From Cristatella mucedo (lineage: Eukaryota > Bryozoa > Phylactolaemata > Cristatellidae): 64,000 bases of DNA. Location of the stretch: assembly GCA_009760855.2 (NCBI GenBank), contig WPIO01000001.1, positions 13,769,001 to 13,833,000 on the forward strand, given 5' to 3'. The notes beneath the pieces were generated by a model. The model was not told the origin of the DNA, did not search any database, and saw nothing but the letters and a program-made list of their open reading frames with translations. Below, piece after piece: positions 1 to 64,000 of this stretch; within the stretch, counting starts at the first letter, position 1, and each line of letters opens with the position of its first letter. The translations under genes and the position numbers were made by a program.

Positions 1-1494
1 AGAACATGCAATTTCAGCCGAGTTAAGTTTTAGATGATGGAAGCTTTGGCAAATGATGGCTCATAGATTGCTCCAGGAGTGCTGTGGCTTCTGGTGATGC
101 AGCAGCGTGTATATGAGTGAACACTTAGTACTGTGCTACGTCTCACCCGTGAGACCTTTGGTTGGATACCTTGGATTGAAGTACTTGTGCATTGCACAAA
201 CTGACAACCTAAACTGCTGTCGAGCCACCACGTCAGATTAAAGCTGCATTATGTCTTAATTTAGTATGAACCAACACTTGTCTGGAATTATAAGTTGTTG
301 ACCGAGCTGCTGCCATAAGGCACCAAACTGTAGGCTTGATGTAGCTAGCGATATTTCCCTATTGAAATTGCTGTTGCTATCATACCCCACGTTTGCTGAT
401 TTGCTGTTTCTATTATACCTCCCCTCTAATTAAGGCTTGATAGATTATTCTTAACCATGCTGGTCCCAATCCAATTGCAATTATCTAAAGGCAAATACAC
501 TGCCAGCTTTGGCCAGCTTAAGCCTTTGTCGTCCCTAGGATAATACTGAGCTCCAGCAGTCATGGCTGATCAGTAATGCTAAATGTGCAAGCAGTTTTGT
601 TGCTGCAATCTTTGATGAGGTTGTGAGAAAAATAGTCAGCTTGGTCCTGTGGCTATGGAAGTCCTTCTGCTCCAGCAACTGACTCTCCTGATGACTCATG
701 GTGCATTCTGTTCTGGACCATTCCAAAAAGGCACACCTGTTGTAGTGCTATCTGCCTGCAAGACTGGCACACAGTGACCCCCAACCCAACAACATTCTTA
801 GTAGTGTGGACCAGTCTAAACTAGCACTATTATGGGGTGGCATTATTTCAGGTGGCACTACGATGGAGGGCATTACTGTGCCTGCCTAGGCTCATATCCT
901 GATGGTGACATATATGTGTTTTTTGGAATGGCACAACACAAATTAAAGATCGTTGCCGGTAACTTGGACTTTGCTCTTTAGTTTCTGGCTATTTGCAGCA
1001 TCGGCACATGAGACACAATGCTACCAAGGCCAGCATGTGACAGTAATCTAAAGTACCCAGAGCCGCTCCCCTAGTCTTGAGAGGTGCATGAGTGTGACTA
1101 ACATGCACTGAACGCCAACCGTGCCACCGGGGAAGCATGGAGGACGGTGGAGCTGCAAGAGATCAGTGTGCAAAGCAACGTGAAAGAATGCACTGGGTAG
1201 TTTCGGGTTTGTTGCTAGTGTTGCACGTATTTATGCTCATTCCTTTGCCTCTTTCGAGATACGTTTACAAGATAAGATTAGATACAAGATACAAAATACT
1301 TACATTGAGTGGCTGCCACTATGTGGTCGATCGGTATGTGGTTCGGCTTTGCCAATTCAACCTCAGCGTTATGCCAATTGCTACTTTCCTGTAGCTGGAA
1401 TTCAGCCTACTCTCCTGTACTCAACCGATACGAAGGAGTTGCCCAGCACTATTACTGACATACTGACTCCTTGGCCCTTTGCTTTCTCTTTTAG
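1..1494. other. Region upstream of the OXNAD1-like exons, no exon assigned
   Basis: The family would need further 5' exons here or beyond the window edge, encoding the flavin-binding half of the protein. I looked for the family's GQW, GxxS and HPPxxWVH-type motifs on the + strand and did not find them. The open frames at 1137-1394 and 1349-1561 are short. The second overlaps the real exon that begins at 1495 but in another frame. No RNA gene or clear mobile element is recognisable. Confidence 0.4.
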
Positions 1495-4400
1495 TGCCGG
1501 CATGGTGCACGAGTTTCATTTCGAATCGGTGGAGACTTTTACTACGATGCTCAAGAGCTAGCCGGATATTCACATCTGCTACTCATAGCCGGAGGTGTGG
1601 GAATTAATCCTCTCTGCTCCATGTTTCGCGAAATTGCCTCTGAGAAAGATGCCGGTCACGGCTCGACACAGCACCTCAAAGTGTCGCTGCTATACAGTGC
1701 CTGCTCGGTGGCTGATTTGCAGTTTACAGTGAGTTGGGTGTCTCCAGGAAGGGAAGGATAGCATCAGCCTGTTTTTGGTGCTAGGACTTGGTCATTGCTG
1801 CTTACCGGTGCATATGGCATCGGTGCTTCTGAAGTATTTTAGCTTTACTATTTTGGTGACCGTCTGCCACAGACTGTCATCAATGAGTTACACGCCTGCA
1901 TGTGTGCTTGTGCGCTCACCAATGAGTAATCAAACTGTCATCAGTATATAGGGGTGTAAATGTTTGTATTTGTACATGTACATGTACGGCTTCCTTCTAT
2001 GTGCTTTGTGCTGCCATCTGCATGTGTATGGGTATGTACAGTATGTGCACCTTCAGTTTCAATGGCTCTCTGGTTTCATTAAGTCTCTTGGTTTCTGAAA
2101 ATCTTAGTGGTGTTTTTGTCTTCTGATTCATATGAGAATGAGCTTGCACTAAGTATATTCTATTGTCTGACAGTGAAGGCCCTTCGTATAGGCCTTGGAT
2201 GTGGTGATTGCAATTTTTAGGGCATCCCCTAAGTTACCTTCCAGTCCTACTCTGTCCCACTTGTTGCCACAACGGTACCCTGCACTGCCTAGTTGTGGTA
2301 CGGTGTCAACTTACCAGTGAGAGATCCTTCCTCTAACATGATTCCAACCTAAGACGTTATGGTCCAGAATCGGCCGCACTAGCCCTTTGGCTGTGAGGCG
2401 GAGAGGGTCCAGAACTCAATTGGCCACCCCGTCTCTTTTGCTGCAATGATTTGATTGTATGTGAGTTCTAGGACTCGCAAGCAGAAGGAGGCTATGCGAG
2501 CATACCGAGGGAGTTATACGCTGAGACAAGAGGCTTGCCTAGCTAGTTAATGGTTATTTTGTTGCTATGATATCGTAGGCTGTTGTGTCAGGCAGCGATG
2601 TCGGTCGGCACGTTTGACTAAGTATTAAATATTTGCCGACATCGTTTAGCATTTAATATGCACATGATATATCCAGTGTATCTGCCGTGTAAGGGCCCCC
2701 AACTTCCATGTAATATCAGTCAATAAGGGACTCTTCCAATCATACAAAGAATAGGCTGGCGTGGGAGGAGTTAGACAACAGCAACCCGACCTTGTGTCTG
2801 CTTCCGTAAGGAATGCATTTGTGCCTCCTGTCCAAGCTTGCAGTGCTGGACTTGCTGTCAAAGGCAAACACTGAGATAAGGCCGGGTAACTTGGCTGTCA
2901 TTGCCTGTAGCACAGTGAATCCCCTATAGCTCTCCTGTACTTCCAGCCAGGCTTGGTTTATCACGTGTTTAAGAGGCTACCATCCCGTGTGAAGGAAACA
3001 GCACCTCTCGATTGGGACTGTGGAGGGAACCGTTTTGATAGTGGCTCTGCACCAACCGGCATTGTCATAGAAGGGGGATTTGGTAGGACCTCAGCCTGTG
3101 GTGTCTGAGATCACAGGTTAAACTCGTGGGGACCACACAACAGATCCTCCCGTTGTTTCTGCTACGAGATTTCTTTACATCACTTGTATAATACAGAGTG
3201 GATTGCTCAACCAGTTAAGGTATACTAGTCATGTAGAGCACCGTGGGGGCAGAGGCCAGCCCGATGCAGATTTGCTGGCTGTGCTTACTTGTTCAGTGTT
3301 CGGTACTACTGCCTTACCTCGGACTGTGGAAGTGCTCTGAAGTTAAGGAGGCCTGTGTACAATTACTTTCAATGCAAAATGTTTGTCATCCTTTGTTTTG
3401 ACTGGCTGGCTTCCACAATGAAGATATGGTTGGTTGTCTCGGCCACAAAGCTGCTCTATGCAGCTGCCCTAATTAATGCCTTGAACGCCTACTCACTACT
3501 TCAACTGCTCTCCTGACTCTGCAATGCTTTCCACTTTCTCTTTGTTGCGGGAGATGAAGTCTGTTGGCTACCGAATGCGTATGGAAAGCCGCTTAGGCTG
3601 TAAGTGCGCTATACAAAACTCTTCTTCGTAACACCCACATAGTCTTTTTGGCTTTGTGGAATTACAGACGGAGACTACATTACATTAGGGGCAATTTAGG
3701 CATGGCTGAGGGCATGGCATGACCCTGGCTGAGCTAGTCCTGGAGCTTGCATCATCGGCAAGCTAGCTATTGCAAGGCATTCTTCTTTGTCTATAAACGT
3801 GAGCTGCCAAGAAAGAAAGCACCCATTAGTTAACAGATTCAGGTCACTTAGCAAGACTAAACAAGGTTACAAATATAGCACATCTGGGGGTGACATCTAA
3901 AGCCCTTCAGAGAAGTTTCAGGGAGGGCTATTTGCCCAGAGGAGGGGTATGGAGCTCAGATGATGAATCACAGACCGTGCACGTGGTGGCTAGACCTTTA
4001 TAAATTCTGAAATGCAATACAGTATTAACAGTTTTTCCCTGCTTTCTTTAAAATTCCAGCACGACTATTCCATAACGTATTGGATGTGTGGCCCGGCAAC
4101 CGATGTAGTTTGATAACAAGTGGTGGAGTATGTTTTCAATGTTTGATGGTTGGAAAGCTTCCATCGTATGGAATGCTTCTCGACTGAGAGTTGATGATTT
4201 ACAACAACCATGTTTATTCTGCACTCGCAGCATAGGCAGTGTAATGCAACGTTATGATATGATGTGTATTGTTTACAGGACGTGTTCGATGAGGCGAGCA
4301 AGAAATTCCCCAGTATGCAGTGCCGCTACTTTGTGACTGGTCAGTCATCAAACAATGCTTCCATCGTTGGGAAATCTATCAGCAGTAAGTTATGGGCTTG

Positions 4401-5457
4401 GCTTTCCAATAAATTTCGCTACTTTGAAGTTCACAATGAATGTTATTTCATTTTTGGCAGCTCAATTTTCAGCCAAATCTCTCACAATGTAAGTTACAAT
4501 GAGCCTACATCTCTGCAAACACTCTCTGAAATAGGCAAGCAGAGGTATTAATAGCTTACCCAGCGGCTTTTGCTATGTATTTCATTCCATTTCAGGTAAG
4601 TATCGTTGTGTCAGGATTGGGGATATAACTCTTGCTCGCGACATGTGGTTGCTTTTCGCTATAGTGTAGGCCTGGTCTTTCGACCTGACTCGGGCCTGTG
4701 GCATCTGATCACGAGTTACAGCTTAAACGCGAGAATGTAGAACCGTCTCAACCCAGCCGGCTCTTTCACCAGTAGTTACTCCCTGTCATTGGTGGTTTCC
4801 GGGCAGAGCTTAGGAGCTAGATCCAGAGCTCCACAGGATAGGGCAGTACCTAATGGAATTTGATCTATGTGGTGCTCCAAAAGCATGACAATCTAATTTT
4901 TCAGGTACCTTATTTCTTCAGTTCTAACGTCTTTTATTATTCTGCCCTCTATAACGATTCAAACCATGCATCTTGCCAAAAGTGTTCTAGTTCATGAGCC
5001 AAACTCCCAAGAAAACATCGGTTCTTTTCAGATCATATAAATCTTGTGAGTTGAAGGATTCTCAGGAACAACTTATATAGGTCGGACAAGGCCTCGTAGC
5101 AATGTTTCAACATACCTGTTTGGTTATGAGTCTACAAAGGGAAATGGGCTACCTAGTCCTCCTGCGACCTGTTATGGTCAAATGAAAATAGTTCCGATGC
5201 GATGTTTTGAGCTGGACAAATAATCTCGGGAGACATGCTTTAATCAAGGATTGTGGTGCCTCGCTGCCGGCAGCTTCCCTCATTTTTCAGGAGGCCGAAT
5301 TAGCATCGATGCGTTGAGTGAGGAGCTACATGGCACCAACCTGAACGGCAGCTGCGCATTCATCTGTGGCCCGCCTTCCATGATAGAAAGCATGGAGAGC
5401 TTTTTAAAAACACTCGGGCTCCCCCAGACTAACGTAAGAAAGGAAAAATGGTGGTGA
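1495..5457 (+). CDS. OXNAD1: OXNAD1-like oxidoreductase NAD-binding domain protein, 3' three exons (partial)
   Basis: Three exons are visible: 1495-1728, 4279-4384 and 5291-5457. The first begins after a TTTTAG acceptor in phase 0. It encodes RIGGDFYYD and then LLLIAGGVGINPLCSM, the NAD(P)-binding loop of ferredoxin-reductase-like proteins. The second starts DVFDEASKKFP and continues the Rossmann core. The third carries GRISIDAL, the CGPPSMIE motif that binds nicotinamide, and ends in EKWW followed by TGA, the terminus I recall for OXNAD1. The junctions join in phase (1728 phase 0; 4384 ends one base into a codon and 5291 supplies two). Family members are predicted mitochondrial oxidoreductases with no settled substrate. 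The FAD-binding N-terminal half was not found, so the gene either starts outside the window or has 5' exons I cannot recognise. A GTAAGA inside the last exon is a possible competing donor, but the conserved EKWW end argues against its use. Confidence 0.85.
3500..3695 (+). repeat. Interspersed repeat family R3, copy 1
   Basis: This stretch, running through the GAAAGCCGCTTAGG segment to a GACTACATTAC-like end, resembles 30895-31075 on the same strand and 40610-40790 on the other. No coding capacity is seen. It lies in the intron between the first two OXNAD1-like exons. The family is unidentified. Confidence 0.5.
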
Positions 5458-6173
5458 CATATCGGATCGACTGCAACTTTGCTGCACTGGCTATGTGGAC
5501 AGAGCTGGCTATCTCGTTGAGCAGCTGATTCTGCCAGTAAATGATTCTACGCCAGTGACTCCAGTGACCAGAAGCCAATGACTAAGCCAAACTACCACGT
5601 AAGCCGTGCACTATCGAGTTCGGTCGTCTGGAACACGTTCGATCAAATTGGCCTCCATGGAGCATCCAGTCGACTGTTAGGGTGCGCCCTGGGGCTTCCT
5701 TGGCTGAAGCCTGCATTCTCACGTGACTTCTTAGGGACTGGTCTGGTGTGTTGTTGAAGAGACAAGATTCTCTAGGAGTACAGCTTTAGAGCACCTGCAG
5801 TGTGATTATAAATTATTGCAAGATCATCCATCGTGACCTCATGCACAAAAGAGCAAGCTGTGCTGCTGCACGTGACTGTACATGTACGCGTACGTGACCG
5901 GTCGTGACTGGTAAGTCTCAATACCATTGTGAACTTCTTTGTGGCCGGCCACTGTAAAAGTATGGTACGGCATGCGTGTGAAAATGGTGACATCGCAAAC
6001 CTCATATGTCGCCCATTTTCTTTGTCTGAACAGCCAGCAAATGTGCAGGTATGCAGAGCCAAATAAATGCAGGTATTTTTTCTAGAATAGTTTGCATGTT
6101 TCGAGCATATGCCCAAAAAACCATGTTTCGAGCATATGCCCAACAGACAGACAGTCAGACACACAGACAGGCG

Positions 6174-6238
<65 letters not shown>

Positions 6239-6603
6239 CACACACACACACGGATTATTATGCACGTATACGTGGCGATGTGAGTGTTTGGAGACACGAG
6301 GCAACTATTCTGCTGCTTTGCGTGAACAGGTATTCCTGCACAAGGATTTTTAACTTTTGCTGTACAAAATAGCTAATGCCGTGCTTCCCTTGGCAGGTTG
6401 TATGACAGTTGTTTCTCATGGTTTGAATGAACTGTAATTGCAGCTTGGTTTAAGAGAACATCAACTGCAGCTTGGTTTGAGTGAACCCAGAACACTGCCC
6501 TAGCGTTTCTTTGCCATGGTATGAAGCATGCTGGGCTTCAAGCATCAGGTTATGGCTGGCAAGTGCCACTTAAGGCGGTTTTGCAAAGTTTCCTTGTTTT
6601 CTT
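5458..6603. repeat. OXNAD1-like downstream region with a CA microsatellite
   Basis: An almost pure (AC)n tract runs from about 6176 to 6252. The long threonine/histidine and cysteine/valine frames across it are artefacts of the repeat. Just before it, a 20-base unit containing GTTTCGAGCATATGCCCAA occurs twice in tandem near 6097-6141. An AATAAA near 6062 is a possible distant poly(A) signal for the upstream gene. Nothing else is recognised. Confidence 0.7.
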
Positions 6604-7458
6604 TTGTTATCTCCTGTTGAATCTGCACGAAATCTAGGTGTCATGTTCCAAAGTGACCTTTCGTTAGACGACCACATCAGCTCCACAGTCAAATCTGCTT
6701 ATTTTCAGCTACATAGCATTGCTAAAATTCGAGCTTGTTTAGGCAAGGATACCACATCTAAGTTGGTCCATGCATTTGTGACATCCGTCTTGACTTGTGT
6801 AACTCACTGCTTGCTGGCCTGCCGGCATGTGCAATCAGGTGCTTACAGCTGGTGCAAAACTCTGCAGCTAGGCTTGTCTGAGGTGAGCCTAGCAGTTGCC
6901 ACATCACACCACATCTCGTCAACCTACACTTGCTACCAGTCAAGCAACGGATCGACTTCAAGGTTTTTTCACCCACCTTTAGGACCCTTCATTCTTTGGC
7001 TGCAGCCTACCTATCAGATCTACTCCCCACCAGGCTAAGCATCATGCCACCTGGTTTTCGGAATCTGTTTACCTATACCTCGTACAAACCTTAAATCCTT
7101 TGGAGACCGTGTCTTTAGTTCTAATGCTTTCAAAGCCTGGAACTCACTCCCAACTTCCGTCACGACGTCCCCTGGTTTGACCACATTAAAAAAAAGAAAT
7201 TGAAAACGCACATATTTATGACAGCATTTAGTGGGTCCCTGTGATTCGTTCTTTATGTGTTTATGCATGCTGACACTGCATGATCACACTTGCATGCTGA
7301 CCCTGTGCATGTCACCCCTAACCATGTTATTAATGCTGTTTATCAAGCATGAAACCACTTACCATTCGATCGTGTTTCCTTTGCAGCAAATGTAACGTTC
7401 CTAGGAAGAGATTGAGTTCTCTGAGGGCTCTTTGTCAAGTGTATTATTATTATTAGGA
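6604..7458 (+). mobile_element. 5'-truncated CR1/L2-type LINE
   Basis: The + strand reads as the C-terminal end of a LINE reverse-transcriptase [23 protein letters not shown], then [20 protein letters not shown], then the KLVHAFVTS block. Frameshifts follow. The copy ends in the family 3' tail, with its CCTAGGAAGAGATTGAGTTCTC stem-loop region and (ATT)n. It is a dead copy. The same segment recurs at least eight times in the window. Confidence 0.85.
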
Positions 7459-9200
7459 GAGCAGTTAAGTTAGTTCGCACCATGGAAGTAGCAGCTCAGG
7501 ACGGCCGGAAAAAATGTGCCACAGTCTGCAGTAGAGGACTAGATGTCGTCGCCAAAGTTGAGTTGCGGAAGTGAGTTCCGAAGTCTAGGACCTTCATAGC
7601 CAAAGTGTAGGAATGGAATAGCTAATTTATTGACCACAGAGGACCTGACGGCACGTGAAGGCTGAAGCTGGTGCTTCCGATCCTTTGCTATAAAAGTTTA
7701 GTACTTTCTCACTTTTAGTAATTTCTAACTCGTGATCTTGTTCAAATGAAATATAATTTTCATTTACGAAATGCATGTTGTCATTCGCATTTATATTTGA
7801 TCGGGCTCCCTTCCCATTAGTCATTGCCCGCATGCGACTCAGCAGGGACTTCCACTTCTGGAATGGGAATAAATATACACGGACACATATGGTGCATTAA
7901 AAATTATATTGGTTGATGGCCAATAATATAAATGACTGCAGCATGTTCGCTCTCCAGCATATGTAAAGTAACTTAAATGAGATTTAATTTTCTTTGGGTG
8001 CTGTACACATATTTTCTTGGTATTATTACTCGACAAAGGGTGGAAGTAGTTGATTGGAGCTGTGGTCTCCATTCTTCTAATTGTTGCAGTAGCAAACCAT
8101 CATTTAGTGTTCCCATCTGGGCGTCCTTATTTACAAAGGCCTGACTTAATACACTTAATGCAATGGCTAGCTCATGGCCTAGCTAGCTTGTTCTGGGTGG
8201 ACAAGTCGCAGCTAGATTACTCTTTAAAAATAAACTAATAATAACAGACCTCTAGTATAGCACCGTAAGAGAATTAATCTACATGCAGGGGGTTTATAAC
8301 ACGGTGCAAGAGAATCGACATTCCTTAGCACTCTCTTGCATAGTACTTGCAGTGTCCTGCCACCCCTATGTTCCTACGTAGCCGAGCAGCTAAGCAGTAT
8401 CATCATTCTCATACCCCTCCAGCAATAAACTCATTATATGAAGGCCGTTGGCGAGACACACTGTTATTGTGGAGGTCCTACACAGTGGGAACTCACGCCC
8501 ACGATTTACATGCACTTAGCAAGATGTTTTCTCACGCTACCGATTTGTTCACTTACTTTCCAGTAAGCCTTCTGTGTACTGCTGCTGCTTCCGTGCTACT
8601 TCAACTGTATTCGCAATTCAGCTACATTTTTTCAGCTTAATGAGATAAAGACAGTCGGCCACTAAGGGAACACAAAGAGCCAAGATTTCGCTACAGAAAA
8701 TTCCAGCATTACACCAACGCTTGGTTCTCGTGGTTTTGGGAAGTTATGAAATACAGTCACAAATGGAAGTGTGTATACTGGCCAATATGCTAGTACACAC
8801 ACCGGTGAATACGAATTGGTTTGTGAAGTTTCTCGAAACTGATGTTATAGATGCCTCACGTGCAAATAACAACTAAGAAATACCCTGTACTTCCACACTA
8901 AAATTAAGCCAAAATGTATTGGAATTTATGACTCATACTAGGTAAAAACCGAAAAAATGTGACCGCTCTGTCCAAATAATTACGGTAAGGCCAACACTTG
9001 AATAACTCTGTGACTACCTGTAGTACCGTAAGTGAACTTCATGGACGTGCACGAAGTCCATGCAACAATGCAGTTCGGTTAGTCTTAATTTTATAAGGAA
9101 GAGCAGCCAATGCTGTTGTTCATAGTATTATTTGTCAGTTTCCACATCTCAACCACTGCTACAAGCCTTGGTTGCACGGTGCTCTATTTTCTAAATACAG
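7459..9200. other. Intergenic stretch, no gene recognised
   Basis: No conserved exon, RNA gene or complete repeat is recognised. Open frames at 8050-8238 and 8347-8640 lack supporting motifs. Confidence 0.4.
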
Positions 9201-9378
9201 GCCGGCCATTATGTCTGCCATGGGGCTGAGACTGGAAAATTTGGCCTCGGATGAGGGCATGATCCTTGATCCTCGGGATTGGCAGTCCAGAGCTTACAGA
9301 TTGAATTATAAAGAGTACAACCAGCTCCACGAGTCAGCACAAGGCTTTAAAGGCATACGGGTCTTTAGTCAAGTATGA
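9201..9378 (+). CDS. Possible orphan coding exon, unidentified
   Basis: A good acceptor (TTTTCTAAATACAG) precedes an open frame that starts PAIMSAMGLRLENLASDEG, continues through DPRDWQSRAYRLNYKEYNQ and stops at TGA. A GTATGA three bases before the stop could instead be a donor. The pattern GLRLENL..DE...RAYRL is loosely reminiscent of complex III subunit UQCRB/QCR7, where a GL-(R/K)-x-(D/E)-(D/N)-L block precedes an RAYR-like helix. The match is weak, and no flanking exons were found. It could be chance. Confidence 0.3.
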
Positions 9379-9514
9379 AACGACCCCATTTTGCCCAATG
9401 AACCTGGCACTGACAAGTGACGAAGAATAGCATCTTCATTTGGAATGTAATGCGAAACATACATACCGTTGTTACCCCATATGTTGTCCTCTACGATAAA
9501 TAATAAGCTTATTC

Positions 9515-9668
9515 TACAGCCTCATTTGTATAGAGGCAGAAGAGCTTTACCGGCTATCACCACCTCACCTCTTGAAGTGGGCAATAAAGGATCGACCATT
9601 GCTGGACTCGAACCCACCTGCGCCGTGAAGCGCAAGCACCTTACCTCTGGGCTAATACACTTAGCAAT
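9515..9668 (-). mobile_element. SINE1 copy (tRNA-derived)
   Basis: On the - strand it has a B-box-like GGGTTCGAGTCC and the family body (cgatcctttattgcc...), and it ends in the AGGCTGTT-type 3' end. It is degenerate. Confidence 0.7.
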
Positions 9669-9937
9669 AGAATCGGCATTTCATTGCCATCACACAAGCA
9701 TACAAACATACAAAACACACCCGCCTAATTATTAAGCATTCTGTACAACAGAAACTGGTTGCTCCTCTGATAATATCATCGATCAAAATTGGTATCACGT
9801 GCCATACTTATGTAAGTAAAACAAAGTATGTTTCAAAACTCTGAACAGTATCAAAGGCAAGAATCAGATTACGATTTAATGTCAAAAATGAAATGTACTT
9901 CAAGTTCTTGCAGTAACCAGAATTACTTTTAGCAGGC

Positions 9938-9943
9938 TTTATT
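9938..9943 (-). terminator. Poly(A) signal overlapping the MRPL37 stop codon
   Basis: On the - strand the coding frame ends AGT ATA TGA and is followed directly by ATAAAG. The AATAAA hexamer therefore starts with the last base of the stop codon, which predicts a very short 3' UTR. Confidence 0.6.
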
Positions 9944-11220
9944 CATATACTCGCGCCACTAGAGAAGATGGCAAGCAAATTTCGGAAAACCGCTGGATTG
10001 TAATTTTCGTACCTTGTGTTCCTCAACATCGCTCTCTTAGGTACTAGTTTTTCGAACAGCTTCTGTGGCTTGTCAATCCACACAAGATTTTTAATACCCG
10101 TGGGAGACGAGAAATCCATCGTGTTAAGCTGGAAGCATATGCTGTTGAACTGTATGCCATCCGTGCGCACACAATGGACAGCAACCGGCTGCGGCAGACG
10201 ACCCTGCATATCATTGCCATATCGGGCCTTTGCAGCGGCTACACAATAACCAAAGGCCCCGATTATAGCGTTGGCATCACGCTGATCATCAGACCAATCA
10301 TTGTCGTGCAAGATTACAGCCGTGTGTACATGAGGATGCGAATAAATCTTGCCACTCAGCGGTGTCGTGATGACGTCGTCCTGCCTACCGGCAGACGGTG
10401 CTTTCTCGAGATCAAGTGTAGGAAACACGGGGAAGAGGTCGGGCAGATTGTGCTTCGATGTGGAATTAATGAGCAATTCATCACCGACGAAAGGAGGAGT
10501 GGCAGTGCTACCCATTATGGCCCACTTGCTTGTTCCAGTGATTTGTATGGTGCTCCTTTCAAAAACATAGCTGGTGGTGAGATGGTGGTCTTCGACCAAC
10601 TTACGCGATAGCAGCATACGATCGCCAGCGGTCGCACCACCAGCCATGAAGCACAGTCGCAGCAGGTTGCCAACGAGCAGCTCCATCGATCGCTTGGCGG
10701 GGATGCCGGATTCCGCCTTGAACTCCCAGACAGAAAGGTCTTCCGGTTTTGGTCTACGAGGCAGCGTTACCGACGTCGGGTCCCACAAGTTGGCCTGAAA
10801 TATACAGCGCTGTACGGCAACGTCCTGGCCGAGGACATCGTCGGGCAGTGACAGCCTGCCCAGCTTTTCCAACACAGGCTGAGGCAGGCCGTCGCGCTTC
10901 ATCACCATGCTCTTCGTGAGCACTTCGGCCTGCTTCACGCCCTCCCATAGGCGAGTGCTCGCCGAGTGCACGTACAACTGCTGCCCTTCGCAGCCAGCTT
11001 GCTCGGCGGCTGGCTCAGGCGGGTAGCGCGGGTCGTTGGGCACCGGTGGCTGCCAGGCGGGTGGAGGCGGCTCCTTAGTTGGATCGTGTATTGTGACATT
11101 CTTGTTCAGAAGGACTTTAGGTACGACAAGTTCTGGCTCAATGTACTTGCTCTTGGCCTCCCATAGCTTCTTAAACCAGAAGCCCTTGTGGACTTTGCAA
11201 AGAGCAGCAGTCACCTTCAT
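9943..11220 (-). CDS. MRPL37: Mitochondrial large-subunit ribosomal protein mL37, single exon
   Basis: An uninterrupted 425-residue frame matches the MRPL37 family along its length. Near the N-terminus is a basic segment, KGFWFKKLWEAK, a plausible mitochondrial presequence. Then come LWEGVKQAEVLTKSMV (about residue 115), the ARYGND block and QPVAVHCVRTDGIQF (about 335-355). FQLNTMDF and GIKNLVWID follow near the C-terminus. Family members are structural proteins of the mitochondrial 39S subunit, related to mS30, and human MRPL37 is about 423 residues. I chose the ATG at 11220 (purine at -3) because its length fits the family. The frame is open upstream to about 11301 but has no ATG there. A lack of introns over 1.3 kb is unusual beside its intron-rich neighbours. 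Confidence 0.92.
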   Translation of the reverse strand: MKVTAALCKVHKGFWFKKLWEAKSKYIEPELVVPKVLLNKNVTIHDPTKEPPPPAWQPPVPNDPRYPPEPAAEQAGCEGQQLYVHSASTRLWEGVKQAEVLTKSMVMKRDGLPQPVLEKLGRLSLPDDVLGQDVAVQRCIFQANLWDPTSVTLPRRPKPEDLSVWEFKAESGIPAKRSMELLVGNLLRLCFMAGGATAGDRMLLSRKLVEDHHLTTSYVFERSTIQITGTSKWAIMGSTATPPFVGDELLINSTSKHNLPDLFPVFPTLDLEKAPSAGRQDDVITTPLSGKIYSHPHVHTAVILHDNDWSDDQRDANAIIGAFGYCVAAAKARYGNDMQGRLPQPVAVHCVRTDGIQFNSICFQLNTMDFSSPTGIKNLVWIDKPQKLFEKLVPKRAMLRNTRYENYNPAVFRNLLAIFSSGASI

Positions 11221-11405
11221 TCCATAAGCTACAGCAGAGTGAAGGATCAAGTGCCAAGCACAGGCAGACTCAGCAAAGACGACAGCGAAGGGTAGCCTCA
11301 CAGTCAGCTAAACAGTCGAGAGGCACAAGAGACAGGACAAAGTGTTAGATCTGGAGGGAATGGCATTAATACCTAGCAGGCAATAAACAAGCACTTGACA
11401 CCTAC

Positions 11406-11455
11406 TGTTCATCACTGTCACCCTCCAGCTCTTCTAATCTGGGAAGTCGGGCCAT
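11406..11455 (-). CDS. Possible first coding exon of an unidentified gene
   Basis: On the - strand an ATG in good context (A at -3, G at +4) opens MARLPRLEELEGDSDE and reaches a GTAGGT donor after two bases of the next codon. It lies 235 bp upstream of the MRPL37 start on the same strand. It cannot splice in frame to the acceptor at about 11310, because that meets TGA at once. It may be the 5' exon of a gene that has MRPL37 in its intron, or chance. Confidence 0.3.
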
Positions 11456-11524
11456 GGTTCTCGGAGCAGCTCTTCTTTGTCCCTTAGCAAACTATATCAC
11501 CTCAGCAGCAGCTAAAGCTATGTG

Positions 11525-11569
11525 CACCACACACACGCACGCACGCGCACACGCACACACACGCACATT
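11525..11569. repeat. CA/CG-rich microsatellite
   Basis: An interrupted (CA)n/(CGCA)n tract. Open frames through it are low-complexity artefacts. Confidence 0.8.
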
Positions 11570-11757
11570 ATCACATTATTTCCACACAATACCGGAGATG
11601 CACTCTGCTCTACAAATATTGGCCTACGTAGGTGACCCTGAGTTTCTTTGTTTGCTTTTCCACCCTTGTTTTAGCTTGATACTTGGGTGCTTTTACATGC
11701 TTATCTAAGCACTATACCGTGCAATTCTATAACACTTGGTTATTAATTATCTTGCAG

Positions 11758-11838
11758 AGTTGTTACGGGCCTGGATCAAGATTGAGTTCTCTTATAGTGT
11801 TATACAAATGACCTATTATATTATTATTATTAAGTGGG
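11758..11838 (+). mobile_element. LINE/SINE2 3'-tail fragment
   Basis: It contains AAGATTGAGTTCTCTTATAG, then a degraded downstream stem arm and an ATT-rich run. This is the family tail without its body. Confidence 0.6.
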
Positions 11839-11892
11839 CTTTTAAAGTCATATCTAAATTCTTTCAGGAAAACCAAATAAAAATATAAAAAT

Positions 11893-12057
11893 ACCAGCTG
11901 ATTTAACAGCTTCTTTTTGTATATCGGCAGAAGAGCCTTAAAGGCTATCACTACTGCTTGTGGTGGCAATAAAGGATCGCCCATTACATGACCAGAACAT
12001 ACGACCTCGGGACCGAGGTCGTAAAAAGCAGCCACCTTACCTAGTGGGCCATCACAG
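11893..12057 (-). mobile_element. SINE1 copy (tRNA-derived)
   Basis: On the - strand it has a tRNA-like head with CACTAGGTAAGGTGG (A box region). It also has the perfect palindrome ACGACCTCGG-GA-CCGAGGTCGT, the cgatcctttattgcc body and the AGCTGTTAAATCAGCT end. Confidence 0.8.
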
Positions 12058-14004
12058 CATATCAAATATCCGAACGACCACGATCGATGCATAGTTCCAC
12101 ACATCAGCCAGGTGAGCAGGACGATCTGTTTTTCCCAACTGCATTACAGGTACTTCCATAGAAGCTCAGATATGTAGCTGTCGGAAACCTTACTTAGCCA
12201 GTCTTGAAATCCCAGGAAGAGCCACATAGTGGCATATGAGGCCCTCTACTCGGCAGAATAGCTTGGCAAAGCTCAGCAGCAATGGACAAAGTGCTACCTA
12301 CAGTGTCCATCAGGCAGCTACAACTCAAAATGAGCTGGTAAACTAACACAATCTCTTCGTTCACTTTGCTTTGCAAAGGTGTCACATAGGTTGTAGGAAA
12401 TGATCACCGAAAGGGAATGCTTGAAAAATGGCTAAATTGGTTTTAGGTCTACAATTGCAAAGCTGATGCTGTACTGTCTTCGTGGACACTGGAACAGTTC
12501 TTGAGCATAACAGGTAAGTTATTCTTCTTCGTACCATACCCATGTGCTTTGGCATGTGTATGGTCACTGCAGTTACAAGAACGGTGATGCCAAACTCACT
12601 CAGTAATATAAAATGCAGCTGCATATTTGCTGCTAAAAAAAAACGAAATCCCTTCCTGGGAACATCACGTAAGTGGAGAAGAAGCATACACAATAATTAG
12701 TGGTAATAACAAACAGCAATAATAATGACAAACATTCAGCACAAGGGCATGCCAAGAACAAAACGACAACACATCGTGAAGCTGATTAAAATAGCAGACC
12801 GTGCAAGCTTCACTGTTAATCGGTCTTCAACGGAAGAAGCCTGCACCGAGCATATTACTCCGGGCTATACGGATAATCTTTCTGGCTGAAGCTGCCCTTG
12901 GTCTACGATGCCGGGACGACAGGCACCAACCTGAGGCCCTTTGCTACACCGAAGAAGGGTACACGTGACGACAATTATTGCAAAAGGCAAAAACCTTGCC
13001 AACCAAGGTATCTTTCGGGGTGGCTACTTCTTGAAAGCATTTACAAGTTGCAAACACACCCCAAACAGCTGCACAAACACGCCCACTTAACAAAAACCTA
13101 CAGGGGACCGGTTTTGTGGACTGAGAATCTAGAGTGCACTTTTACCTGACTAAAAGCCAAGAACGTTCGTAAGCTGTCGTAAAAGTGTCGTAATGAACAT
13201 AACTGTTTCAGGACTCGAAACCACGAACTGGATAGTGAAGTAGGGAGCATGGTACCCCTGAGCTAAAGACTGGGAAGGGGAAGTTAACATAAACTGATTC
13301 AACAGCCTAATCTACTAGCAGTAAAAGTGCCCTATCAGCTATCAACCTGCTTGCAACATGCAACAGAGGATTGCCTCCTTCAGGACTTAAACCCACGACA
13401 AGCGGCGAGAAGTCTATCTTGCTGCTGGGCTAAGACCCGATAGGGGTGAAGGATAAGTCCAGTTGGTGCATACATCTATTTACAAAATTGGCAAGGGACA
13501 TTGGATCATCAGGTGCCAGATCTCTGATGGAGGACTCTGTGGTAATAAGGTGACTTCAATCACATTTCAACGGCAGCTCAAGTGTAATTAACTCAAGTGG
13601 GTATGAGAGCCATCTGGTGGCCCAGCCCATTCTAGATTTACATCCAATAAAGCACCTGCAAGACTGGCAAGGAAGAAGCATCAAGTCTAGAGATTTATCT
13701 GTCGAGGACTTCGTGGGATGAAAAGAGGCTATCTAGAAAAAAATAATTCACGACGACTGCCGAAGCTAGTGAGGCCAAAGGCTTATCAAATACAAAAAAG
13801 TACTAAAAACACGAAAAGAATTTATCAAGTACAAAAAGGTGGTTGACATGTATTAATCTTAACATACTGCTATATATGGAAGCACGTACACGAGATCTTA
13901 ATACACCTCTGAACACAGCTTAATGTGTTGTATGTATTCTATGCTTTTTGCAAGCTATAGTATAAATATACCAGAGAAAGCCGGTGATATTTCTCCGGCT
14001 TAAT
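12058..14004. other. Intergenic stretch, no gene recognised
   Basis: A region near 13370-13430 resembles a decayed SINE1 head on the - strand. The remaining open frames carry no motif. I see no RNA gene. Confidence 0.4.
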
Positions 14005-14300
14005 ACATAATAATAATAATACTAATGCACTTGATAAAGCGCCCTCAGAGAACTCAATCTCTTTCTAGGCGCTTAACACTTGCTGCAAAGGGAAACGCGA
14101 TTGAATAGTGAGTAATATCATGCTCGATAAACAACATAAATAACATGGCATGTCACCCCTAACCATGTTATTCATGTTGTTTATCAAGCATGATATTACT
14201 CGCCATTCAATCACGGTTTCCCTCTGCAGCAAATGTAAAGCACCTAGAAAGAGATTGAGTTCTCTGAGGGGGATTTATCAAGTGCATTATTATTATTAGA
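14005..14300. repeat. Palindromic pair of LINE 3' tails
   Basis: Two LINE 3' tails of about 143 bp each face outward, one on the - strand (about 14005-14146) and one on the + strand (about 14158-14300). They are separated by about 11 bases. The arms match almost perfectly near the centre and less well outward. Each outer end is the family's (ATT)n/(AAT)n run. The unit resembles a foldback element. Confidence 0.85.
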
Positions 14301-14476
14301 GGACTAGCATGAACTAGTGAGGATCAATTAAAAAATGTAAACCACTCATGCTACTTAAATGAAAACTTTCTTTTCGAATATGTGTTGTGTGCGTGTATTG
14401 CTAAACAGCAAACGACTTGGAGCACTCGGAACACAACCGAACTCAACAACGTTTAATCAACAACTCTTCCCTGCAG

Positions 14477-14632
14477 ACGTTAATGCTAACGGAGCTTCCC
14501 GGTAGTCTACGCCCAGGAACGCCGAGCTCCAGGGCCGTCGCTAGCACTAGCAGCAGGAACGCTGCGCCTCGATTAGTCAGTCAAGGTCGGGTGGCCACCA
14601 CCCAGCCTAGTACCCTAGACGACATTAATTAG
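14477..14632 (+). CDS. Possible 3'-terminal coding exon, unidentified
   Basis: A strong acceptor (CAACTCTTCCCTGCAG) precedes 51 codons in phase 0. They start TLMLTELPGSLRPGTPSSR, are rich in Ser, Thr, Ala and Arg, and end STLDDIN and TAG. An AATAAA lies 75 bases downstream. The acceptor, stop and poly(A) signal together suggest a last exon, but no upstream partner was found and no family is recognised. Confidence 0.33.
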   Translation, partial: TLMLTELPGSLRPGTPSSRAVASTSSRNAAPRLVSQGRVATTQPSTLDDIN

Positions 14633-14706
14633 GCTCGGCACTATCACAGGCTGGGGTATGCATTCTCTATTACGATCTCAACATATGCCTGAACAATTAA
14701 TTAAAG

Positions 14707-14712
14707 AATAAA
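14707..14712 (+). terminator. AATAAA poly(A) signal candidate
   Basis: An AATAAA 75 bases after the stop of the possible terminal exon at 14477-14632. Confidence 0.35.
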
Positions 14713-14833
14713 GACGTTCCACACAGAGGGAGAGAGTCTCTACACCAGTTACACACATTATTACAGTGGTGTGCGGGTACAATTAATTCAAATGGCCGTG
14801 TAGTGCTGAGGTACTTCAAATTCAAAAAAGCCT

Positions 14834-14986
14834 GGCTGATTTAACAGCCTCATTTATATAGCAGCAGAAGAGCTTTTACGGCTATCACTACGGCTTGCAA
14901 TAAGCGATAAAGCATCACCCATTGCAAAACTTGAACCCACGACCTCGGTGGAGAAGAGCAAGTCCCTTACCTCCTGGCTTAGACAC
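14834..14986 (-). mobile_element. SINE1 copy (tRNA-derived)
   Basis: It shows the family 3' end, the body with the GGTGATGCTTTATCGC block, and a B-box-like GTGGGTTCAAGTT on the - strand. Confidence 0.75.
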
Positions 14987-15041
14987 AAGAGCAAAAATAT
15001 CTACTCTACCAAGACTCGAATCTGAAATCTTCTGGTGTATG

Positions 15042-15211
15042 GTGAGCCGTGATGGCACACTAGGTAAGGCGGTTGCTTTCACGACCTCGGGACCGAGGTC
15101 GTGGGTTCGATTCCTGCAGTGGGCGATCCTTTATCGCCACTGCAAGCAGTGGTGATAGCCGTAAAGGCTCTTCTGTCGCTAGACAAAAAGAGGCTGTTTA
15201 ATCAGCTAGGA
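15042..15211 (+). mobile_element. SINE1 copy, near-consensus
   Basis: The best-preserved copy. The head is GCCGTGATGGCACACTAGG with TAAGGCGG (A box), then the 22-base variable-arm palindrome and GGGTTCGATTCC (B box). The body is cgatcctttatcgccactgc. The 3' end is AGAGGCTGTTTAATCAGCTA followed by a T run. The head resembles a type II (Ser/Leu) tRNA. Confidence 0.88.
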
Positions 15212-16489
15212 TTTTTTTTTTAGTCAGATGCCTTATCCATTGGGCCATAGACCTGTCTTAAAATGCAAGTGGCTATGGAGATGCCTGGCACAAAACACTG
15301 CCTTCACTATGCTAACGGGATAAGGCAGTTGCTGCAACCAACATGCCTATAACTTGAGTATGTAAATTACCGCTTGAGCTTAACGACTTTACCATACACT
15401 ACAAACTCCAGAAATATATGACAACTGGTTAGATAGCAAGGGGAACTGGATAGGGTCGGCCAGGCAAGATGGACGCCTGGGGTGAGCAGCTCATTAAGAT
15501 GACATAAAGAGGACTGCCTAATTTAAGGTCAAGGTGAGGTCATACGTAGGCACTAAGTGGTTGAAAGCCTCTGCTGATTGGCAGTCCAAAAAAAAAGTTT
15601 GCCTCCCGACCACTACCAAGTGGATTATTGGAATTCTGTTTCGTGGATGCATGACAGTAAGTTCATGACAATTTGGTAATGAAAAGCGTCCTAAAATGAT
15701 TAGCCGCATACCTTTATCCGACTGAAACTCCGGTGGGGGCCCCCTGGCTGCAACAAAAGTGTAGCCGATGTGCATTACATTGATGAATTACAGGCCAACA
15801 GATATAACTTCAAGTGGTACACTAAAATAGATCAGTAAGAGCAAACAGGCTGCTTGAGGTCACTCTACTTGGCAGCAAGGCAATGATCCTCCCCCTAAGC
15901 ACAAGGCTGGTCACTCAAATAATTTTTTGGATAATCCTAAATCTGAACCCAATAGAACATTTATAACACGATATCAACATACAAGGTGAGACGAGATGCT
16001 CGGCCTCGACCTGCAGCTGACCTGTCAGATACAATTTAAGCATTTTGGAACAATAATACAATAGTGAAGAAAGCAATTACACTTGTGACCCTCTATGCCA
16101 GAGCTGCTACAAAAAGTAATAAAGAACCCTAATGGATCAGCATCTTAAGGCACACGTCTGTAAATGAATAATATTTTTCATGCTGTGTGCCTTGGATCAT
16201 AGGAAAACTATTTACCGGCTGGAGTAGCAGCCATAGCAGCAGTAGCCATATTGTGCAGTGAGGATTGTTTTGGTGAGTGAGTATTTATATATCAGCTAGA
16301 CTAATGGTTTTTACCACAGGTTATATGCTACTACCGTTGATGGTGGCTAAAACTGCTCTAGCAAAGTGGCTTTTAAGGCCAACTCTAACAAACCGTAAGC
16401 AAGCAGCTCCACAAGAAGAAGACTGAATGTCAAAGTATTTGCAGGCCAGCAGATGAGACCCACGATGTACAGATGCTCTAGGATATAAA

Positions 16490-16641
16490 TATAATTCATT
16501 TATATAGCACCCTAAAAGAACTTAATCTCTATTCAGGTGCTTCACGTAAGCCACGGGGCTCGAGCCCACGTCCTTGGTCATCCAAACATTCACCTTGACC
16601 TTGGTTAGACTTAAGCATCTTAACCACTCGGCCGAACCAGC
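16490..16641 (-). mobile_element. SINE2 copy (tRNA-derived, LINE-like tail)
   Basis: On the - strand it has a tRNA-like head (GGCCGAGTGGTTAAGATGC) and B box (GGGCTCGAGCCC). The tail GCACCTGAATAGAGATTAAG and TTCTTTTAGGGTGC is shared with the LINE family. Confidence 0.8.
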
Positions 16642-17119
16642 ACAGCACGATATGAGCTTCCTTAAGGACTTGAACACTTGAAGATGCCCACAGATGTAGC
16701 CTGAAGATGCCCGGACACCCACACCGTCTAGGCTTTACGGTCAGCACGAGTCTTACGGAATCGTATTGTTTAGTACATAAGCAGCAGAAGTCTGTGAGCA
16801 GAACAGCCGAGCCCCGCATAAGCAAGAGTAACCCTTAAACTATGATGGGCACGGATTCTGGGAGCTATATATAAGCCTATTCAGAGAATAGTGGCATTGA
16901 TTCGAGGGCATCCCCACAATTAGGCACGGCTCCGGTTGTGCAGGGTCATTAAGCACTAATCGTAAGCTAACGGCAAGGTCAGTGCCCGAGGTTGTCTCGG
17001 TCACTGTAACGAGAGTGGAGCATGCTAGATTTGGAGCTAAGGCAATATCGTGTTAGTTAAATGCACCCACACTGGTGCCACAAGACGGCAGTGAATGGCT
17101 GAAGGTGCACACGAACTGA

Positions 17120-17246
17120 TTTGCTCGCTCTTCACGACCTAGATCGTTGGTTGGAGCCCTGTAATGGACAATCCTTCATTGCCCACTGCAAATGGTGGAG
17201 ACAGCCGCTCTTATGCTGCAATATAAATTAAGGCCATTAAATCACA
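17120..17246 (+). mobile_element. Degenerate SINE1 copy
   Basis: A recognisable TTCACGACCTAGATCGTTGG segment, the TGGACAATCCTTCATTGCCC body and a worn 3' end. Confidence 0.55.
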
Positions 17247-17847
17247 CAGCCTTTACGTTGCTCATATATTTGCCAACAACTGCACAATATGAGTTGGTAC
17301 CCACATCATCCCTCTAACAGCAGTGCAAGTGCGACTAAAGCCAGTGGTCCTGCTCTTTTTCTATTGCTTTAGAAAGGAGATTATAGGACGAAATTCGTGG
17401 AAGTGCATGCAAAAGCAGAAGATACACGCGAAGTGGGAATCGAAAATTTATATTGAGTTTCCGGAGCCACGGCAGTATATACAAATAGCTTAGCACGGGT
17501 AAAACGTGCAGAGCTCCATTGTTTGAGACCTTCGAGCGGAAGGATCAGTCTTGATGAATCTACCCTCGCTATTGCAGATAGTTGAGATTCTTTAAGCTCA
17601 TTTGAAGCTCCTATTCAATGCTCATCGAATACCGTGACTGTCGATCCATTTACCGTGGAGCGACAGTGTCCAACCACCCATTTTCGGAGCTAATCTAGGT
17701 GCTCCTCGCTAAAACGATTAGTTGTGGGAGGTCGCAGGTTAAGTTCAAAAGACGAGAAGACACCATTTTTCTTCTCTGAAGCACTCGAACCCTCTCAATG
17801 GATGCCGGAGCTTCCAAATGGCAAATGTAATACGATTGCAATATAAT

Positions 17848-18690
17848 AATAACAGTAATGCACTTGATAAAGTGCCCTCTGAGAACTCAATCTCTCTCTA
17901 GGTGCTTTACATTTGCTGCGAAGGGAAATGCAATTGAATGGTGAGTAATATCATGCTTGATAAACAAACAAAATGAATAACATGGTTAGGGGTGACATGC
18001 ACAGGGTCAGCATGCAAATGTGGTTAGTGGCAGCATGCACAGTGTCAGCACGCATTAGCACATCAAGGACGAATCACAGGGACCCACTAAATGCTGTCCT
18101 AAATAGGTGTTTTTAGGTTCTTTTTAAATGTGGTCAAGTCAGATGATGTTCTGACGCAGGTCGGGAGGGAGTTCCTGGCTTTGGGAGCATACGAACTAAA
18201 CGCACGGTCTCCAAAGGATTTGAGGTTTGTACGAGGTATTTGTACACTGTTTGATTAAGAAAAGCGGGTGGTACGATGCTTGGCCTGATGGGGGAGTATA
18301 TCTGACAGATAGGCTGGGGCCAAAGAATGAAGTGACCTAAAAGTGAGCAGCAAAACCTCGAAGTCAATCCGTTGCTTGACTGGTAGCCAGTGCAGGTCGG
18401 CGAGAAGTGTGTGTAATGTGGCAACTGCGACGCTCACGAAAGACAAGCCTAGCTGCGGAGTTTTGCACCAGCTGCAATCGCCTGATCGCACATGCTGGTT
18501 GGCCAGTAAGCAGTGAGTTGCAGAAGTCGAAACGGGATGTAACGAATGCATGGACCAACTTGGACGTGGTATCCTTATCTAAACAAGCATGAATTTAGCA
18601 TGTTATGAAGCTGAAAATTGGCAGATTTGACTGTGGAGCTGATATGGTCGTCTAACGAGAGGTCGCTTTGGAATATTGCGTCGGCTATCG
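17848..18690 (-). mobile_element. 5'-truncated CR1/L2-type LINE
   Basis: The copy is on the - strand. Its (ATT)n tail and hairpin lie at the low-coordinate end, followed by the reverse-transcriptase C-terminal segment ([16 protein letters not shown], then [17 protein letters not shown] across frames). Internal frameshifts mark it as inactive. Confidence 0.85.
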
Positions 18691-19279
18691 TTCGTAAGCG
18701 AAGTGTTCTACCCAACCACCAGTTTTGCTAAATTCCAACATCATAGTGCATAAGGGCCGCAGCAGTGCATGCGACGGAGAGTCAAACGGGCTAGGTGGCC
18801 ACAGCAGCACCAGACCCGGCGGTCAATCAAGAGGAAACTTGAATCGGTTAAAGCTGGCAGAAGCATCGTTGGCAGCCGGGTAACGCCTCAACAAATAAGC
18901 ACGGACAACGCACACTAAAAGCAAGAAAAACATGTATTGAATTGAAAAAATACTGAACATCTAAGCCTAACTTCACAAAGACAAACGAAACGCAAATGGG
19001 CGGTGGTCAGGCGTACACTTACGGTTGAGGGTGCAAGCCGGCAGGCACGCGCTTAGATTTATTACAACAGCGCACGTGAAGCGGTAACAGCAGCTCAGAG
19101 AAAAGAGCCGAGTATCTCAGATACAGCATATATTTCTAAAAGTCAATTTTTTCAGAGCTAAAAACATTAATTTTTTCTGAGTATAAATTTACCGTAAGCG
19201 AACGTGAGCGCAACTCGAAAGAGCCGAAGTGTCAACTGAGTCTACTCAATCGCAGCGCGGGAGCGGTGACCGAGTGTCC

Positions 19280-22200
19280 ATGGCCGGCGAAGCAAACTTC
19301 GTTGCGACTCATCGAGTGACTGAGCCTATGCTGCGAAATTTTGTAGGGAAGCGAGTGGCGCTCCTGGGATATGGATGCGAGGTATGCTGTTCCTAGGGCC
19401 CCTATTTCGTTGAATTCCTCCTATCAGACAAACTGCACCTCCACCGCCTGGTGCTTTTTAGTGTCGATGCTTCGTGCTCGCCGTTCATATGGCTGGTTAC
19501 CTCGTATGTCGGATAGTCACGAGTTCTTCGCAGCCGCTTAGCTACCGGGACTGGTCCTACCTCGACGCTTGTTGAGCACTCGTCGTCTAGGATAGCAAGC
19601 GAATGTACACACTGATCGTTTTCCTCTCTGCCTCGAATTGTGTGCTTGGTTAAAACCGATGGCGTGCGCTAAAAAACCGGTCAAAGCCACCTAGGGTGCC
19701 AGGCTAAGCGTTCCGAGTTCTGAATGCATTTCATTCGATTGCGGACGTGGGTCGCCGGCCAAGACCTTTAATAATAATAATATTACATTTGTTATAGTGC
19801 CCTCAGAGAACTCAGTGTCTTGATAGACGCTCCACATTTGCTGCAAAGGAAGCATGATCGAATGATTAGTTGGAGCATGCTCAATGACAACAAGCAGAAC
19901 TGGTTAGAGGTGACTGCACACGGTCAGCATGCAAATATGGTTATTGGCAGCATGCAAAGTGGCAGCACGCATGAGCACACAAAGGATGAATCCAATGGAC
20001 CCACTAAATGCCTTTGAGGTATAGGCGTGGGACCTCCTAGCAGCTGGTTACCGGAGCAAGTCTAGGCTACTCTCCATAGCAGTGGTCTGTCGCATAGCAT
20101 AGTCTGGCAAATCACCCAACCTGTTTTTAAAATAGCTGCCCTTCTCACTCGTGACTACCTTTGATGCTGAATTGGAGATGGTGTAAATTCAACTTGATGA
20201 TACCAAGCTCAGTAAACAGTGTGTACTAAAAACGTATTTTTTTATTACAATTAGCATTTAAAACCGTAGGGTGGCTCCACCCTTTGGGTGGAGCCAGCAG
20301 GCTCTGGCTACTTATGATAGCAGGGAAGCTGACTCGGGTACAATTCGACCTGAATTTAAGCATTTTAATTTAATTGTCCCTGAATTGATGCGAAATGCTT
20401 GTGACTACCAAATTTGTTCTTGGCAAGTAAAGTAAATTTCGGCTGATCCAACAGCCCCATTTCCATAGCAGCAGAGGCAGAGCCAGGATTTTTTGTCTAG
20501 GGGCACACCTGCAATATTTGTATGTAGTGGGCAAGACACGAGAGATTTTCATGTAGGGGCAAGACCCGCAAATAATGGAAAATTATACTGCACAATAGTA
20601 ATGTTCATTCGATAGGAACTTGGGGGCTGCTCATCGAGTTGAAGTAGGTCATAGTTTCGTCGTTGGTATAGTGGGGCCCTAAGAAAAGGAGGCAGCTCAG
20701 GTCGGTGTCCCAATGGGGGCAAATGCCCCCTGGCTCTGCCGATGCATAGCAGCAGAAGGGTCTTTTCGGTTGCCACCCTGTACGCCCCAGGCAATTAAGG
20801 ATATCTGCTGCAAGACTCGAACCCACAACCTGGGTCGTGAAGTGCAGCACCTTACTCTCTAGCCAAGATGAGATGTTGTTGATGTTGTATCTATAAGTGC
20901 TATGGCAAAAAGCCTTTTTTTTTAAAGAAGTCGTTCTTTGCTGATCAATCTGACTAGCTGGCACACACCTTATTTGATAGTTTTAGTGTGGCCCCTCGAA
21001 ACCCGAGGAATTCGAAAAACGACCAAGTCGTGGTGTAATAATGAAGTATTATTAAGTCTATCGGTGGATTATTGGCCTGACTCGTTTTGTAGTTCATCTA
21101 GCCTTGTACAAGCTACATCTTTTGGCATACTTTCAAGATCTGAGTACCATATTCTCACTTACTCTTGGGCCATTGTCGGAGCTGCTTGTATCACTTTAAA
21201 TATAAGTTGTGTTGTATCTCCATTGAGGTTTTTTAGCATTTCAAAAGCTTTGCATCATCTGTAAGTTTATGATATTACATGCAATTGCACATTAGCAGGC
21301 AAACGACAAGGGTCAAGAGTCAGTTATTGGTTCACAAGTTAGGTTGAGGTTTCTTTGGGCCCAGCAATGCAGACTGGAGTTTCTCAAATTTTGTTCTGCA
21401 GTTTAAATCAAATTTTTTTCTTAGAGAATCAAGAACCCATTTAGTGATTTTGTGGGAGGCACTACTTGTTAAGCGCTGCCTCACAGTTGCTTAATATACA
21501 GGATGTTTCTTGCCTTCTTTAGAGCATATCCTCAATGCAAGTCTTAAGCACCATAATGCTCCTGATGCATCATGCAACACTACACTTAGTGCTTAACCAG
21601 TCCATCACTAACTGAACGTTTGTTCTTTTACTTACTGTACTGTTTAGTCAAGTGTGCTAATGTTTTGTAGGCAGATTCGTCTTCACTCAGGTTCAAGATT
21701 AAGCAAGACGGCAAACCAGTGAGGGTGCAGCTATCAGAACCGGTACGCCCCGAGTTCCATAATTTTTGTTTTTACATCTTCATTTCAAAGGAATAAGATT
21801 GGATACATGCATCATTAGTTCCAGACTTAGATTTGTTATTTTGGCATTTTGGAACGAACTGTTTGCATTATAAATGTTAAAACGATTGGGGGCATTACGT
21901 GCCAGAGTGTGACGTCATTTGATAGCTCTCATATTTAAGGATGCCTGTTCGAGACTTCTAGGTGATACATGAGTCTCTTGAAGTTTTGTGGCTGGTCCCA
22001 TCTACTTGTCAGAAACCAGAAAAACAGTTATTTTGTACTTATTGTTAAACCTAAACATGTATACACATAATAATGATAATAGTAATACAACATTTGTACA
22101 ATGCCCTCATGAACTTATAATCTCTTTCTAGGTAGTTTACATATGCTGTAAGGGAAGCGTGTCAATATGGTTAGTAATAACATGCAACGTCCGAGTAATC

Positions 22201-25200
22201 TCGGTCAGCAAACCATTGTGTAAACAGTAGACGAGCATTGTTTGCAGTGACTGCTGTACATCCTGGTGTAGAGTGGTGGTTACAATAAATAATGTAAGTT
22301 GCACCAGTGAAGTCCTTTTCCTGATCACGTTGGTGTGCATACCTTGACCCAGGAGACTACCTCCGTGTGGACTAATTAATCATACCCATTTGAGTCATGT
22401 TAAGACATAGTACAACTCTAATTTCAGTTTACTGGATGTTATGGGAGCAGGACTGGCAAGTAGTTAAAAGTCTCTCATACTAACGCGACTTGGCAGGAGC
22501 TTCTTAGCGTATCTTCGATGCTGCATAGCTTTTCTCAAACTTTAGGTAAAACCCTTTTTTTGACTATGCTGCAAGTAGTAAGAATTTTGCACACTGTATG
22601 TACTAGCTGTTTTCTTCATTTCGCACGATGATACCTATCGATGTTTTATATCTTCAGTGGTGAGCTATTTAGCTTTTGCATCTACTGGGAATAGAAGGGT
22701 TAATGGTTTATTCACTAGACTCACGCTATGTATCAAAATCAGGCGGTCATTCGTCTAGTAATTCTAGCCCCACCGGTTGCAACCAACACTTCGTTATGCA
22801 GTGGATGTTCGTGTTTTTGCTTTAATGAGCTCTTTCATTTTGGTGTCTGCAGAAGACTATTCGTGTAGCCTGTGTACACAATCTGGCTGTTCTGATCCAA
22901 AATGACCTTTCACCAGATGACCACCTCAGCAGCACAGTCAAATCTGCCCACTTCCAGCTCAATAACCTTCTGGAAGTTCGGTTTTGCTTTGGTAAGGATA
23001 CCACAGCCAGGCTGGTCCATTAATTACCAACGTACCCAAACTTCCGAAACTCACCACTTGCAGATATTCTGACCCGTACAATAGGGCACTTACAGTTGGT
23101 GCAAGACTCTGCAACTGCCATATTGCGCTATTCTCACTGACCTGTACTGGCTCCCTGTCAGACAGATATCAAATTCAAGGTCCTGTCACTCACTACTAGG
23201 TCCCTTAATAATAATGATACATTTGTATAGCATCTTCATATAACTTAATCTCTTTCTGGGCACTTTACAGATGCTGTAAAGGAAACATTCTCTTGCTCCG
23301 GCCAACCGATCCAAAATACTTCCTAATCAGGTTTTGCCTACCCGCTATTATAACTAATCTAGTTTAGCTATGCCTATAATAAACCTCAAATCCTGTGGAG
23401 ACCGTGCCTTCAGTTCATATGATCTCAAAGCCTGTGTCACTACGAACTGATGCCACACCTCCTCTTAAATTGAATGTAAAAATAATCTAAAACCGATCTG
23501 TTTTATCACAGCATCTGTTCCGTTTGTGTGAATTGACCTTTACTTGAATATGTGTGCTGAAGTTGTGCTTGTTTTCACTGTGTTCACTAACCAATTGACT
23601 TGCTTCCTTCCCGGCTTAAAGTGCTCAGAAAGTTATTTAATAGACTTAAGACGCCTAGAAAGTCGTTCAATACTCCTAGGATGCTATGCAAGTGTATAGT
23701 ATTGCTATTAAGGACCTTCAGCTCGGTGGCTAGCACTTTCAGGTTTCTTGTTTATCTTCTTATCTGCTTAAAAAATGTGATTCCTAATGTCTGTGTTGCA
23801 ATTGAGCATGGTGAACAGCTTTGGGTATGGAAAGCTTGGAGGTGTCGTAGCTGCTGCCAAAAGCCTATTTTGGCTAGGGTTGTTTATTTATAAATGACTT
23901 AATGTTTGTAAGTTATTACCTCAATAATTGGTCGATCTCATGACATTTTTACAACGGCACCTACTGTTGTGTGTGTGCTCGCATTTGACTTGTTAGGTTG
24001 ATTTAGTGCAGGTATTCTTACGACAATGTTGCTCTGCCCAAGTGTGCATTTGTATGGAGTTAGCCGGGCATTAAAAACATTTTTGTTTTCTGCTACAGCT
24101 AAATATATACGTCGAACAAATTCTAATGGAAGTGTACGGCGTCGTGTTGAATGACTTGTCAATCAAAGCTGATTCATATATAGAACTCCCCAAGCAAGCT
24201 GCATCAACGTTCAGTAAGTGCACTTTGTTAGGGTTACCGTTAACAAGCCTGCACGTTTTACAACATAGTCGTGACGTTACGTCACACAGGTCATCCAAGC
24301 AGTTGGACAATTTGAGATGCTGTACACTGCGAGGACAGTTTTGCCAATGTACATTCTTGTGAGGACGTTGCTTAAGCAGTCTGCCGGTTGCGATTGCATC
24401 CTAGTATGCAAGGTATTGTAACGTGCAGGGTAGTATAATCTGACAATTGCAAATTGGCTGTGATTAACTCTGGGGATATTCTGCAGTCAGTAAATACTGT
24501 CTTCAAAATACGAAGCAACAGTTCTGCATGCATAAGAAAGCTCTCTGAACCATTTGCCACCCCCGTGGTTAGAAAATGACGTGGGAAGTTGCACAGACAC
24601 AACTGTCATTTCTGCTGCCTACAGCGGCAGCGCAAAAGTTTTTGCACCCTGAGGATCAAGATATGACCTCGAATATTTTTTTAATGTAATGCGGGCCAAC
24701 AATATTTTACCAGAAGATTGGCATGAGTTAGCAACATCCATAACAAATCGTGCATGCTGCCCCTTAGGTTCCTTACCATGTGCAGAAAAACGTGAACAAT
24801 TACCGTTTTAGGGGGTGTGGAGCAATTTCGGGTTTCTGATATAGTCGTCTTCTTCGAAAGGCATTATTTTGTAGTACCGTCTGAGCACTGTGAAGCAAGA
24901 TGTACTGAATGCACCAAGTATCCCTCTTTAAATGCATATCTGAACAACCGTGTTGAGGATTATCTCAGCAATCATTCAGGGTGTGAAGCATTGTATTTTG
25001 AGCATGCACAACCATAATCTGACTCACAGAATGATATAAAAATTGATGTAGAATAAAAAAACTACTTAAAGCCATTTTTTGATCAACGAGGAATTCAATA
25101 ATTCTTTTAAATTATTTCCTTTGTTCCTTCTCACAATCTCACTAAAAACTTTTTAATACATGCAGATCGCTGTGATTTTGGCAGACGAAGCTTCCTATGG

Positions 25201-26497
25201 CTGGTCTAGTCACATGGCACCCGGAGCCATGCTTCCATGCATGTTGTCATCAGAAACTATTATTAATGATGAAGGAATTACAACATCCTGTGTATGCTGA
25301 TTTTGAGAAAGCTTACGCATGCCAAGTATCGTTGCACATGCTATGTCAATACATGCCAATATCTGATCGAGTTTCGGTCGATTGTGTAGCTTTGGGCCAT
25401 GCCAGTGCTGTCGATTACCATACATTGCCTGAGATTGTACCAGTGAATTGGTTTAAATCATGTGGTTGCACTTAAGCATAGTCTGATGCAACGTGTATTT
25501 AAAATTGGAGCGATCAAATTTCTAGGCTTTTTTGCAGCAGAATGCAGTTGGTCCGGGCCATTGCAGTCAATTGCCGTGTCTTGCATGTGAATGCCCGAGG
25601 TAATTGTAATGAAATTGTGCAAGCACACTAGAAGAATAATATTTACAAAGAAGAGTAATGTGCAATCAAATTCGAACTTATTGTATATGATTTCTGGTCT
25701 TTTTTGGCCGATTGTGGTTGCCAAGGAAAAATTCTGTTTTACTTCATCGTTGGTGAAAAGGGCAAAACCCGCATGTAAGCATAAGCTCAAAAAAGTTATG
25801 CTTATATGCATCAGAGGAGGCTATCCCAGTGGAAGTATATATTGGACGTGATTTTTCTTTATAAAAAGAAGCAACATCCGAGTTGATTCACAGAATTCGC
25901 CAAGTCTGTATGGCAGCACTTCATATATATATCGAAAACTATGGAGGTTACTACAGTTACCCGACTTTACCGACCGAATCCTCCTCAGGATCCCGACCTT
26001 ACCACAGATTAAAAACCGACACCGACAAGTTGGCAGTTTTTCATTATACTGGGGCATCAGCAGTTTGAATAATAGTGTTAGTGCAGTCACTCACAGCTGG
26101 AGTTATGATGCCGGCTTGCAAAATTACCTAGATAGTGACATGCTTTTTCTATTTGCGATGATTGCTGCTTTCTAGTCTTATACTGTTTGCCAAATTAACG
26201 TTTTCATTCAACTTACCAAATTTAATGTGCATTCTGTATCTTGCCTTTCTGGTTGCAGTAGCAAAGCAGATATACCAGTGGGTTTATTAGTGCCATTCAA
26301 ATTGTATTGAGTATGGTCGTTTTTTAATCTTGTATGCGTGTTCGTGAACCTCTGGGAGCTAGGTGGAGAAGCTTAGAGAGTCATGGTATAAAGAAGTGGG
26401 TGCATGAGTACTATTTTTCGTTGCAGACATAGATCAGTACTGCAAAGCAGTGACCTTGGCCGACACATACCGAGATCATTACAAGGTCACAGCCTGA
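19280..26497 (+). CDS. RPA3: Replication protein A 14-kDa subunit (RPA3), four exons
   Basis: The exons are 19280-19381, 21671-21742, 24099-24213 and 26427-26497. They join in phase to a 119-residue protein; human RPA3 is 121. The ATG at 19280 opens MAGEANFVATHRVTEPMLRN, matching the family's pattern of an N-terminal strand before an ML..F helix. Exon 2 (SLRFKIKQDGKPVRVQL) and exon 3 (EQILMEVYGVVLNDLSIKA) supply the OB-fold strands; the segment corresponds to the human EISGIVEVVGRV region. Exon 4 ends with the C-terminal helix (IDQYCKAVTLADTYRDHY) that in RPA forms the trimerisation bundle. The protein is the small structural subunit of the heterotrimeric ssDNA-binding complex in nuclear replication and repair. 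It faces MIOS tail to tail. The sequence is quite diverged, but phase, length and gene order agree. Confidence 0.85.
19769..20017 (-). mobile_element. LINE 3'-tail fragment in RPA3 intron 1
   Basis: It shows (ATT)n, the hairpin region (GGGCACTATAAC side) and the CATGCTGACCGTGTGC spacer of the LINE 3' UTR on the - strand. No coding part remains. Confidence 0.75.
20269..20294. repeat. Short perfect inverted repeat
   Basis: GGCTCCACCC, then TTT, then GGGTGGAGCC: a 10-bp stem with a 3-base loop in RPA3 intron 1. No function is evident. Confidence 0.5.
20438..20870 (-). mobile_element. SINE1 copy split by a MITE
   Basis: The SINE1 3' end (20438-20471) and the rest of the element (20745-20870, with GGGTTCGAGTCT on the - strand) are separated by the 273-bp element at 20472-20744. 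Confidence 0.75.
20472..20744. mobile_element. hAT-like MITE with 8-bp target duplication
   Basis: The left end CAGAGGCAGAGCCAGG and the reverse complement of the right end, CATCGGCAGAGCCAGG, form terminal inverted repeats. The flanking 8-bp direct repeat CATAGCAG (20464-20471 and 20745-20752) is the expected hAT target duplication, and the CAGAGGC start is typical of hAT ends. Removing the element restores the SINE1 sequence. It encodes no transposase. Confidence 0.85.
22064..22200 (-). mobile_element. LINE 3'-tail fragment
   Basis: An AAT-rich run, then a GCCCTCATGAACTTATAATC hairpin region and UTR spacer on the - strand, inside RPA3 intron 2. Confidence 0.6.
22880..23560 (+). mobile_element. 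Degenerate LINE copy interrupted by a tail fragment
   Basis: The + strand shows the reverse-transcriptase C-terminal segment (FHQMTT..SSTVKSAHFQLNN after frameshifts). It is broken at 23206-23288 by an inverted LINE tail (AAT-rich run, then ATAACTTAATCTCTTTCTGG). The copy then continues into the TCCTGTGGAGACCGTGCC segment. Confidence 0.7.
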
Positions 26498-26546
26498 CTT
26501 GATCTAAGAAACCAGTAATACAGATCTTCTTTGTACATAATTTAAA

Positions 26547-26552
26547 AATAAA
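26547..26552 (+). terminator. RPA3 poly(A) signal
   Basis: An AATAAA 50 bases after the RPA3 stop and 66 bases before the convergent MIOS stop. Confidence 0.65.
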
Positions 26553-26617
26553 TATATTATATGATCATTGACACAAGAGTAAGTTCAACTAAACAATGTA
26601 CCCCAAGAAGTGAGCAC

Positions 26618-29600
26618 TCAATCGTGTAGGTTGATCTGCTGGACCAGCAATGGTATAGTGTCTATAGCATAGCATTTGCATGTACAGCCACTGACCATGC
26701 ATTCATTGTTGTGCCTACAAAGACAAAAAGTGTGCATGTAGTTTTTTCTTTACAATTTCTTGAAAAAGCCCGCTGAAAAAATGATTGCTCAATAATAAGG
26801 ATATTGAACAATGTCGAAGTCTCCTACAAGCTACATTGTAAACATGCTGATGCTCCGAGCAAAGGTAATCCATAGCAGGTATGACGAAATACTCAATGCC
26901 TTTAAGACTTAGAACATCTTAGAATATTAATTCAAGAAGTAATTGCTTGCCCATCTTAGAAGATTAATTAAAGGACTTATTGCTCGCTCTTCTTGACAAA
27001 TTGGTAAGGCGAGTGCCTTAACCACTGGCCCAAATCTTGGTGTTTTATCACCTGATACCAAGATAAATTCAGTAAAGAAGTCTTAAAACACAATGCTGAA
27101 AGCATTAATTGAATTAAAGCACGTGCAAACAAGATGTGAAAGTACAGCCCCGAGGCAAGATTGGTGCTGGCTATTTGCCATTGCAGCTCTAGGCTAAGAA
27201 CCTAAGGACAAGGTCATTTATGCATGTCATGACATGAGCAACTGGGGTAAATCAGCTTAAGAAAACGTGTACGATTCATCCTGATGGTCACGTCAATATC
27301 ATACGTCGGCAAAGATTCTCTATAGGCTAGTGTAAGGCATTGGAAGACATCTCGAAAAGTACCTTTAAATTGACCTTGGTCGAGACAGCAACTCAAAAAT
27401 TGCTGACTGAAAGGACGTGCCACCATTATACTGCCTACTGCTTGCAGTGATACCACTAATCATTTGGCCATTATTTCTATAAACATCTGTAAAGTGCCTA
27501 GAAAGAGATCAATTCTCTGAGGGTGCTATACAATTGTATTATTATTATTACCATTTAAGAATGGCCAAAGTATAGCAGACCGGCAGCATCCCTTCACTTC
27601 GCCCATGCCACTGAAATGCACGGTCCTATTCTACCACAACTTTCTCCACCACAGCTGAGGATAGTAGTACCTTTCATCATCCGGTCGGTATTGAATGAGG
27701 TCTTCATACCGAGATGCCCAACTAATTCGTGTCACTTGGTTAAAATGGGACAATCGCGTCATCACAAGAGAATTCTCTCGCCCGTTAACTTACAAGTAAA
27801 GGAATTCACAGTATGGCAGCGTGCTCGGTTGGCCATTTCCATCGGCTGCATAACTAGTTGGATATTAATATAATTTACCAATTGGCATATGAAGCTGCAA
27901 CGTGCACTCTCATAATTGACAGTTAACGCTGACATAAAAAATTAATATAAATTTAAAGATGGTCATCACATACATATGTTCCACGCAAGCAACTCAATCC
28001 TGATTTGCGCCCTACTGCTGACGAATAAAATTAGATTTAGGTGGGCTTTATAAGAAAGCACCTCACCTATGACAAGGTCAAACAGGGATTTTGAGCACCG
28101 GACGGCCCAGATCGTGGTATATAGTTGCACATATAGTCTTTGCCGGACAGCAGACCAGGCTCACCAGCTTGGCTGGGCTTACCATTAGGTCACGGGACAC
28201 CCAGGCCCAAATTGTAATACAATACTGAAATTTCCCGATATTTTTCGGTGACATAAGCCAGCGCTGTCATAATGCACATTAGGACAGTTATTTCACTAAA
28301 AAATGGAAGGAGCACGGTAAAAAGTCGGGCAACTATAGCAACAAGCAATGAAGGTACCAGCTACGCACTGACTAAAAAGTCACATTACAAGCCGAGCTTG
28401 GGTTCTGATTCGAAGGCTATTATACGCACATGCCGAGCATGCGTGCACGCTAGCCACTTACCCAAACCATTCACGCAAATGTCCAGCGTGACCACCATGC
28501 CTGCAGCTCTGACACCAAGCAAACCAGTCATCAGCGCGTCCTGGAAAATAGCGATGCTTAGGCCACGACCACGAAGCAGCGCGGCCCATCACAGGCGGCA
28601 GCAGCACGGTCAGCAGGCAGAGGACAACCAAGAGCAGCTGGCGAGAGCAGTGAACCAGCAGACCCAGCTTAACCTACCGTAGGCATGATCATGGACCGGC
28701 TGCCGGGCAAGCGTCAGAGACGTCCCCATGCTCATCAGGCACAGCGAGCACCGCGGAAGCGGTTTCCTGCACTCGACGCACACGCTAACCTGCAACGTAC
28801 GGGCACTGTCGTCCACAGATCAACAGGCTATGCGGCCACGGCAGTGCGATTGTGACCCATAAGCTAACCAACCGCCAGGCGACGAACAAGACAAACGACC
28901 GCTCTCTATGCTGTGCTTTGCCAACAGATTTTTCTCTCTGCTGACTAATGACAAGTGCATCCGGACACAGTTTCAAGGGCCAACGCTGGCCGGCCCCATA
29001 GCTGGCTCACTAGGCTGCTTGCAGCAACACGGTGGCCGGTACATTAACACTAGCTCCCCTGGAAGGCTGCGGTCTAAGCATGACAAGAGGACAAGCGACT
29101 CTTGGCAGGTCCTGCTTTGACAGAGAGGCAGTTGGCAAGCTCGACCCAGGGCTCAGCGTACGGGGGCCATGCCTCCGGTGGCGGCTGCTTTTGCGGTAGA
29201 TCCTTTGCTCCAGATACCGCGGGCCGTCAAACTCGTCCGACTACTTCTGCACCACCGGGCGGTGAGCAATGAATGAGCCACCGATCGCAGCAATTGTACA
29301 CAGCAGCCACCTTCCATTTCAACGTCATGCTGTCAGAGTTTCAAGAGTAGAGTATGAGCATAATTTAGCAGAAGGCCTAGCGCTCCATGACACCTGCAGT
29401 GGCGGCGCCGGGGCTAGCTGGGATCTAGCTTAGAACCGCTCTCAAACACTCGCCCTTCGGACAGTGGCCAGCTAACGAAAAACTCAGTGAGCTTGCAGAC
29501 ACCGGCACTCCTGCAGCCCACAGCAAATCAGAATTGGTGACAAAAAGACGTCATTAGCCCAGCTTTGGACAATGCCAATGGTCGGAGCCAGCAGGAGGCT

Positions 29601-31513
29601 GGATGTCACGTCCACCAATTTGAATGCCCATTAACGAGCAAATAAATACAAGTGTGAAACTGCTACTTTTTTGTTTAGAGAATTCTTTCAAGCGGGGCTT
29701 AGTCTGCAGCCAATAGCCAGTCTCTAGTGAATCGACTAGGTGGGCGTGAGGCTGTTTTACCAGCGATTGGGCTTACCAATCTCTGTGCCGGTCCTTGGGA
29801 TAGCGCTAGACAAGTATTGGTTGTTTTTCGGCTCCAAACCCTCATGCCCACTCCCCCCCCCCCCTTGCCGAGGTGGTGGCATTCCTAGGCTACCGGTAAC
29901 GGCTGGCCGAATGTTGGCTGCTCTCGAAAGCCAGGCACATGCTATCAGCTGCTGCAGCAGCAGCAGCATGTCAGCAAACACCGAGAAGGGGTTTGCTTCC
30001 GGAGGCTTGCTACCTTGGTGAGCCGTAATGGCTCACTAGGTAAGGCGGTTGCTTTTCACGACCTCGGCCCCGAGGTCGTGGGTTCCAATCCTGTGGTAGG
30101 CGATCCTTTATCGCCACTGCAAGTAGTGGTGATAGACACTGCAAGCAGTGGTGATAGCCGTAAAGGCTCTTCTGTCGCTATACAAAAAGAGGCTGTTTAA
30201 TCAGCTAGTACTTTTTTAGCTTCGTTGAAATGCATAGTACGAGAACAGGCCGACTTCGCAGTAAACTATCGCAAGCGTTATGCAATTGCGATTATTGCTT
30301 AACATAACAGTATTGCATTTTGGAAGAAGCACATGCTTGCATTTGCTAAAGACATACCCCTTCAATATCCTCAGGATCAGGTAAGCATAGTTTGACTATG
30401 CAACAAAGGTACCTAATGCTATAGTCTATGCAGATGCAACCATCAAGGCATACTGGCATTATTCATCTGTATTGTGGGCATGAGGCACAACAAACAAATT
30501 AAAAACAAAATTACAACACAAGTTTTACGGCACGGAGAAACTCGAATTGAACATGCATCATCAAACTGAGTCCGGAAGAGGCCAGCCAAGGGGCTCTGCA
30601 GTAGCTCTGCGGTGCTCAGCAGAGCTACCGGCTCTATTTTCCCTACATATATCCATCCTCCTAGGAGGGCAGGGCAAAGACTTCCACGATGTTCAGCGAG
30701 CAGACAAAACACAGCAGCCCTCAGAGACCCGGTTGGACAGGTGTGCAAGCATTTCCCTACAGACGACGACTAAGCCGCCGAGTGGCCTCGAAAAGCCATT
30801 CGAGCAATCAACCCATCAGCAAACAGCTGGGATGGACGGGAGCGCACTGCCCGTCCATCCACAGCTGCTGCTGCTTCACTTTCTCAACTGTCCACCTGAC
30901 TCAGCTAGCTATGCCTCTCACGCTCTCTTTGTTTCGCGAGTTTAAGTCAGCTGGCACGTCGCATTCGCACCGAGTGTTACTGAGGCTTTCAGTGTGCCAA
31001 AGAAAACTCTCCAGTGTAACACCCACTCAGTCCTCGTGGCTTTGCGGCGTTACAGATGGAGATACATTAGCTAACCTTTTTTTAGTGAATTATACGTAGG
31101 AACTGCTTAAAAATCAGGGTCAAAGGTATACAGTACACATGCAAACACAACAAGCTGCCTCGCTTTTTTCAGTCACAGAGGCACAGGACAGCTGCAGCCA
31201 GCCCCAACATGCACAGTCTGCACATGGACTGCCAGGCATAAGCACCACAAACACATTCCCATACACCACACATGCAAACGCACACACGCATGCGCACACA
31301 CACGCACACACACGTGCACTAGCCTTACGAGTACACACGCACCAAGGATAAATACACACCTTTAGCTTGGAAGGCGGGTTTCCGCCGTATGTAGAGTAGG
31401 CACGGCGCTGACGCGAGTCCCCGTGGATGGCTGGTTTGCCACAGTAGTTGCACATAATAAATATTTCCTTGCTTCTCTCCCACTGCTTCCGGAAGAAGAT
31501 GTCAAAATCGGCT
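26618..31513 (-). CDS. MIOS: MIOS exons 20-23: C-terminal zinc-binding domain
   Basis: Exons: 31360-31513 ([10 protein letters not shown] and CNYCGKPA), 28678-28789 ([20 protein letters not shown]), 28462-28540 ([20 protein letters not shown]) and 26618-26714 ([12 protein letters not shown], ending LHD and TGA). The cysteine and histidine ligand pairs of the MIOS C-terminal RING-like domain are all present and in order. In the last exon the family's ECPVxxC appears as ECMVSGC, a proline-to-methionine change. The segment between LCLMSMG and the WF motif is shorter than in human. The final exon lies 120 bp from the RPA3 stop on the opposite strand. Confidence 0.92.
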
Positions 31514-34500
31514 CTACATTATGAAGAAAAGTGAAGGCACTTACAATCGACGATGGCTGGGTGGACGGGGGGGGGGGGGGGGGGTGGGGGGAGCATCCAA
31601 ATGAGCACTTACTTTACTACACAAATACACCTAGGCAGGGACAGCGGTGAAGAGTCGAGATAAAAGGGACCGAATGGAGAACTCCGTCAGGCAGCAGCAG
31701 CCTACCAGCCACCTCATATCTTGTTTGACTAAGTCAAATGCTACCTGCTTGCCTTGTGTCGATAGTTAAGCTGTGAAAATCTCACAGATAAATTAGCTAC
31801 CAAAAAGACTAAAATGGCTAACGCTGAAAAGGAAGGGAGAGATGATGCTGAGAGTGATAGAGACGGGACAAGACTTAACAGCAGTTACGAACAAACCTCA
31901 AAGTTGCTCAGATCAGGACAAATGACTAAAAAACAAGTCGGCAAAAACAATTTGCTGAGCAAACAAATTACTGCTAAGCCATGGGGTGCTACACACGACC
32001 AACTAGTTACTAAGCCTAATCCCAACAGCTCTACGCTCCTGTGAATCATCCGGACTGTATTCTTCGTTTTCGATCTATTTATTTATGCTTTTTAGTAAAC
32101 AACCCCGTGGGTCAACGTCATTATCATCATACATAGATCTTCAAGGCCAGGCTTAGCTCCTTCCCACCTAGCTGAGCCACAACAGAATCAGCCTTCTCGA
32201 CCCTCGGGTCCCCCAAGTATTATCTATTAACTGCTCAATTTTTTCGCTTAAATGATCTACACGACTGGGAATTTTTTGCTCAGCAGGTCCCAGACTTGAC
32301 TACCCTTCTGCGGTCCTTGAACAAAAATGCAACTAATCCTACTGAAGCTGTTCCTTGAACTTCTTTCCAGCAGTCGCTGCTGCTAGATCTCTGCTACTCA
32401 CTCCATCAAGTGCTGCCAATTCAGCAATGTCTTAAATTTTTTCTGGTGAGTGAGATTATGCTGTTGGCTCTCAATTGTGCAGCAAAGTACTTCGGCTACT
32501 CACTCTGTGCTCTCCGTATCTCACATCTCCAGATCGTGAGGAGCAGGTTAAAAGTAACTTTTGTGGAGAGGCTGCTTTCTCTTAACTGCATTGGTTTAAC
32601 TCAAGCAGGCTAGCAGCAACAAAACTATACACCTCTGTAGCCGTGGTCATGCCAGTACTTCAACACACACGGTCAATGAGAACATCACAGATCTCGTAGC
32701 CAAGAAAGTATTTACTCATACGTGCACAAATTTTGCTGGAAGTCAAACTTGCCAAAAAATGTATTCGACATGCAAAATGAAAAACCGACCCTTCACTTTT
32801 TCAAACTTCCACTTTTCTTGACAACCCTGTTAGCACTGGCGATGGCTTCACGCTAAATCACTTACCTCAGTTCAAAGAATTTCCACTCGTTTAGCAAATG
32901 GCGGTAACTGAAACGACAAGCGAAACTACTTGTCAGTGCCACCTATTGACTTGCGAAGATGGAGTCACAAACAAAAGAAGAGCGGCAATGCAAACACATA
33001 CAAACAATGGCATGCCAAGATCAAGGGAAAACCTGACCAAGCCCACGACATCAAGTCACAGAAAGACGGATGAGGAGCAACTGTTGGCAATCTGCCAGGT
33101 GCACCTCGTCCAACCAGAATAATATGGCAATAGTGGAATATTAAGGTGAAGGATCACAGGAAAATCTACACCGGCAATAGCACAACAATTATTAAAACCA
33201 AATAGATATTTAATTATAACAATTTTAATAGGTCGTTTGTATAAGGGTGCTAAATCTCTACCTCGGCTTTTTCAACTTACAGCAGGAGAAGCAATAGCCA
33301 AAGCTAATGCGAAATGCATAGTATCATGCTTCGACAATCATGCTAATGAATTAATAGGCAAACCTAGCCTCACTTAGACACCGAACTGCCTAACCCTCAA
33401 AAAGGGCTCAGCCAGCATTTCTAAGGTAGCCACTTCATCAAACTCATGAATGTCTTTTTCCAAAACTACCTTTCACTGGATGACTACAACAGCTCTATAG
33501 TCAAGTATGGCTCTTTCAGCTACATCACATAAAAAAAATTTGGAATAGTAAGACAAGAATATCCCAGCCAAACTGGTCCATGCATTTATGATGTGCCGTC
33601 TAGATTTCTCCAACTCACTACTAGACTTCCTAACAATGCAATAAGATGCTTGAAGTTGGTGCAAAACTCTGCAGCTAGGCATCTGTCTGTCATGAAAGTC
33701 AAAACTGCCATATTACGCAGCTTCTCACTAACCAGGAGTGGCTCACTATCAAATGGGGCATCGATTTCAAGGTTCTGTCACTCACTTTTAGATTCTTTCA
33801 TTCTCTTGCTCCGGCCTATCTCGTCGAAGTACTTCCTCATTAGGCTCCGAATCAAACCAGCTGCTTTTCTGACTCATACTCAACTTCGTGCCTAGGAGCA
33901 ACCTCAAATCCTTTGGAGACCGTGCCTTCGTGCATGTGCTCCTAAAGGCTAGAACTCACAACCATTCGACATAGCCCAGGAGGTAAGGTGCTCGCTCTTC
34001 ACGACCGATGTCGTGGGTTCGAATCTTGCATTTGGGCGATCCTTTATAGCCAACAGCATGTGGTGTTGAGTTGATAAATCTCTTCTGCCTTTATACAAAT
34101 GAGGCTGTTAAATCAGCTAAGATTGTTTGCTAGAAATCCACCTGTTCCTCACAGCCTTTGCTCTGGCCATTGTTATAGTTCTCTGTGTATTTAAATATAA
34201 ATAAATAAATAAAATTCATTTGTATAGTGCCCCAAGAGAACTTAATCTCTATTCAGGCGCTTCACATATGCCTCGTGGCTCGAGCCCACGACCTCAGCCA
34301 GACCTTGGTCGGGCGAGCACCTTAAACCGCTGGACCAACCCAGCTCGGCACTTACGTGTGTAGAAATTGTGTATGTTAGCACTAACCAATTGCTATAATT
34401 TCTTTCCAGACAATGGCAAGTACCTTGAAAGAGCTGTTGTTCTCTCCAGGTGATATACCAATGTTTTACCAGTATTATTTATTGGCAGAGGGCAAATAAA

Positions 34501-36872
34501 TATGACTGGTATGTGAGGTCTCGCAACTGTTAAAAATAATAGCAGCTTGCTCTCAGTAATAACCACTGTGCCCCCGTGCTAATCGCTATGCATACATGCT
34601 CTCAGAGTGGTGTCTGTAGGCTGCAGCAGCATATCGATTCTTGCATGATATGCAAGACAACAACCAGATGGTGTCACGACGACTGCCTCGAAAAAACGAA
34701 GGATGTTAATGACATAACCATGTCAAAAAAGTTGTCCTTACTAAAGACGTTGGTGTTGGTAAAAGCAGTACATGCAGTCAAATTTCTCCACCCACTTTCA
34801 AGGCCTGCCAGTTGAACTCGGTCATAAGTACGTAGCCGAACTGCTACATACGCAGCATCCCTCGCCCCCACCCTCATATCAACTTGGCGAAGTTACTCAG
34901 CCGGTTCGTTTCCTTCACACAAATATGGTAAACCAGAGGCTTCGGCAATATCATGGTCACTCTGTACTTTCCAAAAACTACTTCAATGGCAATCGTAGCT
35001 AAGGCCACGGCGATTGCATTCCTTTAATCGATTACGAGTGCACAGCAGCGCTGCTTCAGGGACTAAAGTGCTATCTTCTTGGACCGCTATCTTCTTGGAC
35101 CGGCACGAATCGTGCAGCAGGTACCGTCTGTGGGCACCGATGACAGTAGACATAATGGTTGCAGCTCAGGACCCAAATGCAATAAAAACCTACATTCATG
35201 CAGTAAATCCAGATTCTGCTCGGGCAAGTGAGTAGCCGTTAACAGCAGAAGCCCTAAGCCCTTTGCTAAGATGGGTAGAATGATATCCAAATAGCTTTAT
35301 TGGTTGAGCACTAGCCCAGTAAACCATTCGCGACGATTCCCACTGGAGGCACTTTTTTGGTCCAGGTCCATTGCCTGAGCATTTCGCAGCACCAATTTTC
35401 AAATTTCTGTGGGCGACAGATGTCTCTGCTAGAAGGTTCACAACTCGAACAGCAATGGTGTCTACTCTTCGGTCGCTACCGATTGCTAATATATAGACTT
35501 CTACATGTAACTCCGTAAAAGTGTGAGGACTCTGGGCTTGCTATATCAAAGCGTCTCCGAAAGTACACCCAAAGGCCAGGCAATAATTTCAGTGAGCAAT
35601 CACAATCCAATACCGTGAATTGCATGTAACAATAATAAGTATTATTTTTTGTAATAAATCGAAAGCCGTGGCTGACTCACAATAGTAATCTAGCTGGCTC
35701 ATTGAGCAGCCGTCTCGACAAGCTACACAGACTCCATCGTCGGTCTGTTTTACAGGAGCACTGTTTGTCACACCCTCTTTCATTCTACGCTGCAAGCCGT
35801 GTGTCTAGCAAGAAACACGGCAAAACTGACCGACTCGCACGCATTCCAAGTGCAGAATTATAAATTAAAAGCCAGAGCAAACAACCGCCGAGCACTTACT
35901 TTTGGACCCAGTGTTCCACTCGAACGTCTTCTAATGCCACAGAATTAGGAAACGAATGGGCGACAGCCAGAGAAGCAGTCTGCACGTCACCGGTGAGATC
36001 GACATAGGCCTGAAGAAGGTCGATACCATCGCTCTCGAGCCCTACAGAATGGGCAGTTCAATTTCGCATTTCAGAAGAACGACAAAAGCACGATCCGTGA
36101 GTTCAATTTCGCATTTCAGAAAAACAACAAAAGCACGATCTGTGAGACACAGTAATGGCGATCAAGTCTATTCAAGCAAACATACACACAAAAGCTAATG
36201 GCCTCCAAAGTACATTGCCAAAACATGGCCAGTGAAAGTCACCGTGAGAAGACCTATGGATAGTGCATCAGCCAACTACCATTTCTGCACTTTGGTGCTA
36301 CAGAATAAATAGTGTGCATATGACTGATGACTGTCGTGGCCAGAAGCATCTCTGGGACTAACGCAACCGAAAACAAACAAATCAAATACCTGGAAATCAT
36401 GTGGTATTACCATATCAGAGTAGCAGGTAAGGTGCAAAAAGTCCTGCAGAATTCAGATGCCAACGAAAAGCATATGCATATTAGCCAACTAGATAGCAGT
36501 TAGCTAAAAAATTTCCACAACAAAGAGCTGGTGCCAGCATAGGCACACCAAAGGACTGAAGCCCCCTCTTATCAGGCTGAAGCCTCTCTTACCATGCTGA
36601 ACCCTGCCCCAGATGAGCATCCCACCAGCTTCGTGCTTGGCTGCATGCCCAATCAAACATATCCATCTCTGCTGTGATTGATCACCTCGGTCGAGTTCGA
36701 TGTACAGCTATCCCCCATAAAAGCCTCAGCCATTAAACAATATTCTGGTTATCACTCCAAAAGATCAATACTAGAATCACAAATAAGCCCCAAAGAGTCG
36801 GACGCTAATGGCTTCACTATACATACGAATCCAGAAAGGCACGACATGATCAAGACATGTGATCAATCGACA

Positions 36873-36945
<73 letters not shown>

Positions 36946-39900
36946 GAGGGAGGGAGGGAGGGAGAGGGAGGGACGGACAGACGGAGAGGCTGGTTGGTTA
37001 GACACCTCTAGCTTCTGCTTTGTAGTTCTACGAGTCAGAAGCTATTTTTCTCGTAGGAAATTTAATGCTGACTTATACCAAACAAAACCACGAATGGCAA
37101 AAACAAACATTATAAAATAGCACCAGATTATTCACGAAGCACTAACATAGCCTTCATATTTCTACTGTTACACCCGATACCACATGGACAATACTTGAGA
37201 AAGCAATGCTTCAGGAGTAGAGGATTCGGCATAACTATCACGGATAATTGAGGGGTGGATTCAAGCATGAGCTTCCAGCCTTTGCATGAGCAAACTCGAA
37301 CACTAAGTGGATGTTTTCAGAAGCAGCAGCAGGCAGTTAGTTAGAGGAGTACCACAAACTAATCAATGACCAAACCTTTTGTGGCTCTAAAGGACATATT
37401 ACTAACAATACTATTTTGATCGGTTTGTAAAACTAAACTGACAGTCCGCTTCCACATGCTCACGACAGACAAGCCTAGCTGCAGAGTTTAGCACAAGCTG
37501 TAAGAGCCTGATTGCACAGGCCAGTGAATAGCGAGCAGTTAAGTTACAGAAATCGAGATGGGACGTCACAAATGAATGATGCAATTAAGATTTAGTATCC
37601 CTGTCTAAGTAAGCCCTAATTTTAGCAATGTTTTGTAGCTGAAAGTAGGCAGACCTGACTGTGGAGCAGATATGGTCGTCTAATTAACGGTCACTTTGGA
37701 ACAGGACGCCTAGATTTCGTGCAGATTCAACAGGAGGTATGATGGCAGAGCCATTTTTGAGCATTAGGTTTTCCAATTTCTGAATCACACTTATTTGCCC
37801 ATAACTAGTACGTTGTTTTTATCATCACTCAATTTAAGAGAGTTTGCTGCCATCCACGTGTGGATGTCATCAATACATGCAGCAAGGAAGTTTAGAGAAT
37901 TCAACGAGCTGGAGAGCTGGGAGGAATAAAAGCAAAGGTACAACTAAAGTGTCATCTGCATAGAAGTGAAAGCCTAGGTTGTGCACGACAATCACATCGG
38001 CAAGAGGGCGAGTATAAATCGTGAAAAGAACCGGACCAAGCACATAGCCCTGAGGTACCCCATACTTCAGTGGTTCCTCGAATGGTCTTTGTCTCTTCAC
38101 ATCAATACTCTGGGGTCTACCACTGAGACTGGACTTTAAAACATTGCACTGCAGTACCAGTAATACCCAGGCGAGATGAGAGGTGCTCGAGTAGGACTTA
38201 TTGATCGATAGTATCAAAAGTCGCCTCACTGGCTTGGCCCAGTGGTTAAGGTGCTCGTCCCGTCCCAGGTCTGGCCGAGGTCATGGACTCCAGCCCCGTA
38301 GCATATGTAAAACGCCTGAATAGAGATTAGTGTCTCTTAGGATGCTATACAAATGAATTATATAAGCTGCCGAAAGACCTAGCAAAACAAGCTAAGAGAC
38401 TACTTAAATCTGCATTCCCAAGTAGGTCGTCGTTATACACCCGAAGCCATGCTAAATCTGTGGACTCGTCGAGCTTGTCAGCTAGTGTCATGTTGTGGCA
38501 ATCTATCACTGATTACAGGTCGGAAGAGGATTAAGCAGCAGGCGTAAAGAGGATATTCTTGTGTGTACAGCATCGATATCGAGGGTCTTGAGGTTTCACG
38601 ATTCACAGGTGCAGATGGAGAGATGCAGAGGAGGATGCGGAGGAGGGAACACACTGTAGACTGAATAAGACCTGCACGTGTTCAGATACACACAATTTGG
38701 TAATACCAGATAATGATAGCATCCAGTCGTCGAAAACATTTGGTTGAGTGAAGATGAACATCAGGCTCATAATGAAATTATACCAGTGTATGGGCTACAG
38801 CACTTTTAACTCAGCAGGATACTAAAGGCATCGGGAGCATCAACTTTAGCTTCCTTTAGCTGGAGGCTTCTTTGCATGAAAAGAAGTAATAATAATAATA
38901 ATAATAATGCACTTGATAAAGTGCCCTCAGAGAACTCAATCTCTCTCTAGGCGCTTTACATTTGCTGTGAAGGGAAATGCAATTGAATGGTGAGTAAATC
39001 ATGCTTGATAAACAAACAAATTGAATAACATGGTTAGGGGTGACATGCACAGGGTCGGCATGCAAATGTGGTTAGTGGCAGCATGCACAATGTCAGCACG
39101 CATAAAGCACACCAAGGACGAATCACACGGACCCACTAAATGCTGTCCTAAATAGGTGTTTTTAAGTTCTTTTTTAATATGGTCAGGTCAAGGGATGTTC
39201 TGACGCAGGTAGGGAGGGAGTTCCGGGATTTGGGAGCATACAAACTTACGCACAGTCTCTAAAGGATTTGAGGTTTGTACGAGGTATTTCTAGACTGTTG
39301 GATTCCGAAAAGCGGGTGGTACGATGCTTGGCCTGATGGGGGAGTATATCTGAGAGATGGGCTGGAGCCAAAGAATGAAGTGACCTAAAAGTGAGCGACA
39401 AAACCTTGAAGTCGATCCGTTGCTTGACTGGTAGCCAGTGCAGGTCGGAGAGAAGTGGTGTACTGTGGCAACTGCGACGCTCACGACAGACAAGCCTAGC
39501 TGCAGAGTTTTGCACCAGCTGCAATCGCCTGATCGCACATGCTGGTAGGCCAGTAAGCAGTGAGTTGCAGAAGTCGAGACGGGATGTCACGAATGCATGG
39601 ACCAACTTGGACGTGGTATCCTTATCTAAACAAGCCCGAATTTGTGCAATGTTATGAAGCTGAAAATAGGCAGATTTGACTGTGGAGCTGATATGGTCGT
39701 CTAACGAGAGGTTGCTTTGGAATATGACACCTAGATTTCGAGCTGATTCAACAGGAGATATGCTGGCAGAGCCAATTTTGAGCGTCAGCCTTTCCAATTT
39801 CTGAATCACACTGGGTTTGCCCATAACTAGTAAGTAACACCATTTTAACAAGAAAAGGTATCATAAACAAGATTAAACTAATCTTGCAGACTGGTTTAAT

Positions 39901-42900
39901 TCAATCCAACTAGCAAAGAGAGCACAAGCACACTTTATTAAAAGTTCTCACCTGTTATTATGACACCAGACAGCAAGCCTTTCTCCACAACGCTTTGCTT
40001 AAGGGTTGAAATGTAATCAGACAGCTAAAAGTCAATAAAGCAGCATAGATTACTCTTAATCTGAACGATGTTGAATTCGTGCAGAAGAGCTGTCACAACA
40101 TTTGCTAAGAAGGCCTTCCCATCAAGCAAGAGCAAAAGCAGCAACTTGATGGAAATCATTACCTTGCTATCGTTCAGGTATAAGCAGGCGAATGCTATCC
40201 GATCGGCAAGAGATAGTTTCTCTTCATACTGAAACGGGGACGTGACAACCAAGTAAGGCATTAATCTGACCTGCCGACAGCATTTACATAGTGAAAATAC
40301 AGCCAGATGCATGTAAATTTGCAAGCCCGAGCCCAAGTACCGGTACACAGTTGACCAGACAGCTATCATGACCACTGATGAATCACAACAATTGATGGAC
40401 ACATCTAGTATATAAACAACTACTAATGAGCACGGCTGTGACAATTGCATAGCAAACTTTGTACGGACAAGCAGAGGCAATGTATATAGACACACACACA
40501 CACACACACACACACCACACACGCACAACTAAAACAGCAGGTGCCCTTTTTTGAGGTATTCAGCAAACTTAGCTAGCCAAAGAGTGCCTCGGTGAGGCTT
40601 GGGAAAGGAATGGCAGCTAGAAAGCTTACGTAATGTATCTAACTCCACAAAGCCACAGAACTAACTACGTGGGTGTTTTGCAGGAGTTTTCTACAGCGCA
40701 CTCAAACCCTAAGCGGCTTTCGGTACGAAAAGCTTGGCAATAAAACGATTGATCATAACTCCTAAATGACAGTTGGCTGTGGAGTGCTACTCGAAATTAG
40801 CAGCATAGACAATGACAGACTACAAGCCAAAGAGTAATTGCCTTCACTGCGCTAGTCACTGGTAGGCAGCCTGCCAGGTTGGAAACCACAACTTATCTAG
40901 GGACGTGGACTCCACCATTGCCTTACTCAGACAGGACGAAGCCACAGGCACAGGGTCGGTAAGCCTGGTGATTCGATCGACAAGAGAGCCGCTACTATAG
41001 TGCAAGTTTCGCGAGTTTGTTTTTGCTTTCTGCAATGGCCAATAGCAACACTTGACACCGAGACCAAGCCGGCGTTTCCTCCAGCATTTGCAGCAAGCTC
41101 ACACTGGCAATGGATTTTGCCAGGCAACCACAGCAGTGAAGCCCCAGCACTGTCTGCATAGCACTGCATCGTCAAGCATTCCACTGGCAGCGATTGCAAG
41201 CACATTTGCGCAGAGAACCAGACAAAGCAGGCACGTTTCAGCTAGCATGCTATACAGGTCGCTACCAGTATAGACGAGTAGTCGTCGTCTTCAGCGACGA
41301 ACGCAAACATGGCCTTGATATACGCATCCCCGATTCGCTCTTTCATGTGGCGGCAGGACTCCCGCCACAAGCCGCTCTTTCCCGCAAAACCGGAGAGGGC
41401 GACAGCAACGACACTCAGATCGTGGCGTGCAGTGGCATCTCCGCGCTGCTCGCTCGGCGCGTCCAGCAAGGACGGGTAACCTACAGAAGACAGGCTGCAA
41501 AGTTGAAAGCAGGACTGCCACCGAGACGATTGGGGCGAAAACAAGCTCAGTGATGCAAGTGAATAACCACATGGACACAGCATACACTAAGCGCCTAGAA
41601 AAAAAGATTTAGTTCTCTTTTAGTGGAATACAAATGTCCTAGCACTATCCTTATCATTATCATCATCATTATCGGGGGGGGGGGGCTGTTTTTGTTGGCA
41701 GACCATTTTACTTTTGAGCTGGCCAGCTGCCACCAAGTTGCTGCACTTGTAGGCAAAGAGTGAGCAGCCTCTGTTTGAAACAATCGAGTCCCCAGGGCAT
41801 CTCACAAGATCAGGGGGCACTAAGCAGACCAGCAGCATCAGCACGACGATGGTACCGACAATGGCACATATCGCACAGACTGCTATGCTTAAAAGTTCTG
41901 TAACAGCCCGTCCACTTGTCGACATAAGTGAATTACTGCATTTACTACATTCCAAATACAATCCTGCAACAGCTCGCAATCTGTGCTCATCAGTGGATTT
42001 GTAAATTGAAGGAAATGTGTCGCCGGTCTTTTGACAAAAACGACACCGTTTCTAAAGGCAACGATTAGCTGCATCTGTCGTGCCTGACATATTAAGACGG
42101 TGGCAAACAACATCAGCCAGATTATGACTGACTAGATAGTATTCGCAGTTCCAGAACTATAGTGATTTGGAACCGATTATGCCACAATCTTTGAGTATGG
42201 CAGCAATAGAGAGCGCCTGTATCTTCATATGACAATTCCATTTCCATAGCTTTGAGCTGTCTATTTCATAGCTAGCGAGAGCCCCAGGTTTAGAGTGCCA
42301 TCCATGTCATACAACCAGTCTAGCACCTGTTGTGCTGTGTTTTGTGGCAAATGACTAGTATAGGAGCCTCTGGAGCGCTTTTGTAATAGTTGGTGACAAA
42401 AGTGAATGGTAATTACTGAGGACCATTAGCAGTCACCTCGTGCTAGTCTCATTGCTGGTGACATATTGGTGGGAATTCTAGCAAGGCATGCCTTTCGATC
42501 TGGAGGGTTATATGCATGCGAAATTCGAGGAATTGAGCGCCTAGAGCTGCATTGGCTGCCTGCCCAGCCTAAATTTGATATTGAGGAAAGCCACGAGCTT
42601 AACTATGGAGAATTAAGGAGCTGTGCTTGATCAAACTTGTGTGAACTGCAGAAAATTACTGTATGGAATCTAATCGAATTGAGGGCAACTCTTATCCCCA
42701 ATAGCTCCGGGATTATTTTACTCACAGCTACTGAGCACCTGATCGAATTACGGCGCACGACTATAATCTACGGATAGCCTATAGTCTGGAAGGAGTAATG
42801 CTGAGAATACTATGAAGCAGGAACTTGAGCGAGCTAATGACGTCAATAGGAGTGAACTTACCAGTGGTAAGTGGTAATCTAGAAGATGTTAAAGGCAATA

Positions 42901-45900
42901 AGATGACCACTATAACACAACTGCATGCCATGTTTAATGCTCCGTGTATTGAAATCGGAAACCCTATATAAGGCTTGCAAAGCCAGAGTTTACGATTTTA
43001 AATGACAGCATGGGAACGTCTTCTGGTAATGTGCAGGAGTCTGGTACCTTAGCCTCGACTGACGATATAAGTGCAAAATGGTCGTTCTGGCTGTTGTACC
43101 TTGTTTCGGGACTGCTACTATTACTATATACTGCAAACTATTGAGGTTATGTACTGCTGTTATGACAATGGACACACTGATTTACTACTCTGAGATCGCA
43201 CTGCTAATGGCAAATGCAATGTATGGTGAATGGCAAGTCACCAGACTTGTGCCAACTATCTCAATGTGCCTGATGAGGAACCTCGTTTTGGCAATGTTTA
43301 GTGAGGTGACAAATGAAAATTGGTAATAAGAATAATGTTTCAGGATGATGAGGAAGACTGCTAGGCAATTTCTAGTTTTGCACGCGCTTCAAAGACTCGC
43401 CATGGCATTTTTTCCGACTTGAATAAGCTGTTGCAGTGTGTCTGTAAAAGTATTGTTTGTAATAATATTTGCTAAATCCAAATTAGTCGCACAAGGATTT
43501 CGGCAGCTACGACAAGCCAATACAAGAGCCGAAGTTTCTGAGCATTCTCTCAAAAGGTCGGTCCTCTAACAATATCACAAGGAAACTTAAGAGATAATCA
43601 AACGTAACTCAACAGATAATGCCGGGCTGGTTTGGTCTAGCGGTTAAGGTGCTCGCTCCGACCAAGATCTGACTGAGGTCGTGGGCTCGAGCCCCGATGC
43701 ATATGTGAAGCGCCTGAATAGAGATTAAGTTCTCTTGGGGCGCTATATAAATGAATTATATTTATATAATTATATAGATAATCTAACGATTCCCTTTGCT
43801 TCCTGCAAATTTACTACACATATTAGTGTATGGAATGAGCCGGTTAGAGGAATGAAGTCATTCCAGCAGCTATGTGAAGGGGCACTCGCAACAAGCTAGC
43901 AAAGCCTAGCCTCAATGCTTTTTCTGCGGAAGGAAGACGGAACATTCACTTCTTGCCTGCCACACGGAGAAAACGATGTTCGTTAAACTGATGCAATTCG
44001 AGCAAGGCAAATTACAGCAGAAGCTGTAACCTGTAAGCAGCTGAAGAAAGAAGAGTATGAAACTCTTATTTGCCGACAAGGAAGCATAATTAGTGGTCAA
44101 GTGCCTGAACAACAAGACTGATGGCTGAGTTTGAGCACACGAGACGGCCTACGCTGCACAGCAATATACACCCACGACATCCTGTCAGTCGATCAGACGG
44201 CTGAGTGAATGCACTTTCTACTAAAACAGCACCTATGCAGACAGCTATTAGGAAACCGTGCAGCATTGCTAGCATTCAATGTAGCCACAGTCGTTTCTCC
44301 ACCCACTTTACAAAACGGCATTCGTGAGCAGCCTAAGACTCTGACCAGGCTAGATGCTGCAGAATAACATGCAGAAGGAGTGAAATCCTCACAGCAAAGA
44401 GCAAGCGTTCAGATGGCATAAGCACAAAAATTTGAAGCCCAAAAAAGTGAACATGCACTGCAAGAGACAGGAAGTAGCCAAAGCTACAATGCACGCTCTT
44501 ACTCCTGTCGACAGCTCCTTTGTTGAGTATATCAAGGGCAAGCTTAATTTCTAGATGAAATACTGCTATGGCGGCTGCCTTTTCATAATTGCCATTGGCG
44601 TATAACCTAAAACAAATGCTCTTCGTGTAGATCAGTCACAATATAGGCAAATCGCTAAAACAGTAACAACTTGTTTTTTCACGGAGCAATTTTGCTACAA
44701 GCGTAGTGTGTTACCAACACAGGCCGGAATGCATCAACAACTAGACAAAGAAGTTCAGCTTGCAATGAAGAACCATACCGGTTAATGAACATATGCAGTT
44801 CCTCTCCTTTAGGCCAACCACACACTGTTAGGCACGTTGTCCTATAACACGGCATCATTAATCATACGGTGCCTGTAGATACATAGCGACGGTGCAGCCT
44901 TCCTGCATTAGCATATCCAGGCTCAGCCAAGCTCAACAAAAAATGAAGGCCCAGGGGTTGAGTAAAGAACAGACCTGTCAAAACTTGTGTACCACGTCCG
45001 AGTGTTTCTTGTTTCAACACCTTTCCAACCGACGGGCTCCGCAGTGGAGCTCAGTGGCAGTTCCCGGAGCCGACCGGCCAGAATGCCATCAATACCTAGG
45101 AATGTGGTATGATTGCCATCAGAGCGCCTGAAGACGTGTTGACGCAGGTGCTCCATCAGTAGAAGAGAAACGAGTCAAGGTAGTAGCCATGCTGCTGTCA
45201 TCATATATGCATCGAGCACCTGGTGACTATTCAATCCATCACCAGACCCAGCTGATTAGTCTGCATCATTGCTGTCACAGCATCCATTGCACCGAGAAAA
45301 GCAAGGGTGAAAATATGCAAGCCTTTGCTGATGCTCTTCCCTTCGCATAGGGACATCGAGGACTATGAAAAAGTGACCGTCCTCAGCCATAAGCCGGAAA
45401 ACGTCACCAACAGGCGAAATACCTTTCGTGCAAATGCAGAACCCAGCATCGCCATTTTGAAAGGCACTGCGCGAGAATATCGGGTATTGTTGATGTGCCG
45501 CGACTAGCTAGCACGAAGCGTCTCTTAAAACTCAACATTACATAAGATGTGAGCCAGGGTTAATTTATGCATAAAGATATACGTTCGAATGAGCAGGCTT
45601 GTGCAAGTGTAGTTAACTTGAACCTGACTTGGTAAATCAGATGGCAATAACTTTAGAGAATTGGCAGGCAATCTTATGATGACCTCTCACAATGACTAGG
45701 CAGTCGAATAGAGGGCCCTCCAGGCGACTGCCCATGTTCAAGAAAAGATTAACAAGGCAACCTCAACTGTCACAATCAGCAAAGACAATTCCAATGACTC
45801 AAAAGTCCATCAGATTCGATATTCTGACTAGCCAACTGTGATCTCCTATGTGTCGATTAAAACTTAACTACGATTTATATCACCCCCAAAACAAATCTTT

Positions 45901-48900
45901 TAAGGATATCCTTCCCCCAATGCCTCTGCACGTGTATGAAAGTTAGCAACATCTCAATCAAACTTTGAATTCTCACGACTTGTACATGCCACATCGCAAA
46001 CAGAACACACACGACTGTGGATTAAGCAAAATTAAAAACCCCTACCACATACATTCGATTGTGCTTTCTTTATTCTCTGAGGATGCTTTATCAAGTGTTT
46101 TATTATTATTATTACATAATGTTATTAATAGCACAGCATCCCAGAGAAGGAGCTTTCACTGACTCATTATCCAAAATCCACAAATAAATAACTAAAACGA
46201 AGTGCTTGCAAGACCGTCAAAGAGCGCAGAAACAAAAAAGGATATGAAGTATCCAGTTCCAAAGGGCACACATCTGTGGGTCTTCTCCGGCAGCCCCGGA
46301 GCTTACTCGAGGAACACTTTCCTGCTCCTACAACGGTATACCATTAAAGCTATCTCAAGTGCCAAGTATTTTTCCTTAGAAACCGGGAAATACACAAGAA
46401 CTATGCTTAATTTGAGATAACCCTCGTGTCACAATCACATGTGAATACAAAAAATACCAGCTACATCCTATATAGTTCATGAAATGTCTTTTAATGGGAA
46501 TCAAATGATGCCAAAATAGGCCATAAAATAAAATGACACTGATATATGACAAATAAAATTATACAAAAATCCTTATGTAACAGCCCACACGACTGACTTT
46601 TACCTATAGAGAGTTTCTACCATAGCACAACAGGCAATGCATGCCAATGGCTGCTGCTGTTGTAAAAGTAAAACAAAAAAGCAAATGTCGGCTGACCCAA
46701 CAGTCTCATTTGTAGAGCAACACAACAGCCTTAACAGCTATTACCATTGAATTGCCTACTGAAGGACTCAAACCGATGACCTGGGTCGTGAAGTTCGAGT
46801 ATCTTTACCATTAACAGGCAAGGCAGTATTGCAGATGACAATTTTTTCAAAATGGAGAGAGATAGGGAGGGGTGACTAATATAAGGTCACATGCTTGTTG
46901 AGTTCAGAACGATTACAAATGGGTAGCAAATACCAACGTCCAACTCTTGCACCTCGGAGATAGGAGTGTCTACAGCAATAGCAAGCACACATCAAACTAA
47001 AGTGGTACACTAGGTATTGTCAAGAGCAGCACTAAAAGGACTCTCTCAATACATATTGCCTTAGAGGCTAGCATTGATGGAGTGATCTTTCTCTTAATTT
47101 GGAAGCTGTGCGCCAAAATCAAGTACTTCTGGCAGCGAGCAAGACAAAAAATCTTTGTCGAGAGGTATTTCTATGGCAGATGGCAGGCACTAGCATCCAG
47201 GACAAAAAGAGCAACATAGGGTGCTTATACATAGGCGAGTCTCATACCACGCAGCCTACACCGGGCCAGGAGGCATACCACGCAAGACAGCATTGAGAAA
47301 TAATAATACCTTTTACATAGCATGCTAAAAGAGCCGAATCACTTCTGAGGTACTTTGCAACTAGCCGCACGAGAAGCAATAGCCAAGAGCCAATGTCAAC
47401 CACAGTATCATGCTTAGGCAAGAGTGAAAAGCACACAAACAACATGCTAGAAATGCATGCAAACGAACACAAGTATCGTGCTAGAAAAGCACGCAAAAGC
47501 ACAAAAGACACCCAGAGCCTCTGGTTAGCAACATGCACTGAATCACGCACAGGTAAGCATTCAAAACACACTGGGAAAATGCCATGTTCATTGGGGTGAA
47601 ATACAAAACCACATTGCTCTCGCCCTTAGTCACGACATGCACGATTTTGTAACATACAAGTATACAAAGGATAATTGATTCAGACAAAGCAAAGGCTGTG
47701 AGGAACATGCAGGTTTTTAGCTTCTTTTTGAACTTCATCAAATCAGGAGGCAAAATTATGTTAGTCAGTAGCCAGTTCCAGGTTTCGGTAGCAAAGTAAC
47801 AGGAGGCACAATCTTTAAGGGGATTTGAGGTTAGCTACGGGCACAACCAATCGACCAGAATCAGACGAGTGGGTTGTGTGACGAGATGCTTGAAGTGAAA
47901 TTAATTGAAATTAATTCAGATAGGTATGCCAATGGATGGACTTAGAGGTGAGTGACAGAATCTTGAAGTCGAATGTTGAGCTGGAACTGGTCAGAAATCG
48001 GTACCACTGGTTTGCGCTCAGGGCTTGACGTTTGACGCAAGGGACTTGACTTTGTATACCCCACATACATGTATGATAGGGCAGGCACCAGCAGAGAGCA
48101 TTATTATAAGAAACACAGAGGCCCAAACGCATCTGTCTTGCATGCACTAAACAAATACTTCAGTGAAAACTATACAACACTAACTGTTCCCTTCATTTGT
48201 GGGCAGCATGGCTGCATACAAAACTGGCAAGATCAACCGGTCATTGGAGGCAAAGAGTATTAGCAAGCAGCAGCTCGACCGACCTCAAGGCCATAGTTCT
48301 TCAAGGCGCGTGATCGCATCGTCGTGAGTATATCATTCTCTGGCGGTGAGCCAGAAGCCATTGAGTAAACCACTTTTCCGTCAAACCAAGTTAGGCCCCC
48401 TAGTGCATCCAAGCACTAAAAAGATTAGGATAAGATAGTGCACACCACCACTGCTAGGCTTCAGTGCGAGCACGAGCAGCACCACAAATGGTATAATCGT
48501 GAAAACCCACAGCATAAAAAAGTCCACCTTACCGCAGACTGCTTCTCGTACAGCTTGACTGCTCTAACTTCACCCCCGACAGATATGGTGAGCATTCGCT
48601 GGTCATGAGTAGGGTGCCAGTCAAAGGAAGACAGACAGTGAGGACTAGCCGGACCTATGCAGGCCAGAGCAAACGGTTAATAGCAGCAGCTCCCATGCAA
48701 AGTGCACGGGCTAGCACTGCTTTGCACCGCCTAGCAGTGATTCAACAAAAAGACTCGCACGTTCAAACGCCTTTCTCGTGGCCTTCGCCACAGCATGCGC
48801 ACATCAGCCAGCCAACAGGCACATCTCCGATGGGACGGCAAGCTACTTGCATGGCATTTTCCTCTCGCTGCTGCAGACTTCGGTGTCTTCCGAACCTAAA

Positions 48901-51900
48901 TAATCAAAGCGCTTCAAATGAAAAGGCCGTCGCACATTCTAGCTGTGCTGGCAGCAGGTTACGATGCAGCTAGCCCTCCGATCACTCCAGTCCAGTCCAG
49001 TCCAGTCCGATCCAGTCGCTCGCCACTTTCGATCGTGCCTAGGCCACACCGATGCCCTTCAGAAGCCCCCTAGCAGGTGTGCCAATTGCCAGCGAGTGCA
49101 CATAGCGGTCACGCCACTGGCTTACCACTAGGCATGTGCCCAATGTCATAGATCTTGATAAAGTTGCAATCACGCTGAAGACTGGCAAGAAGGCCGGACT
49201 GCGTCGGGCACCAGCTAATTTTGCATATGTTTCTCTGCTCTTGGAACGTGTACACCTGCAACAAACGTCTGGGGACAATTGGAAAGAAATCTATCGATTC
49301 AGCGACCTCTCGTTAGGCGACCATATCAGCTCCACAGTCAAATCCGACTATTTTCAGCTTCATAACATTGCACAAATTCGGGCTTGTTTAGATAAGGATA
49401 CCACGTCCAAGTTGGTCCATGCATTCGTGACATCTCGTCTCGACTTCTGCAACTCACTGCTCACTGGCCTACCAGCATGTGCGATCAGACGATTGCAGCT
49501 GGTGCAAAACTCTGCAGCTAGGCTTGTCTATCGTGAGCGTCGCAGTTGCCACATTACTCCACTTCTCGCCGACCTGCACTGGCTACCGGTCAAGCAACGG
49601 ATTGACTTCAAGGTTTTGTCGCTCACTTTTAGGTCACTTCACTCTTTGGCTCCAGCCCATCTCTCAGATCTACTCCCCCACCAGGCCAAGCATCGTACCA
49701 CCTGCTTTTCGGAATCCAACAGTTTACCACTCCCTTGTACAAACCTCGAATCCTTTGGAGACCGTGCATTTAGTTCGTATGCTCCCAAAGCCTGGAACTC
49801 CCTCCCGACTTGCGTCAGAACATCCCCTGACTTGACCACATTTAAAAAGAGCTTAAAAACACACTTATTTAGGACAGCATTTAGTGGGTCCCTGTGATTC
49901 GTCCTTGATGTGCTTATGCGTGCTGACACTGTGCATGCTGCCACTAACCACATTTGCATGCTGACCCTATGCATGTCACCCCTAACCATGTTAGTCATTT
50001 TGTTTGTTTTTCAAGCATGATTTTACTTACCATTTAATTGCATTTCCCTTCACAGCAAATGTAAAGCGCCTAGAGAGAGATTAAGTTCTCCGAGGGCGCT
50101 TTATCAAGTGCATTATTATTATTATTATTCAAACAGGTGCAGCCGAAAAAACTGCGCTCGCTGAAGACGTACGTAGGAAAAACTGAGCAACAAGTTATTA
50201 GCGCTTTGTGGTGCAAACGAACGGCACAACACGATCGAAGTAACTCGCTCTGTTTGCTAGTAGCTCAGTGACGAGATAAACGAGAGGTAGAACATCTTGA
50301 GGATCCCTGCTTTTCGCAGCAACCAATCTGCTGAGCAAGCACCGGGAGCAAGCACCGGGAGCAAGAACCAGGAGCAAGCACCGGGAGCAAGCACAGATCT
50401 CCAGTCACTGCTTTTGCGAAAAATAAAGCAGTACGTATTGGCCGAGAACTAGCTTAGTGCTAATCGACACAAAAGCAGGTAGACAGCAGCGATAAACGAA
50501 GAGCGTGGACGAGCTTTATATACAGCAGTCGCAATAGCCGGACACGATCGCTGGTTGCCTGTCCCCGTCCCCCATCCATGTAACGCAACCTGTGCACGCA
50601 AAAGATAAGCAATGGACACAGGAAATGCTGCGAGGAACTGGTAGGGTTTCAGCTTCTTTCTAAATGTCATCCAGTCAGGGGATGTTGTGACGTCGGCCAC
50701 GACTGAGTTTGAGGCACGTTAAGGCACGGTCACCAAAGGATTAGAGGTAGATTCGAAAAGAAAACCCTCACGTGTGCAGAGATGGGGTTCTCGGGAAAGG
50801 TGAGCTGGTCGATTCATTTTCAGGGGCATGCTTTAGTAGCAAGCAAAGCCACTACTTAAAGGGGCTTTTCTGACTGCCAGAAAACCACGTGATGTACAAG
50901 ACCCTAATGCTAGCATTATGGGATAGGCCAAGCGAGTCCTCTTGTTATACCAGTCTTCAACTTACCAGTTATGGGCAAGCCTAGCGATTCAGAAATTGGA
51001 AATGCTAACGCTCAAAATCGGCTCTGTCAGCATGCCTCGTGTGTTGAATGTGCAGGAAATCTAGGTGCCATTTTCCAAAGTGACCTTTCATTAGACGATC
51101 ACATCAGGTCCACAGTCAAGTCTGTCTAATTTCAGCAACATAACATTGCTAAAATTCGGGCTTGTTTAGACAGAGATACCACATCTAAGTTGGTCCATGC
51201 ATTTGCGACATCCCATCTTGACTTGTGTAACTCACTGCTTGCTGGCCTGCCGGCATGTGCAATCAGGCGCTTACAGCGGGTGCAAAACTCTGCAGCTAGG
51301 CTTGCCTGTCGTGAGCATTGCAGTTGCCACATCATACCATACCACTTCTTGCCGACCTGCACCAGTCAAGCAACGGGTCGACTTCGAGGTTTTGTCACTC
51401 ACTTTTAGGTCCCTTTATTCTTTGGCTCCAGCCTACCTATCAGATCTACTCCCTTGCCAGGCCAAGCATCCTACCACCTGCTTTTTGGAATCCAACTGTT
51501 TACCCTTACCTCGTAAAAATCTCAAATCTTCTGGACACCATGCCTTATGCTCCCAAAGCCTGGAACTCACTCCCGAGTAACGTCACGACATCCCCTGACT
51601 TGTCCACATTTAAAAAGAAACTAAACGCCTCTACTTATCACGGCATTTATTGGGTCCCTGTGATTCGCCCTTCGTATATAAGTATCTGCTTACACTCTGC
51701 CTGCTGCTTGTGGATGTTAGCACCAAACGTTTGGTAATGCTTTATATGCAGCATCTGTAAAGTGCCTAGAGAGAGACAGATTCAGTTCTCTGAGGGTGCT
51801 ATACAAATGGTATTATTCTTATTATTACCGGAGCAACTATAGCAACAGATCCTGAAATTCCATAGTGCCTGTAACTAAAGCGACTTCTGCCTAACATCCT

Positions 51901-54900
51901 GAAGCAACGCGCAAGCACCTGAACCGTAGGCTAAGACCCAGAGGCTACCGAGCAAGCAGCATGACTTGCATGTAGTGACCACGATGGTACAAGGCTGAAG
52001 CCCCCCTGGCAAGGGGCATGCTGCCCACTACGATAGCCTGGCACAGACTAGGTCAATGCTAAGCCCAGCTCTCATTAAATTCTTCACCCTCCCCAATACA
52101 AATTTCTTAGCTATGTCTACTGTGAAGACATAGCTCATGGGTATGCAACCAATATTAAGTTGGTCCCTTCTAGAACAAAGGACGTGAATGAACAAATTAG
52201 TCGCACCCAATAATTTTGGCAGGTAAACACAAAAGGTCTACATGCTTGGCACATAGACCGTGTGAATTGAGTAACAGGAGACTGACATTGCTGCTTAAGT
52301 TGCCCCGAATTCGAAGCGTACTGCCAGTACCCACCGGTTTTTCAAAGCTTCTCGTGTCCCAAATGCACAGCTGACTTTCGACAAATGATGCAAGTAGCGT
52401 CTCATTGCGGGGATCGATGCAGACACCATGGACACACTTGGTAGTTGTGGTGATCGGTTTCATGTTTGAGTCTACAGAGGAGCAAGTGTGATACACTGAG
52501 CCGATTAGAAACCACGCACAGGCAGCTCAAAAACCAGCGCATCTACTGCCGTCTAAAAGAGTCTGCACGCCATTACCTCTTAGGTCATAGATACGCAAGT
52601 ATTTATTTATTCCAGTCACAAAGGTCTTTTTCGTACCACGGAACCATGCCAAAGAATGCGCAGCCTCGGACGAACCTATACACAAGCCGGAAAACAACAA
52701 CAGTGATTAGAAACCATTAACTAGAATAAGAGTTAGGTGTAACGATGCATGCGACTGAAGGTCCAGATATAGGGGTCACTCACCAAGCTCATAGAGAGCT
52801 TTGTACGAAGTTGTGTCACCATGGCCACCACCAGAAACATACGCACCAGCCTGACCACCCCACCTGTCAGGCGAAGCAGGGGCCATATCCTGCATCACAT
52901 CCCAAATTAGTATGCAGGGATCATTGCGAGTCTTGTCCAGACCAGCAGCAAGCTGAAAGGAAATGCCAGATAAGTTACTGTGCACAACACGGCAATATCA
53001 GTCGCCGGACTGCAGCCAGACACGTAGTCACATGATCCTCATCCACCCAGACGGTGCAAGAGCGCTCTGATGCAGTCCCAAGCACAGAGCAAAGTTGATC
53101 AACAGAGGCAGCACCAATGCCCCACTATCAGCTCGGTGAGCTCGGAGGCTACATATAAAGGATAACTTTTAACGAATCTATGATGCCCTCAGCATTCACA
53201 AGAATAGATTATTACACATATATTACTGGCAGCCATAAGTTTTGCCGAAACCACCCAACTATGGCCGCCTAGCCGGTTACTGATGCAGGAAGTTGTGAAA
53301 TCTACCCGGAGGGTTCAAACCAGTAAAACTGATACCAAAATACACACAACGGCCTAACGTGCGATCAATATATCATGACAACCACAGCACCACGGGTAGT
53401 AGAAGCACTAATAATAGTAGGATGTGGTTTTTCTCCGATTAGCAATTTCTGCATTTTTGGCTGGCATGGGCTCGCCGAGTTTCAGTGCTACATCGGATGG
53501 TATAGCATGCCAAACTGCTTACAATCTGTCCCATAATTTGGCCGGTGGTCTTATGCTGCTGTCTATAGGCCCCAGTCGACACTAAAACCACATCCTCTAA
53601 TCTTCCAATATTCGGTCGTCCAGCTGCTGTGCTGCCATTCCCCTCTCAAGGTTTGTTACTTTGTGTGCTTTCGTCAGTAGCGGAACTTTCTTTGCTACCC
53701 TAGCCATAAGACCGGCCGCATTCGCTGAGACTTCGCCGGTCCGTCTGCTCACTGCAGATCGTACCGATGCTAAGCTCGAGTGTTTGGCATGGACTTGAAT
53801 GCGATTAAAAAATGGCCCTTCAGGCACTTCATTTTCAGAAGCCGATCATCCCTCGTGTTAGAAGCCCAAAAGCATCCACACGCTGGCCGATTGTTTCCGC
53901 ATCTTACATAGGACAGCGCTCTCAATGATTCCTAGCTTTCGAGCAGTCATTCGGTTGCCGACCTTCCCAAGACGGTGAGATCACACCAGGTCCCTCACAA
54001 AATCCGGAAGGTGGCCTCCCCCTAAGCTACGCTACTTTAACTGCATACACGTGTCGATGCGGTCTGCAGCCATGGTCACTGGGTGTCTGACCAATGCCCA
54101 CGGTGCTAGTGCTTGAGAAGATGTTGCACCTTTTATTAAACGAATAACGTCTGCAATTGTAACCCATGAGATGTCGGCCTCATTTAAAGGAACTAAAACG
54201 ACACAAATACGCTCTGCTAGTGGATTTTTTTAGAATTACGATCATGTAACACGCCAGTGAGTGAGCTGAGTAATATCTTCAGCCTAGCGACTGAAATGCG
54301 CAACCGCAGTCGGCCATCGGCAACCAAGTTATCAGGTTGCTACGGATGTATAAAAAAAAAATGCCTACTGTCGGATTTTTCGGTATCAGTCCTCAGACGT
54401 CCTCCTGAGCAATAATTTACTGACCGAAACTCTATTTATTGAAAGCCAAAGAAATAAAATGGATTCTTTAGTATCTAACAAACATTTACTGTAGTTCCAA
54501 CAGCTACCGGCTGAGATAAATCAAATGTACTGACGAGAGGGCAAGTGCAGCTACCGGCTGAGATAAATCAAACATACTGACGAGAGGGCAAGTGCGGCTA
54601 AACTTATAATAATAATAAATATAATATAATTCATTTGTATAGCACCACAAGAGAACTAAATCTCGATTAAGGCGCTTCACATATGCCTCAGGGCTCGAGC
54701 CCACGACCTCAGCCAGACCTTAAGTCGGGGCGAGCACATTAACCGCTGGACCAACCTAGCTCGGCAACTTATGGCAGCTAGTGTACATGCAAACTAGTTT
54801 GCAACTTGGGCATTACACAATGAGAAGGATTTCCACATTTATGCCACGGAATGGAATTGCTTCATCATAGTTTACACATGCACACAAGCAAACACACCAC

Positions 54901-57900
54901 ATTCATATCCATGGGTATTATGCATGCCGAAATAAGTGCATCTCACAGCAGCTAGAGGCAGACTAGTAGTGCTCATGAATAAAGAGTAAAGAGCACCTAC
55001 CAATGGAAATTATCTATATTATATGGCCAACCATATCGCATGGCTCTGGTAGCACCACACTAACAGATCCATATAAAATCGACCAGTTTTACCTTTTTTT
55101 TAAATCGCCATTTTTTAAAGTCTACACAGTTTGCATGATTCCCTAGATATGATCACTCCTTCCTCATCAATTTCTAATGGTTAGGGGTAGCATGCTCGAT
55201 GAACAACAAGAATAACATGGTTAGGGGTGACATCCACAGGGTCACCACTCAACCATAGTGTACCTAAGCTAAGGAATGACTTGTACCACATACTGAGAAC
55301 CAATTCAAACCTGCCTATCCCGATGGACGATTTTTTCGAACAGCTTCGAATGCGGTGGAGTCAACACAGCACGACACAGTTTAGAGGCTAGTGCTGTCGA
55401 TGCCAAGCCCGAAACTGGCAGTCGCCGAGAACCGCACCCACTTTTTACCGACTCAGAACTTTGCTATTGCTGTTTTATCAACTTCTAAGAGCTTCATAAA
55501 TATTGTTACGCATAGTGTGAGGCTTAAGTTAACGTGGCAAGGAGAATTTTTGCCTGCAAGTCCTCCGATTGATCGCAACGGTCATTTAGGTAAGGGCATG
55601 TAAATACCTATGGACGTGAGTGCAAGAATATGCATTAGATAGAATATCCATTTAGACATTTGCAGAAATGTACTCCAGCCGACCGCCATTGCACCATACA
55701 GGAAGTACAGGCACGCATCTATACTGATGAGTTTTGCTACCCAACGATATATTAAATAGGGTTTGGCAGGACTGGCACTCAAGCACGAGACTATAGACCA
55801 TTGGCCGCGTGAGGTTTTGGTCCCCAGCCATTCATTTATGTTCAATACATAGCTCAGTGATTTCAAACAACGTACCAAATTGCTGTCGTCCGGGTTCCAT
55901 GCTAAGCAATAGCATTGTCGTCCGTGCTTCGGGGCTAAAACACAGGCCATAGCTCCATGCTGAGCACCAGATGAAGCAACGATACTGCATGGTATGCAGC
56001 CAGCTTGCACACAGCCTCAATAATCACAGCCAGATGCCATATGGTTAGCCGATAAAAAAATATACAAGCTGATTTAACAGCCTCTTTTGTATAGCAACAG
56101 AAGAGTCTCCGCAGCTATCCCCGCCACTTGCAGGGGCAATACAGGATCACCCACAGCAGGATTCGAAATCACGACCTCGGGACGGAGGCCATGAAAAGCA
56201 ACTGCCTTAACAGGTGTGCCATCACGGCCCCCAAGTGATGGGGACTTACCAAATTCGCGTCCCACCAGCCGGTCATTACTCTTCGAGTGCAGACTAGAAA
56301 AAGAATAAACACGTGTGCCTAGTAAGATGACATGGGTAGCAGCACAGCAGCAGCAGCTAAACAGGCATCAGCCAGCCTGGAATAGACAACACTCCCCAGG
56401 CCATCGAAGAAGCAATACAGTTTCTCATTTACCTAGTCAGTAGTATTTTGCCATTTGCTTGCCCGACTGCCACTAGGTGATCATGGTCCGGTTTTGGATA
56501 CCAAGCAATGCACTGCAAATTAGGGAGCACACATGCAGTTAAAGGTCTCCAAAAGCCAAAATTCCAGGCCCGGCACAGCGATTTAACTACAGTGCGTGAT
56601 TTAGTTTAGCCCAACAAGCTGAGGTGCTATGAAGAATACCTTTGGATAGACACTGTCGACATTAGGCGACAGCAGATAGCTGAAGGCATCGTCTGATAGC
56701 ACATTCTTGTCAGCTGAAAGGGTTAAAACAGATACATGGTAGTACAGCTTGCCCATTAATATCTTAATAGCTTCAACGATCGCACAGCATGAGCAGCTAC
56801 TAATCGATTAAAAGGCTCAAGTGAAATCACATGGTTGATCTAAAAACACAAAAGCTCAGTAAAGTAGTCACAGCAAAAATGGCTGCAGCCCGGTTCAATG
56901 TGCCAAGTAATTATTATCACATGCAACGGATATGCAGATTTCTGGTCACCATAGAGTAGCATGCTAGCTAAACAGTAACTCTTAAAAATGGCCAGCTAAT
57001 ACCACTCTGCTAATGGGCTTGAATCTGCTTGGACTAGACCAGCAGTGAGAGGAATTGCTAAGAGGGTGATAAAAAAAGGCAGTAAACTTGCAGTTTCTGT
57101 GCTCTTATCTGAAGTCTACACTAAATGAACCCTAAGGATTGCCAGAGGTCCATAATAACTGCAGCAGTACATATTCTCGTTTGAGAATAATCTCTTCATG
57201 GACTACATGAAGTTTATTACCCAGTATTAATAATAGTATGTAAGAGATTTCAATTTTTTATCCTTGGCAACTAAGTGCATTTTCCTAACAGCTAATTCCC
57301 GAAAAATAATTGAAAAATGGCTATTTTCCCACAAAATTTTTGCATCTGTCGTCAGGGCAACACTGTTTTTAAATTCTCATTTTTTCTGTTAGACATGGTC
57401 CTGACGTCAGGTTAGCACCTACAGCATTGCCTTGTGCCGCTACCCAAACTAGTGATGGTTGGGCCAACACAACAATATCAAGTATTATGCATAGAGATAT
57501 AACAGTACAGGTGCTTTAAACGAACATTTTGGTATATAGTATTGCAGAGTAAGAGGATAGTGAATAGCCATATTGATTTACATAGCATCAGTTAGCTTGC
57601 ACATGGTGGATGTATTTTGCTATATGTGTAGACAATCCAAGAGCAAAAAGTACTGCATGAAAGCATCTACGCTATGCGAGGACTAAACAAAGCATACTTC
57701 GGCATGCCTGCCGGGATCAAAGCAAGCTCTGGATAATGGCTAATTGGTATAATGGCAATTTTCTGTGCTTGTGAGGCATAAGCTATAAGGAAATAATACT
57801 ACCCGGGATAGAAATTGTGCTACAAAGCAGGCACTAACAATATGAGGGGGTGACTCTGCACATCAAGTAATGAGAACAGGTCATCTCTGGGCTAATCCGG

Positions 57901-60900
57901 TGGTGCTTACCATGATGTCAACTCCCGACAATAAGTTGCTTGTGCTAACATTCACTAATTACTTCAAGTTGCTGCTTCTCTGCTTATCACGAGTGTACAG
58001 TAACAAAGGCAATTGCTGCACATTACAGCTGGTGTACAATTGTTCAGCCAGGCTTGTCTGTCGCGAACATGGCAACTGCCATATTACACAGCTCATCACC
58101 GACCAGCACAGGGTATCTATCAAGCAGCATATCGACTTCAAGATTGCATCCTCCACTTTTAGGTTCCTCCATTCTCTTTCTCCAGCCTACCTATCAAAAA
58201 ATACTTCCTAATCAAGTTTTTCATCCTACCACCATCTCTCAGACTCAAATCGTTTCTCACTACAATCGTTTCTCTTTACAACCTCGAATTATCTTAAATC
58301 ATTTGCTGCATGTGTTGATGACATCCGCACATAAATGGCAGCAAATTTTCTAAAACTAAACGATGATAAAACTAACTTACTAGTTATGGGCAAACCCAGT
58401 GTGATTCAGAAATTGGAAAGGCTGACGATCAAAATTAACTCTGCCTACATATCTCCTGTTGAATCAGCTCGAAATCTAGGTGTCATGTTCCAACGTGACC
58501 TCTCGTTAGACGACCACATCAGCTCCACAGTCAAATCTGCCTACTTTCAGCTACATAACATTGCTAAAATTCGGGCTTGTTTAGATAAAGATACCACGTC
58601 CAAGTTGGTCCATGCATTCGTGACATCCCTTCTCGACTTCTGCAACTCACTGCTTACTGGCCTACCGACATGTGCAATCAGGCGATTGCAGCTGGTGCAA
58701 AACTCCGCAGCTAGACTTATCTGTCATGAGCGTTGCACTTGCCATGTCACACCACTTCTCGCCGACCTGCACTGGCTACCAGTCAAGCAACGGATTGACT
58801 TCAAGGTTTGTCACTCACTTTTAGGTCATTTCATTCTTTGGCTCCAGCCTATCTCTCAGATCTACTCCTCCACCAGGCCAAGCATCGTACCACCCGCTTT
58901 TCGGAATCCAACAGTCTACCAATACCTCGTACAAAGCTCAAATCCTTTGGAGACCGTTCATTTAGTTCATATGCTCCCAAAGCCTGGAACTCCCTCCCGA
59001 CTTGCATCAGAACATCACCTGACTTGACCACATTTAAAAAGAACTTAAAAACACACCAATTTAGGACAGCATTTAGTGGGTTCCTGTGATTCGTCCTTAT
59101 GTGCTTATGTGTGCTGACACTGTGCATGCTGCCACTAACCACATTTGCATACTGACCCTGTGCATGTCACCACTAACGTTGTAATTCATGTTGTTTGTTT
59201 ATCAAGCATGATATTACTCACCATCCAATTGCATTTTCCTTTGCAGCAAATGTAAAGCACCTAGAAAGAGATTTGAGTTCTCTGAGGGAGCTTTATCAAG
59301 TGCATTATTATTATTACAACGCATGTTAAGTGTGTAAAATATATTTAGTTCTCTGAGGGTGCTATAGAAGTGTAATAATAATAATTATGATTATGATTAT
59401 TAGCTGTGCCTTCTAAATAACCTCAAATTCTTTAGAGACAGAGCATTTCAGTTTGTTTGCTCCCAAAGCCTGGAACATACTCCCGACTGAAGTCACGACT
59501 TTCCCTGCCTTGATGACATTTAAAAAGAAGCTAAAGTACAGTGGTTTCTCACCGATTGCTCTGTCCACATGAATATTCTTTGTGTGCTCATGCGAGCAGA
59601 CACTGTGCATGTTATCATTAATCAATTGACAAGCTAACTTTCCACCCCATGTAAATGGCCCTAGAAAGAGATTTACTTACCATAGGCAGCTATATGCATG
59701 TCTATTATTCTTATTATTATTTTATGTTTCCATAAGTTTCAAATAATTGTGCTTGGATGCACTGCATCATTGAGAGGGCAACTGCGTGGAAGGAAGCTGT
59801 TTCAGCTGCCATTGCTGCCTGTTTCAGCACATATAGCCGTTGCTTAGGATGGGCAGGCGATAATAGAAGACTACCCAGGGATGCTGACCGAGCAGAGCAC
59901 TGGTGGCACAGAACCGTTCCTTAAGATTTGGGACTTTCAGCTCAAAGGTACGTACTTCATTGAGACAGATTCTGGGTTCGATACTAGCACACAATCCTTT
60001 AGTGACCACTGCAGGCAAGATGAAAGGGACTAGGGTTTTCCTGAAGCTCATATAAAATAAACGAGGCTGTTGAATCAGCCAAATTTTCCTTTTTTCTGCA
60101 GTCCCCTGTTTCTGTGTGCAGCTCTTTTCAATGCCAGAAGATCGGTGCTAAATGGCAAAAATGCCACGAGTGAGCTAGAGCGAGAAAAAGGTCGAGCACA
60201 TTTACTCTGATACAAACAAGCATCACGCTAATGGCAACAACGCACTGGTTGCATGTGAGCATCAACAAGTTAAGCAGTAGCTCCGACAAAGGGTAATTTT
60301 AAAAAGTAGGCATACGATGGATAACGGAAAGGGTAGTTTCAAAAGAAGACAACAAATTCCTGCAGAAAAATCAACTCCAAGTTCATAATTGTGATTGAAG
60401 TCTGCTGCCTAATGACACCACACGAATTTCGTAAAATGGATGGCATGCCAGGCGTAGATAAGGCGACATGTAGCGATTACTGCACGGTCAGGCTGGCGCC
60501 CAGTGAAAGCACACGGCACGGCAAGAAGAACTTCATGCGAAAAGAAGTAGTGCAAGCACGTGCACACGCGCACCGCCGGTCGAATTAACAAACTGCAGAG
60601 AACGCACGGGAAGCTAATAGATGAAATGAGTAGTTTTGACAGAGCCAAACCAGACAATAAAAAGACCCCAGGTAATCTTTATTCTGCGCACGTTATATGA
60701 TAAACATCGCATAGTCACTCTACGATAAGTGATCAAAAAGGTTTGGTGGTAAAACACTACCGCGGTGCGGCGCCTTACCTCGATCAACAAGAGCTGAGTC
60801 TTGAGTTCGGTTAAATTCTACCTGATATAAAGTTATTTCTGAGCCAAACGTGATATATTTGTCCTCGGCACTCGGTGACCATAAAACTTCCCACTTCGCA

Positions 60901-60917
60901 ACAGCCGGCTGAGCCAT
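26618..60917 (-). CDS. MIOS: MIOS (meiosis regulator for oocyte development homologue), GATOR2 complex subunit
   Basis: Twenty-three exons on the - strand give about 800 codons of a protein that is 875 residues in human. They cover the N-terminal propeller, the solenoid and the C-terminal zinc-binding domain; the three entries that follow list them. Every placed junction has an AG acceptor and a GT donor, and all join in phase except on either side of one gap. Diagnostic segments include [86 protein letters not shown] and [10 protein letters not shown]. In animals MIOS works with WDR24, WDR59, SEH1L and SEC13 in GATOR2, which opposes GATOR1 and supports amino-acid-dependent mTORC1 activation at the lysosome. 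The start is set at the ATG at 60917, matching the human N-terminus, but the frame stays open upstream. Introns hold many SINE and LINE insertions. Confidence 0.93.
27478..27553 (+). mobile_element. LINE 3'-tail fragment in a MIOS intron
   Basis: TGTAAAGTGCCTAGAAAGAG, then CTCTGAGGGTGCTATAC and (ATT)n. Confidence 0.75.
30018..30213 (+). mobile_element. SINE1 copy with internal duplication
   Basis: A well-kept head (GCTCACTAGGTAAGGCGG) and a variable-arm palindrome whose loop reads CC instead of GA. The cactgcaag(t/c)agtggtgatag unit occurs twice in tandem before the 3' end. Confidence 0.88.
30895..31075 (+). repeat. Interspersed repeat family R3, copy 2
   Basis: It is similar to 3500-3695 through the AACACCCAC and GTGGCTTTG(T/C)GG segments and the ATACATTA-like end. 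Confidence 0.5.
31255..31342. repeat. CA-rich microsatellite next to MIOS exon 20
   Basis: An interrupted (CA)n tract that ends within about 20 bases of the exon 20 donor at 31359, on the intron side. Confidence 0.75.
31569..31590. repeat. Poly-G/poly-C tract
   Basis: A run of more than 15 guanines, then TGGGGGG, in MIOS intron 19. Such runs often form G-quadruplexes and are assembly weak spots. Confidence 0.7.
32866..46327 (-). CDS. MIOS: MIOS exons 12-19: alpha-solenoid
   Basis: Exons in order: about 46234-46327 ([15 protein letters not shown]), 44779-44824 ([14 protein letters not shown]), 44503-44606 ([20 protein letters not shown]), 41266-41480 ([20 protein letters not shown]), 40163-40228, 39952-40024, 35900-36041 ([19 protein letters not shown]) and 32866-32907 ([14 protein letters not shown]). 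The exon 12 donor is weak (GTTTCT). The conserved linker before the CGW motif, about 60 residues in human, was not placed between 44825 and 46233. A stretch near 45220-45300 ([17 protein letters not shown]) is a weak candidate. The exon 13 acceptor at 44825 could instead lie about 20 bases upstream. From exon 13 to exon 19 every junction is in phase. Confidence 0.88.
33430..33955 (+). mobile_element. Degenerate LINE copy
   Basis: The + strand retains AACTACCTTTCACTGGATGAC, GGTGCAAAACTCTGCAGCTA and TCCTTTGGAGACCGTGCCTT. These correspond to the reverse-transcriptase C-terminus in broken frames. Confidence 0.7.
33972..34122 (+). mobile_element. SINE1 copy
   Basis: GAGGTAAGGTGCTCGC, GTCGTGGGTTCGAATC, GGGCGATCCTTTATAGCC and the GAGGCTGTTAAATCAGC end. 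Confidence 0.8.
34197..34352 (-). mobile_element. SINE2 copy
   Basis: On the - strand: a GCTGGGTTGGTCCAGCGG head, GGGCTCGAGCC B box, and the GCGCCTGAATAGAGATTAAG tail ending in ATTTATTTATTT. Confidence 0.85.
36056..36145. repeat. 45-bp tandem duplication at the MIOS exon 18 acceptor
   Basis: TTCAATTTCGCATTTCAGAA plus about 25 further bases occurs twice, differing at only a few positions. On the - strand it ends about 15 bases before the exon 18 acceptor at 36042. Confidence 0.85.
36874..36965. repeat. GA microsatellite grading into GGGA repeats
   Basis: (GA)n to about 36942, then GGAGGGAGGGAGG. The Arg-Glu open frame through it is spurious. Confidence 0.85.
37445..38225 (-). mobile_element. 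LINE copy with reverse-transcriptase core
   Basis: On the - strand a frame at 37870-38229 reads [15 protein letters not shown] and [10 protein letters not shown], the reverse-transcriptase B and C motifs including the catalytic YADD. The C-terminal segment follows in shifted frames. Stops and frameshifts mark it as inactive. Its upstream part appears to continue past a SINE2 insertion, at about 38361. Confidence 0.82.
38226..38360 (+). mobile_element. SINE2 copy inserted in a LINE
   Basis: TGGCTTGGCCCAGTGGTTAA, then a GCCGAGGTCATGGACTCCAG head, then the CGCCTGAATAGAGATTAG tail and AATGAATTAT. LINE sequence (TGCCGAAAGACCTAGC) resumes on the far side. Confidence 0.8.
38887..39842 (-). mobile_element. 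5'-truncated LINE with intact 3' ORF segment
   Basis: It ends in an (ATT)n run and hairpin at the low-coordinate end. A 201-codon open frame (39246-39851) encodes [39 protein letters not shown] and [20 protein letters not shown], ending near FRDCA. It is one of the two youngest-looking copies in the window. Confidence 0.9.
40488..40522. repeat. Short CA microsatellite
   Basis: An (AC)n run between TATATAGAC and GCACAACT. Confidence 0.8.
40610..40790 (-). repeat. Interspersed repeat family R3, copy 3
   Basis: On the - strand: GAAAGCCGCTTAGGGTTTGA, then AACACCCACGTAG and GTGGCTTTGTGGAGTTAG. It parallels 3500-3695. Confidence 0.5.
41588..41665 (+). mobile_element. LINE/SINE tail fragment
   Basis: AAGCGCCTAGAAAAAAAGAT, then TTCTCTTTTAGTGG and an ATC/ATT-rich run. 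Confidence 0.6.
41690..42060 (-). CDS. Possible membrane-protein exon, unidentified
   Basis: A long - strand frame reads [15 protein letters not shown], then a strongly hydrophobic stretch ([20 protein letters not shown]) and a further cysteine-containing tail. That could be the end of an ectodomain and a membrane helix. The frame runs on into a LINE tail, no convincing splice sites frame it, and it lies in the intron between MIOS exons 14 and 15 on the same strand. Probably chance, but noted. Confidence 0.15.
42510..42600 (+). mobile_element. Decayed LINE fragment
   Basis: GAGCTGCATTGGCTGCCTGC reads [13 protein letters not shown], the conserved [13 protein letters not shown] block of the LINE in worn form. 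Confidence 0.5.
43620..43764 (+). mobile_element. SINE2 copy, near-consensus
   Basis: TTGGTCTAGCGGTTAAGGTG (A box), GTCGTGGGCTCGAGCCCC (B box), GCGCCTGAATAGAGATTAAG and TTCTCTTGGGGCGCTATATA, ending AATGAATTAT. It is a good reference copy. Confidence 0.9.
46075..46113 (+). mobile_element. LINE tail remnant
   Basis: TTCTCTGAGGATGCTTTATC, then AAGTG and (ATT)n. Confidence 0.6.
46686..46818 (-). mobile_element. Degenerate SINE1 copy
   Basis: A CAACAGTCTCATTTGTAGAG end and a CGGTTTGAGTCC-type B box on the - strand. Confidence 0.65.
47305..48080 (-). mobile_element. Degenerate LINE copy
   Basis: A tail-like AATAATACCTTTTACATAGC is at the low end. The UTR and reverse-transcriptase C-terminal remnants follow (for example [17 protein letters not shown] on the - strand). 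Confidence 0.65.
48284..60917 (-). CDS. MIOS: MIOS exons 1-11: N-terminal WD40 beta-propeller
   Basis: Exons in transcript order: 60779-60917, 56640-56713, 56433-56512, 56250-56293, 55876-55934, 52784-52952, 52577-52675, 52335-52471, 49126-49255, 48533-48654 and 48284-48415. Exon 1 starts [20 protein letters not shown]. Blade signatures are [20 protein letters not shown] (exon 3), [19 protein letters not shown] (exon 6), [16 protein letters not shown] (exon 7) and [19 protein letters not shown] (exon 8). Exon 9 carries [20 protein letters not shown] and exon 10 carries [13 protein letters not shown]. The segment between the last two is shorter than in human: exon 9 joins exon 10 directly with GPASPHC. 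Exon 11 ends RALKNYGLE. All eleven join in phase. Confidence 0.92.
48985..49012. repeat. 5-bp microsatellite (CCAGT)n
   Basis: About five CCAGT units between MIOS exons 9 and 10. Confidence 0.8.
49292..50130 (+). mobile_element. 5'-truncated LINE antisense to MIOS, next to exon 9
   Basis: A + strand open frame encodes [59 protein letters not shown] and [17 protein letters not shown], ending near [13 protein letters not shown]. The 3' UTR, hairpin (AAAGCGCC...GGGCGCTTT) and (ATT)n follow. The copy starts about 37 bp from the MIOS exon 9 acceptor. The frame's first 50 codons are antisense to exon 9, not LINE. Confidence 0.92.
50334..50399. repeat. 13-bp minisatellite, about five units
   Basis: GGAGCAAGCACCG repeated about five times with small changes. 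Confidence 0.85.
50590..50770 (-). mobile_element. LINE 3'-ORF fragment
   Basis: On the - strand: [21 protein letters not shown], the end of the LINE ORF ([17 protein letters not shown]), with a GGTGACCGTGCCTTA stretch upstream. Confidence 0.7.
50955..51835 (+). mobile_element. Degenerate LINE copy
   Basis: It begins at CCAGTTATGGGCAAGCC (LVMGKP). It continues through [11 protein letters not shown]-like and [20 protein letters not shown] blocks in shifted frames. The hairpin tail GTAAAGTGCCTAGAGAGAGA and an ATT-rich run end it. Confidence 0.85.
54498..54600. repeat. 48-bp tandem duplication
   Basis: AGCTACCGGCTGAGATAAAT plus CAAA..TACTGACGAGAGGGCA occurs twice with few differences, directly beside a SINE2. 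Confidence 0.8.
54608..54768 (-). mobile_element. SINE2 copy
   Basis: On the - strand: GAGCTAGGTTGGTCCAGCGG head, GGGCTCGAGCC B box and GCGCCTTAATCGAGATTTAG tail. Confidence 0.85.
56067..56237 (-). mobile_element. SINE1 copy 12 bp from MIOS exon 4
   Basis: It has the family 3' end AGCTGATTTAACAGCC as read on the + strand. The palindrome is worn (ACGACCTCGGGACGGAGGCC). The tRNA-like head ends at about 56237, 12 bp into the intron from the exon 4 donor. Confidence 0.8.
57960..58310 (+). mobile_element. Degenerate LINE fragment
   Basis: GGTGTACAATTGTTCAGCCA, then [20 protein letters not shown] and [20 protein letters not shown]. This is the reverse-transcriptase C-terminus. It abuts a second copy. 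Confidence 0.75.
58311..59318 (+). mobile_element. 5'-truncated LINE, 230-codon ORF remnant
   Basis: It opens at [15 protein letters not shown]-like sequence and encodes [40 protein letters not shown] and [18 protein letters not shown]. After one frameshift the ORF end, hairpin and (ATT)n follow. Confidence 0.9.
59320..59725 (+). mobile_element. Two further LINE 3'-end fragments
   Basis: At 59320-59395 there is a lone tail (TTAGTTCTCTGAGGGTGCTA and AAT-rich run). At 59400-59725 there is a diverged ORF end (TTTAAAAAGAAGCTAAAG) with its own tail and ATT run. Confidence 0.65.
59985..60093 (+). mobile_element. SINE1 3'-half fragment
   Basis: ACAATCCTTTAGTGACCACT, then AACGAGGCTGTTGAATCAGC and a T-rich end. 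Confidence 0.55.
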
Positions 60918-60989
60918 AAGATCCGGTAAGTCTTCGAGACTGCCTGCAACACGATCGTAAGACTTGGCATGCTGACTAAAAAAAAAATA

Positions 60990-61120
60990 TAAATTCATTC
61001 GTATTGAGCCCTAAGAGAACAATCTCTAGCAAGCGCTTTGCACATGTTTTAGGCTCGAGCCCTCCATGATCCTGGTTGGTAAAGGCGAGCGCCTTACCCA
61101 GGGGCCAAACCAGGGCAGCT
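60990..61120 (-). mobile_element. SINE2 copy at the 5' edge of MIOS exon 1
   Basis: On the - strand: a CCTGGTTTGGCCCCTGGGTA head, GGGCTCGAGCC B box, AGCGCTTGCTAGAGATTG and CTCTTAGGGCTCAATACG. It ends in a T-rich run directly before AGTCAG and the upstream part of MIOS exon 1. Confidence 0.82.
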
Positions 61121-61157
61121 AGAGGGTCGAAACCAGAACAACTCAACACACACGCAC

Positions 61158-61856
61158 CGTCAAAATTTCACGGATCACTTGGACATGCCAGACTCTCAGC
61201 TGCAAAATAAGAAAGGCAAAGATCAAGCTTCATCGCCTCGGGCAGATTCTTCGAGGAGATTCTCCGGGGAGATTCAGACCCCCGACGACCAGCACTCACC
61301 CTGCGGGCATGCTCACGCTCAAGGCTGCTCCAACCACTGACCTTATCAAGGTCAGCGGCTCCGACACACCCCGCTAGCATATCTATGCGGCTAGCTATAA
61401 GAGTCAGGCTAGATGCCACCTTTATACGTTAGATAATAAAGTTAACTACTCATACCTTTTTCAGCCACTTGTTTCTTATTCTAAAGTTCTCATGCACATA
61501 TTTACTGCATTCACAATTAGTGTTAAATTAATCACTTACTGCATCCTCACACTTGGATCACGTGCTGGGTGGAGTAACTCCGGGCGAGTAGCCAGGCTGC
61601 TAATCATACCTGGTCTGCGTGCCATCGGTAGTTATGCGCCACCTGCTCTAAAGCGCCACTTGGCTCAAATCCTGAGAAAATCTATCGCAATAAACTTGCA
61701 TAAATTCGCTACTGACCCAAGGCGCCGCCGCTAGGCTTGCTTGGCTCATCGAAATACGAGATCTCTTCGCATGTGCCACTTCTGTCAGCAGTGTAGTCTT
61801 CTTTGCCGATCCGCCTCACCTGCTCAACAAGCACAGACTTCGCTACATGTGTGCCT
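61158..61856 (-). CDS. Four unidentified coding exons, phase-compatible with MIOS exon 1
   Basis: Exons in - strand order: 61717-61856 (GTHVAKSVLVEQVRRIGKED...SYFDEPSKPSGGAL), 61610-61671 (FEPSGALEQVAHNYRWHADQ), 61300-61419 (VASSLTLIASRIDMLAGCVG, SGWSSLEREHARR) and 61158-61199 (LRVWHVQVIREILT). Their phases agree at every junction. The last can splice at GTCAG to HAKSYDRVAGSLEDLPDL, which is in frame with the MIOS start. The sequence looks helical and charged, possibly coiled coil. I recognise no family. Some splice sites are weak (TATAAAG acceptor, GTGCGT and GTCAGT donors). They could be an N-terminal extension of MIOS, the end of an upstream gene read through into MIOS, or partly chance. 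Confidence 0.5.
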
Positions 61857-61913
61857 CTGATCTTATCCAGTGAAAGAGACAGTATTAGTGGGTGAAACTT
61901 GATCGCAGTGTTA

Positions 61914-61956
61914 TAATAATAATAATAATACACTTGACAAAGCGCCCTCACAGAAC

Positions 61957-62045
<89 letters not shown>

Positions 62046-63345
62046 GGGAGCTTTACAGTTGCTGCAAAGAAAACGCGATCGATCGGTAAGTGGTAGCATG
62101 CTTGATAAACAACATGAATAGCTTGGTATGGGTGACATGCACAGGGTCAGCTGCAAGTTTCGTTAGCGGCAGCGTGCACAGTATCAGCATGCATAAGCAC
62201 ACACAGGACGAATCACAGGGACTATCTAAATTTTGTCATAAATAGGTGCGTTTTAAAGTTCTTTTTAAATGTGGTCAAGTCAGGGGATGTTCTGACGCAA
62301 GTCGGGAGGGAGTTCCAGGCTTTGGGAGCATATGAGCTAAATGCATGGTCTCCAAAGGATTTGAGATTTGTACGAGGTATTGGTAAACTGTTGGACTCCG
62401 AAAAGCGATTGGTACGATGCTTGGCCTGGTGGAGGAGTAGATCTGAGAGATAGGCTGGAGCCAAAGAATGAAGGGACCTAAACGTGAGCGACAAAACCTT
62501 GAAGTCCACCTGTTGCTTGACTGGTAGCCAGTGCAGGTCGGCGAGAAGTGGTGTGATGTGGCAACTGTTAGGCTCACCTCAGACAAGCCTAGCTGCAGAA
62601 TTTTGCACCTGAAGTAAGCGCCTGATTGCACATGCCGGTAGGCCATCAAGCAACGAGTTACACAAGTCAAGACGGGATGTCACAAATACATGGACCAACT
62701 TAGATCTGGTATTCTTATCTAAACAAGCCGGAATTTTAGCAATGTTGTGTAGCTGAAAGTAGGCAGACTTGACTGTGGAGCTGATGTGGCCGTCTAACGA
62801 AAGGTCTCTGTAGAACATGACACCTAGATTTCGTGCAGATTCAACAGGAGGTATCCTGGTAGAGCCGATTTTGAGTGTTAGCCTTTCCATTTTCTAAATC
62901 GCACTTGATTTTCCCATAACTAGTAAGTTAGTTTTATAATCTTTTAGTTTTAGAAAATTTGCTGCCATCCATGTGCGGATGTCATCAATACATGCAGCAA
63001 GTGAGTTGAGAGAATTCGAGGTGCTCGAAGGCTGCGTGAAATCAAAGCAAAAATATAACTGAGTGTCGTCCGCATAGAAGTGAACGCCTATATTGTGCTT
63101 TGCAATCACGTCGGAAACCATGAAAAGAACCAGACCTAGCACGGAGCCCTGAGGTACCCCATATTTCAGAAATATCTCGGATGATCTTTGTCCATTCTCG
63201 TCAATACTCTGGAGTCTCCCACTAAGATTGGACCAGAACCATTGCAGAGCAGTGGCAGTGATGCCCAGGCGAGATGAGAGGCGCTCAAGAAGGACTTGGT
63301 GATCGATAGTATCAAAAGCTGCCGAGTTTTCAGTGATCAAAAGCT
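61914..63345 (-). mobile_element. Longest LINE copy with reverse-transcriptase motifs
   Basis: On the - strand two frames (62579-62890 and 62894-63340) encode AAFDTIDHQVLLERLSSRLG, KYGVPQGSVLGLVLF, GVHFYADDTQLYF and [39 protein letters not shown] and the C-terminal segment follow. The order of motifs ([34 protein letters not shown]) is that of CR1/L2-clade non-LTR elements. Frameshifts make it inactive. Its tail carries a CT microsatellite. Confidence 0.92.
61960..62043. repeat. CT microsatellite inside the LINE tail
   Basis: (TC)n of about 84 bp replaces the short AGAGAGAGAT of the LINE tail hairpin loop. The normal tail sequence flanks it on both sides (GCGCCCTCACAGAACTAAAT before, GGGAGCTTTACA after). 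Confidence 0.9.
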
Positions 63346-63555
63346 GCTGTGTTCAGCACAGCATTACGAAACTTGCGAGGCTGCAGCACAACAGGACGTA
63401 GCTGCAGCTCCTGAAATGCACTCGAACTGAACATCTTTCATAGACATACAAACTCTTAAATTTGCCATTGAGCTAGGAACTATACGATTTTATTACAGTT
63501 TTTATGATGCATAGGAGAGACAATAGACTTTCATATATAAAATAAATAAATAAAT

Positions 63556-63726
63556 CCTAGCTGATTTAGCAGCCTCTTTTTGCATAGCGACAGAAGAGCC
63601 TTTATGGCTATCACCACCGCTTGCAGCGGCGATAAAGGATCGCCCACCGCAGGAATCGAACCCACGACCTCTGGACCGAGGTCGTGAAAGCAACCGCCAT
63701 ACCTAGTGTGCCATCACGGCTCACCG
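63556..63726 (-). mobile_element. SINE1 copy between LINE segments
   Basis: On the - strand: a GAGCCGTGATGGCACACTAG head, a variable-arm palindrome with one mismatch, GGGTTCGATTCC B box and the GAGGCTGCTAAATCAGCTAG end. Confidence 0.88.
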
Positions 63727-63727
63727 T

Positions 63728-64000
63728 TCATCAGAAGCTGCCGAAAGATCTAGCAGAGATAACAGAGAGATTGCACGTAAATAAAAGAATCCCAAGGTTG
63801 TTACATAACCGTAGCATCGCTGACTCTGTTGAGTGATTTTCTCTAAAGATTTAGCTGAAACTAACTTATTAGGCTTCAAGTTTCGATTTAAGAGTTTACC
63901 CGATCTGCCAACTATTCGTTTAAATGTCTTTGATATCAACGGCAGTAGAAAAACTGGGCTGATCTTTCTTAAGCTCTCTTGGTCAAGTGTCGATATCTTA
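63728..64000 (-). mobile_element. Upstream LINE reverse-transcriptase segment, runs off the window
   Basis: On the - strand it reads PVFLLPLISKTFKRIVGRS and SLLSLLDLSAAS. This fits the reverse-transcriptase segment just N-terminal of AAFDTIDH in the copy at 61914-63345 (RPISxLxxISKVxE-like). It is much diverged. It may be the same insertion, split by SINE1, or a separate older copy. Confidence 0.6.

Follow-up and report, generated by a model that had tools for sequence, protein, structure and literature searches.

Introduction

The closest described counterpart of the locus reported here is human 7p21.3. There, we take MIOS (plus strand) and RPA3 (minus strand) to be next neighbors in convergent orientation, with UMAD1 starting inside RPA3 and the 3′ ends of MIOS and RPA3 presumably tens of kilobases apart. 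The RPA complex binds single-stranded DNA and has RPA3 as its small subunit; MIOS is a subunit of GATOR2, which acts in amino-acid signaling to mTORC1. A human haplotype mapped to UMAD1 at 7p21.3 contains GLCCI1, ICA1, COL28A1, MIOS, RPA3 and UMAD1 together with LOC genes (PMC5958065). In pig, two studies name the two genes side by side in their lists for chromosome 9 (PMC10500877, PMC7724110). These human and pig papers provide gene lists for the locus rather than order and strand (PMC5958065, PMC10500877, PMC7724110).

Linkage of this kind has been surveyed across animals. In a survey of 49 genomes, 256 new blocks were inferred in the bilaterian ancestor, and the vertebrate ancestor inherited 70 blocks, fewer than the 110, 120 and 124 obtained with shuffled genomes (PMC8851819). 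This excess of shuffled over real blocks calls for caution, since chance can produce sharing with vertebrates when blocks are loosely defined. A block in that survey had at least three genes, separated by no more than five others (PMC8851819), and another study states of its own three-gene definition that it yields fewer false positives than pairs (PMC9023564). Among titles and the openings of abstracts, we found no paper on MIOS-RPA3 linkage.

We analyzed a stretch of 64,000 nucleotides (the window; all positions count from its first letter) in which a first-pass annotation had placed RPA3 and MIOS as convergent neighbors ending 120 bp apart. We assessed the two gene models, the interval between them, the lineage of the genome and the wider neighborhood, and then weighed the explanations for the persistence of the pair.

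Results

The window contains no N and sits within one 24.8-Mb contig (C111) of a 572-Mb assembly of 688 contigs. RPA3 lies on the plus strand and MIOS on the minus strand, and the two genes converge with a gap of exactly 120 bp from stop to stop. Therefore, there is no room for another ordinary gene between RPA3 and MIOS. From start codon to stop codon, RPA3 spans 7.2 kb and MIOS spans 34.3 kb, and both genes are intron-rich.

The four coding exons of RPA3 (plus strand) were located by spliced alignment and reading frame at 19280–19381 (ATG at 19280), 21671–21742, 24099–24213 and 26427–26497 (TGA at 26495–26497). The spliced aligner permits GT-AG introns only; the GT-AG borders of this gene and of MIOS are therefore built into the models and provide no separate evidence. 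Together, the exons give a complete frame of 119 codons and a stop. The joined product matched the Pfam family Rep_fac-A_3 (PF08661) with 39.7 bits, above the cut-off of 23.5, over profile positions 5–105 of 105. When aligned with human RPA3, 28 of 116 aligned residues were identical, and the alignment score was 69; over 1000 shuffled sequences, scores averaged 9.5 and peaked at 39, none reaching 69. RPA3 was harder to detect because it is short and divergent. A tblastn search with human RPA3 missed the gene, its best match (E 1.6) lying elsewhere. A phmmer search of the product against the PDB up to E 10 yielded two matches, namely the telomerase subunit Teb3 (E 0.02), presumably of Tetrahymena, and an unrelated decarboxylase (E 0.53). 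As no chain named RPA3 was present among these matches, RPA3 is identified by its Pfam match, its length and its alignment. The PF08661 search of the whole assembly missed even the RPA3 of the window and is therefore uninformative on RPA3 copy number.

The chain of MIOS exons on the minus strand was first located by tblastn with human MIOS, and spliced alignment resolved it into 27 pieces; the pieces at 46.3–45.8 kb align weakly and are probably incorrect. The WD40 part (48284–60917) consists of 12 exons, from 60917–60779 to 48415–48284, as indicated by spliced alignment, reading frame and the MIOS_WD40 family. These first 12 exons join in frame into 408 amino acids without a stop, beginning with an ATG at 60917. 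The next group (39952–44606) comprises exons 44606–44513, 41445–41266, 40228–40163 and 40024–39952; the first two or three of these encode the alpha-solenoid, and MIOS_a-sol matches residues 3–108 of the joined C-terminal piece. The exons 36041–35900, 32907–32866 and 31513–31360 follow (31360–36041), also from spliced alignment. The exons at 28462–28789, with uncertain borders at 28.7–28.5 kb, carry a CRHGGHAGH motif and one further motif, as found by tblastn, spliced alignment and zinc_ribbon_16. Finally, spliced alignment and reading frame placed the last coding exon at 26618–26714, with the stop at 26620–26618.

The encoded protein matched three Pfam families, namely MIOS_WD40 (E 1.3e-78), MIOS_a-sol (E 5.4e-36) and zinc_ribbon_16 (E 1.8e-19). 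A hand-joined, partial model of 756 amino acids matched a MIOS chain in the PDB at E 3.1e-187 and was 44% identical to human MIOS; this model omits a weakly aligned stretch corresponding to about human residues 405–510 and a few residues near 28.6 kb. Thus, the gene models, strands and gap were all as claimed in the first-pass annotation, and both gene identities held, RPA3 by its score above the Pfam cut-off and MIOS by the match of its partial model to the solved protein.

We searched the 572-Mb assembly with MIOS_WD40 and obtained one locus, both reported matches falling inside the window. As far as this search reaches, MIOS has a single locus; the search recovered only two of the MIOS exons in the window, such that a divergent second MIOS could escape it. 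Animal MIOS was not found in scans of viral and genome contigs, none of which was animal besides the window's own genome. A pattern scan of the genome contigs returned 15 loci, including one true relative outside animals, a MIOS-like gene (L004, CAIVPV010000251.1) in a contig of a metagenome-assembled genome (MAG) binned as a Cytophagaceae bacterium. The two matched stretches of its frame contained five TAA, three TAG and no TGA codons, and the contig is probably a ciliate contaminant in the bacterial MAG. The next best locus (L003, E 0.027) looks like a chance match.

The interval between the stops (26498–26617; 120 bp) is A+T-rich, with a G+C content of 29% over the 123 bp measured across it, and its candidate 3′-end signals are consensus matches. 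For RPA3, an AATAAA hexamer is located at 26547–26552 (plus strand), starting 50 nt past the stop. For MIOS, the variant AATATA is located at 26558–26553 (minus strand), 60 nt past the stop, and abuts the RPA3 hexamer. Of 12 signal hexamers tested, AATATA alone was available to MIOS within the gap; further MIOS signals, i.e., ATTAAA at 290 nt, AATAAA at 330 nt and the variant AATACA between them, lie past the last exon of RPA3. The positions of these hexamers predict, with either MIOS signal, that the RPA3 and MIOS transcripts probably overlap tail to tail. AATAAA occurred 70 times on both strands of the window, compared with 49 matches expected from shuffles.

The lineage of the genome was assessed from its mitochondrial code. 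A COX1 search of the assembly hit six places. The gene is full-length on contig C688, and the other five matches, two on C83 and one each on C166, C549 and C299, are shorter. These shorter matches may be nuclear copies. In the alignment of the C688 COX1 with its best PDB chain (7o37_a), TGA stood at Trp in 13 of 15 cases, ATA at Met in 9 of 11, AGA or AGG at Arg in 0 of 10 and AAA at Lys in 2 of 2; i.e., the mitochondrial code is NCBI table 5, taking C688 as the genome's own mitochondrion. Table 5 is used by protostomes other than flatworms and also by cephalochordates (amphioxus), table 4 by sponges, cnidarians, placozoans and ctenophores, table 9 by echinoderms and flatworms, and table 2 by vertebrates. 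Therefore, the host is not a vertebrate. The first-pass annotation had considered an early-branching animal as host; this was not borne out, as COX1 follows table 5 and not table 4.

We then examined the gene order on C688. Translated with table 5, Pfam identified cox3, atp6, nad3, nad1, cob, nad4L and nad4 on one strand and cox2 on the opposite strand. The nad2 frame matched a general proton-antiporter family only, the nad6 frame had no Pfam match, and nad5 was named by eye. In the resulting order, nad1-nad6-cob-nad4L-nad4-nad5 run along a single strand, opposite to nad2 and cox2, and the large-subunit rRNA lies on the strand opposite to the nad1-cob-nad4 block. The nad1-(nad6)-cob-nad4L-nad4-(nad5) block resembles that of chitons, nemerteans and phoronids, unlike that of amphioxus; the rRNA strand presumably does not fit the chiton, nemertean and phoronid order. 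Overall, the mitochondrial gene order favors a lophotrochozoan. The C688 contig (L032–L033) is 21,008 bases long, and the same frames recur near 2.5–3.4, 11.6–12.5 and 13.7–14.6 kb. A second, partial nad3 was also present.

To the left of RPA3, the next recognized gene is MRPL37 (mL37; 9946–11307, minus strand), which is divergent from RPA3; its 454 codons in one open frame matched PDB mL37 at E 3.9e-31. MRPL37 is preceded by exon-sized fragments of an NAD-binding oxidoreductase (about 1184–1761, plus strand), with Pfam matches just below the cut-off, which we take to be perhaps OXNAD1. Presumably, neither MRPL37 nor this oxidoreductase gene neighbors RPA3 in human. In the 8 kb upstream of RPA3, neither strand had a Pfam match reaching E 0.01. 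On the other side, both strands were scanned over the first 3 kb past the MIOS start, which contained a reverse transcriptase and a sub-threshold DUF3915 match, and the following 20 kb (plus strand only) contained one reverse transcriptase. No COL28A1-like gene was recognized in ten flanking stretches, two of which were scanned with Pfam on one strand and the others inspected by eye from part of their list of open reading frames. These flank scans took each reading frame separately and were insensitive.

The families of other genes at human 7p21.3 were searched in the assembly. The ICA69 family had a single match, on C665, and the FAM117 family, to which GLCCI1 belongs, had four, two each on C122 and C387. 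The two FAM117 places represent either two paralogues or two haplotypes. UMAD1 is conserved across vertebrates (PMC10445733); a search of the window with a UMAD1 query gave nothing better than E 1.1. An extended 7p21 block is disfavored by the ICA69 and FAM117 matches on other contigs, which argue against local rather than chromosome-wide linkage, as the chromosome may extend beyond C111. Thus, only the RPA3-MIOS pair seems to have been kept of the human neighborhood.

Fragments that by eye look like one LINE family are found at 39246–39860, 49106–49897, 58335–59027 and 62222–63352 and in L024; RVT_1 matched in L024 and close to the right edge of the window. Frames of repeated phrases, seen by eye at 30020–30110 and in similar stretches, point to a short dispersed repeat that may be a tRNA-derived SINE.

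Discussion

The first-pass annotation had likened this pair to adjacent, convergent genes in human. The likeness stands in that MIOS and RPA3 are named at one locus in the human and pig papers (PMC5958065, PMC10500877, PMC7724110). The human pair is presumably also adjacent and convergent. The two loci differ in that the stops are 120 bp apart here compared with presumably tens of kilobases in human, that the ICA69 and FAM117 families matched only other contigs here, and that UMAD1 was not found in the window with the query used. Like the blocks of ancient animal microsynteny, the linkage is common to an invertebrate genome and vertebrates; the survey blocks contain several genes with gaps (PMC8851819), whereas RPA3 and MIOS are a directly adjacent pair. 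As direct adjacency is stricter than gapped blocks, we hold descent to be much likelier than coincidence. Ancient animal microsynteny is a known phenomenon, of which RPA3-MIOS is an ordinary case.

The pair is probably as old as the ancestor of bilaterians or, at a minimum, that of chordates. A protostome host, as favored, would take it back to the protostome-deuterostome ancestor, a cephalochordate host only to the chordate ancestor. We consider it likely that the convergent adjacency of RPA3 and MIOS was inherited from an early bilaterian ancestor and that the two genes, unrelated and housekeeping, have been passively retained. Under passive persistence, no breakpoint would yet have parted RPA3 and MIOS. 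The target between the genes is short here (120 bp between stops), and a break within either intron-rich gene would be damaging. Given the distance of presumably tens of kilobases in human, the short interval cannot explain retention there. The retention of one pair needs no special cause, and passive retention is the simplest explanation.

Chance has to be weighed against common descent, as RPA3 and MIOS may have become neighbors independently here and in vertebrates. Only two lineages were compared, and the match was noticed rather than predicted. In addition, the wider neighbors differ, with ICA69 and FAM117 on other contigs, such that no flanking context backs descent, and shuffled genomes can exceed real ones in vertebrate-shared blocks when the definition is loose (PMC8851819). 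However, for a pair adjacent in human, the probability of chance adjacency is 1e-4 in a random order of 20,000 genes and 0.2–0.4% (no more than 4e-3) if order is random inside a shared group of 500–1000 linked genes, these gene numbers being assumptions and convergent orientation not yet being allowed for. Even when the three adjacencies in the window are counted, the values are still 3e-4 for random order and 0.6–1.2% for the linkage group, i.e., 3e-4 to 1.2e-2. Coincidence is therefore improbable in our view.

Inherited linkage may instead have been actively kept. The first-pass annotation had suggested a shared regulatory element or a 3′-end constraint, and the stops just 120 bp apart would suit an AT-rich element or an antisense overlap that couples termination or dosage. 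The RPA3 AATAAA abutting the MIOS AATATA, with the likely overlap of transcripts that it predicts, is suggestive in the same way. However, convergent genes that lie close together often have overlapping tails even when selection plays no part, AATAAA is frequent in the window, and the human genes presumably lie much farther apart. We therefore regard a shared 3′-end arrangement as unlikely and prefer passive retention. A stronger form, in which a convergent pair at least as old as Bilateria was selected through coupled 3′ ends that link the dosages of a nutrient-sensing and a replication subunit, is less probable still. Linkage could also be kept by a regulatory element of one gene residing in an intron of the other, and RPA3 and MIOS are both long and intron-rich (7.2 and 34.3 kb). 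Animal microsynteny in general has been discussed in terms of this bystander model (PMC9023564). The model is concerned with developmental regulators with distant enhancers, whereas RPA3 and MIOS are housekeeping genes, and we consider it the least likely explanation of all.

Passive retention of an inherited pair is thus the reading that we favor. If the pair is common to Bilateria, RPA3 and MIOS would be a clean and easily checked example of neighbors that stayed together without an obvious functional link, and such a bilaterian linkage would be over half a billion years old. RPA3-MIOS could then act as a neutral gauge of the time over which genes stay linked by luck. If the transcripts overlap in many lineages, the same pair would become a test case for 3′-end coupling.
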